Source: Anthopleura xanthogrammica (taxonomy: Eukaryota > Cnidaria > Anthozoa > Actiniaria > Actiniidae). From it: a DNA stretch of 64,000 nucleotides. Made by a program: the position numbers and the translations under genes. Each line of letters starts with the position of its first letter. Position 1 is the stretch's first letter. The notes under the pieces are model-generated. The model was not told where the DNA came from, ran no database searches, and saw nothing but the letters and a program-made list of their open reading frames with translations. The stretch is taken from NCBI GenBank assembly GCA_964019055.1, contig OZ025212.1:4244766-4308765 (forward strand), written 5' to 3'. Below, piece after piece: positions 1 through 64,000 of the stretch.

Positions 1-3000
1 TATAGCCCATGGTTTTGATCGATTTTGGGTGATTTTCACACCTTTTTAAAAATTATGAATTATTGAAAAACCTTGAAAAATGGGTGTTTTTGGCCAAAAA
101 GCATGGACTATAGCCCATGGTTTTGATCGATTTTGGGTGATTTTCACACCTTTTTCAAAATCATGAATTATTGAAAAACCTTGAAAAATGGGTGTTTTTG
201 GCCAAAAAGCATGGACTATAGCCCATGGTTTTGATCGATTTTGGGTGATTTTCACACCTTTTTCAAAAGTATGAATTATTGAAAAACCTTGAAAAATGGG
301 TGTTTTTGGCCAAAAAGCATGGACTATAGCCCATGCTTTTGATCGATTTTGGGTGATTTTCACACCTTTTTCAAAATCATGAATTATTGAAAAACCTTGA
401 AAAATGGGTGTTTTTGGCCAAAAAGCATGGACTATAGCCCATGGTTTTGATCGATTTTGGGTGATTTTCACACCTTTTTCAAAATTATGAATTATTGAAA
501 AACCTTCAAAAATGGGTGTTTTTGGCCAAAAAGCATGGACTATAGCCCATGGTTTTGATCAATTTTGGGTGATTTTCACACCTTTTTCAAAATTATGAAT
601 TATTGAAAAACCTTGGAAAATGGGTGTTTTTGGCCAAAAAGCATGGACTATAGCCCATGGTTTTGATCGATTTTGGGTGATTTTCACACCTTTTTCAAAA
701 TCATGAATTATTGAAAAACCTTGAAAAATGGGTGTTTTTGGCCAAAAAGCATGGACTATAGCCCATGGTTTTGATCGATTTTGGGTGATTTTCACACCTT
801 TTTCAAAAGTATGAATTATTGAAAAACCTTGAAAAATGGGTGTTTTTGGCCAAAAAGCATGGACTATAGCCCATGCTTTTGATCGATTTTGGGTGATTTT
901 CACACCTTTTTCAAAATCATGAATTATTGAAAAACCTTGAAAAATGGGTGTTTTTGGCCAAAAAGCATGGACTATAGCCCATGGTTTTGATCGATTTTGG
1001 GTGATTTTCACACCTTTTTCAAAATTATGAATTATTGAAAAACCTTCAAAAATGGGTGTTTTTGGCCAAAAAGCATGGACTATAGCCCATGGTTTTGATC
1101 AATTTTGGGTGATTTTCACACCTTTTTCAAAATTATGAATTATTGAAAAACCTTGGAAAATGGGTGTTTTTGGCCAAAAAGCATGGACTATAGCCCATGG
1201 TTTTGATCGATTTTGGGTGATTTTCACACCTTTTTCAAATTCATGAATTATTGAAAAACCTTGAAAAATGGGCGTTTTTGGCCAAAAAGCATGGACTATA
1301 GCCAATGGTTTTGATCGATTTTGGGTGATTTTCACACCTTTTTCAAAAGTATGAATTATTGAAAAACCTTGAAAAATGGGTGTTTTTGGCCAAAAAGCAT
1401 GGACTGTAGCCCATGGTTTTGATCGATTTTGGGTGATTTTCACACCTTTTTCAAAATTATGAATTATTGAAAAACCTTGAAAAATGGGTGTTTTTGGCCA
1501 AAAAGCATGGACTATAGCCCATGGTTTTGATCAATTTTAGGTGATTTTCACACCTTTTTCAAAATTATGAATGATTGAAAAACCTTGAAAAATGGGTGTT
1601 TTTGGCCAAAAAGCATGGACTATAGCCCATGGTTTTGATCGATTTTGGGTGATTTTCACACCTTTTTCAAAATTATGAATTATTGAAAAACCTTGAAAAA
1701 TGGGTGTTTTTGGCCAAAAAGCATGGACTATAGCCCATGGTTTTGATCGATTTTGGGTGATTTTCACACCTTTTTCAAAATCATGAATTATTGAAAAACC
1801 TTGAAAAATGGGTGTTTTTGGCCAAAAAGCATGGACTATAGCCCATGGTTTTGATCGATTTTGGGTGATTTTCACACCTTTTTCAAAATTATGAATTATT
1901 GAAAAACCTTCAAAAATGGGTGTTTTTGGCCAAAAAGCATGGACTATAGCCCATGGTTTTGATCGATTTTGGGTGATTTTCACACCTTTTTCAAAAGTAT
2001 GAATTATTGAAAAACCTTGAAAAATGGGTGTTTTTGGCCAAAAAGCATGGACTGTAGCCCATGGTTTTGATCGATTTTGGGTGATTTTCACACCTTTTTC
2101 AAAATTATGAATTATTGAAAAACCTTGAAAAATGGGTGTTTTTGGCCAAAAAGCATGGACTATAGCCCATGGTTTTGATCAATTTTGGGTGATTTTCACA
2201 CCTTTTTCAAAATTATGAATTATTGAAAAACCTTGAAAAATGGGTGTTTTTGGCCAAAAAGCATGGACTATAGCCCATGGTTTTGATCGATTTTGGGTGA
2301 TTTTCACACCTTTTTCAAAATTATGAATTATTGAAAAACCTTGAAAAATGGGTGTTTTTGGCCAAAAAGCATGGACTATAGCCCATGGTTTTGATCGATT
2401 TTGGGTGATTTTCACACCTTTTTCAAAATCATGAATTATTGAAAAACCTTGAAAAATGGGTGTTTTTGGCCAAAAAGCATGGACTATAGCCCATGGTTTT
2501 GATCGATTTTGGGTGATTTTCACACCTTTTTCAAAATTATGAATTATTGAAAAACCTTGAAAAATGGGTGTTTTTGGCCAAAAAGCATGGACTATAGCCC
2601 ATGGTTTTGATCGATTTTGGGTGATTTTCACACCTTTTTCAAAAGTATGAATTATTGAAAAACCTTGAAAAATGGGTGTTTTTGGCCAAAAAGCATGGAC
2701 TATAGCCCATGGTTTTGATCGATTTTGGGTGATTTTCACACCTTTTTCAAAATTATGAATTATTGAAAAACCTTGAAAAATGGGTGTTTTTGGCCAAAAA
2801 GCATGGACTATAGCCCATGGTTTTGATCGATTTTGGGTGATTTTCACACCTTTTTCAAAATCATGAATTATTGAAAAACCTTGAAAAATGGGTGTTTTTG
2901 GCCAAAAAGCATGGACTATAGCCCATGGTTTTGATCGATTTTGGGTGATTTTCACACCTTTTTCAAAATTATGAATTATTGAAAAACCTTCAAAAATGGG

Positions 3001-6000
3001 TGTTTTTGGCCAAAAAGCATGGACTATAGCCCATGGTTTTGATCAATTTTGGGTGATTTTCACACCTTTTTCAAAATTATGAATTATTGAAAAACCTTGA
3101 AAAATGGGTGTTTTTGGCCAAAAAGCATGGACTATAGCCCATGGTTTTGATCGATTTTGGGTGATTTTCACACCTTTTTCAAATTCATGAATTATTGAAA
3201 AACCTTGAAAAATGGGCGTTTTTGGCCAAAAAGCATGGACTATAGCCAATGGTTTTGATCGATTTTGGGTGATTTTCACACCTTTTTCAAAAGTATGAAT
3301 TATTGAAAAACCTTGAAAAATGGGTGTTTTTGGCCAAAAAGCATGGACTGTAGCCCATGGTTTTGATCGATTTTGGGTGATTTTCACACCTTTTTCAAAA
3401 TTATGAATTATTGAAAAACCTTGAAAAATGGGTGTTTTTGGCCAAAAAGCATGGACTATAGCCCATGGTTTTGATCAATTTTAGGTGATTTTCACACCTT
3501 TTTCAAAATTATGAATTATTGAAAAACCTTGAAAAATGGGTGTTTTTGGCCAAAAAGCATGGACTATAGCCCATGGTTTTGATCGATTTTGGGTGATTTT
3601 CACACCTTTTTCAAAATTATGAATTATTGAAAAACCTTCAAAAATGGGTGTTTTTGGCCAAAAAGCATGGACTATAGCCCATGGTTTTGATCAATTTTGG
3701 GTGATTTTCACACCTTTTTCAAAATTATGAATTATTGAAAAACCTTGAAAAATGGGTGTTTTTGGCCAAAAAGCATGGACTATAGCCCATGGTTTTGATC
3801 GATTTTGGGTGATTTTCACACCTTTTTCAAATTCATGAATTATTGAAAAACCTTGAAAAATGGGCGTTTTTGGCCAAAAAGCATGGACTATAGCCAATGG
3901 TTTTGATCGATTTTGGGTGATTTTCACACCTTTTTCAAAAGTATGAATTATTGAAAAACCTTGAAAAATGGGTGTTTTTGGCCAAAAAGCATGGACTGTA
4001 GCCCATGGTTTTGATCGATTTTGGGTGATTTTCACACCTTTTTCAAAATTATGAATTATTGAAAAACCTTGAAAAATGGGTGTTTTTGGCCAAAAAGCAT
4101 GGACTATAGCCCATGGTTTTGATCAATTTTAGGTGATTTTCACACCTTTTTCAAAATTATGAATGATTGAAAAACCTTGAAAAATGGGTGTTTTTGGCCA
4201 AAAAGCATGGACTATAGCCCATGGTTTTGATCGATTTTGGGTGATTTTCACACCTTTTTCAAAATTATGAATTATTGAAAAACCTTGAAAAATGGGTGTT
4301 TTTGGCCAAAAAGCATGGACTATAGCCCATGGTTTTGATCGATTTTGGGTGATTTTCACACCTTTTTCAAAATCATGAATTATTGAAAAACCTTGAAAAA
4401 TGGGTGTTTTTGGCCAAAAAGCATGGACTATAGCCCATGGTTTTGATCGATTTTGGGTGATTTTCACACCTTTTTCAAAATTATGAATTATTGAAAAACC
4501 TTCAAAAATGGGTGTTTTTGGCCAAAAAGCATGGACTATAGCCCATGGTTTTGATCGATTTTGGGTGATTTTCACACCTTTTTCAAAAGTATGAATTATT
4601 GAAAAACCTTGAAAAATGGGTGTTTTTGGCCAAAAAGCATGGACTGTAGCCCATGGTTTTGATCGATTTTGGGTGATTTTCACACCTTTTTCAAAATTAT
4701 GAATTATTGAAAAACCTTGAAAAATGGGTGTTTTTGGCCAAAAAGCATGGACTATAGCCCATGGTTTTGATCAATTTTGGGTGATTTTCACACCTTTTTC
4801 AAAATTATGAATTATTGAAAAACCTTCAAAAATGGGTGTTTTTGGCCAAAAAGCATGGACTATAGCCCATGGTTTTGATCGATTTTGGGTGATTTTCACA
4901 CCTTTTTCAAAATTATGAATTATTGAAAAACCTTGAAAAATGGGTGTTTTTGGCCAAAAAGCATGGACTATAGCCCATGGTTTTGATCGATTTTGGGTGA
5001 TTTTCACACCTTTTTCAAAATCATGAATTATTGAAAAACCTTGAAAAATGGGTGTTTTTGGCCAAAAAGCATGGACTATAGCCCATGGTTTTGATCGATT
5101 TTGGGTGATTTTCACACCTTTTTCAAAATTATGAATTATTGAAAAACCTTGAAAAATGGGTGTTTTTGGCCAAAAAGCATGGACTATAGCCCATGGTTTT
5201 GATCGATTTTGGGTGATTTTCACACCTTTTTCAAAAGTATGAATTATTGAAAAACCTTGAAAAATGGGTGTTTTTGGCCAAAAAGCATGGACTATAGCCC
5301 ATGGTTTTGATCGATTTTGGGTGATTTTCACACCTTTTTCAAAATTATGAATTATTGAAAAACCTTGAAAAATGGGTGTTTTTGGCCAAAAAGCATGGAC
5401 TATAGCCCATGGTTTTGATCGATTTTGGGTGATTTTCACACCTTTTTCAAAATCATGAATTATTGAAAAACCTTGAAAAATGGGTGTTTTTGGCCAAAAA
5501 GCATGGACTATAGCCCATGGTTTTGATCGATTTTGGGTGATTTTCACACCTTTTTCAAAATTATGAATTATTGAAAAACCTTCAAAAATGGGTGTTTTTG
5601 GCCAAAAAGCATGGACTATAGCCCATGGTTTTGATCAATTTTGGGTGATTTTCACACCTTTTTCAAAATTATGAATTATTGAAAAACCTTGAAAAATGGG
5701 TGTTTTTGGCCAAAAAGCATGGACTATAGCCCATGGTTTTGATCGATTTTGGGTGATTTTCACACCTTTTTCAAATTCATGAATTATTGAAAAACCTTGA
5801 AAAATGGGCGTTTTTGGCCAAAAAGCATGGACTATAGCCAATGGTTTTGATCGATTTTGGGTGATTTTCACACCTTTTTCAAAAGTATGAATTATTGAAA
5901 AACCTTGAAAAATGGGTGTTTTTGGCCAAAAAGCATGGACTGTAGCCCATGGTTTTGATCGATTTTGGGTGATTTTCACACCTTTTTCAAAATTATGAAT

Positions 6001-9000
6001 TATTGAAAAACCTTGAAAAATGGGTGTTTTTGGCCAAAAAGCATGGACTATAGCCCATGGTTTTGATCAATTTTAGGTGATTTTCACACCTTTTTCAAAA
6101 TTATGAATTATTGAAAAACCTTGAAAAATGGGTGTTTTTGGCCAAAAAGCATGGACTATAGCCCATGGTTTTGATCGATTTTGGGTGATTTTCACACCTT
6201 TTTCAAAATCATGAATTATTGAAAAACCTTGAAAAATGGGTGTTTTTGGCCAAAAAGCATGGACTATAGCCCATGGTTTTGATCGATTTTGGGTGATTTT
6301 CACACCTTTTTCAAAATCATGAATTATTGAAAAACCTTGAAAAATGGGTGTTTTTGGCCAAAAAGCATGGACTATAGCCCATGGTTTTGATCGATTTTGG
6401 GTGATTTTCACACCTTTTTCAAAATTATGAATTATTGAAAAACCTTCAAAAATGGGTGTTTTTGGCCAAAAAGCATGGACTATAGCCCATGGTTTTGATC
6501 GATTTTGGGTGATTTTCACACCTTTTTCAAAAGTATGAATTATTGAAAAACCTTGAAAAATGGGTGTTTTTGGCCAAAAAGCATGGACTGTAGCCCATGG
6601 TTTTGATCGATTTTGGGTGATTTTCACACCTTTTTCAAAATTATGAATTATTGAAAAACCTTGAAAAATGGGTGTTTTTGGCCAAAAAGCATGGACTATA
6701 GCCCATGGTTTTGATCAATTTTGGGTGATTTTCACACCTTTTTCAAAATTATGAATTATTGAAAAACCTTGAAAAATGGGTGTTTTTGGCCAAAAAGCAT
6801 GGACTATAGCCCATGGTTTTGATCGATTTTGGGTGATTTTCACACCTTTTTCAAAATTATGAATTATTGAAAAACCTTGAAAAATGGGTGTTTTTGGCCA
6901 AAAAGCATGGACTATAGCCCATGGTTTTGATCGATTTTGGGTGATTTTCACACCTTTTTCAAAATCATGAATTATTGAAAAACCTTGAAAAATGGGTGTT
7001 TTTGGCCAAAAAGCATGGACTATAGCCCATGGTTTTGATCGATTTTGGGTGATTTTCACACCTTTTTCAAAATTATGAATTATTGAAAAACCTTGAAAAA
7101 TGGGTGTTTTTGGCCAAAAAGCATGGACTATAGCCCATGGTTTTGATCGATTTTGGGTGATTTTCACACCTTTTTCAAAAGTATGAATTATTGAAAAACC
7201 TTGAAAAATGGGTGTTTTTGGCCAAAAAGCATGGACTATAGCCCATGGTTTTGATCGATTTTGGGTGATTTTCACACCTTTTTCAAAATTATGAATTATT
7301 GAAAAACCTTGAAAAATGGGTGTTTTTGGCCAAAAAGCATGGACTATAGCCCATGGTTTTGATCGATTTTGGGTGATTTTCACACCTTTTTCAAAATTAT
7401 GAATTATTGAAAAACCTTGAAAAATGGGTGTTTTTGGCCAAAAAGCATGGACTATAGCCCATGGTTTTGATCGATTTTGGGTGATTTTCACACCTTTTTC
7501 AAAATCATAAATTATTGAAAAACCTTCAAAAATGGGTGTTTTTGGCCAAAAAGCATGGACTATAGCCCATGGTTTTGATCGATTTTGGGTGATTTTCACA
7601 CCTTTTTCAAAAGTATGAATTATTGAAAAACCTTGAAAAATGGGTGTTTTTGGCCAAAAAGCATGGACTATAGCCTATGGTTTTGATCGATTTTGGGTGA
7701 TTTTCACACCTTTTTCAAAATTATGAATTATTGAAAAACCTTGAAAAATGGGTGTTTTTGGCCAAAAAGCATGGACTATAGCCTATGGTTTTGATCGATT
7801 TTGGGTGATTTTCACACCTTTTTCAAAATTATGAATTATGGAAAAACCTTCAAAAATGGGTGTTTTTGGCCAAAAAGCATGGACTATAGCCCATGGTTTT
7901 GATCAATTTCGGGTGATTTTCACACCTTTTTCAAAATTATGAATTATTGAAAAACCTTGAAAAATGGGTGTTTTTGGCCAAAAAGCATGGACTATAGCCC
8001 ATGGTTTTGATCGATTTTGGGTGATTTTCACACCTTTTTCAAAATTATGAATTATTGAAAAACCTTCAAAAATGGGTGTTTTTGGCCAAAAAGCATGGAC
8101 TATAGCCCATGGTTTTGATCGATTTTGGGTGATTTTCACACCTTTTTCAAAAGTATGAATTATTGAAAAACCTTGAAAAATGGGTGTTTTTGGCCAAAAA
8201 GCATGGACTATAGCCCATGGTTTTGATCGATTTTGGGTGATTTTCACACCTTTTTCAAAATTATGAATTATTGAAAAACCTTGAAAAATGGGTGTTTTTG
8301 GCCAAAAAGCATGGACTATAGCCCATGGTTTTGATCGATTGTTGGTGATTTTCACACCTTTTTCAAAATTATGAATTATTGAAAAACCTTGAAAAATGGG
8401 TGTTTTTGGCCAAAAAGCATGGACTATAGCCCATGGTTTTGATCAATTTTGGGTGATTTTCACACCTTTTTCAAAAGTATGAATTATGGAAAAACCTTGA
8501 AAAATGGGTGTTTTTGGCCAAAAAGCATGGACTATAGCCCATGGTTTTGATCAATTTTGGGTGATTTTCACACCTTTTTCAAAATTATGAATTATGGAAA
8601 AACCTTGAAAAATGGGTGTTTTTGGCCAAAAAGCATGGACTATAGCCCATGGTTTTGATCGATTTTGGGTGATTTTCACACCTTTTTCAAAAGTATGAAT
8701 TATTGAAAAACCTTGAAAAATGGGTGTTTTTGGCCAAAAAGCATGGACTATAGCCCATGGTTTTGATCGATTTTGGGTGATTTTCACACCTTTTTCAAAA
8801 TTATGAATTATTGAAAAACCTTGAAAAATGGGTGTTTTTGGCCAAAAAGCATGGACTATAGCCCATGGTTTTGATCGATTTTGGGTGATTTTCACACCTT
8901 TTTCAAAATCATGAATTATTGAAAAACCTTGAAAAATGGGTGTTTTTGGCCAAAAAGCATGGACTATAGCCCATGGTTTTGATCGATTTTGGGTGATTTT

Positions 9001-12000
9001 CACACCTTTTTCAAAATTATGAATTATTGAAAAACCTTCAAAAATGGGTGTTTTTGGCCAAAAAGCATGGACTATAGCCCATGGTTTTGATCAATTTTGG
9101 GTGATTTTCACACCTTTTTCAAAATTATGAATTATTGAAAAACCTTGAAAAATGGGTGTTTTTGGCCAAAAAGCATGGACTATAGCCCATGGTTTTGATC
9201 GATTTTGGGTGATTTTCACACCTTTTTCAAATTCATGAATTATTGAAAAACCTTGAAAAATGGGCGTTTTTGGCCAAAAAGCATGGACTATAGCCAATGG
9301 TTTTGATCGATTTTGGGTGATTTTCACACCTTTTTCAAAAGTATGAATTATTGAAAAACCTTGAAAAATGGGTGTTTTTGGCCAAAAAGCATGGACTGTA
9401 GCCCATGGTTTTGATCGATTTTGGGTGATTTTCACACCTTTTTCAAAATTATGAATTATTGAAAAACCTTGAAAAATGGGTGTTTTTGGCCAAAAAGCAT
9501 GGACTATAGCCCATGGTTTTGATCAATTTTAGGTGATTTTCACACCTTTTTCAAAATTATGAATTATTGAAAAACCTTGAAAAATGGGTGTTTTTGGCCA
9601 AAAAGCATGGACTATAGCCCATGGTTTTGATCGATTTTGGGTGATTTTCACACCTTTTTCAAAATCATGAATTATTGAAAAACCTTGAAAAATGGGTGTT
9701 TTTGGCCAAAAAGCATGGACTATAGCCCATGGTTTTGATCGATTTTGGGTGATTTTCACACCTTTTTCAAAATCATGAATTATTGAAAAACCTTGAAAAA
9801 TGGGTGTTTTTGGCCAAAAAGCATGGACTATAGCCCATGGTTTTGATCGATTTTGGGTGATTTTCACACCTTTTTCAAAATTATGAATTATTGAAAAACC
9901 TTCAAAAATGGGTGTTTTTGGCCAAAAAGCATGGACTATAGCCCATGGTTTTGATCGATTTTGGGTGATTTTCACACCTTTTTCAAAAGTATGAATTATT
10001 GAAAAACCTTGAAAAATGGGTGTTTTTGGCCAAAAAGCATGGACTGTAGCCCATGGTTTTGATCGATTTTGGGTGATTTTCACACCTTTTTCAAAATTAT
10101 GAATTATTGAAAAACCTTGAAAAATGGGTGTTTTTGGCCAAAAAGCATGGACTATAGCCCATGGTTTTGATCAATTTTGGGTGATTTTCACACCTTTTTC
10201 AAAATTATGAATTATTGAAAAACCTTGAAAAATGGGTGTTTTTGGCCAAAAAGCATGGACTATAGCCCATGGTTTTGATCGATTTTGGGTGATTTTCACA
10301 CCTTTTTCAAAATTATGAATTATTGAAAAACCTTGAAAAATGGGTGTTTTTGGCCAAAAAGCATGGACTATAGCCCATGGTTTTGATCGATTTTGGGTGA
10401 TTTTCACACCTTTTTCAAAATCATGAATTATTGAAAAACCTTGAAAAATGGGTGTTTTTGGCCAAAAAGCATGGACTATAGCCCATGGTTTTGATCGATT
10501 TTGGGTGATTTTCACACCTTTTTCAAAATTATGAATTATTGAAAAACCTTGAAAAATGGGTGTTTTTGGCCAAAAAGCATGGACTATAGCCCATGGTTTT
10601 GATCGATTTTGGGTGATTTTCACACCTTTTTCAAAAGTATGAATTATTGAAAAACCTTGAAAAATGGGTGTTTTTGGCCAAAAAGCATGGACTATAGCCC
10701 ATGGTTTTGATCGATTTTGGGTGATTTTCACACCTTTTTCAAAATTATGAATTATTGAAAAACCTTGAAAAATGGGTGTTTTTGGCCAAAAAGCATGGAC
10801 TATAGCCCATGGTTTTGATCGATTTTGGGTGATTTTCACACCTTTTTCAAAATTATGAATTATTGAAAAACCTTGAAAAATGGGTGTTTTTGGCCAAAAA
10901 GCATGGACTATAGCCCATGGTTTTGATCGATTTTGGGTGATTTTCACACCTTTTTCAAAATCATAAATTATTGAAAAACCTTCAAAAATGGGTGTTTTTG
11001 GCCAAAAAGCATGGACTATAGCCCATGGTTTTGATCGATTTTGGGTGATTTTCACACCTTTTTCAAAAGTATGAATTATTGAAAAACCTTGAAAAATGGG
11101 TGTTTTTGGCCAAAAAGCATGGACTATAGCCTATGGTTTTGATCGATTTTGGGTGATTTTCACACCTTTTTCAAAATTATGAATTATTGAAAAACCTTGA
11201 AAAATGGGTGTTTTTGGCCAAAAAGCATGGACTATAGCCTATGGTTTTGATCGATTTTGGGTGATTTTCACACCTTTTTCAAAATTATGAATTATGGAAA
11301 AACCTTCAAAAATGGGTGTTTTTGGCCAAAAAGCATGGACTATAGCCCATGGTTTTGATCAATTTCGGGTGATTTTCACACCTTTTTCAAAATTATGAAT
11401 TATTGAAAAACCTTGAAAAATGGGTGTTTTTGGCCAAAAAGCATGGACTATAGCCCATGGTTTTGATCGATTTTGGGTGATTTTCACACCTTTTTCAAAA
11501 TTATGAATTATTGAAAAACCTTCAAAAATGGGTGTTTTTGGCCAAAAAGCATGGACTATAGCCCATGGTTTTGATCGATTTTGGGTGATTTTCACACCTT
11601 TTTCAAAAGTATGAATTATTGAAAAACCTTGAAAAATGGGTGTTTTTGGCCAAAAAGCATGGACTATAGCCCATGGTTTTGATCGATTTTGGGTGATTTT
11701 CACACCTTTTTCAAAATTATGAATTATTGAAAAACCTTGAAAAATGGGTGTTTTTGGCCAAAAAGCATGGACTATAGCCCATGGTTTTGATCGATTGTTG
11801 GTGATTTTCACACCTTTTTCAAAATTATGAATTATTGAAAAACCTTGAAAAATGGGTGTTTTTGGCCAAAAAGCATGGACTATAGCCCATGGTTTTGATC
11901 AATTTTGGGTGATTTTCACACCTTTTTCAAAAGTATGAATTATGGAAAAACCTTGAAAAATGGGTGTTTTTGGCCAAAAAGCATGGACTATAGCCCATGG

Positions 12001-12200
12001 TTTTGATCAATTTTGGGTGATTTTCACACCTTTTTCAAAATTATGAATTATGGAAAAACCTTGAAAAATGGGTGTTTTTGGCCAAAAAGCATGGACTATA
12101 GCCTATGGTTTTGATCGATTTTGGGTGATTTTCACACCTTTTTCAAAATTATGAATTATTGAAAAACCTTCAAAAATGGGTGTTTTTGGCCAAAAAGCCT
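1..12200. repeat. 108-bp satellite array, about 113 monomers, with higher-order repeats
   Basis: A continuous head-to-tail array of a 108-bp unit that begins with tatagcccatggttttgatc and carries ttttggccaaaaagcatgg near its end. Monomers differ at a few diagnostic sites (gatcgatt or gatcaatt, aaaattatg, aaaagtatg or aaaatcatg, ccttgaaaaa or ccttcaaaaa, cccatgg, ccaatgg or cctatgg). These variants recur at 540, 1944, 2592 and 3456 bp, all multiples of 108. Because 108 is divisible by 3, one minus-strand frame stays open for up to eight units and reads a 36-residue repeat, but gatcaatt monomers put a TGA in it. There is no consistent start, and codon choice is simply that of the monomer. I read it as non-coding satellite. 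Confidence 0.97.
5635..12096. repeat. Duplicated 3456-bp higher-order block (32 monomers) within the satellite
   Basis: The run from 5635 to about 8640 recurs from 9091 to about 12096, shifted by exactly 3456 bp. Rare private variants repeat in register: tcataaatt at 7505 and 10961, gattgttgg at 8337 and 11793, gatcaatttcggg at 7903 and 11359, and two successive cctatgg monomers near 7674 and 11130. This is a recent unequal-exchange or replication-slippage duplication of a 32-monomer block. Confidence 0.9.
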
Positions 12201-12680
12201 TGCCAATAGCTAAGGGTGTTAATAAATTTTGGTTTATTTTTACCCTTTTTACCCCCAAAAACCAAGGCGTATTTTTTTATTAAATATATATTTTTTTTAT
12301 CAAAAAGCATGGACTATAGCTCATGGTTTTGATCTATTTTGGTCTTTTTTCATATATTTTTTCATCCAATCCCTCTCGTTCATATTTCAAATTGGTATGG
12401 TTATGAGGCTTCACTTTTTGACTCCAAATAACCAAGTCGTCCTATTTTAAAAAGATATATATATTTTTTTATCAAAAAGCATGGACTATAGCTCATGGTT
12501 TTGATCTATTTTGGTCTTTTTTTAATAGAGTTTTTCATCCATTTCCTCTCGTTCAAATTTCAAAATTCCATAGTTATATGGCTTCATTTTTTTACGTCGA
12601 ATTACCTAATTAAGTGTATTTTTTCAAAAGAAGATTGTTTTTGATCAATAAGAATATACTATAGCTCATGACCATTACAA
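12190..12680. repeat. Degenerate edge of the satellite, longer (~172 bp) diverged units
   Basis: After the last 108-bp monomer, the core caaaaagcatggactatagc followed by tcatggttttgatc recurs at about 12301 and 12473, 172 bp apart. A more worn copy lies near 12640. Between cores there is an AT-rich spacer and an accaagtcgt-like block (12262, 12430, 12600) absent from the compact monomers. These are relics of an older or alternative form of the repeat. Confidence 0.85.
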
Positions 12681-13460
12681 CTCTCGTTTATCGGAATTGA
12701 TAGAAGGAAAGGTGTGAGAAACTTGATTTAGATCTCATACTTTTCCGAAAAGTAGTATTTCTGTGTAGGTGTTTTGCAGCACGTCGTCGAAATAATCAGA
12801 AGCCATTTCGTCTCTGACACCGACACTAGGAAATGTACCTATTCCATTCCAATCGTGCTCATAACTGCGCGTCGATCCAATCAACGATCCCGCAAAGTGC
12901 CGCAGGCGACTCCTGTTCTAGCCCCTTTGTCTGTCGTGGGTCGTGGTAAAAGGGGTTATGTGAAATGGGGAAGTACGCTTGTCATTCTGAGAAAAGGTTC
13001 AGGGTAAAAATCGTTACTGCACAGCGAGCGATGTTTGTAATGAGCAAACATTTCCGACCTGCAGTGAAAGATTAAGGAGCTAAGCCACTCATCGGTGGAT
13101 CAGGACGCACTGCGTGTCATAATACATGGATTCACATTCATCACACTCATTATAATATCCCACGTATGCTGGATTTGAATTCCCTTTTCAGATCGTTTTG
13201 CCTTTTTAAGATTTAACTAGGTTGCTAATATAACCTTATTTTTCACGATCTTAAAAGAAAAAAAATTGAAAGGATAATAATGTGGGAAGGGAACTTGACG
13301 CAGGAGCTATGACGAACTCGCCGCCATATTTGCTATCCCATAATACTCATATTCTAGCTGATGTGCAGTGATGTTGAATGATCAATTAGTTTTGTAGCTA
13401 TGTCATTTTTCATTCAGTGAAGTTGTCTTCATTCATTTCTTATTGCTGGAATAAAATTCA
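12681..13460. other. Unassigned stretch between satellite and microsatellite
   Basis: No gene is supported. A 77-codon plus-strand frame (12774-13007) and a minus-strand frame of about 65 codons over the same bases both look like chance openings in a locally GC-richer patch. Neither has flanking splice signals I trust. Confidence 0.4.
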
Positions 13461-13640
13461 TGATGACTTCACTTGGCATTTCTTTCCTTTTTCTTTTTCT
13501 TTTCTTTTCCTAATCTTTTCATTTTTTTGAAGAAACTCAAATATAAGCCACGTATAATGGGAGGGAAAAAGAAAGGAGAGAAAAGGTGTAAAGGAAAGGA
13601 AGTAAAGGAAAAGAAAGGACAGAGAAAGAAATGGATAGGA

Positions 13641-14151
13641 AAGGCAAGGCAAGGCAAGGCAAGGCAAGGCAAGGCAAGGCAAGGCAAGGCAAGGCAAGGC
13701 AAGGCAAGGCAAGGCAAGGCAAGGCAAGGCAAGGCAAGGCAAGGCAAGGCAAGGCAAGGCAAGGCAAGGCAAGGCAAGGCAAGGCAAGGCAAGGCAAGGC
13801 AAGGCAAGGCAAGGCAAGGCAAGGCAAGGCAAGGCAAGGCAAGGCAAGGCAAGGCAAGGCAAGGCAAGGCAAGGCAAGGCAAGGCAAGGCAAGGCAAGGC
13901 AAGGCAAGGCAAGGCAAGGCAAGGCAAGGCAAGGCAAGGCAAGGCAAGGCAAGGCAAGGCAAGGCAAGGCAAGGCAAGGCAAGGCAAGGCAAGGCAAGGC
14001 AAGGCAAGGCAAGGCAAGGCAAGGCAAGGCAAGGCAAGGCAAGGCAAGGCAAGGCAAGGCAAGGCAAGGCAAGGCAAGGCAAGGCAAGGCAAGGCAAGGC
14101 AAGGCAAGGCAAGGCAAGGAAAGGCAAGGCAAGGCAAGGCAAGGCAAGGCA
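13641..14151. repeat. AAGGC pentanucleotide microsatellite, 102 units
   Basis: An almost perfect AAGGC tract with a single AAGGA interruption at 14116-14120, followed by about four AAGGA units and preceded by purine-rich AAGGA-like sequence from 13560. All six frames stay open because a 5-bp unit free of stop codons reads as a 5-residue repeat, KARQG on the plus strand and ALPCL on the minus. The long apparent reading frames here are therefore artefacts. Confidence 0.98.
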
Positions 14152-14443
14152 AGGAAAGGAAAGGAAAGGAAAGCCGAACAGACGGGAAGCAACGTAGATG
14201 AAGTTTAAAGAAAAAACCCAATCTTTTAGCCTTTATAACAGCTTTTAATATCTATAGCGTTTTTCTATTCATTACATTCTATTAATTCATTTTAACTCAA
14301 ATATATATACGTACAACTTCAGATATTTCTTTTCAATGCTACTAGTTTATCGTTTCATTGGCTCTGAATGTTGACTTGGTCACTTTAAATACAAAACTAC
14401 AATAGACCTTTCTTACATTGTCTTATTTCATATTTTCTTCGGT

Positions 14444-15247
14444 TTATATGTCATTTAAAGTAGATTTTAGGTTACAATCGAGTACTCTTGCTAAGTCACA
14501 GACTCGTTTCATGGTACTTGCAGTCAGGGATTCCACCTGGCGCTGAGGAAAGGAAAAAAAACAAAAAAAAACACAACCCGATCAATTAAACAATTAAGAT
14601 GGTTTGAACTCCAGTCGATGAATTCATTTTTGGTTTTCTAATATCTTTTTGCAATTTCATTTAAAGAGATGAAGTTGAGTGATTGAAACATACAAAGGGC
14701 AATTACGAAAAATGTCCATTAAAATAAGCAATGCCTTAAAGCAGTTATCTTCGAGTTTTTAATGCCTGGTGACAAACTGTTTTTTTTTTTATGCGTGTGG
14801 TTTGTTTCAGCTCAAAGGGATGAAAGCCAAATGGGGGATATATTTTTTTCTTATTTTGTCTTTCTTGTTCATTTTCATCTCATCTTGTCTCATGTCGTCT
14901 ATTTCCTTTTCTTGTCTTTTCTCTTCTCTTCTCTCGTCTATTTTCCTCGATCCTCTCCCCTCCTCACCTCTTCTCAAACCATTATAACTCTAGCGAATAC
15001 ACTTTTACACTTTTTTATATATAGAAAATGTAAAAAGCAAAGTCTGACTGAAATCAAACCATTATCACTAATACCGTAGCTCTAACACATATCGCTATAA
15101 AAACATGATTCAAGATCTTACCCTTCTATATGCTCTTTTACCATACGGTGGAGATGGCATACCACCGTGTACTTCTTGTACTTGCATCAGTAAACTTCCC
15201 ATCACCACAGCCAAGACAAACACGAAAGATAACTTTATTTTCTGCAT
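14444..15247 (-). CDS. Gene A: secreted GKR / C-x7-C peptide precursor, two exons, 74 aa
   Basis: Exon 1 is 15122-15247 (42 codons), exon 2 is 14444-14542 (32 codons plus TAA), phase 0. The ATG at 15247 opens a basic n-region and a hydrophobic core (residues about 5-21) typical of a signal peptide. A short Pro-rich stretch follows, ending PSPPYGKR at residue 38; Gly-Lys-Arg is the usual cleavage plus C-terminal amidation signal. The donor reads AGG|GTAAGA and the acceptor has a strong pyrimidine run (tttcctttcctcag). Exon 2 contains the loop CDLARVLDC after a Met-Lys-Arg. A TATA box lies 50 bp upstream of the ATG. The layout matches genes B, C and D in parallel orientation. Function is unknown: neuropeptide, venom/nematocyst peptide or host-defence peptide are all possible. 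No family is recognised. Confidence 0.75.
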
Positions 15248-15296
15248 GTTTCAAGGTTGGTTCTTTGAGTGTGAACAACGTCTCGAGCAACATGCT

Positions 15297-15305
15297 CTTT
15301 TATAA
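15297..15305 (-). promoter_or_regulatory. TATA box of gene A
   Basis: On the minus strand the bases read TTATAAAAG, 50 bp upstream of the ATG at 15247. This places the transcription start about 20-25 bp before the ATG. Confidence 0.6.
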
Positions 15306-16450
15306 CCACAAACTGGCACTCATTGTGACATTTCTGGCGGGGCTGGTGGGGAATGAACGAACAGCGACCAACGGTAATGAACTATTAAAAACATATCATT
15401 ATGCCATCGAGAATAAAAACGGATATTTGAGGTCTTTATTCTTCAAGGTTATCAAAATAAATTGCCTATCAATTTAAAACCCACTCTGAGGATTTTTGAC
15501 GAAGGCCAACTTGTAGAACGTCCCTCGACCAAGGACACATTATATACTATAAGCAACTACTCATAGTCTTCACGGTAAAAAAAAAAAACACGAGACTTTA
15601 AGGGCCTCGTATTTTAATGGACTCGACTGAGAACCTAAGAAATATTTTTCTTTAGAAATCGAAAAGAATAATCGTTTTTCATTGATCTTCATTTAATGCC
15701 GGCAAAATCGGCTTTTCTTTGACCACTTCCAAATTCCTGCTCGAGTCGAGCACCAAATACTAAAGCACTTTCAAGCGTCGTTTTACTTCCTACGTTCAAG
15801 ATAATTCTCGTATTACCTCCCTTTAGAAAATAATGTTCAAAACAACGGTGAAAATAGGTGTAACACGATATTTCAATCATTTAAACTTGTTTTATTTTAG
15901 TGTCAGAAAGTATGTATTACGACGTCTTTCCCCGCAATCGCCTGATTTTATTACTACTTGATTTCCTCCGCTTAAACTTAATGCTCTTCTAAATATCCAA
16001 ACATCTCTCGCCAGTGGAATAAACAAATGCTTTTTAATCCAAAACCAAAGCTTAGATGATTAGCTTGTGGGTTAGTATTTTCAACTTTCTTTTAAGAAAG
16101 AAACCTTATAGAAGGCGTTTGAACAGGCATTTTATGTTTCGTGTTTCGAGATTCATATTTGTGTTTTTCTGTGAAATTTCGCGTGATTTTCCGACTGACT
16201 AGAAGTATAATTAGATAAAAGCAAAAAAAAAGAACTTTAATATGCTTAAAGGTTTATGGTACGAGGATCAGAGTGATATTTCCTGATGAACGGCTTGTGA
16301 GTTTGATAGCTACTTGAAGCTGACAGGTTAGTTCAGGTGTTATTTCACGGCTTATCGTCTCCACTCTTACCAATCTTTCTAAACTTGAAGGTCAAAAGCT
16401 TGCTAGTATTGTAGAGAGGATTTTGTCTCGAAAACAGGAATGATTCAAGA
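15306..16450. other. No gene seen
   Basis: AT-rich intergenic sequence upstream of gene A. The short frames at 15130-15477 (plus) lie over gene A exon 1 and its promoter and are shadows. The minus frame 15689-15880 has no supporting signal. Confidence 0.4.
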
Positions 16451-16461
16451 ACTGGGCAGAA

Positions 16462-16650
16462 CAACGCAACACAGCACAGCACAGCACAACACAACACAAC
16501 ACAGCACAACACAACACAAAGGGAAGAGAAGAGAAGAGAAGAGAAGAGAAGAGAAGAGAAGAGAAGAGAAGAGAAGAGAAGAGAAGAGAAGAGAAGAGAA
16601 GAGAAGAGAAGAGAAGAGAAGAGAAGAGAAGAGAAGAGAAGAGAAGAGAA
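16462..16650. repeat. Compound microsatellite (ACAGC/ACAAC)n then (GAGAA)n
   Basis: About 11 pentamers alternating acagc and acaac (to 16518) run directly into about 26 near-perfect gagaa pentamers to 16650. Three long apparent reading frames here are products of the repeat. Confidence 0.95.
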
Positions 16651-16697
16651 CTAATGATGGTAACAAAATCGAGACAACCCTCCAAAAATATAACATT

Positions 16698-16775
16698 CGA
16701 TCACGCGATTGTTACCTCACGCGATTGTTACCTCACGCGATTGTTACCTCACGCGATTGTTACCTCACGCGATTA
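16698..16775. repeat. 16-bp tandem repeat, about 5 copies
   Basis: The unit cacgcgattgttacct repeats head to tail, ending in cacgcgattagc. The core tcacgcga is itself nearly palindromic. Confidence 0.9.
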
Positions 16776-17248
16776 GCTAATGTCACACTTCTTTACTTTT
16801 GGCACAAGTGTCACAGTGACAAGCTATTGGCCCATTTGAATTAGCATCCACTCAGTTCTGTGCAACTAAAATATATACATTCTTTCTTGTCTTATTTTAT
16901 CTTGTCCTGCATGTATATGGTCATGTCTCTTAAAAATATAGCAAAGCTAAAATGATGCGCTTTGTCGCCTGTTTTTTTTAAATATTTCTCTTTTTTCGAG
17001 AACAAGTTCATAGTTCTTTTTTCCCCCGCCCTTTTTCCTGTCGAAAATTAAATTCAGACATGAAATATCGTTCTTATTTTCCTGTTTTAACACGTACTAG
17101 CATCCACACTTGTTGTGTGATGTTGTTATATGCTTAAGGCTTGAGGAGTCAGGACAATTAAGTAGAAAAGGCTTTGAAAACGTAGGACAGTGATCTTAAG
17201 ATAGTGGTAATGGGAGGATGTGTTTCATTGATGTAGAGTGGAATTAAT

Positions 17249-17500
17249 AAATGAATGAATGAATGAATGAATGAATGAATGAATGAATGAATGAATGAAT
17301 GAATGAATGAATGAATGAATGAATGAATGAATGAATGAATGAATGAATGAATGAATGAATGAATGAATGAATGAATGAATGAATGAATGAATGAATGAAT
17401 GAATGAATGGATGGATGGATGGATGGATGGATGGATGGATGGATGAATGAATGAATGAATGAATGAATGAATGGATGGATGGATGGATGGAAGAATTAAT
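17249..17500. repeat. (GAAT)n / (GGAT)n microsatellite
   Basis: Roughly 160 bp of gaat tetramers, then ggat tetramers, then gaat, then ggat again. Long minus-strand frames of Ile-His-Ser-Phe repeats over this tract are spurious. Confidence 0.95.
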
Positions 17501-18057
17501 GAATGAATGGCCAGACAACGGTTTAAGGAACACGAGAAGAAATGCCAGTCATTTCCTACGCAAATTCGCGACTTTGACAAACATCGAGCATATATCAATT
17601 ATCCTTCTTATCTTTTTATCTTTTAAAGAGAATTCTAAAGCAAAAGAAAACTGCAAATACAGATCGCCTACGTCTACCCGTTCGGCATTCCGTATACGGC
17701 CCTTTTCATTTATTAAGTCAAATACAAAAATACCACAATGTCCATACGTCAACTAAGCTTATTTCAGTATGATAAATATCTTAATCTCAAAATTGAGGAA
17801 GTATTTCTTTATCGAGATAATGATGATATGACCCGGTTACATGAACAACGATAGATGTGAAGTGTTTTGAAGATAACGACGTAAGTTATAAGATGTTATC
17901 TACTATTTAAGTCAGACAAGGTAGAATAGAAGGGTATTATATTTCACATATATGACTATATATACACCAAGACTAACCGCTTATATTTTGAAAACAGCTT
18001 CAGTTTAGTGGAAATCATCTGGAAACTTATCCATTCGAGCAGTAATTGATTTTTAAT

Positions 18058-18200
18058 TTTCTTCTCTTCTCTTCTGTTCTCTTCTCTTCTGTTCTCTTCT
18101 CTTCTGTTCTCTTCTCTTCTGTTCTCTTCTCTTCTGTTCTCTTCTCTTCTCCTCTCTTCTGTTCTGTTCTGTTCTGTTCTGTTCTGTTCTGTTCTCTTCT
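18058..18200. repeat. TTCTC/TTCTG pentamer tract
   Basis: A CT-rich minisatellite: alternating ttctc and ttctg pentamers give a 15-bp pattern (ttctgttctcttctc) for about five copies, followed by a run of ttctg. Confidence 0.93.
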
Positions 18201-18515
18201 ATCAGTGCTTCTTATAACGCATTCTTAAAGCTAAAGCTACACAGAACAGAGAGTAGTCGAATTTTACACTTTTTCAACTTTCCATTCAATAATAGATTGA
18301 TAGAGATTAATAAAGTTTATTTATCTCATTTATAAGGCTCACATATTATATTTATATTTATCATTGTACTTTTCCGTATTATACTAAACAAATTAAAGCA
18401 TATTACAATAATATGACATTTTCAGTATTACATACAGACCAGTTTTAAACTAATTTTTTACTTAATAATCATGTTTTTTCCATGTTTCCAATCTTGATAT
18501 CTGATAGTGTCATCG

Positions 18516-18618
18516 TTAATCGATATCCATTCGGGGTTCATCGCTTACCGCTATACTCAGTGAGTGGTTGCACGTGGTGCACGTGGGGCTTCGTCCACAA
18601 TTTCTTGCGTAGCAGTTC
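18516..18618 (-). pseudogene. Relic or diverged second exon of the GKR / C-x7-C family
   Basis: On the minus strand an acceptor (ggattttttatag) is followed by GAACTGCTACGC and, 80 bases on, by a segment closely matching the end of gene B exon 2 (GGATATCGATTAACGATGACAC versus a near-identical stretch ending at 21104). The middle is rearranged and about 22 bp longer, the two cysteine codons are gone, and the frame shifts and stops early at a TGA. No first exon was found upstream. A duplicated intron block (19111-19325, matching 21484-21660) supports it being a duplicate of the gene B locus. Confidence 0.6.
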
Positions 18619-18851
18619 CTATAAAAAATCCTCCAAATCAACAACAAAATCATGTACTGAAAGCTATGAACTCTTGGCTTTTACCATGCACCAAGAGACT
18701 TTGCCTCTTTTTGTCGTTGTCGTTGCTTTTTGTTGTTGTCGTGCTGTTGTTGCTGTTTTGTTTCCCTCAGTTATTTATAAGATGAATTAAAATTAATGAA
18801 TTTAGTAGAAGCAATGGGGTTTATCTTACTTCATTTTCCATTTCCAGTCAT

Positions 18852-18978
18852 TTAGACCCAGTTCAAACGTCGATCTTCTCATGAGCCGAACCTAATAACA
18901 TCAAAGAAGACCGTCTTATTATCCGTTGTTTTCAATGCGTTCGGCTCATGAGAAGATCGACGTTTCAACTGGGTCTTA
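18852..18978. mobile_element. Inverted-repeat (MITE-like) element
   Basis: 40-bp arms 18852-18891 and 18939-18978 are complementary with two mismatches (left arm core gttcaaacgtcgatcttctc), around a 47-bp loop. The form is that of a small foldback transposon. I recall arms of this type as common in cnidarian genomes, but that is memory and not a search. Confidence 0.8.
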
Positions 18979-19110
18979 GAGTACAGATAAAAGCTGTTTT
19001 TTAACAAAGTTAATTATTAAAAAAAATACCAACTAAATAATAGCACCGTTTTCCAAAAAATGTTGGATGGTTTGGTAAAAGTTTCGTTGTTCTATACAGC
19101 TCAGTGGCTA

Positions 19111-19325
19111 CAGAAATATTAATTTTCATGTGGATTCTGTTTCAATCCCATAATCCCACGCTCACCTTGAGTCACGTGACAAGGCATGTTTGTTTCTTAG
19201 CGTCAGTTTCTAGTCTACACTTTTCTGGATATAAAGTGTTGATAAGCAATTCTAATAAACTTAATTGTTTATCTAAGAGTGAAGCAGAATATTACCTTTA
19301 TATACCTTCACTTTTTTCTACATTT
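19111..19325. repeat. Duplicated segment, copy 1
   Basis: Shares long matches in the same order with 21484-21660: tgtttcaatcccataa, gagtcacgtgacaag, catgtttgtttcttag, gtctacactt, ctggata and gtttatctaagagt. The partner lies in the intron of gene B, and this copy lies at the equivalent side of the relic exon at 18516-18618, so the two loci come from one duplication. Confidence 0.8.
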
Positions 19326-19330
19326 TGACT

Positions 19331-19375
19331 TGTTGATAATGACGTTCAGCCAACGTTAACGTCGAAACGTCGTCG
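19331..19375 (+). repeat. Hairpin with GTCGAAACGTC motif
   Basis: GACGTT (19341-19346) pairs with AACGTC (19358-19363) immediately before GAAACGTCG. It has the same arrangement as the hairpin at 20643-20680, probably an end of a retroelement family. Confidence 0.5.
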
Positions 19376-20195
19376 ATTTTAAGTTTTATAACATTTTATC
19401 GCAGAATTTTGTAACCATTTTTTTAAATGTATATGTCTATTATTTTCTCTTTCTATACAGTTAGCAATCTTTCCCTTTTTTTATCAACAACGATGTATTC
19501 ATGAATGACATGACATGATTCTTCTATTTTTGAATGGCTTGTATACTTCTCTTCTAGATGATACAAGAAAATGTAACTAGCCAATCAGCGCGAAGCTAAC
19601 AAGCTCAAGTTGTTAGCATAGCCCATGACAGGAAAAAATTGCGCACCAAAACCTGCCTCAGTAGAGTAGGGTACGAATAATTTTTTTCGGTCAGAAAAAT
19701 CGAAACTAAAACTCAAAAAACTTTTAAAAATCAATATACAACAATATTTACAACATGATATAACAATTATCTCCAATAAAATAAAATCATTCTTGAAAAT
19801 GTAAAGCATCAAATAAACTTTTTTTAATACGTCGAGGCTCCCCTCCCTCGAATTGAAATGACTAACTGCACTAACTACCATCAGCGTCCTTCACTTGAGA
19901 GTTGGTTCACCAACTTAGAACAAGAACCACATAACAGCAGCCAAATTCTACCGGCACCTTATAAAAGACTCATGCATGACCTCAAAAAGACCGATGACGC
20001 TGCCGCAGAACAATAGACTATTACTTTGTGATAACACTTCGGTTTAACCCAGAACAAAAGACTACTACTTCCGACAATACCGACGCGACTATACGCAATA
20101 GAGGCTTTGCACCAGCACGTGATGGCAGCCATGAGAGGAGGCAGGAACAATGAAGTCTTCCCCCTGGGAAACTGAATTCTTTCTCATGTAATTAA

Positions 20196-20298
20196 CAATT
20201 AGTCCTCGAGTCCGAATGGTCTACGAGTCAATAGCCCATGCGGCCGAAGGCCGCATGGGCTATTGACTCGTAGGCCATGAGGGCGAGAGGACTAATTG
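20196..20298. mobile_element. Near-perfect hairpin element, 103 bp
   Basis: The inner 53 bp (20221-20273) has two perfect 25-bp arms around a 3-base centre (gcggcc-gaa-ggccgc). The outer flanks pair less well and end caattagtcctc / gaggactaattg. Confidence 0.85.
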
Positions 20299-20304
20299 TT
20301 TTAG

Positions 20305-20484
20305 TAAAAACCTACTAATCGGTCCAATAAAAGGACGCAAAAAGTTTTGGATTTTGCTTTAAATATATATTTTTTGGTTTTCAAAACCGGCGCTTTTCGC
20401 TACTAGAGGTCTATCACTAATAGACCCCTAGTAGCTCAGCCAATCACAGGGCTCGATTGGTGATAGACCATTAGTAGGTTTTTT
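20305..20484. mobile_element. MITE-like element with AAAACCTACTAAT ends
   Basis: Ends read aaaacctactaat and attagtaggtttt, with subterminal complementary blocks ctactag / ctagtag and ggtctatcac / gtgatagacc. It is about 180 bp with no coding capacity. Confidence 0.7.
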
Positions 20485-20639
20485 CTAAATCATATTAGAC
20501 CAGATTCAATTGTTCCTGCCTCCTGTCATGGCTGCCATCACGTGTTGGTGCAAAGCCTCTATACCGACTAATTACTGTTTAAGTTACGACCGCAGCACCA
20601 GAGCTATAAATACCATCTACTGTCTTTCATTCCCCACTG

Positions 20640-20765
20640 TACTCTGAAGATGACATCCGTTCAGGTTGTCGAAACGTCAGTCTCCACCAACAACAGTCTT
20701 TCTCAAGACACTCACCCGGACGAACACATTACTTACTCTATTATCATTATTATTATTATTGATAA
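20640..20765 (+). mobile_element. Probable retroelement 3' tail
   Basis: Contains CTGAAGATGACATCCGTTCA, then GTCGAAACGTCAGTC and CTCACCCGGACGA, ending in an (ATT)n run. I recognise this string type from memory as a widespread cnidarian retroelement tail, possibly Penelope-like; the family is not certain. Confidence 0.5.
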
Positions 20766-21103
20766 CTCCACAACAAACATTGAAGCCTAAAGAGGTATAT
20801 TCAATATTGTCGGTCAAGACACTCATGGGTATTTCAGCACTTTATTGTACTTTTCCTTGTTTATATATTTAGTTAACAATTCGCCCTAGGACAGGTAAAA
20901 TACGAAAGGATACAAGGTCCCCTATAGGTAAATTACCCATGTTACTAAACAAACTAGTGGTTTTTTTTCTTCATATTTCTTTATTATTGTTATTTTCTAT
21001 CCAAGATACCACTAATAAATAACCAATAGGTTGTAAAGTGTTTGTTCAGTTCCTGGCAGTGATTTCCAAGGCATTGTGATATCGGATCGGAGTAGTGTCG
21101 TCG

Positions 21104-22723
21104 CTAATCGATATCCAATCGGAGATCATCGTTCGCTGGACATCGGATCAGTGTTGCTGCATTGCAGATGCTCTGGCGGACTTCCTATTAAAATTACATA
21201 CAAAAGAAAAATCGAACTGGTTTTACCACCAAAAATATTTTTCATTCTTGTTTGTTGTTGTTGTTGTTGTTGTTGTTGTCTTCAGTTTGCTGTTTATCAT
21301 TTCGGTTTTACATGTTTTCTTAAAATCAAATTAATTATGCCAACATTTCCCAAAATTTTGGGTGATTTGCTAAACGTTTAGTTGCTCTTTAAAACTACCT
21401 AACAGAATGACTACAGTCATAGTTGAATAGCCCTATATTTTCTTAAGAAATCAATTCAAGAAAATAGCTTGTTTTTTTAGTTTTTATATGAATCCTGTTT
21501 CAATCCCATAACCCCACGCCCACCATGAGTCACGTGACAAGACATGTTTGTTTCTTAGTGTCAGTTTCTGGTCTACACTTTGCTGGATAGAAAAAATTTA
21601 AAAAGTAAACTAATCTGCTTAATTTAAGTTTATCTAAGAGTAAAGTAGAATATCAGACATTGTGTTTTGGCGATTTTTTTAGGTTAAAATGATTAAATTT
21701 AGGACTGCAGTACAAATAAATAACTTAGCAGAGCTCCAAGATAAAGAAAAAACAATTCAAGTCGTGTAAACAGCTTTATGTTCTTATGGCTCGTACTAAA
21801 CATAAATATAATCCTTATTTGAAAAATAGAGGAACTCGGTAGTTGGCTGTGCAGCATATTGAAAAATTCCTAATAAATTATGACAAGCCTTGGTATTTGC
21901 TGTTAGGAAATGTTTCATTTTTCCCCTCCTTTTCATTTTTCTTATTCTTTCCCTTTTCCCGATTGTTATTCCATTTTTTCTTTCTCAGTTTTATTTTCTT
22001 CCATCCTATCATTTTTATTCAGTTTTTCATTTTCTATTTCTCTTTATTGTTTCTCCTTCTCTTTTATCTTTGCTTTTTTCCTTGTTTGTTTGATTTTTGA
22101 TTTCTGGTTTGTTTGTTCTTATGCTTGTTTCTTAAGGTGGATCCAAGGAGTTATTTTTGAGTCAAACTTCCCTTTTTGAATCCGCTTATACATACTCTTA
22201 CTTTAGCTCAATGAATCTGGATTTTAAACCAAATGTTAGACTTGGATGAAAGTTTTGAATGATGGTCTTTTTATGCTATTCAGCGTTTCCAAAGCAACGA
22301 TAACCAACCTTTTCGCAAAACAGTTTCTCCTAAATATCTTTCGAAATCGGGCTGAAACATGTTTAAAATTATTCAAAAATAACTACTATGAGCTACCTTA
22401 AGTAAGAAAGAATTTTCCACAAGTCAACGTACCGTATATCTAGTATATACTTCCTATCTCTTCCTTGTTTACACTCTCTTACCTTACTTATACTGCTGCT
22501 ACGTCATTCAATATGCATCCTATGTTACATTCATGTTCCACCATACCATACATACACTTGCTTGCTATACTTCTTTCTCTCTTACCTTACTCACACTGCT
22601 TCTTTTACCGTAAGGTGGTCCAGGTACAGGCACAGGAACTTGTGTAGTACAACTCCTATCCACCAACACCAACAATCCAAATAGCAACGTAAATAAGACG
22701 AGAACTTTCTTGCCACAGCCCAT
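21104..22723 (-). CDS. Gene B: secreted GKR / C-x7-C peptide precursor, two exons, 72 aa
   Basis: Exon 1 is 22586-22723 (46 codons), exon 2 is 21104-21184 (26 codons plus TAG), phase 0. Met-Gly-Cys-Gly-Lys-Lys starts a signal peptide with a Leu/Val-rich core to about residue 22. A Val-Pro repeat follows (VPVPVPGPPYGKR, GKR at residues 39-41). The donor is AAG|GTAAGA and the acceptor gtaattttaatag is AT-rich with a weak pyrimidine tract. Exon 2 carries the loop CNAATLIRC followed by PANDD. The 1.4-kb intron contains GTT repeats, a CT-rich tract and the duplicated segment 21484-21660. A TATA box precedes the start by 53 bp. Function unknown; grouped with genes A, C and D by architecture and loop spacing. 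Confidence 0.75.
21484..21660. repeat. Duplicated segment, copy 2 (intron of gene B)
   Basis: Counterpart of 19111-19325; see that entry for the shared blocks. The copies differ by scattered substitutions and small gaps, so the duplication is not recent. Confidence 0.8.
21900..22100. repeat. CT-rich low-complexity tract
   Basis: Pyrimidine-rich on the plus strand with irregular ttttc/ttctt words. Three overlapping Phe/Leu/Ser-rich frames here reflect composition and not genes. It lies within the gene B intron. Confidence 0.8.
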
Positions 22724-22775
22724 CTTCTTTGTCTGGTTACTTGGTTAAATGTGGTTCGATCTTCGCATAGACAGA

Positions 22776-22783
22776 TTTTTATA
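22776..22783 (-). promoter_or_regulatory. TATA box of gene B
   Basis: Minus strand reads TATAAAAA, 53 bp upstream of the ATG at 22723, the same spacing class as gene A. Confidence 0.55.
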
Positions 22784-23224
22784 CTATTTCTTTTGGTAAA
22801 TACTACCGGTGAGATAATTCAGACCAATGATTCTTAAGAGTCTTAAAACGTTTAAAAAGCAGAAAAATAAAAAATCAATACGAAACACTAAGAACACCAG
22901 CTTAACGACGTGGTTTAATTAGCTTAGAAAAGAGCAGAACCGCTATTAGATGAGAACTAAATTAAACAAGTCAAAATCAATGCACATGCAGATTTGTCAT
23001 CTCTTTCTTTAGACCCAGAATACGCATCACCGTTTTAGTTTGGTAGAGGGATTGTAATTAAGCCAACTGACGAAAGAGAGCAATAAGGCTTGGGGCGGAT
23101 ACATTGTTTGTTCCCAACTAAAGAGATAAATTCCCCATTTCATACCATGTTTCATTTCCTTGTACATTACGAGCATTTTATTTCCTAACAGTCAAGGTGA
23201 TGTAAATGTCAACTTTACTTAGCA

Positions 23225-23450
23225 GGGTGGTCCATTTAGCAACTGGTATGATACATACATACATACATACATACATAGTTTATTCAAACCGCAAATAAAT
23301 TGTTGACAACTAGTAAAATTAAGAGCAAATACGAGCAAAAGGCGATACAAATCGGACAATAAAGCTAAATAATAGGCGACTTGAAAGGAAGTTATGAGGT
23401 TAACCCTATGTAAAAACTCCCCCCAAAAAAACGGCAAAACAAGACAAAAA
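23225..23450 (-). mobile_element. Probable LINE-type 3' tail with (TATG)n
   Basis: On the minus strand a stretch reads GCGGTTTGAATAAACTATG and runs into five or six TATG repeats (plus strand catacatacatac). An AATAAA-like signal followed by a short tandem repeat is the usual end of a truncated LINE. No reverse transcriptase is present. Confidence 0.5.
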
Positions 23451-23880
23451 ATACATTAAAAAGAAAAAATCTAAGCAGCGTTATTAGCGAAAAATTCGTT
23501 GTAAAATGGAATATAAATATATAAATATATACTGATTAAAGAAGAGACAAGCTCTTCGCCACCCCGAGCACCACGCCGGCGCACCCACCAGACAGACTTT
23601 AAAGATACAGATACATGATACAGAGGGGCCTTGGGAAACTATTAAACTACTTACAATATTAGTGGGGGAATAAGGGTCGATGAAATACTTCACTGCTTAC
23701 AATATTTAGATACGAAAAATCTAGCTATATCAAAAAAGCAACATATATATCGCTAAAGATTTATGAGATAGAGATAAATAAAATGTGAAAATGATAAGAT
23801 GTGAGAAATATATGTCATTATGCTAACAAAGAAAAAAGTTAGAATCGTATTACTTTTATTTTCTATGTAACTTACACATT

Positions 23881-24290
23881 GATCTAAGTCAGGGCATGGC
23901 TAACTCACATATTGAACCCTGAAACAACCTCTGGGTTGATCTAAGTCAGGGCATGGCTAACTCACAGATCGAACCCTGAAACAACCTCTGGGCTGATCTA
24001 AGTCAGGGCACGGCTAACTCACAGATTGAACCCTGAAACAACCTCTGGGCTGATCTAAGTCAGGGCACAGCTAACTCACAGATTGAACCCTGAAACAACC
24101 TCTGGGTTGATCTAAGTCAGGGCATGGCTAACTCACAGATTGAACCCTGAAACAACCTCGGGGCTGATCTAAGTCAGGGCATGGCTCACTCCCAGATCAA
24201 AAACTGAAACAAACTTTGTCCTGATCAAAGTCAGGGCCCGCGTAACTCACAGATAGAATTGGACTTTAGTGTGTTAGGTTTTGCGGAGGT
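23881..24290 (+). mobile_element. 57-bp tandem repeat inside a dispersed element, copy 1 (about 6.5 units)
   Basis: The unit begins gatctaagtcagggcatggc and ends acaacctctgggct (57 bp). The array is followed by a flank (ttagtgtgttaggttttgcg and then gagg) that recurs beside the other two large arrays at 28375 and 39825. The repeats are therefore internal to a mobile element. Confidence 0.85.
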
Positions 24291-24899
24291 GAGAAACAGG
24301 GAAACTAGGAGAAAAACGCACGAATCAAAGGAGAGACCTAATTCAGAAGCTCTCCTCGCATGTGATGCCCATCCAGCCATCGAACTGAGACCACAGCAAG
24401 ACACCGCTACAACACCCTTGATTCCCACAAAAAAACATTTAACAATGAACAGGCGTGAATATCGCCGAAGATGATAATCAGGAGGTAGTCATAATGACAG
24501 GCAGGCAGGCAGAGCGTTTATGATCTGTCGAACGAATAGGACAAGAAAAAAAAGCGAGTGAGCATTGACACTGTCAAGATTACTTTGCCTGAAGGTAAAT
24601 TGGTCAGCAGGTCCTCGATTGTTTTTCAAGATATCATAAGTAGTTTACACTGCGGGCAAAATGATATAACAAAGAAACAGCCAAGATAGGACTTCCCCAC
24701 GCTTTTTAACACTCAAAAAATAACCGCCAATTTATGGTCCATTTATTGGCGTGCAATGGACCATTTCCTCACTCCATTTCAACAATAAATCATCTTGACT
24801 CATCTAAGTACTTTCGTTTCAATGTGGGGAAAGCAGCTATTGATCAGTTATAGGAGATGGAACGGTTTTTAAACAAAGACAATAGTTAGTTCAATCATG

Positions 24900-25091
24900 C
24901 AGTGGCGTAGCGAGGACACAGGATCTGGGGGGGGGGCACCTAAAATAAAAACTGATTACCAAAAACTGGGGGGCACGCGCCCGCCCCCTCCCTGCGCCAG
25001 TGGCATTGACATCATACATCAAAGAAAAAAAGGCTCGATCCGAAAATTTTAGGGGGGCAACCGCCCTTGCCCACCACTCGCTACGCCACTG
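24900..25091. mobile_element. MITE with CAGTGGCGTAGCGAG terminal repeats
   Basis: Begins CAGTGGCGTAGCGAG and ends CTCGCTACGCCACTG, perfect 15-bp inverted termini, 192 bp, with a G-run inside. CAG...CTG ends suggest a hAT-like parent (inference). No clear target-site duplication is visible. Confidence 0.85.
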
Positions 25092-25099
25092 GGCTCAAC

Positions 25100-26450
25100 T
25101 TGCACTAAAGGATGGGTGGGGAGAAGGAACGAAGCTCCTTCGTTGTTCAAATTATTGAAAATAAGTTGGTTAACCGTTATGACCCGGCTCCTTCGTCTGA
25201 GAGGATGAAGAAATTTGTTAAACATGAATGAGAAACGTGCTACATACGAGAAACGGGACTCGGAATCCACGACTTATCTTCCAAGAACAGGAGAGTTTCA
25301 TTAAGTGGAAAAGTGAATAGGAAAGGAAAGATCGAAAAAAAAAACTCTATCATGATTGAGGCAAAAACTTGTATTATTGTAGCATATATCACTCGTTTCA
25401 AAACTAAATGGAAATAGAAAAAACACAACCAAACGAAAAAAACAACAAAAAAAACAAGAGAAAAACGATATCAAAGAAGAAAACGACAAGACAGCTGTAA
25501 GAAATCCGTATTAAAAGGATAACGAAGACGAAGAAAGAAATAAGCTAATCAAAAAATAGACACCGAGACGAGACGAGACGAGAAATTTATAGAAAGCCCA
25601 GTTCTACTTGTGAGTGCCGATCCACGTTTTATCAACACTAGATTGGGTTCCCAATGGACTCTAGATCTTTTGAAGGCGGTTCAAGAAGCTGCTTAAAGTT
25701 AAAGTTTTTTTTTATTAATCTTTATGATTTTTTTAATTTTACTGAAATGAGCTTACAATGCGCTTTTCATGAATGTGTTTATATGAACTAAACTAAAAAT
25801 ACCAAAAGGTCGACAGATCCCAATCATCTCTGCAAAATAGATCTTACAGGACAAATATTTTGAACACAAGAGATGCGAAGGTAAAACTCTATAAATATAT
25901 ACATATATTTTTCAATGTTTCAGGCAATCTTCTTAATACACTTATAAAATTTCCCCTTTAAAATCGTAAGATTAATCTATATTTGTTAAATTTCTATTCG
26001 TTAGAATTAAAGTTAAAACTGTTGCAAGCCCTGAGGTCATATAAAGAATATAGAACGCAAAAAGTTATTTAATGTCCCTTGCAAAGTCATCTAGCCAGCG
26101 GTTAATGAGTCATTTGTGAATTGCAATTAAAAAGATGGAGGAAACGAAAAGTAAAGAGGGATGAGAAAAGTAGGTGGTTAATAACCAAGAGGCAGGAAGT
26201 TTGCGTGAACACAGGATAATGGCAAGTGTGGGCAGCTTGGTTAGAGTAGTAAAATCAGCGGAGAAACAGCTAGGTCTGCAGTTTTAAAATAGCTTGAGAC
26301 TTTTTTAGATACGCTTAATTATATAAAATGGAACCTTGATCAAAGAGGAATGGAGTAAAGGAGAGACTAATTGTAGGGCTCCTGGAGAAAAGGGATTTTG
26401 AGATACATTGGTTTTGATGGTATTATCTATCCATCTGTCGATCTATCAAC
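25100..26450. other. No gene seen
   Basis: AT-rich intergenic DNA with a short cgaga repeat near 25566. The overlapping minus frames at 25049-25489 cross the MITE end and an A-rich stretch and are not supported. Confidence 0.4.
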
Positions 26451-26467
26451 CCACCTGCCCACTCACC

Positions 26468-26542
26468 CACCCATCCATCCATCCATCCATCCATCCATCC
26501 ATCCATCCATCCATCCATCCATCCATCCATCCATCCATCCAT
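26468..26542. repeat. (CCAT)n microsatellite
   Basis: About 18 ccat tetramers, near perfect. Confidence 0.95.
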
Positions 26543-26559
26543 GCCAGTTGTAATCTAAT

Positions 26560-26653
26560 GTGTCCTATGGCGACCTCGTGTCCTATGGCGACCTCGTGTC
26601 CTATGGCGACCTCGTGTCCTATGGCGACCTCGTGCCCTATGGCGACCTCGTGC
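26560..26653. repeat. 18-bp tandem repeat, five copies
   Basis: Unit tgtcctatggcgacctcg, five head-to-tail copies; the last has tgccctatgg. It reads in frame on both strands (18 is a multiple of 3), but no gene context supports coding. Confidence 0.92.
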
Positions 26654-27072
26654 GGAATACTCCTCGCACTGTTTAGAGATTACTGGGGTCTTTATCAGAC
26701 AAGAACTTGTTACTCGTACAACGTTCGAAAGCGAAGTTACGCGTAGCGTTAGTAAGCGGATGACGTAATAAGACGATGGATAAACGTTTAAATATCGATC
26801 TGCTAATAGCATAGCGAGTGAATTTTTTCGTTTGAGTGAGTGACTCAACTGACTCAAGGCTGGTCGGCTGAAAGAGATTGAACAACAGACAATTTATATA
26901 TTTTTCATTTGTGACAATGTTTATTAAAGCAGTCTATTCTATTGGACAAATCATAAATAATGTACTGACATAGCCTTAGTAGATTCCAGCTCGCTATCTA
27001 ATTGCCAGCAATTAACCATGTTTATTCATTGCTGTGTTCTATAGGTCTTAATCGAGTGGCTTGAGAAGGTAA

Positions 27073-29673
27073 TCAATCGATATCCGTTCGGGCGGGTTCG
27101 TCGTTTGCTTGACATTGAACGAGTCTGGCTGCCTCACAGATGTGCGTACGGGCACGAGAAGCTGCCTGAAAGAAACGGGGAAAGATAATAAGAAAACTAT
27201 AGGCACTAATCAATATTTTGTAATAAAAGTTGAACAGGATGGAAGTTTGTCAAATACTGACCCCCTCCCCCCACAGCACCCGAAACCCTCCCCCCCCCCC
27301 AAAAAAAAAAAACATATCAACAGTACCAACACACGAAGATGCACACTTTTGGTCATTACGTCAAACCAGACATGAAAAATCCAAATGTTTAAGATTCAGG
27401 AACAATTATAAGCGCAAATCATGAACAGCACACAACATTTCGGTGAAAAATAGAAATTTATTCCAAACGATTGTGATGACTTATGAAAAAAATTGTTCTT
27501 CGAAACAAGACCAACTTTTTAGGATTTCTAAACTACTTCCTTAGTGATCCTGAATCTAGGTGCGCAATGTATTATTTGTCATCTCCTTAGCTTAGTTCTT
27601 CCTCCTGATCTTCTAGCCTTCTCTCTCACCCCAACAAAATTATACTGAATAGGATTGATGAAAAACAGGTAATTCTGAATCTAGGAGCGCAATCGCATTG
27701 TTTGTGAATTAAGATAAAATTGCCTAATATTTCTAGTACTTTTATGTTTTGATTCTTTGCTCAAACAGAGCATTTCTCGCTAACAAACGCAAATAATGAC
27801 ATTTGTTGAAAGTATTCGGTCATGCGATTTTTACTTGGGTGAGTTCTATTGAATTTTTGAGGGGAAAAGGGGAAAAGTTGTGAAGTATTGAATCAAAAGC
27901 CAGCTTGTATTAAGCGATATTGAGCTCCAAACAAAATGCTTCCTGGTTGGCTGATTCACAGAGAGCATCACATCACCTGGTCTGATGGTCTATAAAGAAG
28001 TTTGACAAAACTCGAGATCATAAACCACGTCTTCCACAATACTCTATAAGTCGACTTTATATCGAATCGAGGACCTTTTGTAACAGTTTTTTTTTCACAC
28101 CCTTTTATTGTTATGTATGTAATTGTCTGTTCTAAGTGTCTGGTTATCTTCTTGAATGCCTCACGCAGTGACAAGAGCGATAATAGCCAGGAAGAGTGTG
28201 CCATCGTAGGAATCATTTGAAACTTTAAGTGCCAGTTCGAAGAGCATATCTAACAATTACTCTAGGGGATATTATTGAATGAATGAGTAAAAACAAGTAG
28301 AGATGGTCACGGTCAAGAGGTAATATTCCGTTTAAATTTTATCGACACCCTAGAACGATCCTATATGGAATCGGACGATCTAAGTCAGGACATGGCTAAC
28401 TCACAGATAGAACCCTGAAACAACCTCTGGGCTGATCTAAGTCAGGGCATGGCTAACTCATAGATTGAACCCTGAAACAACCTCTGGGCTGATCTAAGTC
28501 AGGGCACAGCTAACTCACAGATTGAACCCTGAAACAACCTCTGGGCTGATCTAAGTCAGGGCACAGCTAACTCACAGATTGAACCCTGAAACAACCCTTG
28601 GGCTGATCTAAGTCAGGGCACAGCTAACTCACAGATTGAACCCTGAAACAACCTCTGGGTTGATCTAAGTCAGGGCATGGCTAACTCACAGATAGAACCC
28701 TGAAACAACCTCTGGGCTGATCTAAGTCAGGGCACAGCTAACTCACAGATGGAACCCTGAAACAACCTTTGGGCTGATCTAAGTCAGGGCACGGCTAACT
28801 CACAGATAGAACCCTGAAACAACCTTGGGGCTGATCTAAGTCAGGGCACAGCTAACTCACAGATGGAAACCTGAAACAACCTTTGGGCTGATCTAAGTCA
28901 GGGCACAGCTAACTCACAGATTGAACCCTGAAACAACCTTTGGGCTGATCTAAGTCAGGGCACAGCTAACTCACAGATGGAACCCTGAAACAACCTTGGG
29001 GCTGATCTAAGTCAGGGCACGGCTAACTCACAGATTGAACCCTGAAACAACCTCTGGGCTGATCTAAGTCAGGGCACGGCTAACTCACAGATTGAACCCT
29101 GAAACAACCTCTGGGTTGATCTAAGTCAGGGCACGGCTAACTCACATATTGAACCCTGAAACAACCCTTGGGCTGATCTAAGTCAGGGCACAGCTAACTC
29201 ACAGATTGAACCCTGAAACAACCTCTGGGCTGATCTAAGTCAGGGCATGGCTAACTCACAGATCGAATTGGAATTAAGTGTGATAGTTTTTTCGGAGGGA
29301 GAAAACGAAACGATACACTTGAGATTGAACACAAAAAAGACACAAACCTAGCTCTAGCGGAGAAGTGAATATTGACTGTGGGATAGATGATGCATGCTGG
29401 TACCTTACACGTTCTGTTGAAATGTTTTGGGTTTTACTTTATAAGGCTAAATAACAAAGGGATTCATGACAAGGGTGTGGCAAGTGGGTCCATATACTCA
29501 TCCACGCGTCTTCTAAAGAGACAAAATGAATCATTTTTTTTTACCTTGCGTGCGCTGCTTCGCTTTCCAAACGGAGATCCAGGAACCGGTACGGACGCTT
29601 CGTTCCCGCCAAAAAACATGGACAACACTAGCATCAAAGCTACCAGGACGAACACTTGCTTGGTTGACTTCAT
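27073..29673 (-). CDS. Gene C: secreted GKR / C-x7-C peptide precursor, two exons, 73 aa
   Basis: Exon 1 is 29545-29673 (43 codons), exon 2 is 27073-27165 (30 codons plus TGA), phase 0. Met-Lys-Ser-Thr-Lys is followed by a Val/Leu/Met-rich signal core. After the probable cleavage near Asn-Glu-Ala comes SVPVPGSPFGKR (GKR at residues 36-38). The donor is AAG|GTAAAA (weaker than in the paralogues) and the acceptor ccccgtttctttcag is strong. Exon 2 carries the loop CEAARLVQC followed by QANDE and ends Asp-Ile-Asp like gene B. The 2.4-kb intron holds a C/A homopolymer run, no second gene, and the large 57-bp array. A TATA box is 114 bp upstream of the ATG. Function unknown. Confidence 0.75.
27263..27313. 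repeat. C-rich then A-rich homopolymer tract
   Basis: Runs of C (including 11 in a row) followed by 12 A. It lies in the gene C intron, and the two small plus-strand frames across it are spurious. Confidence 0.9.
28335..29310 (+). mobile_element. 57-bp tandem repeat inside a dispersed element, copy 2 (about 16 units)
   Basis: The array 28375-29265 uses the same 57-bp unit as 23881. The left flank (taaattttatcgacaccc) resembles the flank of the short copy at 44520, and the right flank (agtgtgatagttttttcgga) matches copies 1 and 3. Units differ from each other by known alternates (cagc/tggc/cggc; attg/atgg/atag). Confidence 0.88.
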
Positions 29674-29786
29674 CTTGTATGTTTGTTATAAGCTCTTCTT
29701 CCTCAAGCCTTGGATCTTGTTCTAAAGGTGAGACTAGCTAGTGTAAGTGCCGGTTTGAATGCAAAGAAGAAGGAGTAAAGTGTCCT

Positions 29787-29795
29787 GTTTTATAC
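29787..29795 (-). promoter_or_regulatory. TATA box of gene C
   Basis: Minus strand reads GTATAAAAC, 114 bp upstream of the ATG at 29673, implying a longer 5' leader than in genes A and B. Confidence 0.5.
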
Positions 29796-30521
29796 ACTCC
29801 ATGGCTGCAATTATGCCTTGTTATCGTGTTCAGCTGGCGTTGTGACTCAAGTGGCTGCGAACAAATAATCGTGCGAGAGTCAGAGTTCTCAATTCAACAT
29901 CTCCAAACTCCAGGACTTTTAAAACAACTTCTCCGCTCTTCAAACTGCCCAACGCCAAACATAATAACTCACTTAGCATGAGCTCGCAAATTATAAAAGA
30001 AAATACACATGATACTGAAGGGAAAAAAAAAAGAAAAATTTATACTTTTGAAATTTGTAGTATACCTAAAATATAGATTTAAATAAGTTATGAGAAGGGG
30101 CGTTAACTTTCTATGTCTTGATTTTCCACATTGAAATAAAGGAGAAAAAAGATATTTATTTGTTGCGCAAGAAACTAAATATTGTTTGTAGGCGTTGGTT
30201 ATTTGTCGTCATTATTGGTGTTGCTGAACTGAGGTGATCCGAGTAAATTTGTGGGTTGCGCAATCCAATTTGGACTCAAACATCTCACAAGACGAGTCAG
30301 TAGTTAGCCCTATAAACGCCCCAAGCTCAGTAATTAATCCAGGACGATAGAAAATTTAAAAAAATCCTTCCTTGTGATATATTTTTTATTAAAAATCTGT
30401 ATTAACCTTTTTTTTTTGTATCAGAAATTTTGTGAAAATGAGCAACAGTTAGCGTCTCAAATCTCCTAATTTTAACATTTTTTTCTCGTTAGCACTGTAG
30501 GTTTTTGTCAAGCGTTATTTG

Positions 30522-30702
30522 GTCCATTACCGAGTTAATGAATAATTTTAATTTTTATCGATCATATTGAACTTAGATTCCAAATTCAAAGCATCATATC
30601 AAGCAGTTTGTAGTCCATTACCAAGTTAATGAATAATTTTAATTTTTATCGATCATATTGAACTTAGATTCCAAATTCAAAGCATCATATCAAGCAGTTT
30701 GT
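30522..30702. repeat. 91-bp direct duplication
   Basis: gtccattaccgagttaatga and the following bases through aagcagtttg occur at 30522 and again at 30613 with almost no differences, adjacent head to tail. Confidence 0.9.
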
Positions 30703-31036
30703 CGTTGCTAATGAGGAAAAAACTCATTAATTTTAATCTAATAGGATAATCGTACCCAATCGATTCTACTCATCTTTCAATATAGGAGAATATCTACCCT
30801 AAATAAAATTGTCAAATAAACAATTTAAAAATTCCACCTGCGTGTTGGTTGGGTAATCTTACCAACATGCGATTTTTCATAGTTTTTCATTACTTGCTAA
30901 AATGTGTTTCATGGTGACTTGCTAGCCTGGTTTTGACGAGTGTGCAAAGCATTCATGTCAAGTAGACAAGGGTTTAATTCAAACTTAATTTCCGATTTTC
31001 TAGCACAACAGGAAGACAAAACTCCCTCCTCATCGA

Positions 31037-31613
31037 TCCAGGTGATCTGACTAGGCGCTTAAAGTAAGATTTCCTGATCTGAAAAAGAATCAATCCCATC
31101 ATCCACCGCACGCTCAATAATGCTCAATTTACTTGAGTTTCACAATAAATCTTTTCTCGTTGAAAACGAGACACTCTAAATAACAGATAAAAGGATTTTT
31201 TCTTAAGGTTTAAAGCATCTTGGAGATTGCCAAGGACCAAAGAGCAGCGTAAGATGTGGGAATTTTAGTTAAATCATGCAAAGTGAATCGAAAAAGCCTT
31301 ACTTCTTCGAGATCGTTTCAACGGTAATTCTTTAATAAAAAAACATGGATAATGAACTAATCGATTAAAATATATTCCCAGTCTTATCTAGATAACTTAT
31401 TCTTTGAAGAAGAAACATTTTGAGCCTTAAATCATAGGCTACATGACACTTCTCCTTGCATATTTGTACTTGTATGCTATTTTGTTTTGTTTTGATTTCT
31501 CCCTGTTCATCCACGATTGGGCTCGAAAAGACGCATGGGATTGATTCTTTTTCAGAAAAGTGATTAACAATCGGATTGGCTAATCGTTTTTCCTCAGATC
31601 ACCTGGTACAAGA
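31037..31613. mobile_element. Inverted-repeat element (about 580 bp)
   Basis: ccaggtgatctga near 31040 pairs with tcagatcacctgg near 31595, and ctgaaaaagaatcaatccca near 31076 pairs with its complement at 31532-31551. The arms are imperfect overall. No coding sequence lies between them. Confidence 0.65.
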
Positions 31614-31690
31614 AATCGTTCCTTTCAGTTGACTTCATTAAATAGAATATCCGCAAATTTAGAGACGTTAAACGTTGATGGGTCACACAT

Positions 31691-31942
31691 CAGGGGCGGA
31701 TCCAAGAATCTGAGAAGGGGGAGGGAATCGGTGTTATAAGAATCTCTCCGCTGACTAAGTACTATGCTAAACGAAACTACGGAAGGATTTGGGGCATGCT
31801 CCAAAAGAAGTTCGTAAATTATGGCTTTCAGAAATGCTATTCCCTGCGTATGGGGATATTTTGGACAAAAAAAGGTTAATAAACTGCAACCAAAACCTGG
31901 TCCCAAACTTAAGGGGGGCCATTGGCCCACTCCTTGATGCAC
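31691..31942. mobile_element. Fragment of a CAGGGGCGGATCC-ended element
   Basis: Starts caggggcggatccaag, the same terminal sequence as the complete copy at 52739-52981. The right end is a G/C-rich ggggggccattggccc stretch without a clear matching terminus, so it is probably truncated. Confidence 0.55.
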
Positions 31943-31949
31943 CCATGCA

Positions 31950-34510
31950 AGTTCAACCGTTCATTGCAATCTTAAAGTTTGACCCTTTGTAAACGAAGTC
32001 TCAATATATCTTTTTTTTCGATATTCGAACCGTTTCCTCGATTGCGACTTTGCTTCTCAAAAGGAATGTGATCTAGCTCACTAGCGTGTTTAAAATCATG
32101 TTCTGTCAAAAAATGTATAATTCTTGAAAATACTCTGAGATAAAACTTCTAACATCTTCTACGTTGGCTTTGCCGCGGTTAGTAGTTATCTACCCATAAT
32201 GCACCGCTTTTGACATGCGCACTAATTGCGCATTTATAGGTTTGATATTGAGCGCTTTAAACAGTTGCACAATTAATTTTGATAATCTTAACGAGTTTTC
32301 CTTGCATCACAGACAAACCTGTGGCCCTCATTTCTTGATCAAATTGAAATTTTGAAGTTGATTTTTTTGGACTGAGAGGAAAACCGGAGAAAAATCCTCG
32401 AAGCAAAGGCGGGAGAGAATCAACTGCAACTTTATTCACATACGAACCGCTACGACACCCGTGCTTACCAACGCCATACCGCACGCATCACATTCTCAAA
32501 TCGGGTTACGAGATATTTTACCAAGCATTAGATTATGTTATCAAACGCCTTATGACCGCAACTCCAAGGTAGCTATACTCGTGTATAAACGATGGCTATA
32601 AAAACCGCAACAAAAACGAACCCTGCTGATAGTCCTGCTGTAGTTGCGTTAGATCAACAGAGATACTTATTTTTTACTCATTTCTCTTATCTGTAATTGG
32701 TTGCCTAAAGATTTTGGTGGTCGCTTTTGACAGGTTGACTTCTCGATCTACTCTTAAGTAAAAACACCTGCGTGCTTAATTAAACTTTTAAAGGAATAAG
32801 TTATTAATTTACTGGTCGATTTAAAAAGGTGACCGCACCTGGTCGAAGTGTTATCACCTGCTGACACACTTAATTAATCGTTATATTTTTTTGGTCGTTT
32901 TAGACAAGTGGCCGCCTGGTCGGAGCGTCCAAACAGCTGTGCTCTGGCTTGATATATATTAATTTTAATAAAGTAAGTTCGTCACCTGAAAACCCACAAA
33001 GATGAGACAGAAAAGGAATATGGGTTGATACATTTTGCATGTTTCAAACGACCGCTTGATAAGATCTTTTACGTATACCAGTTACGATTTCACCTCCTGT
33101 GAGCATCTTCAAGCTGCAGTTTGAAACAAAATCTTTACTTGTTTGATAAAGTATTGCCTATGTCCCTCAGCAGTCCCCCAACTTATCTAAAAGAATATTT
33201 CCACTATGAGCTGAAAAGCATGAGAGAAGCGAGAGAAATAACGATTCGGCTACACGTTTCGTGTTCCTAAGTTTTGCTATGCATGCGCGCTTTTTGGATA
33301 TTTAGTAATATATAAACGCGCGCGTGTCTTTGGGAACACTCTTGGAGTTGTTTAGAACATAAGACAAACAAGTTTATTAGGAATACGAGCATATATATTG
33401 TATTTTTAAGTACACGTAATGTTCTAACATGAATATTTTTTAAAGTACCTTTACGAGAAATGCCGCAGAAAGGCTGGAGTTGAGAGTATTGGGCTTTAAA
33501 TTCATGTTTCATGAAATGAAGGGCTGAGAGAGACAGACAGACATAGACAGAGAGAAAGAGAAAAGGAGAGAAATACAAATAGAGGTAAAAATAGAAATAT
33601 ATCAGAAAAAGTGGTATATATTCGCCACTTTGTGAGTATTCTGCAAATAATCTTAGCCTATAATGCCTTCAGGACAAAACGCCGAGAAAGCGTTCAAAAT
33701 TGACCTGAATCTTGACAATGCCCCGCGGATGTTGATTCTACTTAGAACTAGGAACTCCTTCAGACACTTAACCAAACGATTGAAGATAATACAATTGGTA
33801 GAGGCAATAAGAAATGAGTCCATTGACTGTCCTCAAGCTTTCGAGGTATAAGACACACATGCAACTAATGGACTTTTCAAAACGTTTTATCCCTTTCCTG
33901 TGGTTCAAAGTCCCCAAGGTTGAGTTTCTTGAATGACAAAGTTGACATTTATTTTTGAAAAAATTAAAAATGAATTTTAAACTGAAAAACAAAGCTGAAA
34001 AGCAACAACAAACTATAGAAATAGAACAGAGATCATTTTAATGAACTTTGATCGTCTGAGAAGTGTTTTTCTCCGAGTTACGCATTTGAATTTTTTTTCC
34101 AATTCTATTTATTTTCCTTTTTCATTCTTTTTATTAAGCATTTTTTCCCCCGAGAGACTAAGAATTTAAAAATTAGAAATTAAAAAATTTAGAAATTTAA
34201 AATTTGAAAAGAATTTGCGCCGCACGCCAAAGGCTAAAAGTATTTAGAAAAGGAAGAGAAACCAACGTCAGACCACACGGAAAGAGTAAAACAGGCCGGT
34301 TTTTTAAATAACTGCTTCAAAAACCGGTGTTTCTACCTATCGAGAATGTTTTTTCTTATATAAGAGTGGTGATAAAACGTGACAGCCATATATTAAGAGC
34401 GCGCGAGCTTTAAGACGAGAATGGTGTAATAACCAACTCAGTTTAAAATTTGGATTTTGTTTTTATGAAGACGATGAGAAATGGGATATGGCGAGGAAGA
34501 GTGGATCACA
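31950..34510. other. No gene seen
   Basis: AT-rich intergenic DNA. The frames at 32257-32484 and 33267-33578 (minus) and 33663-33851 (plus) have no recognisable domain, signal peptide or splice partner. A purine-rich gacagaca patch is present near 33530. Confidence 0.4.
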
Positions 34511-34518
34511 GGAGTGGT

Positions 34519-34549
<31 letters not shown>

Positions 34550-34552
34550 GGC

Positions 34553-34610
<58 letters not shown>
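34519..34610. repeat. (ACAG)n microsatellite
   Basis: About 23 acag units with one gcag; the DRQT and VCLS reading frames over it are repeat artefacts. Confidence 0.95.
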
Positions 34611-34611
<1 letters not shown>

Positions 34612-35168
34612 GATAGAGAGCGAATAAAAGAAGAATAGTTAGAATCGAGATTATAATGAAGACGAAGGAATATTATGTATATGGAGAAAAAGAAGGAATG
34701 GACTAACCATGGGTGAGGTTGGTAATGAGGGACTTTATAGTGTTGGTACACTGTTGAATACCCTAATCGAGTCCTTTAGTATGCTACTCATTGAGGTGCG
34801 TTTGAAGTCAGGACGAGTGCGTTGGTTACTGCTATGACGTCACTCTCCCCTAGAACCAGTCCCCCCAGTAGCATACGTGTTTTTAATGATCGTGTTTTTT
34901 TTTTAATATTCAATTAATGCAAATATCAAACTAGTGCAACAGCAATAAATATACTCTTACAAGATCTACAAATACATTATTATATACAGTCAAGAAAGCA
35001 AACATTTAGTCTTCCCGTGCTTTAGGCAGGCATGTAAAATTGTATTGAACACGGCTTCTAGCAAATAGACAAATGGATATTTGCACTTTCATGACGTTTT
35101 CATCAATTATCTTTATCTTTAAAAATATCTTTGTGCTTGTCAGTCCAGCTAGTGTTGGCCTTATCTTG

Positions 35169-37187
35169 TTAATGTCGTGTGTTGATGCTTCGTGGGTTTG
35201 AAGTTTTGGTGTCGGAGAGGTCTTCATTGCACCGTAAGAACTTGGTTGCTTGGCAAATTCTTTGTCTGATTATCAGCAAATCTTCATTTGGAAGCTGGAA
35301 AAATGTATATGTGATTAAAATTTGTTGAACATTTAGATAACCAAATTTGGACATTTACTCGTTAAAAATCACAAGGCGAATGAAAGTTAAGAGAAAAGTT
35401 AAAAGCAAAACGAAAGAAAGATAGAAAAAGAAGAAAGAGAAAAAATATCATGTTTGCTGACGTACGTTGTGTTCCGGCAAGCCCATTACCCTTGATAAGC
35501 ACAAACATCAACACAATGTCGCCGGACTTTCCCCACATATTTCCTAACAGATGGAAAGTATTTTTTCCCGAAAATCCAAAGTTTTTTGTCCTGAACAAAA
35601 ATATACTTAACGAAGACTGTCTGCATTGAGTGTTCTTAAAGAAAACGGAGCATGAGATTAAGGAAGATCAGGAAGGGAAGAAGACGGGGGAAAAATATAA
35701 CAAAATGAATGCAAAAATTATGTCAAAATATATTTCCTGGATTAGACCATGCAAAATGAGTTCATGAAACACAAGACTTACTATCTTAATAAGATACTTC
35801 AACGAATTCGAAGAACAAGTATAAGAACTGATAATGATCAAAATTCTTAAGTCGTAATAACGTGGTTTACAAGCGGTTAATCTGATATCAGACGCTGTAT
35901 GACGTCAGTAGTGCTTTGAATATGATATTGATTGGCATATAATTATAAAAATAAATGACATGATATTGGTTTCCCATACTTTTCTCTGATCCTATTTCCG
36001 TCACACATGGAGAAGCAACTTTTGGAATACAAAGATATTTTTGAATCAAGTCATAGTTCCGTGGAAAAGAGAAATATCTTGCGTGCACACTTCTTTTGAA
36101 ACCATATAATCCTTCAAATTTATGGAAAATTTGTTTTTCGACACTCATTGGCAGTTTTAGAGCAACGATAAAGAAAATATTTGAATGGTGTTTGCCAAAA
36201 TTGTTGAAAAAGATGTCCACTTCTTCTAAATCAATAAAACTCTCTTGAAATCAAACTAATCCTTCAAATTTTATGGAAAATATTTCTTCAAAAGTTTCAT
36301 TGGCAGTTTTAGAGCAATACTGAAGAAAATACTCTGATTTGAACTGTTTTTGTGAAATTGCTGAGAAAGATGTGCACACTTCTTCTAAAGCACCAAAATT
36401 CTCTTGAAACCAAACTAACCCTTCAATTTTATTAAAAAAATCATTTTATCAAAGTTCTCATTGGCAGATTTAGAGCGATACTAAAGAAAATAGTGATATG
36501 AACTGTGTTTGTGAATTTTTTTTGAAAAAAATGTAATCAACTGAGGTGCTTTTCGAGTTACCACCTGGTTAATTAAGCTAATACATTTTTGAAAAATTAA
36601 ACTTGCATTGCAAAATATCGAGCCTAAAAACCTTTAATTTCTAGTAATCGAGTATTTAACATTAACTTCGGACTTCGCTGCGAGCGCCTTTGCAGTAATC
36701 CGCTTTGAATGAACACTATATTTTCATAACGTATGGCTTGTTTTCTAAGTAAAACTAGTGCTCAGTACTTGATGGAAGCATGATTGAAAACTTCGTACCA
36801 ACCCGAAAACCGGGGGCAATCCTTATCTCTTTTCGACTAATTGCTTTTCACCTTCTAGCTACTAATTTAAGTTCTATTTGTTTTTAGAATTACTTAGAGT
36901 TGTCAAAAAAGATTTTAGGGTTTAATCTGTTTGACATTGTGATATTGGATTTGGATGGCGTTCAGTTTTTGAACTAAGTACGTAAAAGAGAAGGAGAGAG
37001 AGAGAGAGCGAGAGAGCGAGAGAGAGAGCTTTGTAAAATTACACCAGTTTTACGTAAAAAAAATTCTTACCCTGTTCCTTTTGCCATAGCTAACCCCAGG
37101 AAACAATCCATGGGTCGGTGTAGATAGGCAAGACAGCAAGAACAGTACTGCACCAAGGCTGATCAGAATCGTCTTGTTTGAGGCCAT
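35169..37187 (-). CDS. Gene D: secreted GKR / C-x7-C peptide precursor, two exons, 80 aa
   Basis: Exon 1 is 37071-37187 (39 codons), exon 2 is 35169-35294 (41 codons plus TAA), phase 0. Met-Ala-Ser-Asn-Lys precedes a Leu-rich signal core; cleavage is plausible after Thr-His-Gly, releasing LFPGVSYGKR (GKR at residues 35-37). The donor is AGG|GTAAGA, the acceptor acatttttccag. Exon 2 carries CQATKFLRC followed by Asn-Glu-Asp and a longer polar tail than the paralogues. The 1.8-kb intron contains a three-copy ~155-bp tandem repeat (36090-36545) and a GA microsatellite (36990-37028). A TATA-like element lies 81 bp upstream. An alternative open frame over the same exon (35006-35227) is longer but lacks the family loop. 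Function unknown. Confidence 0.72.
36090..36545. repeat. ~155-bp tandem repeat, three diverged copies
   Basis: Blocks beginning tcttttgaaaccatataatc (36093), tcttgaaatcaaactaatcc (36242) and tcttgaaaccaaactaaccc (36402) each continue through cattggcag.tttagagc and aaagaaaata. It lies in the gene D intron; the minus frame at 35888-36220 runs across it and is not supported as a gene. Confidence 0.85.
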
Positions 37188-37267
37188 TTCTGTTCTGTTC
37201 TTGTCAGTGGATCTGATCTCCAGTGAGCTTGCTGGACCAAATGTGTGTAGAACTCTGACTGACAGCG

Positions 37268-37277
37268 TCTATATATG
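37268..37277 (-). promoter_or_regulatory. TATA-like box of gene D
   Basis: Minus strand reads CATATATAGA, 81 bp upstream of the ATG at 37187. Confidence 0.5.
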
Positions 37278-37299
37278 TGTTTACGAGTCAATATGACAG

Positions 37300-38045
37300 G
37301 TGTCTCTCCAATATGAAGTCCCAGGACAGTGGGACATTAATTTGTCAGATGACGTTGGTGTTCTCGACACCAATGAATACATTATTTTACAGATAAACAT
37401 TCTCGAGGGAGTAGGGTTATAACTAATAATGAAAAGTACATCAATTTCCTTCGTAGAGGAAGCACCAAAAGTGTTTCACAAAAACCTTTTATTATTTTAT
37501 TCATTTTAGGAAAATTAGAAAAGAATAACTGCCGTTATTCAAGAGGGCTCTCTGACGAACAGGACGTCAATAATGAAGTCATGCCGCAGTATTGAGATGG
37601 CGGGAATTAGACAAGAAATTGTATAATACGCTGATGCTAACGATATATACCGCTGCAAAGATGAGAAATGAAAGCCACTCAAAATCATAGAGACGTTGAA
37701 ATTGAATCAGACTTGGAAATTAAGTCAACCAAAACCAGAGATATTATTTCACAAGGGCAGTTTCAAGGTGTTCAATAATTAAGAAAGTCAATTCAAAAGA
37801 ACTAACTGAAGGAGCAGGAAAGTTCGTCGCCCACACACTGGATACTGTATATATTACACCACATTATTGGATGTGTTGGTGGAAGGCATTCCGATCGAAG
37901 TGACGAAAAAGGAACTAAAAAAATGAGCACAGAAATTAAGATATTTTTTCAGTTGTTGAAAGAGCTATTGATCTTCAATTAGATCAAGTGTGATAGGAAA
38001 CAATGTTTGCTTTGCGTCGACAGCACTCTGCCGATGGACGGACAA
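37300..38045. other. No gene seen
   Basis: AT-rich intergenic DNA upstream of gene D, without repeats or frames worth calling. Confidence 0.4.
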
Positions 38046-38050
38046 CGGCC

Positions 38051-38238
38051 AGTGATAAAACCCGATAGTCCTGAATAGTCGCGAAATGTGCGAATAGTGC
38101 GAATAGTCGCCAATATAGTCTAAAGAGAAAATTGTTTAAGCGTTTTCGACCGAAGTCATATATCATCAGAAAACATTATCATATTATTTAGTATTGGTAT
38201 TTTTTGCCGGTATTCGCCACTATTCGGGTTTTATCACT
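38051..38238. mobile_element. MITE with AGTGATAAAACCCG termini
   Basis: Left end agtgataaaacccgatag, right end ctattcgggttttatcact: complementary over about 19 bp with one mismatch or gap. Subterminal gaatagtcgc and gcgactattc-like words are present. It is 188 bp with no coding capacity. Confidence 0.8.
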
Positions 38239-38244
38239 AGCCGA

Positions 38245-39820
38245 CGTAAAACTCGCCCGTATAGGGTCAACTGGACTATAGTTTGAGGAGATAGTCATAC
38301 AGAACTGAAATTGAAACAAACTACAGAAGAAAGAAAACAATTTCGTTATAAAAAATGCTATAAATACATAATAAATGATTTCTCATCTTTTTATACTTTA
38401 ATCTCCATTATTTTTAATTTTTTAACAACCCAATTTTAGGACTAATTGATTACTTTTATTCATCAAAGAAGCCGTTGTGGTCTTTTAGAAGCCAAAACCA
38501 GGATAATTCAACTAACATATTCCATAATTAAGAAAACTAATATTTTTTTGTAAAGTAATTGATGAATTGAGTATGAAATTTTTTATCTTATTCAACGTTA
38601 TACAATGAGTATTTATTAGGCGACACTTTAATTATATGACGCTCTACGTTTACCTTTCAATTCTGGGGTCCATCTTTGATATAAGTTATTCATTAGGAAA
38701 CAAGAAGGTATACCTATCAATCTATCTTTCTATCTATCTATAGGTAAAGAGGGAAAACAGAAGAAAAAACGAAAGCGTATCAGCAACTTCAGCCTTTTAT
38801 CTTAATTATTGAATCTCTGAGTTTACAAAGAATAAAATCTGGGGACAAAAAATCAATTAAGTTTAGGAGAAAATCGAGTAAAGAAAATAAAAGGCAGTTT
38901 TACTGTTTCATGATCAAGAAACAATAGATAATTATAATTCTGCTTGGCTTTGAATGATTAGAATCACTCAAAAATGAATAGTGCGCTCGGACAATTTGTG
39001 CTTAAGTACACTGAAGTAAGGTCTCAGCCTCAGAGTACAAGTTGTACTCTGACACGGTACCCGTTCTGAATTTTGGTGTGGATGCTTCAAAACTCGCTGT
39101 GTTCACATCAGTTCCCAGCAAAAATTGTATTCTCAAGCATCGTGCTCAGGAACCAAGTTTGAACACTCTATTTCAAAATGTTAAACGACAAAAGTACATC
39201 AATGTACAAACTTGACTGGTTCAAATGTACAATTTCTCTTTCTTCGGCACCTGAATTAAGCGTCTCATTATCTGTTGGTATTTCCTAAAGCGCATTTATT
39301 GATCAAAGCCTTTGTTCAGCAATGTCAGAGAAAAACAAGGACAATAGGATTGGAAAACTGAAAGACCTTGGATGTCAAAAAAAGTCTTTCTCTTCTACTT
39401 CTCGTGTGATTCTTTTAAGAAAAATCTATTTGTTCCAAACTACAAAATCTGCCGAACCTATAGGATTATCAACGCCCGTTATTACGGCTTTTACCGGCAA
39501 TAATGATATAATACTTTCAACTACTAGAGTTTTTAGTGCCCAGTTTACGTTTCGAGTTTTAGTCTGATGGCTTTATTTGAGTATCAGTTATACGTATATT
39601 TATTTAGAATTATCCTGATATACTTGGTATATTTACCAATTAAGGGGCTTAAACTGCACTTCGTTGAATTTCAGCAGTGAATTACGCCTTTACTAAATAT
39701 AGAACTCGAGACAGAATGGCTGTATCCCGTCCAGCGGGTGCTCAAGTTTACAGTTAAACCCTTATTGTAACAGAACCCTTTCCGATGTTGATTTAAAGGG
39801 TTTTATTGCGGCTCTGTGGT
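38245..39820. other. No gene supported
   Basis: AT-rich. The 81-codon plus frame 39322-39567 begins with a lysine-rich stretch, but I find no homology, signal peptide or splice context and leave it uncalled. Confidence 0.4.
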
Positions 39821-39824
39821 TTTC

Positions 39825-40240
39825 TTCCCTCCGCAAAACCTAACAAGCTAAATTACAATTATATCCGTGAGTTAACCGTGCCCTGACTTAGATCAGCCCA
39901 GAGGTTGTTTCAGGGTTCGAACTGTGAGTTAGCCGTGCCCTGACTTAGATCAACCCAGAGGTTGTTTCAGGGTTCGAACTGTGAGTTAGCCGTGCCCTGA
40001 CTTAGATCAACCCAGAGGTTGTTTCAGGGTTCGAACTGTGAGTTAGCCGTGCCCTGACTTAGATCAACCCAGAGGTTGTTTCAGGGTTCAATCTGTGAGT
40101 TAGCCGTGCCCTGACTTAGATCAACCCAGAGGTTGTTTCAGGGTTCGATCTGTGAGTTAACCTTGCCCTGACTTAGATGAGCCCAGAGGTTGTTTCAGGG
40201 TACGATCTGTGAGTTAGCCGTAACCTGACTTAGAACCGCA
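39825..40240 (-). mobile_element. 57-bp tandem repeat inside a dispersed element, copy 3 (about 6.5 units)
   Basis: The same element as at 23881 and 28335 but in the opposite orientation. The plus strand shows tccctccgcaaaacctaaca first and then the reverse complement of the 57-bp units (gtgagttagccgtgccctga). Confidence 0.87.
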
Positions 40241-40244
40241 CAGA

Positions 40245-43000
40245 GATTACTTTAAAGTTTCACATACATAAAAATTTTACAAAGGTTTACTGATTTTCAA
40301 TTCTGAAGCCCACATTGCGCCACAGTACACCATTCAGACCTTATAAGGCCTTTCACTTAGCCGACCGGTATTTTATTCATTATTTACGTAAACCAACCTA
40401 CTCATTAGTTATTATGCATTCGGTGATTATAAGATATTTAGTCAGAATACAATGGGATCAAACTAAATATATTGGTATTTGATTGTAAGTTCACCAGCTG
40501 CCAGTGATTCTCCGTGACGTCATAGCCGCCATCTTGGATTTTTCATTTGCTTCTTTTGTTACGCTTTCATCTCATTCGCCATTTCAATCAACCAAAAAGC
40601 TGGCCAAAATTTGGATCTTTGAGACCAAATATCGGGTTCACAGGACTTTGATAAGTCTATAATATCTTACTCCAAAGACAGGCCGCCTCGCTATAATACT
40701 CTGTGTATCGTGAGGTACTTAATCAAGAGGACCAATATTTCTGTCTAGCATTAGTACTAGTCATATACTACTTAAGAAAAGACGGAGATGAAGTGATATT
40801 ATTTCGTATTAGAGTAGCTGCATCCGCCGTAAGTCCATCTAGTTCATCACAACCTTGAAATACTACACAAGAAGACACGGAGATTAGGCAAACTAAAATA
40901 TCAGAATATCTGCGGTGAATTAAGAAGGTATTCACCTCTTTTTACGTCACTCATTAAATCATAGCACATGTATAGATGTACCGCCAGGAACTCAATTCAT
41001 CGAATTAATTTCTTTTCATGATTCGAGGACAGAAATAGACTTTCGTAAGAGCAACTACTGTGTTAAGTGAAAAATTGGAATATATTTGAATATAGCTTTG
41101 GAAATATGAGCCGGCTCAATCAGGAGCCCATTTCTGGGAGCGTCCATTTGCCATGCATCCTGGTCCAGCGGGATACAGGTTTTTCATGGGATCAATTTGA
41201 TTCAAAATGCATGAAACGTTTTGAGGCTTCGAGTTAAATTTTTCCTCACAAGTCTTCAGTGCTTTATCGTAAAATATGCGTTTGTTTAACAGTACATATT
41301 CTGGCTGATTGACTGTTATTCTAAAAATAGCCCAATTTAAGAATAAGGTAGCTCACAGACCTTGTATGCATGGAGGTCAGTGTCAGTATTTCTCATTCAA
41401 CCCTTAATTGGATATCAACATAAATAAAATAAACTAAAATAACTAAAAATATATATCAATACTATAAGCTACAGACCATGTAAAATGGTCCAACTACAAG
41501 GATAGACGAACGACTGCTCAGTTTTTTCGAATTTATATAAGTCAGAAAACTACACTAAGTTCGCGTGCAGATGAACGGATAATAATGAAGGATAGCCCAT
41601 CTAAATATATATTCTACTATTAATCAAGCAAGTTTATAAATATGTCTGTGGGAATGATAATGTTATCGCCTTATGAAGCGGAGATAAACTTTCCGATGAA
41701 ACTGAACTAAATTGAAACAAGAAAACAGGAGATAATTCTGGTAAAAACACGATAAAGATTTCATTATATCAACAACAATAGTTTTTTTAAATCTTAAAAT
41801 ATTTTAAAAATTTCAGAGGGGAAATTTTCCCCATTGCATAAAATTGAAGATTTAGAAGATTTGTTTGTTTCACATTGAAAAAAAAAAACATGTTTTTTTC
41901 CCCTTAGTTGAACTATACTTATATATATGTATAATATTATGAAATCTATGTATAAAGTTGGAGTTTAGTGGGAATTGCATGAGCTGAGTAGGAAGGTAAC
42001 TATTTGAAAGTCAAACAAAAAAAGAAAGAAAGAAAGAAAGAGAAAAAGAAAGAACGAAAAGAAGAATAAAAACAGTATTCAATTCTACTATAAGATTGAA
42101 GATAAAAATAGGAAATGCATAAACTTTTGCCTAATTTATGACTCCATTGACTCACAACACTAGTCTTATAATTTTGATTTTTTGTGCTACAATTTGATTC
42201 AGATTCGAGCTGAGGTTGATTCGAAACCAATATCAGAGTGAAATTTGTAGCAATAGGAGATGTTAGTAGCGTGGGAATGGAAGGGATATTTGACAGGATG
42301 GTTAACGGAAACACACCGGCTAAGATTAGAATAGCTAGCAGAAACAATAATAAATGACACAATAACTTAATGAACAAATCAACAACAACCAAATGAACTT
42401 GACTTAAAGAAAATTAAAAATAGCTGGAGAAAATAATCACTAGGGTAGATCAGGGCCTAAAAATAAAACCCTTCTTTGAAGGTAGAATTGGAATCCATAG
42501 GATAAAGCGGTGGTACGGTAATTGAAGGGAATATTTCTCTTGTTCTAAAATTGTTTGGAGAACCAACAAGTGCGAAAAATAAAATAAAATAAAATAAACT
42601 GAAAATAAACATAGAAGCAGGAATTGTCAAAATATAGCAAGTTGTGTAGTTGTTGAAATTTAAGAACAAATTTTTAAATTTATTATTATTATTAAAATAT
42701 ACACGAGAAATGCACAGAATCTCAATGATGTTAATGGCGGCAAACATAGGATGGACCTACAAACTATGGCTTTGGTAACGGTTTTTACGAAAAAGTCCCA
42801 AGATAGCGTGACCGTCACGTAGCGTGACTACAGATGTGATCAAGACTCTAGGTGAGTTGAAAGCTTTTAAATAAAGTGCTTTCAAAACAAGTGTACTGGG
42901 TCTCAAAAGTTCTTTATAAAAGCCATGTTTGAAATATTATATCGATACTCCATAACGAAAGAATAGAAGACCTTTAGAGAAGAGTAAAGCTTAAACTGAA
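40245..43000. other. Mostly featureless AT-rich DNA
   Basis: Contains small (aaag)n (42017-42055) and (aaaat)n (42574-42598) tracts. Two adjacent minus frames (42000-42392, 130 codons; 42457-42747, 96 codons) start with hydrophobic stretches. They end in low-complexity sequence and have no homology I can name, so I do not call them genes. Confidence 0.4.
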
Positions 43001-43005
43001 GTTCC

Positions 43006-43100
43006 TGAGGATTTGGCGGGAACGTTCCAGTCAAAACATGACGCGCGCTCTCTGAGGATTTGGCGGGAATTTTCGAGTCAAAACCTGACGCGCGTGCTTT
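43006..43100. repeat. ~47-bp direct repeat, two copies
   Basis: gaggatttggcgggaa is followed by agtcaaaac and tgacgcgcg twice in tandem. Confidence 0.85.
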
Positions 43101-43525
43101 AGATGATATAGAACGGATCCAGGATTTCTCAGAAAATGAAGCTAAACAATTTCTTGGGAGAAAATTTTTATATTTTTGATGAATTAGTTTTACAAACAAA
43201 CAAAGAAGCAAAAAGAAACCAAGCTAGTGACGGTACAACTGAATTGGGACGCTTTTCAGTCATGAAGCGAGTCAGATAACCCCAGGAGCTGCACGTCTTT
43301 AACGGTACTCCGGTTATCTAGCTTATACGCAATTGCAGGCTGACAGATCGCAAGAAACAAGCTGTCAGATCTCAAAATAACTCCAAGAACTATTTTACAA
43401 ACATTGTGCTGGTTCCCATCGACGTAACGGTTCCGGTAAAACGTTCCGGTCAGGCCTTTCACATGTAACAGGGAAGGAACGGTTCGCACTTAGTTCGAAT
43501 ACGACACATTTAATATAGCCGGATC

Positions 43526-43955
43526 GCATTATTCGGCTAATTATAGTACAATGGGTTGGAACAAGAGGATTCTAGCAAGAAACCTTTAACACTATGAGAA
43601 CACATTCATTATATGTCACATTTTTAGTGTTGGTTCCCATAGGGGTAATAAAACGTTCGTTACTTGTCGGGGATAGATAGACATTGGCGCATTATTCGGC
43701 TTATATAGTACAATGGGTTGGAACAAGAGGATTCTAGCAAGGAACCTTTAACACTATGAGAACACATTCAGTATATGTCACATTTTTAGTGTTGGTTCCC
43801 ATAGAGGTAATAAAACAATCGTTACTTGTCGCATGTAACAGGGATAGATAGATATTGGCGCATCAATCGGCTAGTTATAGTACAATGGGTTGGTACAAGA
43901 GGATTCTAGCAAGGAACCTTTCACACTATGAGAACACGTTCAGTACCTGTTACAT
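43526..43955. repeat. ~165-bp tandem repeat, 2.6 copies
   Basis: Copies start at 43526, 43689 and 43860 and contain tagtacaatgggttgg, gaggattctagcaag and gtgttggttcccata. Downstream of gene E, probably beyond its 3' end. Confidence 0.9.
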
Positions 43956-44080
43956 CTTAGTGCAAACGTTCCCTTGATAATACGAAAAAAGTAAAATGCA
44001 TATGATGAACAGAATAAAATCTAATCTGTAACAACGCGAACCACGGTCACTGTCTGGTATCTTACAGGCATTGTACTTTA

Positions 44081-46225
44081 TCATTGACTCGCCATTTTCT
44101 TCGGTGTTTTCTTCCATTTGTCCCTTAAATTGAGCCGACAACATCTATATTTAAAACGCACCACAGAATCGAGCATGCCATCTTTTCTTTCTAAGAGAAA
44201 ACGCTGAAGAAGTTCGTCATCCCTGCACTCGATATGATGCTTATCTAGTGCTCCGATCTTGTAATCTGCTTGCTTGTGCCAAGAGGTGAAGGTGTTGCGA
44301 CATACAACCTTCCCGTCTTTAAAGAAGATTCGATCATATATCTCATCGATGACTTTCTTGCGTTCTTGGACACCAGCAGACAAGGCCTAAGAGAATTGAT
44401 TGTAATGGCTTTAGAACTTGATATAAATACGATCCCAGATAAAAATATTAGCAATATTATCAAAACTTTTTGTATGTTTTATTTCCAGGGAATATTTTGC
44501 TCTTTTTGCTTGAACCTTTAAATTTTATCGATACCTGCTAAAACAACCTCTGGGCCGATCCAAGTCAGGGCATGGCTAACTCACAGATCCAACCCTGAAA
44601 CAACCTCTGAAACAAACTCACATTTCTAATGCACTGTCGCTACTCTGCCCTTTTAAAATTGATTCCCTCAATGCTCAAGCATCAACTTTGAACATCGCTT
44701 AATCCTATACAAAAGCAGCAATGCCCTGTTGCTGGCTGAAGGTCGGCGACTATCGATGTCGTCTTCACCTTTATACAGCTATTTCAAACGAAAGGTTGGT
44801 AAAAATTTTATTGTTTTTTTCCATACCAAGCCTGAAATGCACTTTGGGTGATGTGAATGCAATCAGTGAAAGGTCACAAAAATATGAAATTTTACCAAAC
44901 TTTTGGCTGCACGTTTTCCATGTATATTTTCTCCTGTGCTGACATTAAATGAACACGGGGTATTACGATCTACCGACGTAAAATAAGGACGCTTTACCTT
45001 GTACCTTTACCTTTAGCATGGAACAAACCCTTTACCAACATTTTTGAAATAGCTGCATATTAAAATTAAGGTTTCGTTCCCATAAGCATACATATATTCA
45101 AGGCATAACCACCAGATAGGCCCTCTGGTACTTACTTTAGTTCTTTTCTCAAATTTGTCTACAGAAGTTTTGAATTCTTTCAATGAATTGATATCAACAG
45201 CACGTTTCATTAACAGTGTTTGGTGATCCACATCTCTTTGTATTTCCCCAAATCTTTCCTTAGTGCCCTATGGAAGCGACGGAAATACAATTGAAATATT
45301 ATCATTAACATTATAGCAACACTGGTCCCTGACTAAAATCTATAGAACGCTTCACTATTTCCTCTAGCAATTAAGAGATACCTTTCGTCTGAGATACCAC
45401 TTCAAGTCTCTTATTTCCTTGTTTTGTCTGTTTAGTCTATTATCCTGTTGTTGGACTTGTTTTTGCATGGCATCGATCCGAGAAATGAACGACTGTAAGA
45501 CTGATTGAACTGACTGTTCTCCTACATGACGCTACAAGAAAATATAAACGGGTATTAAATAATCGTTATCATGCAGCATCATCAACAGCATCTGCGAACA
45601 GGTTCTTGGGCCCGGGAGGGGGGGTACCCCCGGAGTCCCCCCCTCCGGTTCTTGGGCAAGGGAGGGTAAAGGAGAGGTCCCCTTCACAGGCTGCATCACC
45701 ATATATAAGCAGCAGTATCATCTTTATTATCTGTATCATCATCCTCCTCCAATGTACTACTATCATTTGACAATCCTTGGGAGGAACGGCAAGGGATCCC
45801 CTTTCTAGTTCCTTTCCGAGGGGGAGGGGGTAAGGAACAACCAGGCCGCATGGTGGACCAAAGACTGATGCCATATATAGACATACACGTTATTTATCTC
45901 GACTTTTCAATCAATATTATAATATGAGGGCTGAATTCTATCAGATAACAATGCTAGGGGAATAAATTCACTAAACTGGCGCATCCCCAAACAACTTGGA
46001 ATAAGTAGATACATACAAAATAAAACTGCGATGACATCTATAGGTCGTGAATACGTACGATAACAAGGCAGGAAAATGGCTCAAATATTATCATCAAAAC
46101 AATAAAATATCCCTATTTACCTTATTTCGGCCTCGGTATTCCTTGTCAAGTGAGAGAGTTGATCCAAGATGAAAGCTACCAACACAAGAGAGCACGACCA
46201 AGACAATAATAACAAACTGCGCCAT
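44081..46225 (-). CDS. Gene E: small secreted coiled-coil protein with four-cysteine C-terminal module, four exons, 227 aa
   Basis: Exons (minus): 46121-46225, 45382-45531, 45136-45258, 44081-44386; all junctions are phase 0 with GT-AG ends. Exon 1 encodes a signal peptide (MAQFVIIVLVVLSCVG) and ends Arg-Asn-Lys. Exon 2 is a Gln/Asn/Arg-rich coiled coil, exon 3 another charged helix. Exon 4 contains the conserved module: CRNTFTSW, then LDKHHIEC, ELLQRFLLER and RFKYRCCRLNL, with a basic tail. The same module, spacing and exon layout occur in gene F, 545 bp away on the other strand. The intron between exons 3 and 4 carries a short copy of the 57-bp repeat (44537-44605). Likely an extracellular or secretory-vesicle oligomer through the coiled coil; the module is not one I can name. 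Confidence 0.85.
44520..44605 (+). mobile_element. Short copy of the 57-bp repeat element
   Basis: About 1.3 units (gggccgatccaagtcagggc onward) with the left flank ttaaattttatcgatacc, which resembles the flank at 28335. It lies in the last intron of gene E. Confidence 0.75.
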
Positions 46226-46769
46226 CTTGGAAGGCACCACTGGACAATACAGCTTTGTATCTGGTGTAAGTTGAGTACTTCTGTCTACTGAAATGGCTGT
46301 CACTCATCGGTGACTAAAGTTTTACGTCAGGAGGCAAGATAGAAGTGTCACGTAGTAGAAATATCTTGAGTACTGTGCATCAACTGCATCCCCAATATAC
46401 ATATATTTTTTCTGGTGAAGAGCTTTTAACGAATGTAGTCGGATTTATACAATAAAATTTTGTGTGACGGCACTTCAAGATCGAGGTATTGGTTAGATTT
46501 TGTATTGATAACGAGAAAAACGTCATGCTTTGTAGATGATATATGCCGTGACCGTGACCGTGACGGAGACAAATCTAAGCATTTTGATTGGACGAGTAGT
46601 AAAATCATGCGCTGTAATTGGCTCAACAGATATGGTCATGACCGTAGCGTGACCATACCGTATGTCAAAGTCTAAACCATAGGTAGATATTGTGTTTCGA
46701 TATCCCAGTTATGGACAATGACCTATAGTCTTACACGAAGGGTATCATAATAAACGCAAGCAGAACAAG
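46226..46769. promoter_or_regulatory. Divergent intergenic region between genes E and F
   Basis: The two start codons face away from each other 545 bp apart, so this interval must hold both promoters. No clear TATA box was found. A gaccgtgaccgtgacg run lies at 46552-46567. Confidence 0.55.
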
Positions 46770-48556
46770 ATGGCCGCATCTAATATGCTGGTTATTATCC
46801 TAGTATTCGTCGCTATTCATCACTCATATTCTAATCCTCTTCTACTCAAGCGATACAAGGTAAGAAATACAATCGACTCTCAGTCAGGAAACTAGATCGT
46901 TTCGTTCAAGATAAGCAGCATAAAGACTATGAAGTATCGGTGTTAATCGGTGAAGGAGAGACAGATTCCTTTCCGTTCAGCATGCGATAATTATCTGATA
47001 TCTTTAAAGTTTAAAAATGATTAAGTCAAGAAATATATTTGAGTGAATTATTCATGTTAATTGGATAAAATTACTGCTTATAATTAATATCTAATAGTGG
47101 TAATTAATATACGAAGACTACGTTGAATGAGAGGACTGGATCCTCAGGGAATGGGAAGGGATCCAGTCTCATTTTATGGCCTAAAGTCAGATAAATCTGT
47201 GGTAAAATTTCATGTTCGAGATTCTGCTAACCATTTGCTTGCCACATAAATTCAAGTCAAAGTCTCATTTTCCCAACTTGCCAAAAATTCCAGTTCCTAT
47301 TTCCCCCCTAGGACCCTATATCGGTGCAACCCACAACCCCCCCCCCCCCCTGTTAATTTATTGCAATATCTTAGTAACCTCAACGAAATCAGCCATGGTT
47401 TTCAACTGTCTACATACATTTGTACTAGCGTCAGTCCCAAAGTCCAACAAGCCCTGTTGCCCTCAATCCCTCTGTCATTGGTTCCCTGATGGCTTTCTCA
47501 CAGAAGCTGAGCTCAATGGAATCAACTCTAAAAGCCCAGAATGAAAAAATACAAAAACAATACAAGATGATCGAAAACTTTGAGCAGCTCATTGCGGACA
47601 AGGCATCGATGGTAAGTCCACGTTCAAGCGGTGTATACTGGATTTACTATGGTGGTGGGGGCACTCAACACTTCAACACTAACGTCACAAATACTTTATC
47701 CCATCCCTCCCTCAAACCCAACCTTTCCTCCCCTAATTTCACTGCTACGCACAATAGAAAAAAACTGCCAATGGAGTCCACTGGATAAACTCACCCCTGA
47801 GGTATAATGTTAGTCAAGTTTTCTAATAAAAATTATGATCTAATAAGGGTACACTTATACATTGATTTTCTTTTTGATTCCCAATAGTTTTCTCTAAATA
47901 AACTTGCCGGAAGATTACAAGGTAAAGTATCCGTGATCAACGGAGACCTCGAACTACGAAAAATGGACATCCAGCGATACAGAGACAAACTGCGGGTGCT
48001 GGAAGGTCTACAATCGGTAAGGCTTTGAAACAGCGACATTTTAGTGAAAAAATAACATCAGACAATCTGGCCGGTTTTGAATAAAGCACATGAACATTCA
48101 GAACATTGTTAATTTTATGTTTAACCTCATTTCCCCTGTGTCACAACTTGAACTCCGCCTTCTTACGAATTTCAAGGTGCTCTTTTCATTTGATGTTTAT
48201 TTCGACGCAACTGTTCGTTTTAAGTGGAATGGGTAGGATCACGTGACCTATTAGTGCAAATGGCGTATTCTATATATATATATTTTAATTTTTTTCAGAC
48301 GACGGAGGCCGATTTTGAAGAACTGAGAGGTAGATCCAACCTGGTCGAGAGACGCTTTGATCAATTTGCGGTCACTTGCCGCCGAGCTAGGACCAGCTGG
48401 AACCACCGCGCAGACGGCGAGTTGATGTTTCTGGACCGACACAACGTACAGTGTAGATCGAATGAGTTTATTCAAGCATTTGTTCTTAAGCGTAGAAGTG
48501 ATTTTGAACAAGGGATGGTTAGGTACGAGTTCAAGTGTTGTAGGTATAATCTATAA
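46770..48556 (+). CDS. Gene F: small secreted coiled-coil protein with four-cysteine C-terminal module, four exons, 194 aa
   Basis: Exons: 46770-46859, 47504-47611, 47888-48016, 48299-48556; all phase 0 with canonical splice sites (tttctcacag, attcccaatag, tttttttcag). Exon 1 is a signal peptide (core MLVIILVFVAIHH) followed by NPLLLKRYK; the Lys-Arg may be a propeptide cleavage site. Exons 2 and 3 are heptad-like charged helices. Exon 4 has the module shared with gene E: C-R-x5-TSW, LDRHNVQC, EFIQAFVLKR and RYEFKCCRYNL, then TAA. A candidate polyadenylation signal (AATAAA) is at 48602. The gene was placed by signal peptide, phase and match to gene E; its function is unknown. Confidence 0.87.
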
Positions 48557-48559
48557 GAG

Positions 48560-49338
48560 AGTTTAAAGATACACCTAATTGCAAGAATGTTGTCATATAG
48601 AAATAAAAAATAACAAAAAGAAATTCAATATTTTTGGAAAACAGGTGTAATTATTTCACTGTTTTGAAGGTATAGACTGACATTTGTTGAGATTATCTTG
48701 TTGGTATATACTAAAACAGCTATATTCTCATCAAAGTAGGGGGCTTTAGAATCAAAATGTTTTAAAATATATTTCTAATTAATTCCTATTCGTTATTTCC
48801 TTCAGTATTTTTATATGACAACGTTCTTGTAATTTGGTGTAACGTGCATAACGTGTTTTAATGATATAAGGTCGTTTATATTTTCAATAAAATAAGGGTG
48901 TGTTTACACACAGGGTACCCAAGCTATCGGTGCCCAGTTAACTGCACGTATACGAGTTCTGGGCCTTGCAATAAGGTGTGGTGGCATAATTTTTATGTCT
49001 TTTACCTCAGAGGAATTGATATCTGGGTTAAAAGACATCAAAAAACGGCAATGATCTTAGACTAATGTATCGATGGGCATCTTTTAAAACTGAACTGAAC
49101 TGCTGAGTTTAGTACCAATATATAAACATCGATCTTTCATATGTATCGTTAAAAATTTTGTTATTTTAAAAATGCAAATGATTGTATTAAAACGTTAGAA
49201 ACAAATTTAAAAATGGATTAAAAATATATTAAAATGTTTGAGAGTCATAATACATCACAATCATCCCAGCCCTTATAGAAGAGATTATGTATCGACAGGT
49301 TAAAATTGGACTCGTAAAAACATGTCAACCAATCAGAA
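48560..49338. other. 3' region of gene F and convergent gap to SDCCAG8
   Basis: AT-rich, no frames of note. Genes F (plus) and SDCCAG8 (minus) converge here, so both 3' untranslated regions probably lie inside. Confidence 0.5.
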
Positions 49339-52300
49339 TTACGAATCTATGTTATCCGCCACACTTGCGTTACTTTCTGAGTCATTAGGTGTCACGTCAT
49401 CTAGTTTCCGTGACGCGAGTAACTGTTGTCTCCAGTAATCCACCTCCCTGGTCAGATTCTGTCTGTCTTTCATCAATGCATTTTGCTTTACAAGTAATTC
49501 GTAGATCTAACAAAATGTGAACAAAACCATTGTAAATTTCATACCAGAATAAAAGAAAAAATAAGTGAGAAAATACCACTTTTGTAGTGTCGAAGGCACT
49601 GTCGAACAGTCACCGTCGGCACAAAATTTTGTGGGGCGGATCTTGGGAATTCCACAAAAGGAAAAATAACAAAAATAGGCACTGAAATAGGGGGGAGCTT
49701 CAGCCCTTCCCTGAACCCACCCTGAAGGTCCCAAAACCTTACCTGTTGTGTGTACTTCTTGATATAGCTCTCAAGCATCGATATTTTACTGTTCATTTTA
49801 TTCAATTGTTTATCTTTGTGTTGAACTTTATTCTCAAGTTCTTTAGATTTGCTCATCAGGTTTGCTATCTCAGTCTTTCTTCTTTCATTTTCCTTCATAA
49901 CTTCTTTCATTTCAGCCCTATAACAGAAACAACATTTTTGGAAATGATCAGTGCAATTTTCCTATAATCCTCACACTTCGTATTTGAGTGGTTAAGTTCG
50001 GCCCACAGAAAAGTAGTATGGTGTCTCGAAAATTTCGCGCTAAAAGTCTAATAGACGCGAGCGCGCCTGCCTGAACTATTTTTGGCGCCAAACTTGCAAG
50101 ATGGCCAAAGGGAGCCCAATTACAATTTTTTGGCTACATTTTCAATACACCAAATGTAATGTTGGTTTTTAATGACAATTTGCATGCAAGACCCACCCTA
50201 CCGCGTCAAATCGAAGGTCTAAAAATCTGTACAGTAATAATCTAAGCATAGTATATAATTCTTACCTTGACTTGACGGAAATGTCTTGCAGCTGCTGCGT
50301 AAGTTTTTTACATTCTTGTTTCAAGTCATCTGATATTTGGAGCTGAGATTCCAACATGTGTTCAAGCTCAACCCGTACTTGTGCTGGTCAGTGAGGATAC
50401 ATTTGTTACGGATGCACTCAAAGTTAAACTGGTTCATTTATTGCTCGGAATCAAAATTTTGGAAAATTTATTCTTCGATTGCACGTTACGTCAACGCGGC
50501 CATGTTGGTGGGTTTTTTTTACAAGAAACTTCTCAGATTAAGAATTAAGAGATTTCTCATTAGCATCCATTGTTAATACCTCCAACATGGCCGCCATATC
50601 TTTGTCATTTGACTCTCTTGGGAATGCTTGCAATCCAAAACAAAATTGATGTGAAGATTTAAAGGTTTGCGTTTCTACAGGATCAGAACTTTTTCGTCTT
50701 CTGTTATAGGTACACTTGGTTTACAACAGGGTTTATCAATGACCAATACATGTACATATAGCATTAGCTCACCCCCTCCTCCCCTCCCCAAAGTATATCA
50801 TGATCTTTTTCATGTTTCTCCCCTCTATACTGGTCCATGAAATTCTAATTACTTTCTCCTTTTCCCTCACCCCCGGTCATGTATTTCTTCTCTCCCTCCC
50901 ATCCCTAGGTATGTCCTAACTGCCTCCGGGACTCCTCATTAGTCAAATCATTTTACACTCTTCTATGTCATTACCCAGTAGTTTCTCCATCCTGAGTGTC
51001 TCCATCCCCTTATCTATCACCTTTGCTTTTCTAGACTATATTTCTTACCCAGTTGACTCACCGTGTCTCTTCTCTGCTTCTTGTAGCAGGGCAGACATGT
51101 GTTGTTCTCGCTTGTGTACTTGTTGTCTAATGCTTGTGACGTCATTAGTCCTTGCTTCTTCAGTTTTTGCCCTCGCCACGCTGGCCAATTTAACCTGGAG
51201 GAAATCAAAAGAAGTCGAATGAGGAAAAACCTTAAAAACATTTGAAGTTAAAGTATGTGTGTCATGTACAATGACCTAAAGCGAATATAAGCTATAATAT
51301 CATATCAATTGAAAACCCACCTGTTCATTGAACACTTTGACTAGCGGCGCAATCAATTAATCATTTGTACATTTATAATACATACATATCTATACATTAT
51401 ACTATATATTATACTTATATATATATACGATATATATTGTTACTGTGTCCTATACTATATATTATACTTTACATCTTATTTATATTATTTAATACATATT
51501 ATTATACCATATATACATCATATATATATTTTCTTATTATTATTGTAAATAGTGTTAGTTTAGTAGTCTATATTTTACATTAATTTAGTTAAATTGTAAT
51601 TAGTATTGTAAAGCATAGAGACGTTGTATTATGCTTAATAAATTATTATTATTATTATTATTATATCTCCCACTTCCACTCCAAAACGATATTCGATTTT
51701 TTGTTGTTGCGAAGTTCCCAAATTCAATAAAACAAGCTTACATCTCTCTCAGCATTATCCAGTTTTTCTGTCAGTCTCAGACATTCCTCCTTGTTATCCA
51801 TCCATCCTCTCTCAGCTTCCTCCAGGCGACGACGTAATTCTCCCATCTCTGTTGTAAAGCGTGTTTTCTCCTGTGGACAATACAAAAGTAAGGCCTCAAT
51901 TGACTTAAAATAAAACATCCCGAAGTGGAGAAAAATTCTATCGAGAAGCCGGCTATTTATCGGAATTTCCCAATAACATTAGAATAGTAATTTCTATAGC
52001 ACAAGTAATAGATACGATATAAGTGGCAATGTAGTATGGGGGAGGGTGTTAGTAGTCACGATAGCAAGCCATTACCTGTTCACGTTGTCTGTTAGACGTC
52101 TGCAGTGCTGCTTTGAGCGACGAGATTTCTTGTGTTGCTAACGAAAGCTTGACTTGAGTTTCTGTGAGCTCGTTCATCTTATCCTGACCAACCTGATGAA
52201 AACAATGTATGTTGTCATGGTTACTTGATGACAAACCAAAACACGTTTGATGCAAGATGTTACCTTGGATACGTCGGCAGCATTGGCCAGGATCTGGCCT

Positions 52301-55300
52301 TTGGCCTGTTCTAACTCTGACAATAGTGCAACCTTTGGTAAAAAGTAAAATAGGTAGGAATTTAGAAACTATTTGAAAAAGTTTTTTTTGAGAAGAATTT
52401 TTTTTTTTTTTAAATAAAAGGAAAATTCCTGAATTTCTGAATATAATGCTTGATTCCAATGTCTTTGGTGCTTGCACAGTGCGCATCAGTCACAGACCTA
52501 ATACCATCCAAGTAACAAGTGACTTACCTTTTCTCTAGTGACTCTTTCCAGTTGGTTTTCAGTTGCTGCCCGTTCATCATTTGCCTCTTTAACCTATTCA
52601 ATTGACATAAAATATGATAATGAATGAAGACTGGTGTGTGGACAAAACGTTTCAAAAAAACGTTTCGACTTTACCGCAATCTTAATTTTCCTCACATCTG
52701 GGACAACCTTCAGTCACGTGTCAAGGTTTACAAAACATGGGCGGATCCAGGAATTTGTTCAGGGAGGGGTGCAGCGTTGTATAGGGGCACCTGATCGCGA
52801 AAATGCTGAACCAAAAAAATATATATCGCAGGCTGCACAGTAAGGGCACAAAGTCGGTCCAGGGAGGGTGCAGCCCTCAGAATTAAAGAAAGAAAACATA
52901 TTTGTACTGGGACATATTTGTATTATACAAATAATATTCGTATTGGATGTAGGGTGCAACCCTCCCTTGGATCCGCCCCTGCAAAACCAAGATAGCGTGA
53001 CTGCAGTCTTTGTTATCAAGACCCTGGTTGAGTAGAAAGTTCATTATAAGTTCATTGTCAATATAAATTTCAAAAAATCTCTCATGAAAATTTCACTCAC
53101 ACAATATTATTTATTCATTGGTAATTATTATCATCCTACCTTGCTATTGAGTGCATCCATCTGTTTAAGGTATTCAGACTTAGTTGTCTCCTGGTCTTTG
53201 ACAGCACGTTCCTTTGCACTTGTCACATACTTATCGTACCGATCCTTCTGATGCTGTAGTTCTTGCCTGAGTTGCTGGACTTGAATGATTGCCTAAGATA
53301 CAAGGCACATGTAAGTGCAAGGCACAAGAAGGTTCATCACTTAAAGTACCGAAATTTAAAAGGTTTAAGGAGTTTCAGAACTAATAATGGAATCAGTTTA
53401 TACAATAAAACAGATATCATATTTGAGGCAAGGACGTGCGGTGTTGTGGCTCTCCCATTTTCTATCAATTAACATGCATTTGCGGTTCTTGAATGTGGAA
53501 GTAAACAGATACATCTTTGACTTGGGTGTAATACTTTCACATTTCAGACCAGGTGTCATTCCATTGAGAATAAGATTATTTGTTTGAGTTGTATTCATGT
53601 GTCTTCTCATGTGCAACCATTATACAAAGAAATGATACTCTAGGGAATGACATCCCTGGTCTGAAATAGGAAGACATTATGCTCAAGCAAAAAGGGTCAT
53701 TTTTATACCATAAGTTCAGGGAGATAGGTGTCCCTTCCATCTCTCTGATTATACAGTAGTTGCACACTTACTTCAGCTTTCTGCAACTGAGCTTGTTCAG
53801 CCATCTCACAACTCTTTTTCACTTGTGTATATGCATCAAGTTCTCTCTGTCGAGCCTTAGCCATGGCAGAGTTCTGGCTTGTGAGGGTTTCCATTAAATC
53901 ATCTCTCTCCCTTACAATTACAAGTTAGTGATAATAATCATTTTGAGACTTTTATTCATAGATTTTATTTTGTGCAAGATTCAAGATTAGGTTATAATAG
54001 AACAAAGGTCGGCAAGTCAGACAGTCAGTAATAGACCTCTTTACCTTCGTTGTTTGTTGTGCCCATTTCAGACCATGTGATGCCACTCTTGGGAGTTGAT
54101 TCTTTCATGTGTAAATATTTTAATAAAAGAACATTTCTCAAGGGAATGTCATGTGGTCTGAAATGGGCAATTTGCATACGAAGGTAAAGAGGTCTATTCC
54201 ATCAGTCATTGGTGGATCAGTTAAGTCGGTCAGTTGGTTGTTCAGTTGGCTGATTCATCAGTCAGTTGGACAGTCAGTCAATCTGTCAGTCGGTCAGTCG
54301 GTCGGTCATAAATATCATTTAGTCAGTCCATCAGTCAGTACAAATTAATATAACTACCTCTTCAGTTTTTCTAGGGTCTTGTTCAGTGCATCTCCATGAG
54401 TGGATGACAGCACAGCTTCTTGATGACCACACTTCACACACAGAACTGGTTGGCCAGGCTAGATGTAATACAAACAAACGAACAAACAACAATCGCAATT
54501 TGTTAAAAATCATTCACCTTCTCAAATATTACTGCAAAATAATAAAATAATACTCAGGGGAATATATGTGAAAATGGAACACCAAAAGACCCCTTGCAGC
54601 ACGTCGGAATGCAGCTCAATTCGAAGGACAAAACAATAGGTTCCAATTCTCAGGAGATTGAAATTCTTTTGTTTTGTCCTCCAAATTGAGCTGCCTTGGT
54701 GTCATGAAAGGAGTCAGAACCATACTAGAACTGAGAGTGGTGAAGCAGTAGTGCTTCTGGTGTCTTGTCCAAGACTCAGCATCACATGTGAGCAGAGTTT
54801 GTTGGGTCTCACAAGGTTTTTTTCTTTGGGTTAATCTGTTCCCCTCCCTTCTCAAACACAACACTGTAAATTCTAATTCAATCTGTGAGTTATCTGTGCT
54901 CTGACTTAGTCAGATAAGTCAAGATGTTGAGGGTTCAATAAAGTTGATAAAAGTCTAGTAATGTAAGCTTACATGTTCAGCAATGTGATGGGCTTCTTTG
55001 GCTCTGAAATTTTGAATGAGGTAATGTTAGCATAATGTCATTGGAAATACAGTTATGGAACCATTTGCTACATACACTGAATCAAAATATGGTGACTTAT
55101 TTGAATAACTATTGTTTTTGACTGATTAGCCTTGCATACATATAAAGATGCTTTTATGTTTCCACGTGAACTGACAAGGCTGGTCAGTCTGGAACAATAA
55201 TTATTCAAATTGGTCCCCATATTTTGATTCGGCATAAGGCATTGCCAAGTAATGACAGGGGTTTCATTAAAATATCAAGTAGGCAAATGGTTTACTTAAT

Positions 55301-58300
55301 TATGGCAGCTGCATCAATGAAGGGGCCGTACAATTGGGACATTGAATCACAAAAGTAGGAAAGTAGACACCAGAGTTTGCTGGTTTCTAATAAAATCCCC
55401 ATACTGCCTCAGAAACAGCCATGTATATGAATTAGGTACACTCTGTGTAGTAAATATAACAGTAATCAAACCTTAGTTTGTCCTCCATCCTTGCAATATG
55501 TCTCACATATTCTTCTATATCATCCCTGGAAGAACAAATATGATGGCATATCTGCATAAATGTAACAGAAAAATACGAAGCTGCTAGTAAGAATGAATAA
55601 CACCAGGGCTCAAAATAACGGCCAGTCATATGCTGGTCAAGATGTCCCTGGCATATGATATTTTATTTTATTTTTTTCAAATACGATCAGTCAAAATGTC
55701 CATTCAAAACCGTATTTGACTGGTCAATTACCAAATTTGGCCAGACATTGACAATTTATCGGCTGTTTTTTTGAGCCCTGTAACGCTTCAGAGTACTGAA
55801 GCAGTGCTAATGGTCACTGGAAATGGGAATGTGGATGGGAAAGTGGGATTCATTTCATTCTTGGATTAAAATCATCAAATTTTGACAAAAGTGTTATAAA
55901 TAAACCATGGAAAGAATGGGCAAAGTCAATCTTATTGAAACACTCTGACTGTTTTTTTCATTCAAGACCTGTATGGTTGTTTATTTGTTTTGTTTTGGTG
56001 AGAAGGGAGGGGAGGGGAAGGGAGGGGAGGGGTACTGGTATTGGTTACCTGGCTGCATATAGTAGTGACTCTAACTGTTTTGTTTTGGTGAGAAGGGAGG
56101 GGAGGGGTACTGGTATTGGTTACCTGGCTGCATATAGTAGTGACTCTAACTGTTTTGTTTTGCCCTCATGAAGATGCCTTATTTTGTCCTTATTATGAAA
56201 AAGAAAACCAGTCAGTACCTCCCAAATGTATAATCATGCAATAACACCTTTAATTATATCCATTTTGAAAACACTAGCAAATCCTGCAATCTGATTGGCT
56301 TTCAGTAGTACCATTTATTCACAAATGGCACCATTTTGAATTGCACTGTTTTGAAGAGCCAATCAATCCAAATTGCAGAAATCAGAATTTGACCAATCGG
56401 ATCACAGAAAACAGAAGCATATTTAAAGCATGAGAAAATTTTTTTTTGAAGGGGATTTTCGAGGTAAAAAATAGTGAAATGAGCAAATAACTGCTTTGAT
56501 AATTTTCTTAATTTAAAAAAATCTATTATGAATTGTGAAAGTGTCTTTAATTGGCCTGAGAAAACAGACATCCTTTTGCTCGTTGTCCCCCCATGAAACT
56601 AGTTATGCAGGGGGCGGGGAGCGAAAGGACGTGTTGTCTCAAACTATCTTTAGTTTGAAAAAACCAATTATATATAAAAAGAAAACTTACCACTTCATCT
56701 TCCATTTTCATTACAAACTTTCTTTCTTTTGGAGAAAGAAAAAGCTAAAAAAATATGCAGAATTTGTGAATTAATAAATACATCAAGATGCTGTGTTACA
56801 GTAGATGGCAGAACAATAGAATCTCTCTCACTCGGGGGAAATTAATAAACTTTCTTTCTCATTCAAATGAAACGTTTTCATTTTGTGTTTCAATGGAAGT
56901 TAATGGCAAAGGCCATCGCAACAAAGCAGGTTTAAAGGAGATGAAGGGTGCACACCTCATCTCCTCTCTCCATCAGTGCTCCATTTTGGGCATTTAAAGC
57001 TACAGAAAGGCTGCATGAATTAGAGAGAAGTTGAACCAAGTGTGTTCATTCACTAGGGACTAAACTACAGTATGGACCCTGCCCCTTGTCATGTGCCAGA
57101 CAACTTAGCAACTGCAATTGATCCTAAGAAGTTATGTCAATGTACCTGATCGTCTACAGATTTAGCTGTACTTCTACTTCCATCCATTTCTACAGGAAAC
57201 CATTCAGTTGTTTCATCATCTCTTGAGTTTGCTCCTTGTCCAATATTTAACAATCTTTCCCTCTTCCTGTCTTCTTCCTCTCCATTATCATCTGTATTGT
57301 AGTCGTGTCTGGTGCTTCTTGCTCCTTCAAGGTCCTAAGGCCAATACTTACATTTTAGAATCATATACAGGGCTCAAAATAACGGCCAGTCATACGGCGG
57401 TCAAGTTGTCCGGTGTATGATGTTTTATGTTATTTTTTCAAATATCACCGGTCAACATGTCCGTTCGAAACTGCATTTGACCAGTTCAGTACCAAATTTG
57501 GCCGGACATTGACCATTGACCGGCCGTTATTTTGAGCCCTGATATAATCAAACTGTTTAAAGTGTGAAATTCTTTTGACAGTAATATAATCGGTGGGAAA
57601 TATTTCTTTCTTTTTTGAGCAAACTGAGGGGGAAATGTAGTCCACATCACTCTATTCCTTTCATCCCCCAGCTAACATCTACAGTACTACTGCACACTCA
57701 ATATACAACACACACAGCACAACTCAATCAATTCTGAGAAGGGAGAAAAATTATAAAATTTGGGGTTAGACTCTCACATTTAAGGGATAGACTAGCACAG
57801 TTAACAGTTATAACTCACATGAACCAAGATGGAATTGAACCTAGAATTTCCACTCTAGGATGAACAGAAAAACTAAGAGATTTTACACGTGTACTAAGAA
57901 GGCAGTTATAATATTTAGCAGGAATTATCTAACCTTGTGGTTCATGAGTAGGTCAACTGTCTTACTCTTCAGCTGTTCATGCAGTGACTGGTTTTCTTTG
58001 CAGATTAGATTTGTTTTCTGTTTAAGAGATCCCAGAGCATCCTGAATGATAATTCAATGAAAAAAGAAGTGTAAAAACTTGAGGATAAAATTAATGTCAC
58101 TGATAAATAATGGATAGTTGTGAAAAATATCCACATCCACATCCACATCCCAACCTTGTAGGAGGTTGATGTTAGCCGGCCTCCTAGATCCTCTACCCTA
58201 CCCCTAACATGTTTACATGTACATGATTGTACAATTAACTGTAGCACATGAAGAAAATACCCTTCTCAAACAACTTCTATATTTGTGCAGAGTGATATAT

Positions 58301-59759
58301 ATATGAATATTATCTGGAAACTTCTTCAATACTGTAAGTTTCAAACAACAAATTATATGGGAAGAACCTAAATTTGTAGTCTAAAGTTCTATTAATTACC
58401 ACTTTTTTCACTGCTACGTTGCATTAACCCCTGTACTGCACTGATCAAGCAAAAAGTTTTTCCACAGTAGACTACACTAACTGTCAACCACATACATGGT
58501 TTGTGTCCCTTTGTGAAATCTAACAATTTATTTGATGGATGGTAGTCTATTTTTGATTAATCTGTCATAACTTTTTTACCTCAATCAGCTCATACCTCAA
58601 TGGAAAAAATAGTGGTAAAGACTGGGTCTAGATGTCCATACCTTCAAGAAATCAACCTTGGCTTGTAAATGTTGTACCACAGAATAATGTCTGTTTAGTA
58701 ATTCTGTCAGTTCATCAGAATTAGGATAGAAGCCAGATGGTTCACCAGTTATGTTGTGTGACGTTGCAGGTAATGGTTCTTTTTGCTAAAGACACAATTA
58801 TACCTATCATTAATATTATTCATCTATTATAAGTATCATTAATGGCAATGCAATGCACAATCCATTCTTATTTTCATACTTGTAATTCTATTACACTTTT
58901 TTTTAGTTGTATCTATGGGTAGGTTGTGACAAAGTAGGTTTTTGTGGACATCAATCAAAGTGCTTCCATGACATTGTTGAAAAACAAAGTTTTCAAGGGT
59001 ACATGGCTCTAGAATGTAATGAAAACGCTGTGGCATCAACCTATACCTGTTCTTTCATGATGTCAAATTGTAGAATTAAGAACCAGTGTTATAATCCACA
59101 AAACAGTTTGATTCAGTGATGAAATGATCACTCCCGTCAACAGTATCGCTGGCTGTGCCATGCTGGAGCAAGGTAATTTTGGGCAAAAATTTAAATAAGA
59201 GAAGCCTTTCGCTCTCATGGACACCTGCAGAACTTATGACAAAGATCACATCTTGAAATCAATCTATTCCAAACACCCTGAACTTTCATATTCAGCTGTC
59301 AATAAAACGAAACTTTCACTAGCAAAAAAAAATTCTAATATCGAGAAACAAATAAGAAATGAAGCAGAATACATATTTTACCTGATAATTGTTGTATCTA
59401 TGAAGAAGATGTTTAAGGCGAGAAACTAGAATACAAAATAAGATTGGAAGTTTTAAGTTTAATAAGCTTAATTTTTTCATGTTTGCTTTAATTTTTAACT
59501 ATATTGTTTCGCATTTGTTCAATTATTTACCTGCTTTAGAGTAACTGTCGTTGTTTGTTGGCGAGCTCACCGGTGTATCAAGTGAATAACGTAGATAATC
59601 AAGGCTTTCTGAGGCTTTATCTGTCCAGAGAAAGATAGACTAGTTAGTCTGTGTACAAGGCATAACTTGAGAAGACGTGATTTGAACGTCGTGTTAAAAA
59701 TTACACTTACCATGAACCGTTTTTCGATGATTCGTGAATGAATCATCTAGATCAACCAT
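49339..59759 (-). CDS. SDCCAG8: SDCCAG8 (CCCAP/NPHP10), centrosomal and ciliary coiled-coil protein, 20 exons, about 718 aa
   Basis: Exons (minus): 59711-59759, 59531-59620, 59382-59425, 58642-58785, 57934-58041, 57146-57334, 56691-56744, 55472-55551, 54973-55003, 54358-54458, 53772-53910, 53140-53292, 52528-52593, 52264-52332, 52076-52192, 51742-51870, 51062-51194, 50266-50383, 49743-49917, 49339-49506. The sum is 2157 bp, 718 residues; human SDCCAG8 has 713. Diagnostic matches: LCVKCGHQEAVLSSTHGD (human LCLKCAQHEAVLSQTH), ERDDLM, EECLRLTEKL, and the end ELLVKQNALMKDRQNLTREV (human LLSKQNQLLLERQSLSEEV). Almost all the rest is heptad coiled coil; the N-terminus is short and polar. In vertebrates it acts at the distal centriole/transition zone in ciliogenesis and is mutated in nephronophthisis. 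Exon 8 is least certain: a shorter acceptor (55525) aligns better but breaks the phase. Confidence 0.95.
51640..51665 (+). mobile_element. Retroelement/SINE-like tail with (ATT)n in an SDCCAG8 intron
   Basis: gtaaagcatagagacgttgt is followed by taataaattattattatt and more ATT units to about 51665. I recognise this from memory as a common cnidarian repeat tail; the family is not determined. Confidence 0.5.
52739..52981. mobile_element. MITE with GGGCGGATCCA termini
   Basis: Left end gggcggatccaggaa and right end ttggatccgccc are complementary; subterminal gggaggggtgcagc pairs with gggtgcaaccctccc in part. 243 bp, in an SDCCAG8 intron. A related end is present at 31691. Confidence 0.8.
53539..53670. 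mobile_element. Inverted-repeat element related to 54031-54197
   Basis: Arms catttcagaccaggtgtcatt (53540-53560) and aatgacatccctggtctgaaat (53645-53667) are complementary with a few mismatches. The 'cagacca...tggtctgaaat' core is shared with the next element. Confidence 0.7.
54031..54197. mobile_element. MITE with ATAGACCTCTTTACCTTCGT termini
   Basis: Left end atagacctctttaccttcg, right end cgaaggtaaagaggtctat: perfect 19-bp inverted ends. Inner arms gcccatttcagaccatgtga and catgtggtctgaaatgggc also pair. 167 bp, SDCCAG8 intron. Confidence 0.9.
54611..54694. mobile_element. Small inverted-repeat element
   Basis: gcagctcaattcgaaggaca pairs with tgtcctccaaattgagctgc with two mismatches around a ~40-bp loop; SDCCAG8 intron. 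Confidence 0.7.
54876..54950 (-). mobile_element. Worn single copy of the 57-bp repeat
   Basis: atctgtgagttatctgtgct and ctgacttagtcaga followed by gagggttca resemble the reverse-strand unit found at 39880-40240, with internal differences. Confidence 0.55.
55079..55230. mobile_element. Inverted-repeat element, ~60-bp arms
   Basis: gaatcaaaatatggtgactt through gactgattagccttg pairs with caaggctggtcagtc through ccccatattttgattc; arms are roughly 80-85% complementary. SDCCAG8 intron. Confidence 0.75.
55604..55780. mobile_element. CAGGGCTCAAAATAACGGCC MITE, copy 1
   Basis: 177 bp. Left end cagggctcaaaataacggcc; the right end is slightly decayed (ggctgtttttttgagccctg). The interior has paired ggtcaa.atgtcc blocks. 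The same family is at 57368-57541. Confidence 0.9.
55985..56162. repeat. ~80-90-bp direct duplication in an SDCCAG8 intron
   Basis: tgttttgttttggtgagaag followed by ggaggggtactggtattggt, tacctggctgcatatagtag and tgactctaac occurs twice in tandem, the first copy with an extra ggaggggaaggg. Confidence 0.9.
57368..57541. mobile_element. CAGGGCTCAAAATAACGGCC MITE, copy 2
   Basis: 174 bp with perfect ends (cagggctcaaaataacggcc / ggccgttattttgagccctg). atata flanks it on both sides, a possible 5-bp target duplication in AT-rich sequence. Better preserved than copy 1. Confidence 0.92.
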
Positions 59760-59938
59760 TCCACTGCTAAGAACCTAGCTTATCTTGAACCTCAGGCCAG
59801 CTAGAAGGCAGAAATTTCACATTAAAATCACAACAATAAACACAACAAAACTTCCTCCCTTTGAAAATTATAAAAGACGCGCGCAAATGGATCAGCGGTC
59901 ATTTAGTTCCCATTCTCTCTCGCCGTTGCTGATCCAAG
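59760..59938. promoter_or_regulatory. Shared head-to-head promoter of SDCCAG8 and EXOG
   Basis: Only 179 bp separate the two start codons. Contains ttataaaag at about 59867 and a CpG-containing gacgcgcgc just after it. Close head-to-head spacing implies a bidirectional promoter (inference). Confidence 0.6.
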
Positions 59939-62099
59939 ATGGCAACATTGAAAGCGATTCGTGCAAAGTTTCCAGGGCTAAAGGACGTTCTTGTGGGAGT
60001 TTTAGTAGGCGCTGGGTTGACGAAAATATACTACGAGACAACAGGGAAGACCAAAGATGACAGCTCCGCAAAGCAGGAGGAAATCGACAAAATTATCGAG
60101 GAAAACGAGAACTTGAAAACAGGGAAGGCTTTCCGTACGATTGATTTGACCGAGGAAATAGATTTTGTCGATTCTTCGAGTGCGGACGAATTTAGTAAAT
60201 ACGGAGCACCACATAGTCCAGTGAAGTTCCTCAAGTATATGAATCACTGGGTTTGTTATGATCAAGCCAAGAAAATCCCAATTTGGGTAGCTGAGCATCT
60301 GACACGAGACAAGTTGAAGGGAACAGCTGATCGAGAGGAGGCGAACTTTACTGAGGATCTGAATCTGCCAGTTGTGTTTCAAGCTCATAATAAGGACTAT
60401 CTGAGAAGTGGATGGAATAGAGGACACATGGCTCCAGCTGGTGAGGGAGAGGGAAGGGGTAGGGTGATGGTGGAAAGGGGAAATTGAAATTGAATGAAAG
60501 ATGAAAGAGTGGGAAAAATCTGTTCTTTGAAATGAGCACCCCCTAACCCCCCCCCCCCCCCCCCCCCCGCTCTTTGTAGAGGACCACTGTATCGGGCTCT
60601 GTATCTGCTGGGGGGTAAAAAAAGAAATAAAAGTCGTAGAGGTATACGGTAGAAAATATTGAAAATGCAATGGCCTATTCTTCAGTCACTGCAGCACGTT
60701 CCAATCCTATCCCCATTTATGACTGTTTTAGATTATATTTATCTGTTGAAGTTGTAAGTCTAGTTCAAAACTGAGTTTGTCATTGCGTGACTGTAATAGG
60801 TAATTGAAAAGAGTTAATGACTTTAGTAATAACATCATTCAACAGTTATTTTTTACATTGCAGCTGACAACAAGTACAGTCAAGATGCCATGAACGAGTC
60901 CTTTCTGTTGTCTAATATTGTACCTCAAGACTCCAACAATAACATTAACTTCTGGTTTCGACTTGAAAGTTACTGCCGGGGTCTTACTAAGCGCTACTCT
61001 GATGTGTATGTTATATCAGGACCTCTATTTCTACCGTCTTCAGACTTGGAAAATGGTAGCAAGTTAGTAAAATATGAGGTAAGAACTCAGTGTGAATTAT
61101 AGTCGTACCAGTCGTTCGTTTCTGATCGAAATTCCAATTCTCCCAAACCAAATACCAACGTTGCAATTTGATTGGGCAATGTTCCAAATTCTGTTGGAAC
61201 TTGAAATTTTTTAATTGCAATTCGTAAACTGATAATTGCAACTTGTATTTTCAAAATTGCTATTTTATCTACACTGTAGCTTGAAAATGGCTCCTATAGG
61301 GAATAGAATACAATTTCTTTATTTTCAAATAAGTTGGAACATTGCCCAATCAAATTGCAACATTGGTATTTGGTACGGGAAACGAACGACTGGTACGACT
61401 GTTTTGAGAATCTTTCCCCTTCCCTACTCTCTCCTTCGATTTTCTTCCCTCTTCGTCTTCCGTTCTTTTCCTTCTATATTTTCCTTTCCTTTCGTCTCGT
61501 CTCCGCTCTTAATTCTCTCCTCTTTTTCCTCCTTTTCTCTCTCACTGAAAAAATTCAGGAGTGAAAAAGAAACTCAAAAAACGCTTCGCTTTTAGGTGAT
61601 CGGTGACAGCGAAGTCGCTGTACCAACCCACTTGTTCAAGGTCATTTTAGCTGAGAAAGAAGCCAATCAGCCCCTTCTTGGAGCTTTCGTAGTCCCCAAC
61701 CAGCCAATCAGCAACGATCGTCAACTGCCTGACTTCGAAGTTCCCATAAACGCTCTAACCAAGGAATCTGGGGTTTTGTTTTTCTCTGATAAACTAATCT
61801 CAAGTGCAGGTAACTTATGCCAAGTCGATGGATGCAAGCTGCTTTCCAAAGAATTCATGGACCGTATATTTCTTGGCAGTAATCTTCGACGTTGTAAGAC
61901 TCTCGAAGAATTGGAAAAACTCTGGAAAGACGCAAAAGAAAGAGGTATTACAGATGATAAATCCTTGGCAATTTATGAAGAGAAGAAGAAAGAGTTGACA
62001 AATTCAGAGACTGTTGTTTCTAGTGATGATGAAGATAAGCGGGGGAGTGATACTGATGAGGAATCAATCGCAATTGCGAGCGAGGAAAAGAAAGGCTAG
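59939..62099 (+). CDS. EXOG: EXOG, mitochondrial exo/endonuclease G-like protein, three exons, 406 aa
   Basis: Exons 59939-60440, 60864-61078 and 61596-62099 (phases 1 and 0; donors gtgagg and gtaaga, acceptors acattgcag and gcttttag). Residues about 10-30 form a single hydrophobic anchor, as in EXOG at the mitochondrial inner membrane. The nuclease core includes GWNRGHMAPA with the general-base His at 163, LSNIVPQ, and N194 at the spacing expected for the Mg2+-binding Asn. The C-terminal part (VVPNQPI, LPDFEVPI, CKLL) follows human EXOG, then ends in an acidic tail. EXOG is a 5'-3' exonuclease/endonuclease for mitochondrial DNA repair and clearance. The residue before RGH is Asn, whereas human EXOG has Ser and EndoG Asp. 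Human EXOG is 368 aa; the extra length is mainly the tail. The start was chosen as the ATG directly preceding the hydrophobic segment. Confidence 0.96.
60550..60569. repeat. Poly-C run in EXOG intron 1
   Basis: More than 20 consecutive C bases (interrupted once upstream); frames crossing it are not genes. Confidence 0.9.
61101..61400. mobile_element. 300-bp MITE in EXOG intron 2
   Basis: Left end agtcgtaccagtcgttcgtt and right end aacgaacgactggtacgact are perfectly complementary, and a second complementary block (caatttgattgggcaatgtt / aacattgcccaatcaaattg) extends the arms. No reading frame of note. Confidence 0.92.
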
Positions 62100-62363
62100 C
62101 TTCTGAGAACGGAGCAGAATACCAATGTAGTATATGTATATGGTCAGTTTTTGTCGATGGCCCCACCCGACCCATACCCTGCTAAATGGAAACTCCTTTC
62201 GTTTCAATTGATGTACACATTTTCCTAATTGTATAAATTGAGCTGTAATTTATGTTGGTTCTCAGAAAAATTGTAACTATGCTTCCAGCCAGGGCACGTT
62301 ACAAGTTTCCTTTGTTTACAGGACATACAAACAAACCCCTAGTCAGTATAGTATAAAACAAAT

Positions 62364-62580
62364 AGAGCAGTTTTAGTACGACTGTGAAAAAACTTACGGC
62401 ACAGACCGCGCCTTGCCGTGTATGGAAACATTCGATGCTGTGTACACGCCGCGCCGTAACCGTGCCGTAAGTTAGATAACCAAATGGGTTAATGCGTCAC
62501 CCTCTTTAAATAAAGTTTATTGTATTGTATTGTATTGTGCCGTACGCCGTGACTTTTTACACTCATACGAAATCTGCTCT
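62364..62580. mobile_element. Inverted-repeat element containing a retroelement tail
   Basis: agagcagttttagtacgact pairs imperfectly with the end tacgaaatctgctct. Inside, cttacggcac pairs with gtgccgtaag, and a taaataaagtttattgtatt tail with (ATTGT)n lies at 62507-62538. Confidence 0.65.
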
Positions 62581-62859
62581 ACTATGGACTGCGTCGGTGT
62601 AACAACACACGTACAAAAAAGATAACTGATGATATCTAGAACACCGGACGTTGAGCCCTTCGTTGGAGTAAAGGACAGGACTGCGCCTGTATTTAGTTGT
62701 ATGTAATAAACGTGTAAAACTGTGCAATGTAAATCAAATTCTGGCAGCAGATGACGTCATTAGATTTTGGGATAATCGATTTAGAGTGTCACGTTGATAA
62801 TTACACTACTTTTTCGTTTAGATCCTGCGTGATTCAGATGTCATGGAGACGGTAAGGGC

Positions 62860-62948
62860 TGTCGAGGGCCGTAAGTTAGAAAACTGTAAATGGTTATTAT
62901 GTATCCCTCTGTAAATAAAGTTATTGTATTGTATTGTATTGTATTGTA
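62860..62948 (+). mobile_element. Second retroelement tail with (ATTGT)n
   Basis: ggccgtaagttagaaaactg, then tgtaaataaagttattgtat and four or five ATTGT units. It matches the order of blocks at 62465-62538, so both are 3' ends of one family. Confidence 0.7.
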
Positions 62949-62949
62949 G

Positions 62950-63552
62950 CCATGTGGACATCTCAGGTAGACATTCACATTTTAAAATTTCCTAAAACTT
63001 TGAAAAACATTTATTAATAGTTATGTGGTTTTAGAAAAATTTGTATTATTATTTAAGGATATAGTAACACTTGACCTAACGTGGGTGACCTTCTGCAAGC
63101 GGAATTAGATGACATACGTATTTTTAGGACGTTGCAAAACATGCATGTTTCGGTATTTTGGGGCTTTACTTTCTTTGCATTTCTTAATCCCTTGGGCTTT
63201 TAATCCTTCTCAATAACTATACGGTGTTTTCTTTAACTTGATTTTGTTTTGGTTTAAAAACTTATATGATTTGTGCACTGCTAGGGTCGTGCATGGTTGG
63301 CTACTAGTGATAAGATCCAACAGGTTCAGATAGGCCATGAATATTGCCATGACACTCCCATTGACGTGTGTACTATTTCACGCTCAAATATTCCAACTAT
63401 CAATAGCTCGTCCTGCATGGCCAGTCAATCGTAAGATATTATGCATACATGATTCAGAAGCACGAATCTAATGTAAATTATAATTCGTTTCGGATATACT
63501 TGGTTTAGTGGCGAAATTATTCATTTATCTTGACGAATAGACGATAACAGTC
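62950..63552. other. No gene seen
   Basis: AT-rich sequence upstream of the gene at the right edge; probably contains its promoter. Confidence 0.4.
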
Positions 63553-64000
63553 ATGTCTGTATTTACTAGACGGAGTTCAAAGGATAACCATTCGTTAAAT
63601 CCGTATGCTATCGACTCTGGGTTTGAAATTCATAACATGCAAAATCTTGATGAGCGAGATCAAGGCAAAAATGAGTCGAATAATTCGCAACTGAAGTACG
63701 ACCCGAACCCGGCATACGAGACGTCAGTCGATGGAGAACGAGTTGTTCATCATGATTTGTCAGATTATAGTCACTTAGTGCCAAGCCTTCCTCGACCGTT
63801 GATGATAGTGGATCCAAAAAACAACGCTCACAGGGGTAGTAATCGAACAATTGTGAATCCATATGCGCTGGATGCAGTCGAGGACGAAGTTGATCCGTCA
63901 GGAACGCTTAAAGGGGTATCTAATCAAGGGTATGAAGAAGTCCATGAGCATGAGAACCCAGCTCATCAATACGCTCATCTACCTAGCCCTAAGAAACCAA
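63553..64000 (+). CDS. N-terminal part of an unidentified gene, truncated by the window edge
   Basis: An ATG at 63553 opens a frame of 149 codons with no stop before the window ends. The product is hydrophilic, with no signal peptide or membrane segment so far, and carries repeated tyrosine motifs: NPYAIDSGFE, NPAYE, NPYALD, NQGYEEV and QYAHL. Asn-Pro-x-Tyr and Tyr-x-x-Leu motifs are typical of cytoplasmic tails that recruit PTB/SH2 or endocytic adaptors, so a type II membrane protein or a signalling adaptor are both possible (inference). The minus-strand frame 63608-63862 is a shadow. Codon use looks coding; I do not recognise the family. Confidence 0.7.
   Translation, partial: MSVFTRRSSKDNHSLNPYAIDSGFEIHNMQNLDERDQGKNESNNSQLKYDPNPAYETSVDGERVVHHDLSDYSHLVPSLPRPLMIVDPKNNAHRGSNRTIVNPYALDAVEDEVDPSGTLKGVSNQGYEEVHEHENPAHQYAHLPSPKKP

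Follow-up and report, generated by a model that had tools for sequence, protein, structure and literature searches.

A probable family of single-copy amidated neuropeptide precursors with a two-cysteine tail in the sea anemone Anthopleura xanthogrammica

We found that four clustered genes (A-D) in a 64,000-nucleotide stretch of the Anthopleura xanthogrammica genome (hereafter the window) and two further genes of the same genome (E and F) share one architecture. Judging from their sequences, they are probably a neuropeptide family, and apparently one that has gone unrecognised. The explanation that we favour, and consider likely, is that A-F are paralogous single-copy precursors of amidated neuropeptides in a hexacoral, each with a cysteine tail that would serve precursor folding or sorting.

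Genes A-D all lie on the minus strand, with start codons at 15247, 22723, 29673 and 37187. The start-to-start distances of 7476, 6950 and 7514 bases agree with an initial annotation of this DNA, which had described four two-exon genes in one orientation about 7.5, 7.0 and 7.5 kb apart. The splice junctions proposed there fit the sequence: the predicted introns (15121-14543, 22585-21185, 29544-27166 and 37070-35295) are each GT-AG and phase 0, with donors just after Gly-Lys-Arg. The second exons, which had been put at 26-41 codons, comprise 32, 26, 30 and 41 codons in A, B, C and D, each with two cysteines seven apart; the remark that the second cysteine is mostly followed by Asn-Asp/Glu fails in A. 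The features are as follows.

15122-15247, minus strand: gene A exon 1, encoding a leader, about GMPSPPY, GKR and AYRR; TATA box at -57 from the ATG
14543-15121, minus strand: gene A intron, phase 0, 579 bases
14444-14542, minus strand: gene A exon 2 including the stop codon, RQVESLTASTMKRVCDLARVLDCNLKSTLNDI
18451-18654, minus strand: decayed exon-2 copy of the E type, between A and B
22586-22723, minus strand: gene B exon 1, encoding a leader, (Q)VPVPVPGPPY, GKR and SSVSK; TATA box at -60 from the ATG
21185-22585, minus strand: gene B intron, phase 0, 1401 bases; beyond its edges without a blastn match to the gene E intron
21104-21184, minus strand: gene B exon 2 including the stop codon, EVRQSICNAATLIRCPANDDLRLDID
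29545-29673, minus strand: gene C exon 1, encoding a leader, SVPVPGSPF, GKR and SSARK; TATA box at -121 from the ATG
27166-29544, minus strand: gene C intron, phase 0, 2379 bases, containing a 57-base minisatellite
27073-27165, minus strand: gene C exon 2 including the stop codon, AASRARTHICEAARLVQCQANDEPARTDID
37071-37187, minus strand: gene D exon 1, encoding a leader, LFPGVSY, GKR and NR; TATA-like box at -88 from the ATG
35295-37070, minus strand: gene D intron, phase 0, 1776 bases
35169-35294, minus strand: gene D exon 2 including the stop codon, LPNEDLLIIRQRICQATKFLRCNEDLSDTKTSNPRSINTRH

Gene B has a second in-frame donor nine bases earlier, which is weaker (2.7 versus 7.1, scored on a donor consensus), and its leader also contains two cysteines. 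A TATA-like box lies 57-121 bases 5' of the ATG in all five genes tested (A-E), and a Kyte-Doolittle scan finds a strong hydrophobic stretch near the start of all six members, the leader being judged by hydrophobicity.

The four genes described in the initial annotation are present, and the family is larger: with two more intact members from the genome, it has at least six intact genes and one decayed copy. Gene E (contig C7, predicted junction 3289117/3288742) lies 0.97 Mb from A and is closest to B, with an identical peptide end. Gene F (contig C7, predicted junction 4230324/4231280) has the opposite orientation and is separated from A by about 28 kb; in the 14 kb past its exon 1 there are four two-cysteine exons, only the first of which has a spacing of seven. 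All six intact members have a leader, a Gly with a basic site, a phase-0 intron no more than five codons after that site, and a C-x7-C tail. This supports the earlier view of the genes as duplicates of a secreted precursor that has a signal for cleavage and amidation and a tail of the single-disulfide type. The cleavage site is GKR in A-E and GRKR in F, and the peptide ends are, from A to F, PPY, PPY, SPF, VSY, PPY and FRI. By eye, the peptide directly follows the leader in A-D, whereas the Pro-rich stretch is longer in E and an RR-bearing spacer precedes the peptide in F.

Searches of the same genome with C, B, A, E, D and F as queries (E-value limit 10, one run 0.001) gave no accepted member beyond A-F; as the A, C, D and F queries matched only themselves, more divergent members at other loci may have escaped these searches. 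One of these searches returned four weak matches on contigs C14, C1 and C20 (E 0.12-7.7). The decayed copy retains its acceptor edge (18614-18654) at 88% and its last eight residues with the 3' flank (18451-18543) at 97% to E, and the cysteine part between these two stretches is gone. A 177-base match joins 19119-19292 to the B intron, with an exon-2 trace at 18505-18543. Apart from the decayed copy, this match and repeats, nothing joins the 7-kb units among the matches listed (59 of 61 outside the minisatellite), and within that scope the even gene spacing is therefore not explained by recent segmental duplication.

Very short exons, and a decayed copy between A and B, would suit chance open frames or dead copies, a reading that we find scarcely credible. 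A scan of positions 12701-64000 on both strands for a leader, G[KR]R and a phase-0 donor gave four matches, A-D, and nothing else; not one of 60 second-order Markov controls produced a match. In a 154-kb scan for a leader, G[KR][KR] and a donor, designed once A-F were already known, five genes pass, each with a phase-0 C-x7-C exon no more than 3 kb away; 40 shuffled controls averaged 0.125 such pairs (maximum 3) and 0.125 exon-1 matches (maximum 1). When the residues around C-x7-C, cysteines left out, were scored for each member against the other five, all six outscored every one of the 92 other C-x7-C frames in the 154 kb, F being much the weakest (3.6 versus 9.8-15.4 for the others). The intact frames of six copies and the restriction of B-E similarity to exons likewise argue against chance or dead copies.

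Less specific scans were less informative. The tail exon by itself was a weak probe, finding three genes and missing B (controls: mean 1.1, maximum 4). When no donor was required, the leader scan gave two additional matches, at 51049 (minus strand) and in locus L041; neither has a phase-0 donor, and both were dropped. The pattern PP[YF]-Gly-(Lys/Arg/Gln)-(Lys/Arg/Ser) occurs at 32 places versus 26 in a reversed control, three of them being A, B and E; the 29 other places comprise 7 with Lys, 14 with Arg and 8 with Gln, and none of the 21 with Lys or Arg follows a leader. Precursors were absent from all nine places with FY-x-x-GKR and from the three inspected of six with FLRN-GKR, and GLRW-GKR occurs at zero places.

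The initial annotation had called the genes old, fast-evolving duplicates. This holds for A, at 24-27% identity to B-E, and for B and C at 51%; B and E are a younger pair (dS 0.23 versus 1.4-1.5 for B-C). Their matching exon stretches are 79% identical. Their shared peptide PVPVPGPPYGKR has dN 0 and dS 0.37 over 12 peptide codons, whereas leader and tail evolve at about or above the silent rate: for the tail with the exon-1 end, dN is 0.33 versus dS 0.19, and 14 of 31 residues are retained, as are both tail cysteines. With only 12 peptide codons in this contrast and a bootstrap range of 0.55-2.57 for whole-gene dN/dS, we make no secure claim of selection. The likeness between exon 2 of A and that of B is not significant (118 of 1000 shuffles score equally high). 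The cysteine pair and its spacing are identical in all six members, while the remaining tail diverges.

In the amidated-neuropeptide explanation, a signal peptide would route each short chain to the secretory pathway, a prohormone convertase would cleave at Gly-Lys-Arg (Gly-Arg-Lys-Arg in F), a carboxypeptidase would remove the basic residues and PAM would convert Gly to an amide. Such cleavage, trimming and amidation would leave one short, C-terminally blocked peptide per gene with Pro near its likely N-terminus. Inferring the N-terminal cleavage points, we predict about GMPSPPY-amide (A), VPVPVPGPPY-amide (B), SVPVPGSPF-amide (C), LFPGVSY-amide (D), a longer ...APPVPVPGPPY-amide (E) and KPPGKTGPFRI-amide or a longer form (F). 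These peptides, presumably released from neurons, would signal to receptors on neighbouring cells.

Cnidarian precedents are consistent with these steps. Excerpts of a Nematostella mass-spectrometry study report KR cleavage, amidation and N-termini in which Pro occupies position 2 and/or 3, frequently behind an acidic residue (PMC11087051). Gene F (LD-KPPGKTGPFRI-GRKR) fits that pattern. Single-copy precursors with the peptide directly after the signal are described as usual in sea anemones, and Antho-RWamide, -RN, -RI and -KA are examples with one peptide copy so placed and often several paralogous genes (from part of PMC7523074). A sea anemone PAM has been cloned (part of PMC9545775).

The exon-2 tail comprises a short predicted helix and the two invariant cysteines. 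By analogy, it most likely aids precursor folding, pairing or granule sorting and would then be shed as a flanking piece. The initial annotation had assigned each gene two products, the freed tail also being active as a single-disulfide loop peptide, which we regard as possible but doubtful. Cleavage at GKR would liberate the tail anyway, the cysteine pair and spacing are constant in an otherwise diverging tail, KR in A and RQR in D precede the first cysteine by one residue, and the cysteine-bearing C-terminal part of the Aplysia luqin precursor has been detected as a peptide (excerpt of PMC7041311). However, B, E and F have no basic pair near the loop, and the tail substitutions between B and E, set against an unchanged peptide, also count against tail activity. 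The tail model, whose pTM of 0.33 is insufficient to support a fold search, predicts a helix unbroken across both cysteines. On such a helix the two cysteines would be too distant for a bridge within one chain.

We consider it unlikely that A-F are venom or defence peptides, with the cysteine tail as the active part and the Pro-rich piece as its propeptide. The genes are clustered, the tail changes fast around fixed cysteines and the host is a cnidarian; the C leader also matches the antimicrobial Pfam family Moricin below cut-off (E 0.047, 13.9 bits versus 27.6, residues 9-27), but that match is confined to the leader. A propeptide needs no Gly ahead of the basic site, yet all six genes have one, and the would-be propeptide is the part unchanged between B and E. 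Furthermore, cnidarian venom precursors carry a cysteine-rich C-terminal toxin, expressed in nematocytes or gland cells, whereas these tails have just one cysteine pair.

The initial annotation went too far in stating that no named family has this arrangement, since luqin/RYamide precursors share the layout, with an amidated peptide adjoining the signal peptide and a pair of cysteines towards the C-terminus (excerpts of PMC7041311 and PMC5940834). Compared by description only, this bilaterian family resembles A-F in those two respects, but its peptides end in RF, RY or RWamide, as none of the six does, and its cysteine spacing is usually 10 (excerpt of PMC7041311) versus seven in all six. On peptide end and cysteine spacing, luqin being known here by description, membership of A-F in luqin/RYamide fails. 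It seems to us very unlikely that both groups arose from one ancestral eumetazoan gene that already combined a signal peptide and an amidated Tyr/Phe peptide with a C-terminal region bearing two cysteines. The parts stand in the same order, five of six peptides would be Tyr- or Phe-amides, and luqin spacing itself varies, being 8 in C. elegans (excerpt of PMC7041311). Against this, A-E lack Arg before the aromatic residue, F ends in FRI, the spacing is seven, general database searches gave no relative, and convergence is easy for parts so short; excerpts of a Nematostella receptor study also describe short amidated cnidarian peptides as without clear bilaterian orthologues (PMC11087051). If such kinship were true, this would be among the very few short amidated peptide families common to Cnidaria and Bilateria, and the cysteine tail would be the lasting part while ends drift from RY to PPY, SPF, VSY and even FRI in one cluster.

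Two other families invite comparison with our candidate neuropeptide precursors. In arthropod SIFamide precursors the peptide immediately follows the signal and is itself followed by GKR and a short tail with two cysteines at a spacing of six; known here by description only, they differ in spacing and in peptide, as A-F never end in SIF. Antho-RWamide peptides (QGLRW) end in LRW- or IRWamide, as none of A-F does. The QGLRW-G pattern occurs at four places, and two of the three inspected are RWamide genes, 9 kb apart on contig C14. One (L052) has a charged tail with one cysteine and no C-x7-C; the other (L053) has no cysteine in the open frame past the peptide, which may continue in a further exon.

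Protein-database searches with four- and five-member alignments found no relative, in a collection from which very short spliced proteins may be absent. A control query, a nuclease exon of the window, retrieved a 97% identical protein, so the collection does include DNA of a close relative. No Pfam match reached cut-off and no solved structure matched at E ≤1; besides Moricin, sub-threshold matches were YlaC (E 0.14, on F) and 6fcg (E 1.6). PPYGKR, cnidarian PPYamide and FRIamide turned up in no paper of the literature searched, nor did broader queries list a fitting one, and novelty is provisional because supplementary precursor lists were outside the comparison.

Given the unrelated amidated end of F, relatives may be best sought through the tail and intron rather than through the peptide, and scripts seeking repeated peptide copies would overlook single-copy genes of this kind. 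The combination of an unchanged peptide, a drifting tail and invariant cysteines makes the role of a two-cysteine tail in short neuropeptide precursors testable. If expressed, A-F would add a peptide family to an early-branching nervous system and offer six natural ligands for one receptor group.

Four two-exon putative precursor genes, A to D, lie in tandem in the window, which sits on contig C7 of the 290-Mb genome, and two further intact members, E and F, were recovered on the same contig outside it.

Gene A: start codon at window position 15247, minus strand; two exons, phase-0 GT-AG intron of 579 bases
Gene B: start codon at window position 22723, minus strand; two exons, phase-0 GT-AG intron of 1401 bases
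Gene C: start codon at window position 29673, minus strand; two exons, phase-0 GT-AG intron of 2379 bases
Gene D: start codon at window position 37187, minus strand; two exons, phase-0 GT-AG intron of 1776 bases
Gene E: C7:3289300-3288661, minus strand; found by a genome search with gene B
Gene F: C7, exon 1 4230147-4230323 and exon 2 from 4231281, plus strand; found by a scan of fetched flanks

In A-D, exon 1 encodes a hydrophobic leader followed by a short peptide, Gly-Lys-Arg and a further 2-5 residues; exon 2 encodes a 26-41-residue tail with two cysteines seven apart. The four junctions placed by the initial annotation hold to the base as sequence predictions, with donor scores of 3.5 to 7.1 against a rough consensus; gene B has a second, weaker donor nine bases upstream of its main one. 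A 537-base array of the pentamer AGGCA (13637-14173) starts ~270 bases past the gene A stop codon.

We scanned both strands of 12701-64000, a range that leaves out the satellite in the left 12.2 kb, for a hydrophobic leader followed by G[KR]R, with a donor in phase 0 at most eight codons away. This exon-1 scan returned four matches, namely A-D (for gene B the weaker donor was the one picked up); all 60 second-order Markov controls gave zero. Scanning for the exon-2 type alone was far less specific, finding three and missing B (controls: mean 1.1, maximum 4). All 10 pairs of full-length proteins A-E were more alike than every one of 1000 shuffles. For exon 2 alone, likeness was weaker for A-C, A-D, A-E and C-D (2 to 7 of 1000 shuffles) and not significant for A-B (118/1000).

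Gene E, 0.97 Mb from A, has the same parts as the other members and a PVPVPGPPY-GKR identical to that of B; scans of 30 kb around it showed no other member. If its intron were retained, the frame at the intron start (L011, ~6025-6118, minus strand) would reach a second amidation-like site, EESIARY-GKR, ahead of a stop, possibly by chance. Gene F, found in 90 kb of flanking sequence, lies ~28 kb beyond A and encodes MELKFLSVFVLFLLYSTLLVQQTESINYELIRDNENGFRRSFLDKPPGKTGPFRI-GRKR and then VFQDIDENDVCERARAYGCQL. It was spotted first by its leader and GRKR, and its C-x7-C exon, sought only afterwards, lies 957 bases on and is the sole one with spacing seven among four two-cysteine exons in 14 kb. In a joint 154-kb scan (4204766-4358765), designed after F had been found, five genes (A-D and F) passed the exon-1 test, and for 5/5 a C-x7-C exon in phase 0 lay no more than 3 kb away (40 controls: mean 0.125 pairs, maximum 3); in C there is also an alternative with C-x8-C, and A has one further acceptor. 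Over the same 154 kb, each of the six tails, cysteines excluded, resembled the other five more than did all 92 unrelated C-x7-C frames, F by the smallest margin. The tails of F, A and C have C-[DE]-x-A-R in common. Across the family, then, the peptide varies more than tail and intron do.

Between A and B, on the minus strand, we observed the remains of a further copy. Positions 18451-18543 are 97% identical to the end of E exon 2 and its 3' flank, 18614-18654 are 88% identical to the acceptor edge of E, and 19292-19557 match part of its intron at 79%; the adjoining 19119-19292 match part of the B intron at 82%. Within this decayed copy the cysteine part between the kept pieces is unrecognisable and no exon 1 was matched. 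E or its parent therefore probably arose within this cluster. The six intact genes, in which the two-cysteine tail is fixed, and this decayed copy make up a real family.

Among the intact genes B-E is the youngest pair, with a protein identity of 58% and whole-gene values of dN 0.24 and dS 0.23 (NG86) or 0.27 and 0.17 (YN00). Their exons are ~79% identical, the alignment reaching only 18-25 bases of flank, and their introns gave no direct match. Divergence differed by region (leader: dN 0.25, dS 0.20; peptide and GKR, 12 codons: dN 0, dS 0.37; remainder and tail, 31 codons: dN 0.33, dS 0.19, with 14 residues and both cysteines kept). Bootstrapping gives the whole-gene ratio an interval of 0.55-2.57, so we claim a regional contrast for this pair and not positive selection. 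B-C (dS 1.4-1.5) and C-E (dS 1.0-1.3) are older; the majority of the remaining pairs lie close to saturation or beyond it.

The window also holds a 108-base satellite (1-12198; ~113 copies, 97% matches) that continues past the left end, with one frame open across long stretches. A 57-base minisatellite occurs at 23880-24258, 28377-29267 and 39863-40234, once inverted, with single-unit traces elsewhere, near 44538-44609, and copies at a locus on contig C20 (L049). Open frames at 44081-44386 (minus) and 48224-48556 (plus) look related by eye, contain HIECRDDELLQRF and NVQCRSNEFIQAF, respectively, both end near CCR and have no Pfam match. EXOG-like nuclease exons lie at 59933-62099, the first, with its intron edge, 97% identical to a database protein. 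Elsewhere in the genome, a chance pattern match (L050, C1:26227858) is by eye a leucine-rich-repeat receptor-like frame running into membrane helices. COX1 on the 20,039-base mitochondrial contig is split by an intron holding a homing-endonuclease-like frame, judged by eye; such an intron is typical of hexacorals. COX1 matches without this intron on C59 and C44 (L024, L026) perhaps come from bacterial companions in the assembly.

Convertase cutting and PAM amidation normally act on a conserved, glycine-extended peptide that stands ahead of a basic site. PAM is present in sea anemones (PMC9545775), and Nematostella mass spectrometry documents KR cutting, amidation and many mature peptides with Pro at position 2 and/or 3, often after an acidic residue (PMC11087051). 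On these grounds we interpret each gene as a single-copy neuropeptide precursor; judged from sequence, A-F are very probably amidated peptide precursors, in which convertase would cut at the basic site and PAM would amidate the glycine-extended peptide. Both cysteines persist in the tail together with a few further residues, and the C-type of this tail is predicted, with modest confidence, to be helical (pLDDT 76, pTM 0.33). Luqin authors, drawing an analogy to neurophysin, suggest that processing of the precursor in the regulated pathway may require its two-cysteine region (PMC5940834). By extension from luqin, precursor processing would be the likelier role of the A-F tail.

SIFamide precursors presumably have a layout similar to that of A-F. 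Luqin/RYamide precursors have the order of parts in common with A-F; their peptides end in RF, RY or RWamide, and the usual distance between their cysteines is ten, or eight in C. elegans (PMC7041311). As A-F differ in both peptide end and cysteine spacing, we did not file them as luqins; they may work like luqin precursors. Two leader-bearing nuclear genes encode QGLRW-amide, given as Antho-RWamide-2 of hexacorals in PMC7523074; taken with the split COX1, they make the host appear hexacorallian. These Antho-RWamide-type genes (L052 and L053, C14:7064459 and 7073627), ~9 kb apart and with unlike tails, carry QGLRW-GR and QGLRW-GKK after the leader, and the tail of one differs from those of A-F. 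Word searches of the main texts of PMC7523074, PMC6756747, PMC11087051 and PMC9525235, as distinct from their supplementary lists, turned up no PPY, SPF, VSY or PFRI amidated peptide and no two-cysteine tail. The PPY matches proved to be HIRamide peptides or the name of a program; the single cystine mention in PMC7523074 refers to a ring peptide of another kind. GGYamide, attributed to PMC9525235 by PMC11087051, was not found in the main text of the former; RYamides and RIamides are listed in a Hydra study (PMC12440616). We provisionally regard A-F as a new family among amidated peptide precursors, and an unusual one, since its peptide sequence is less lasting than its tail and gene structure.
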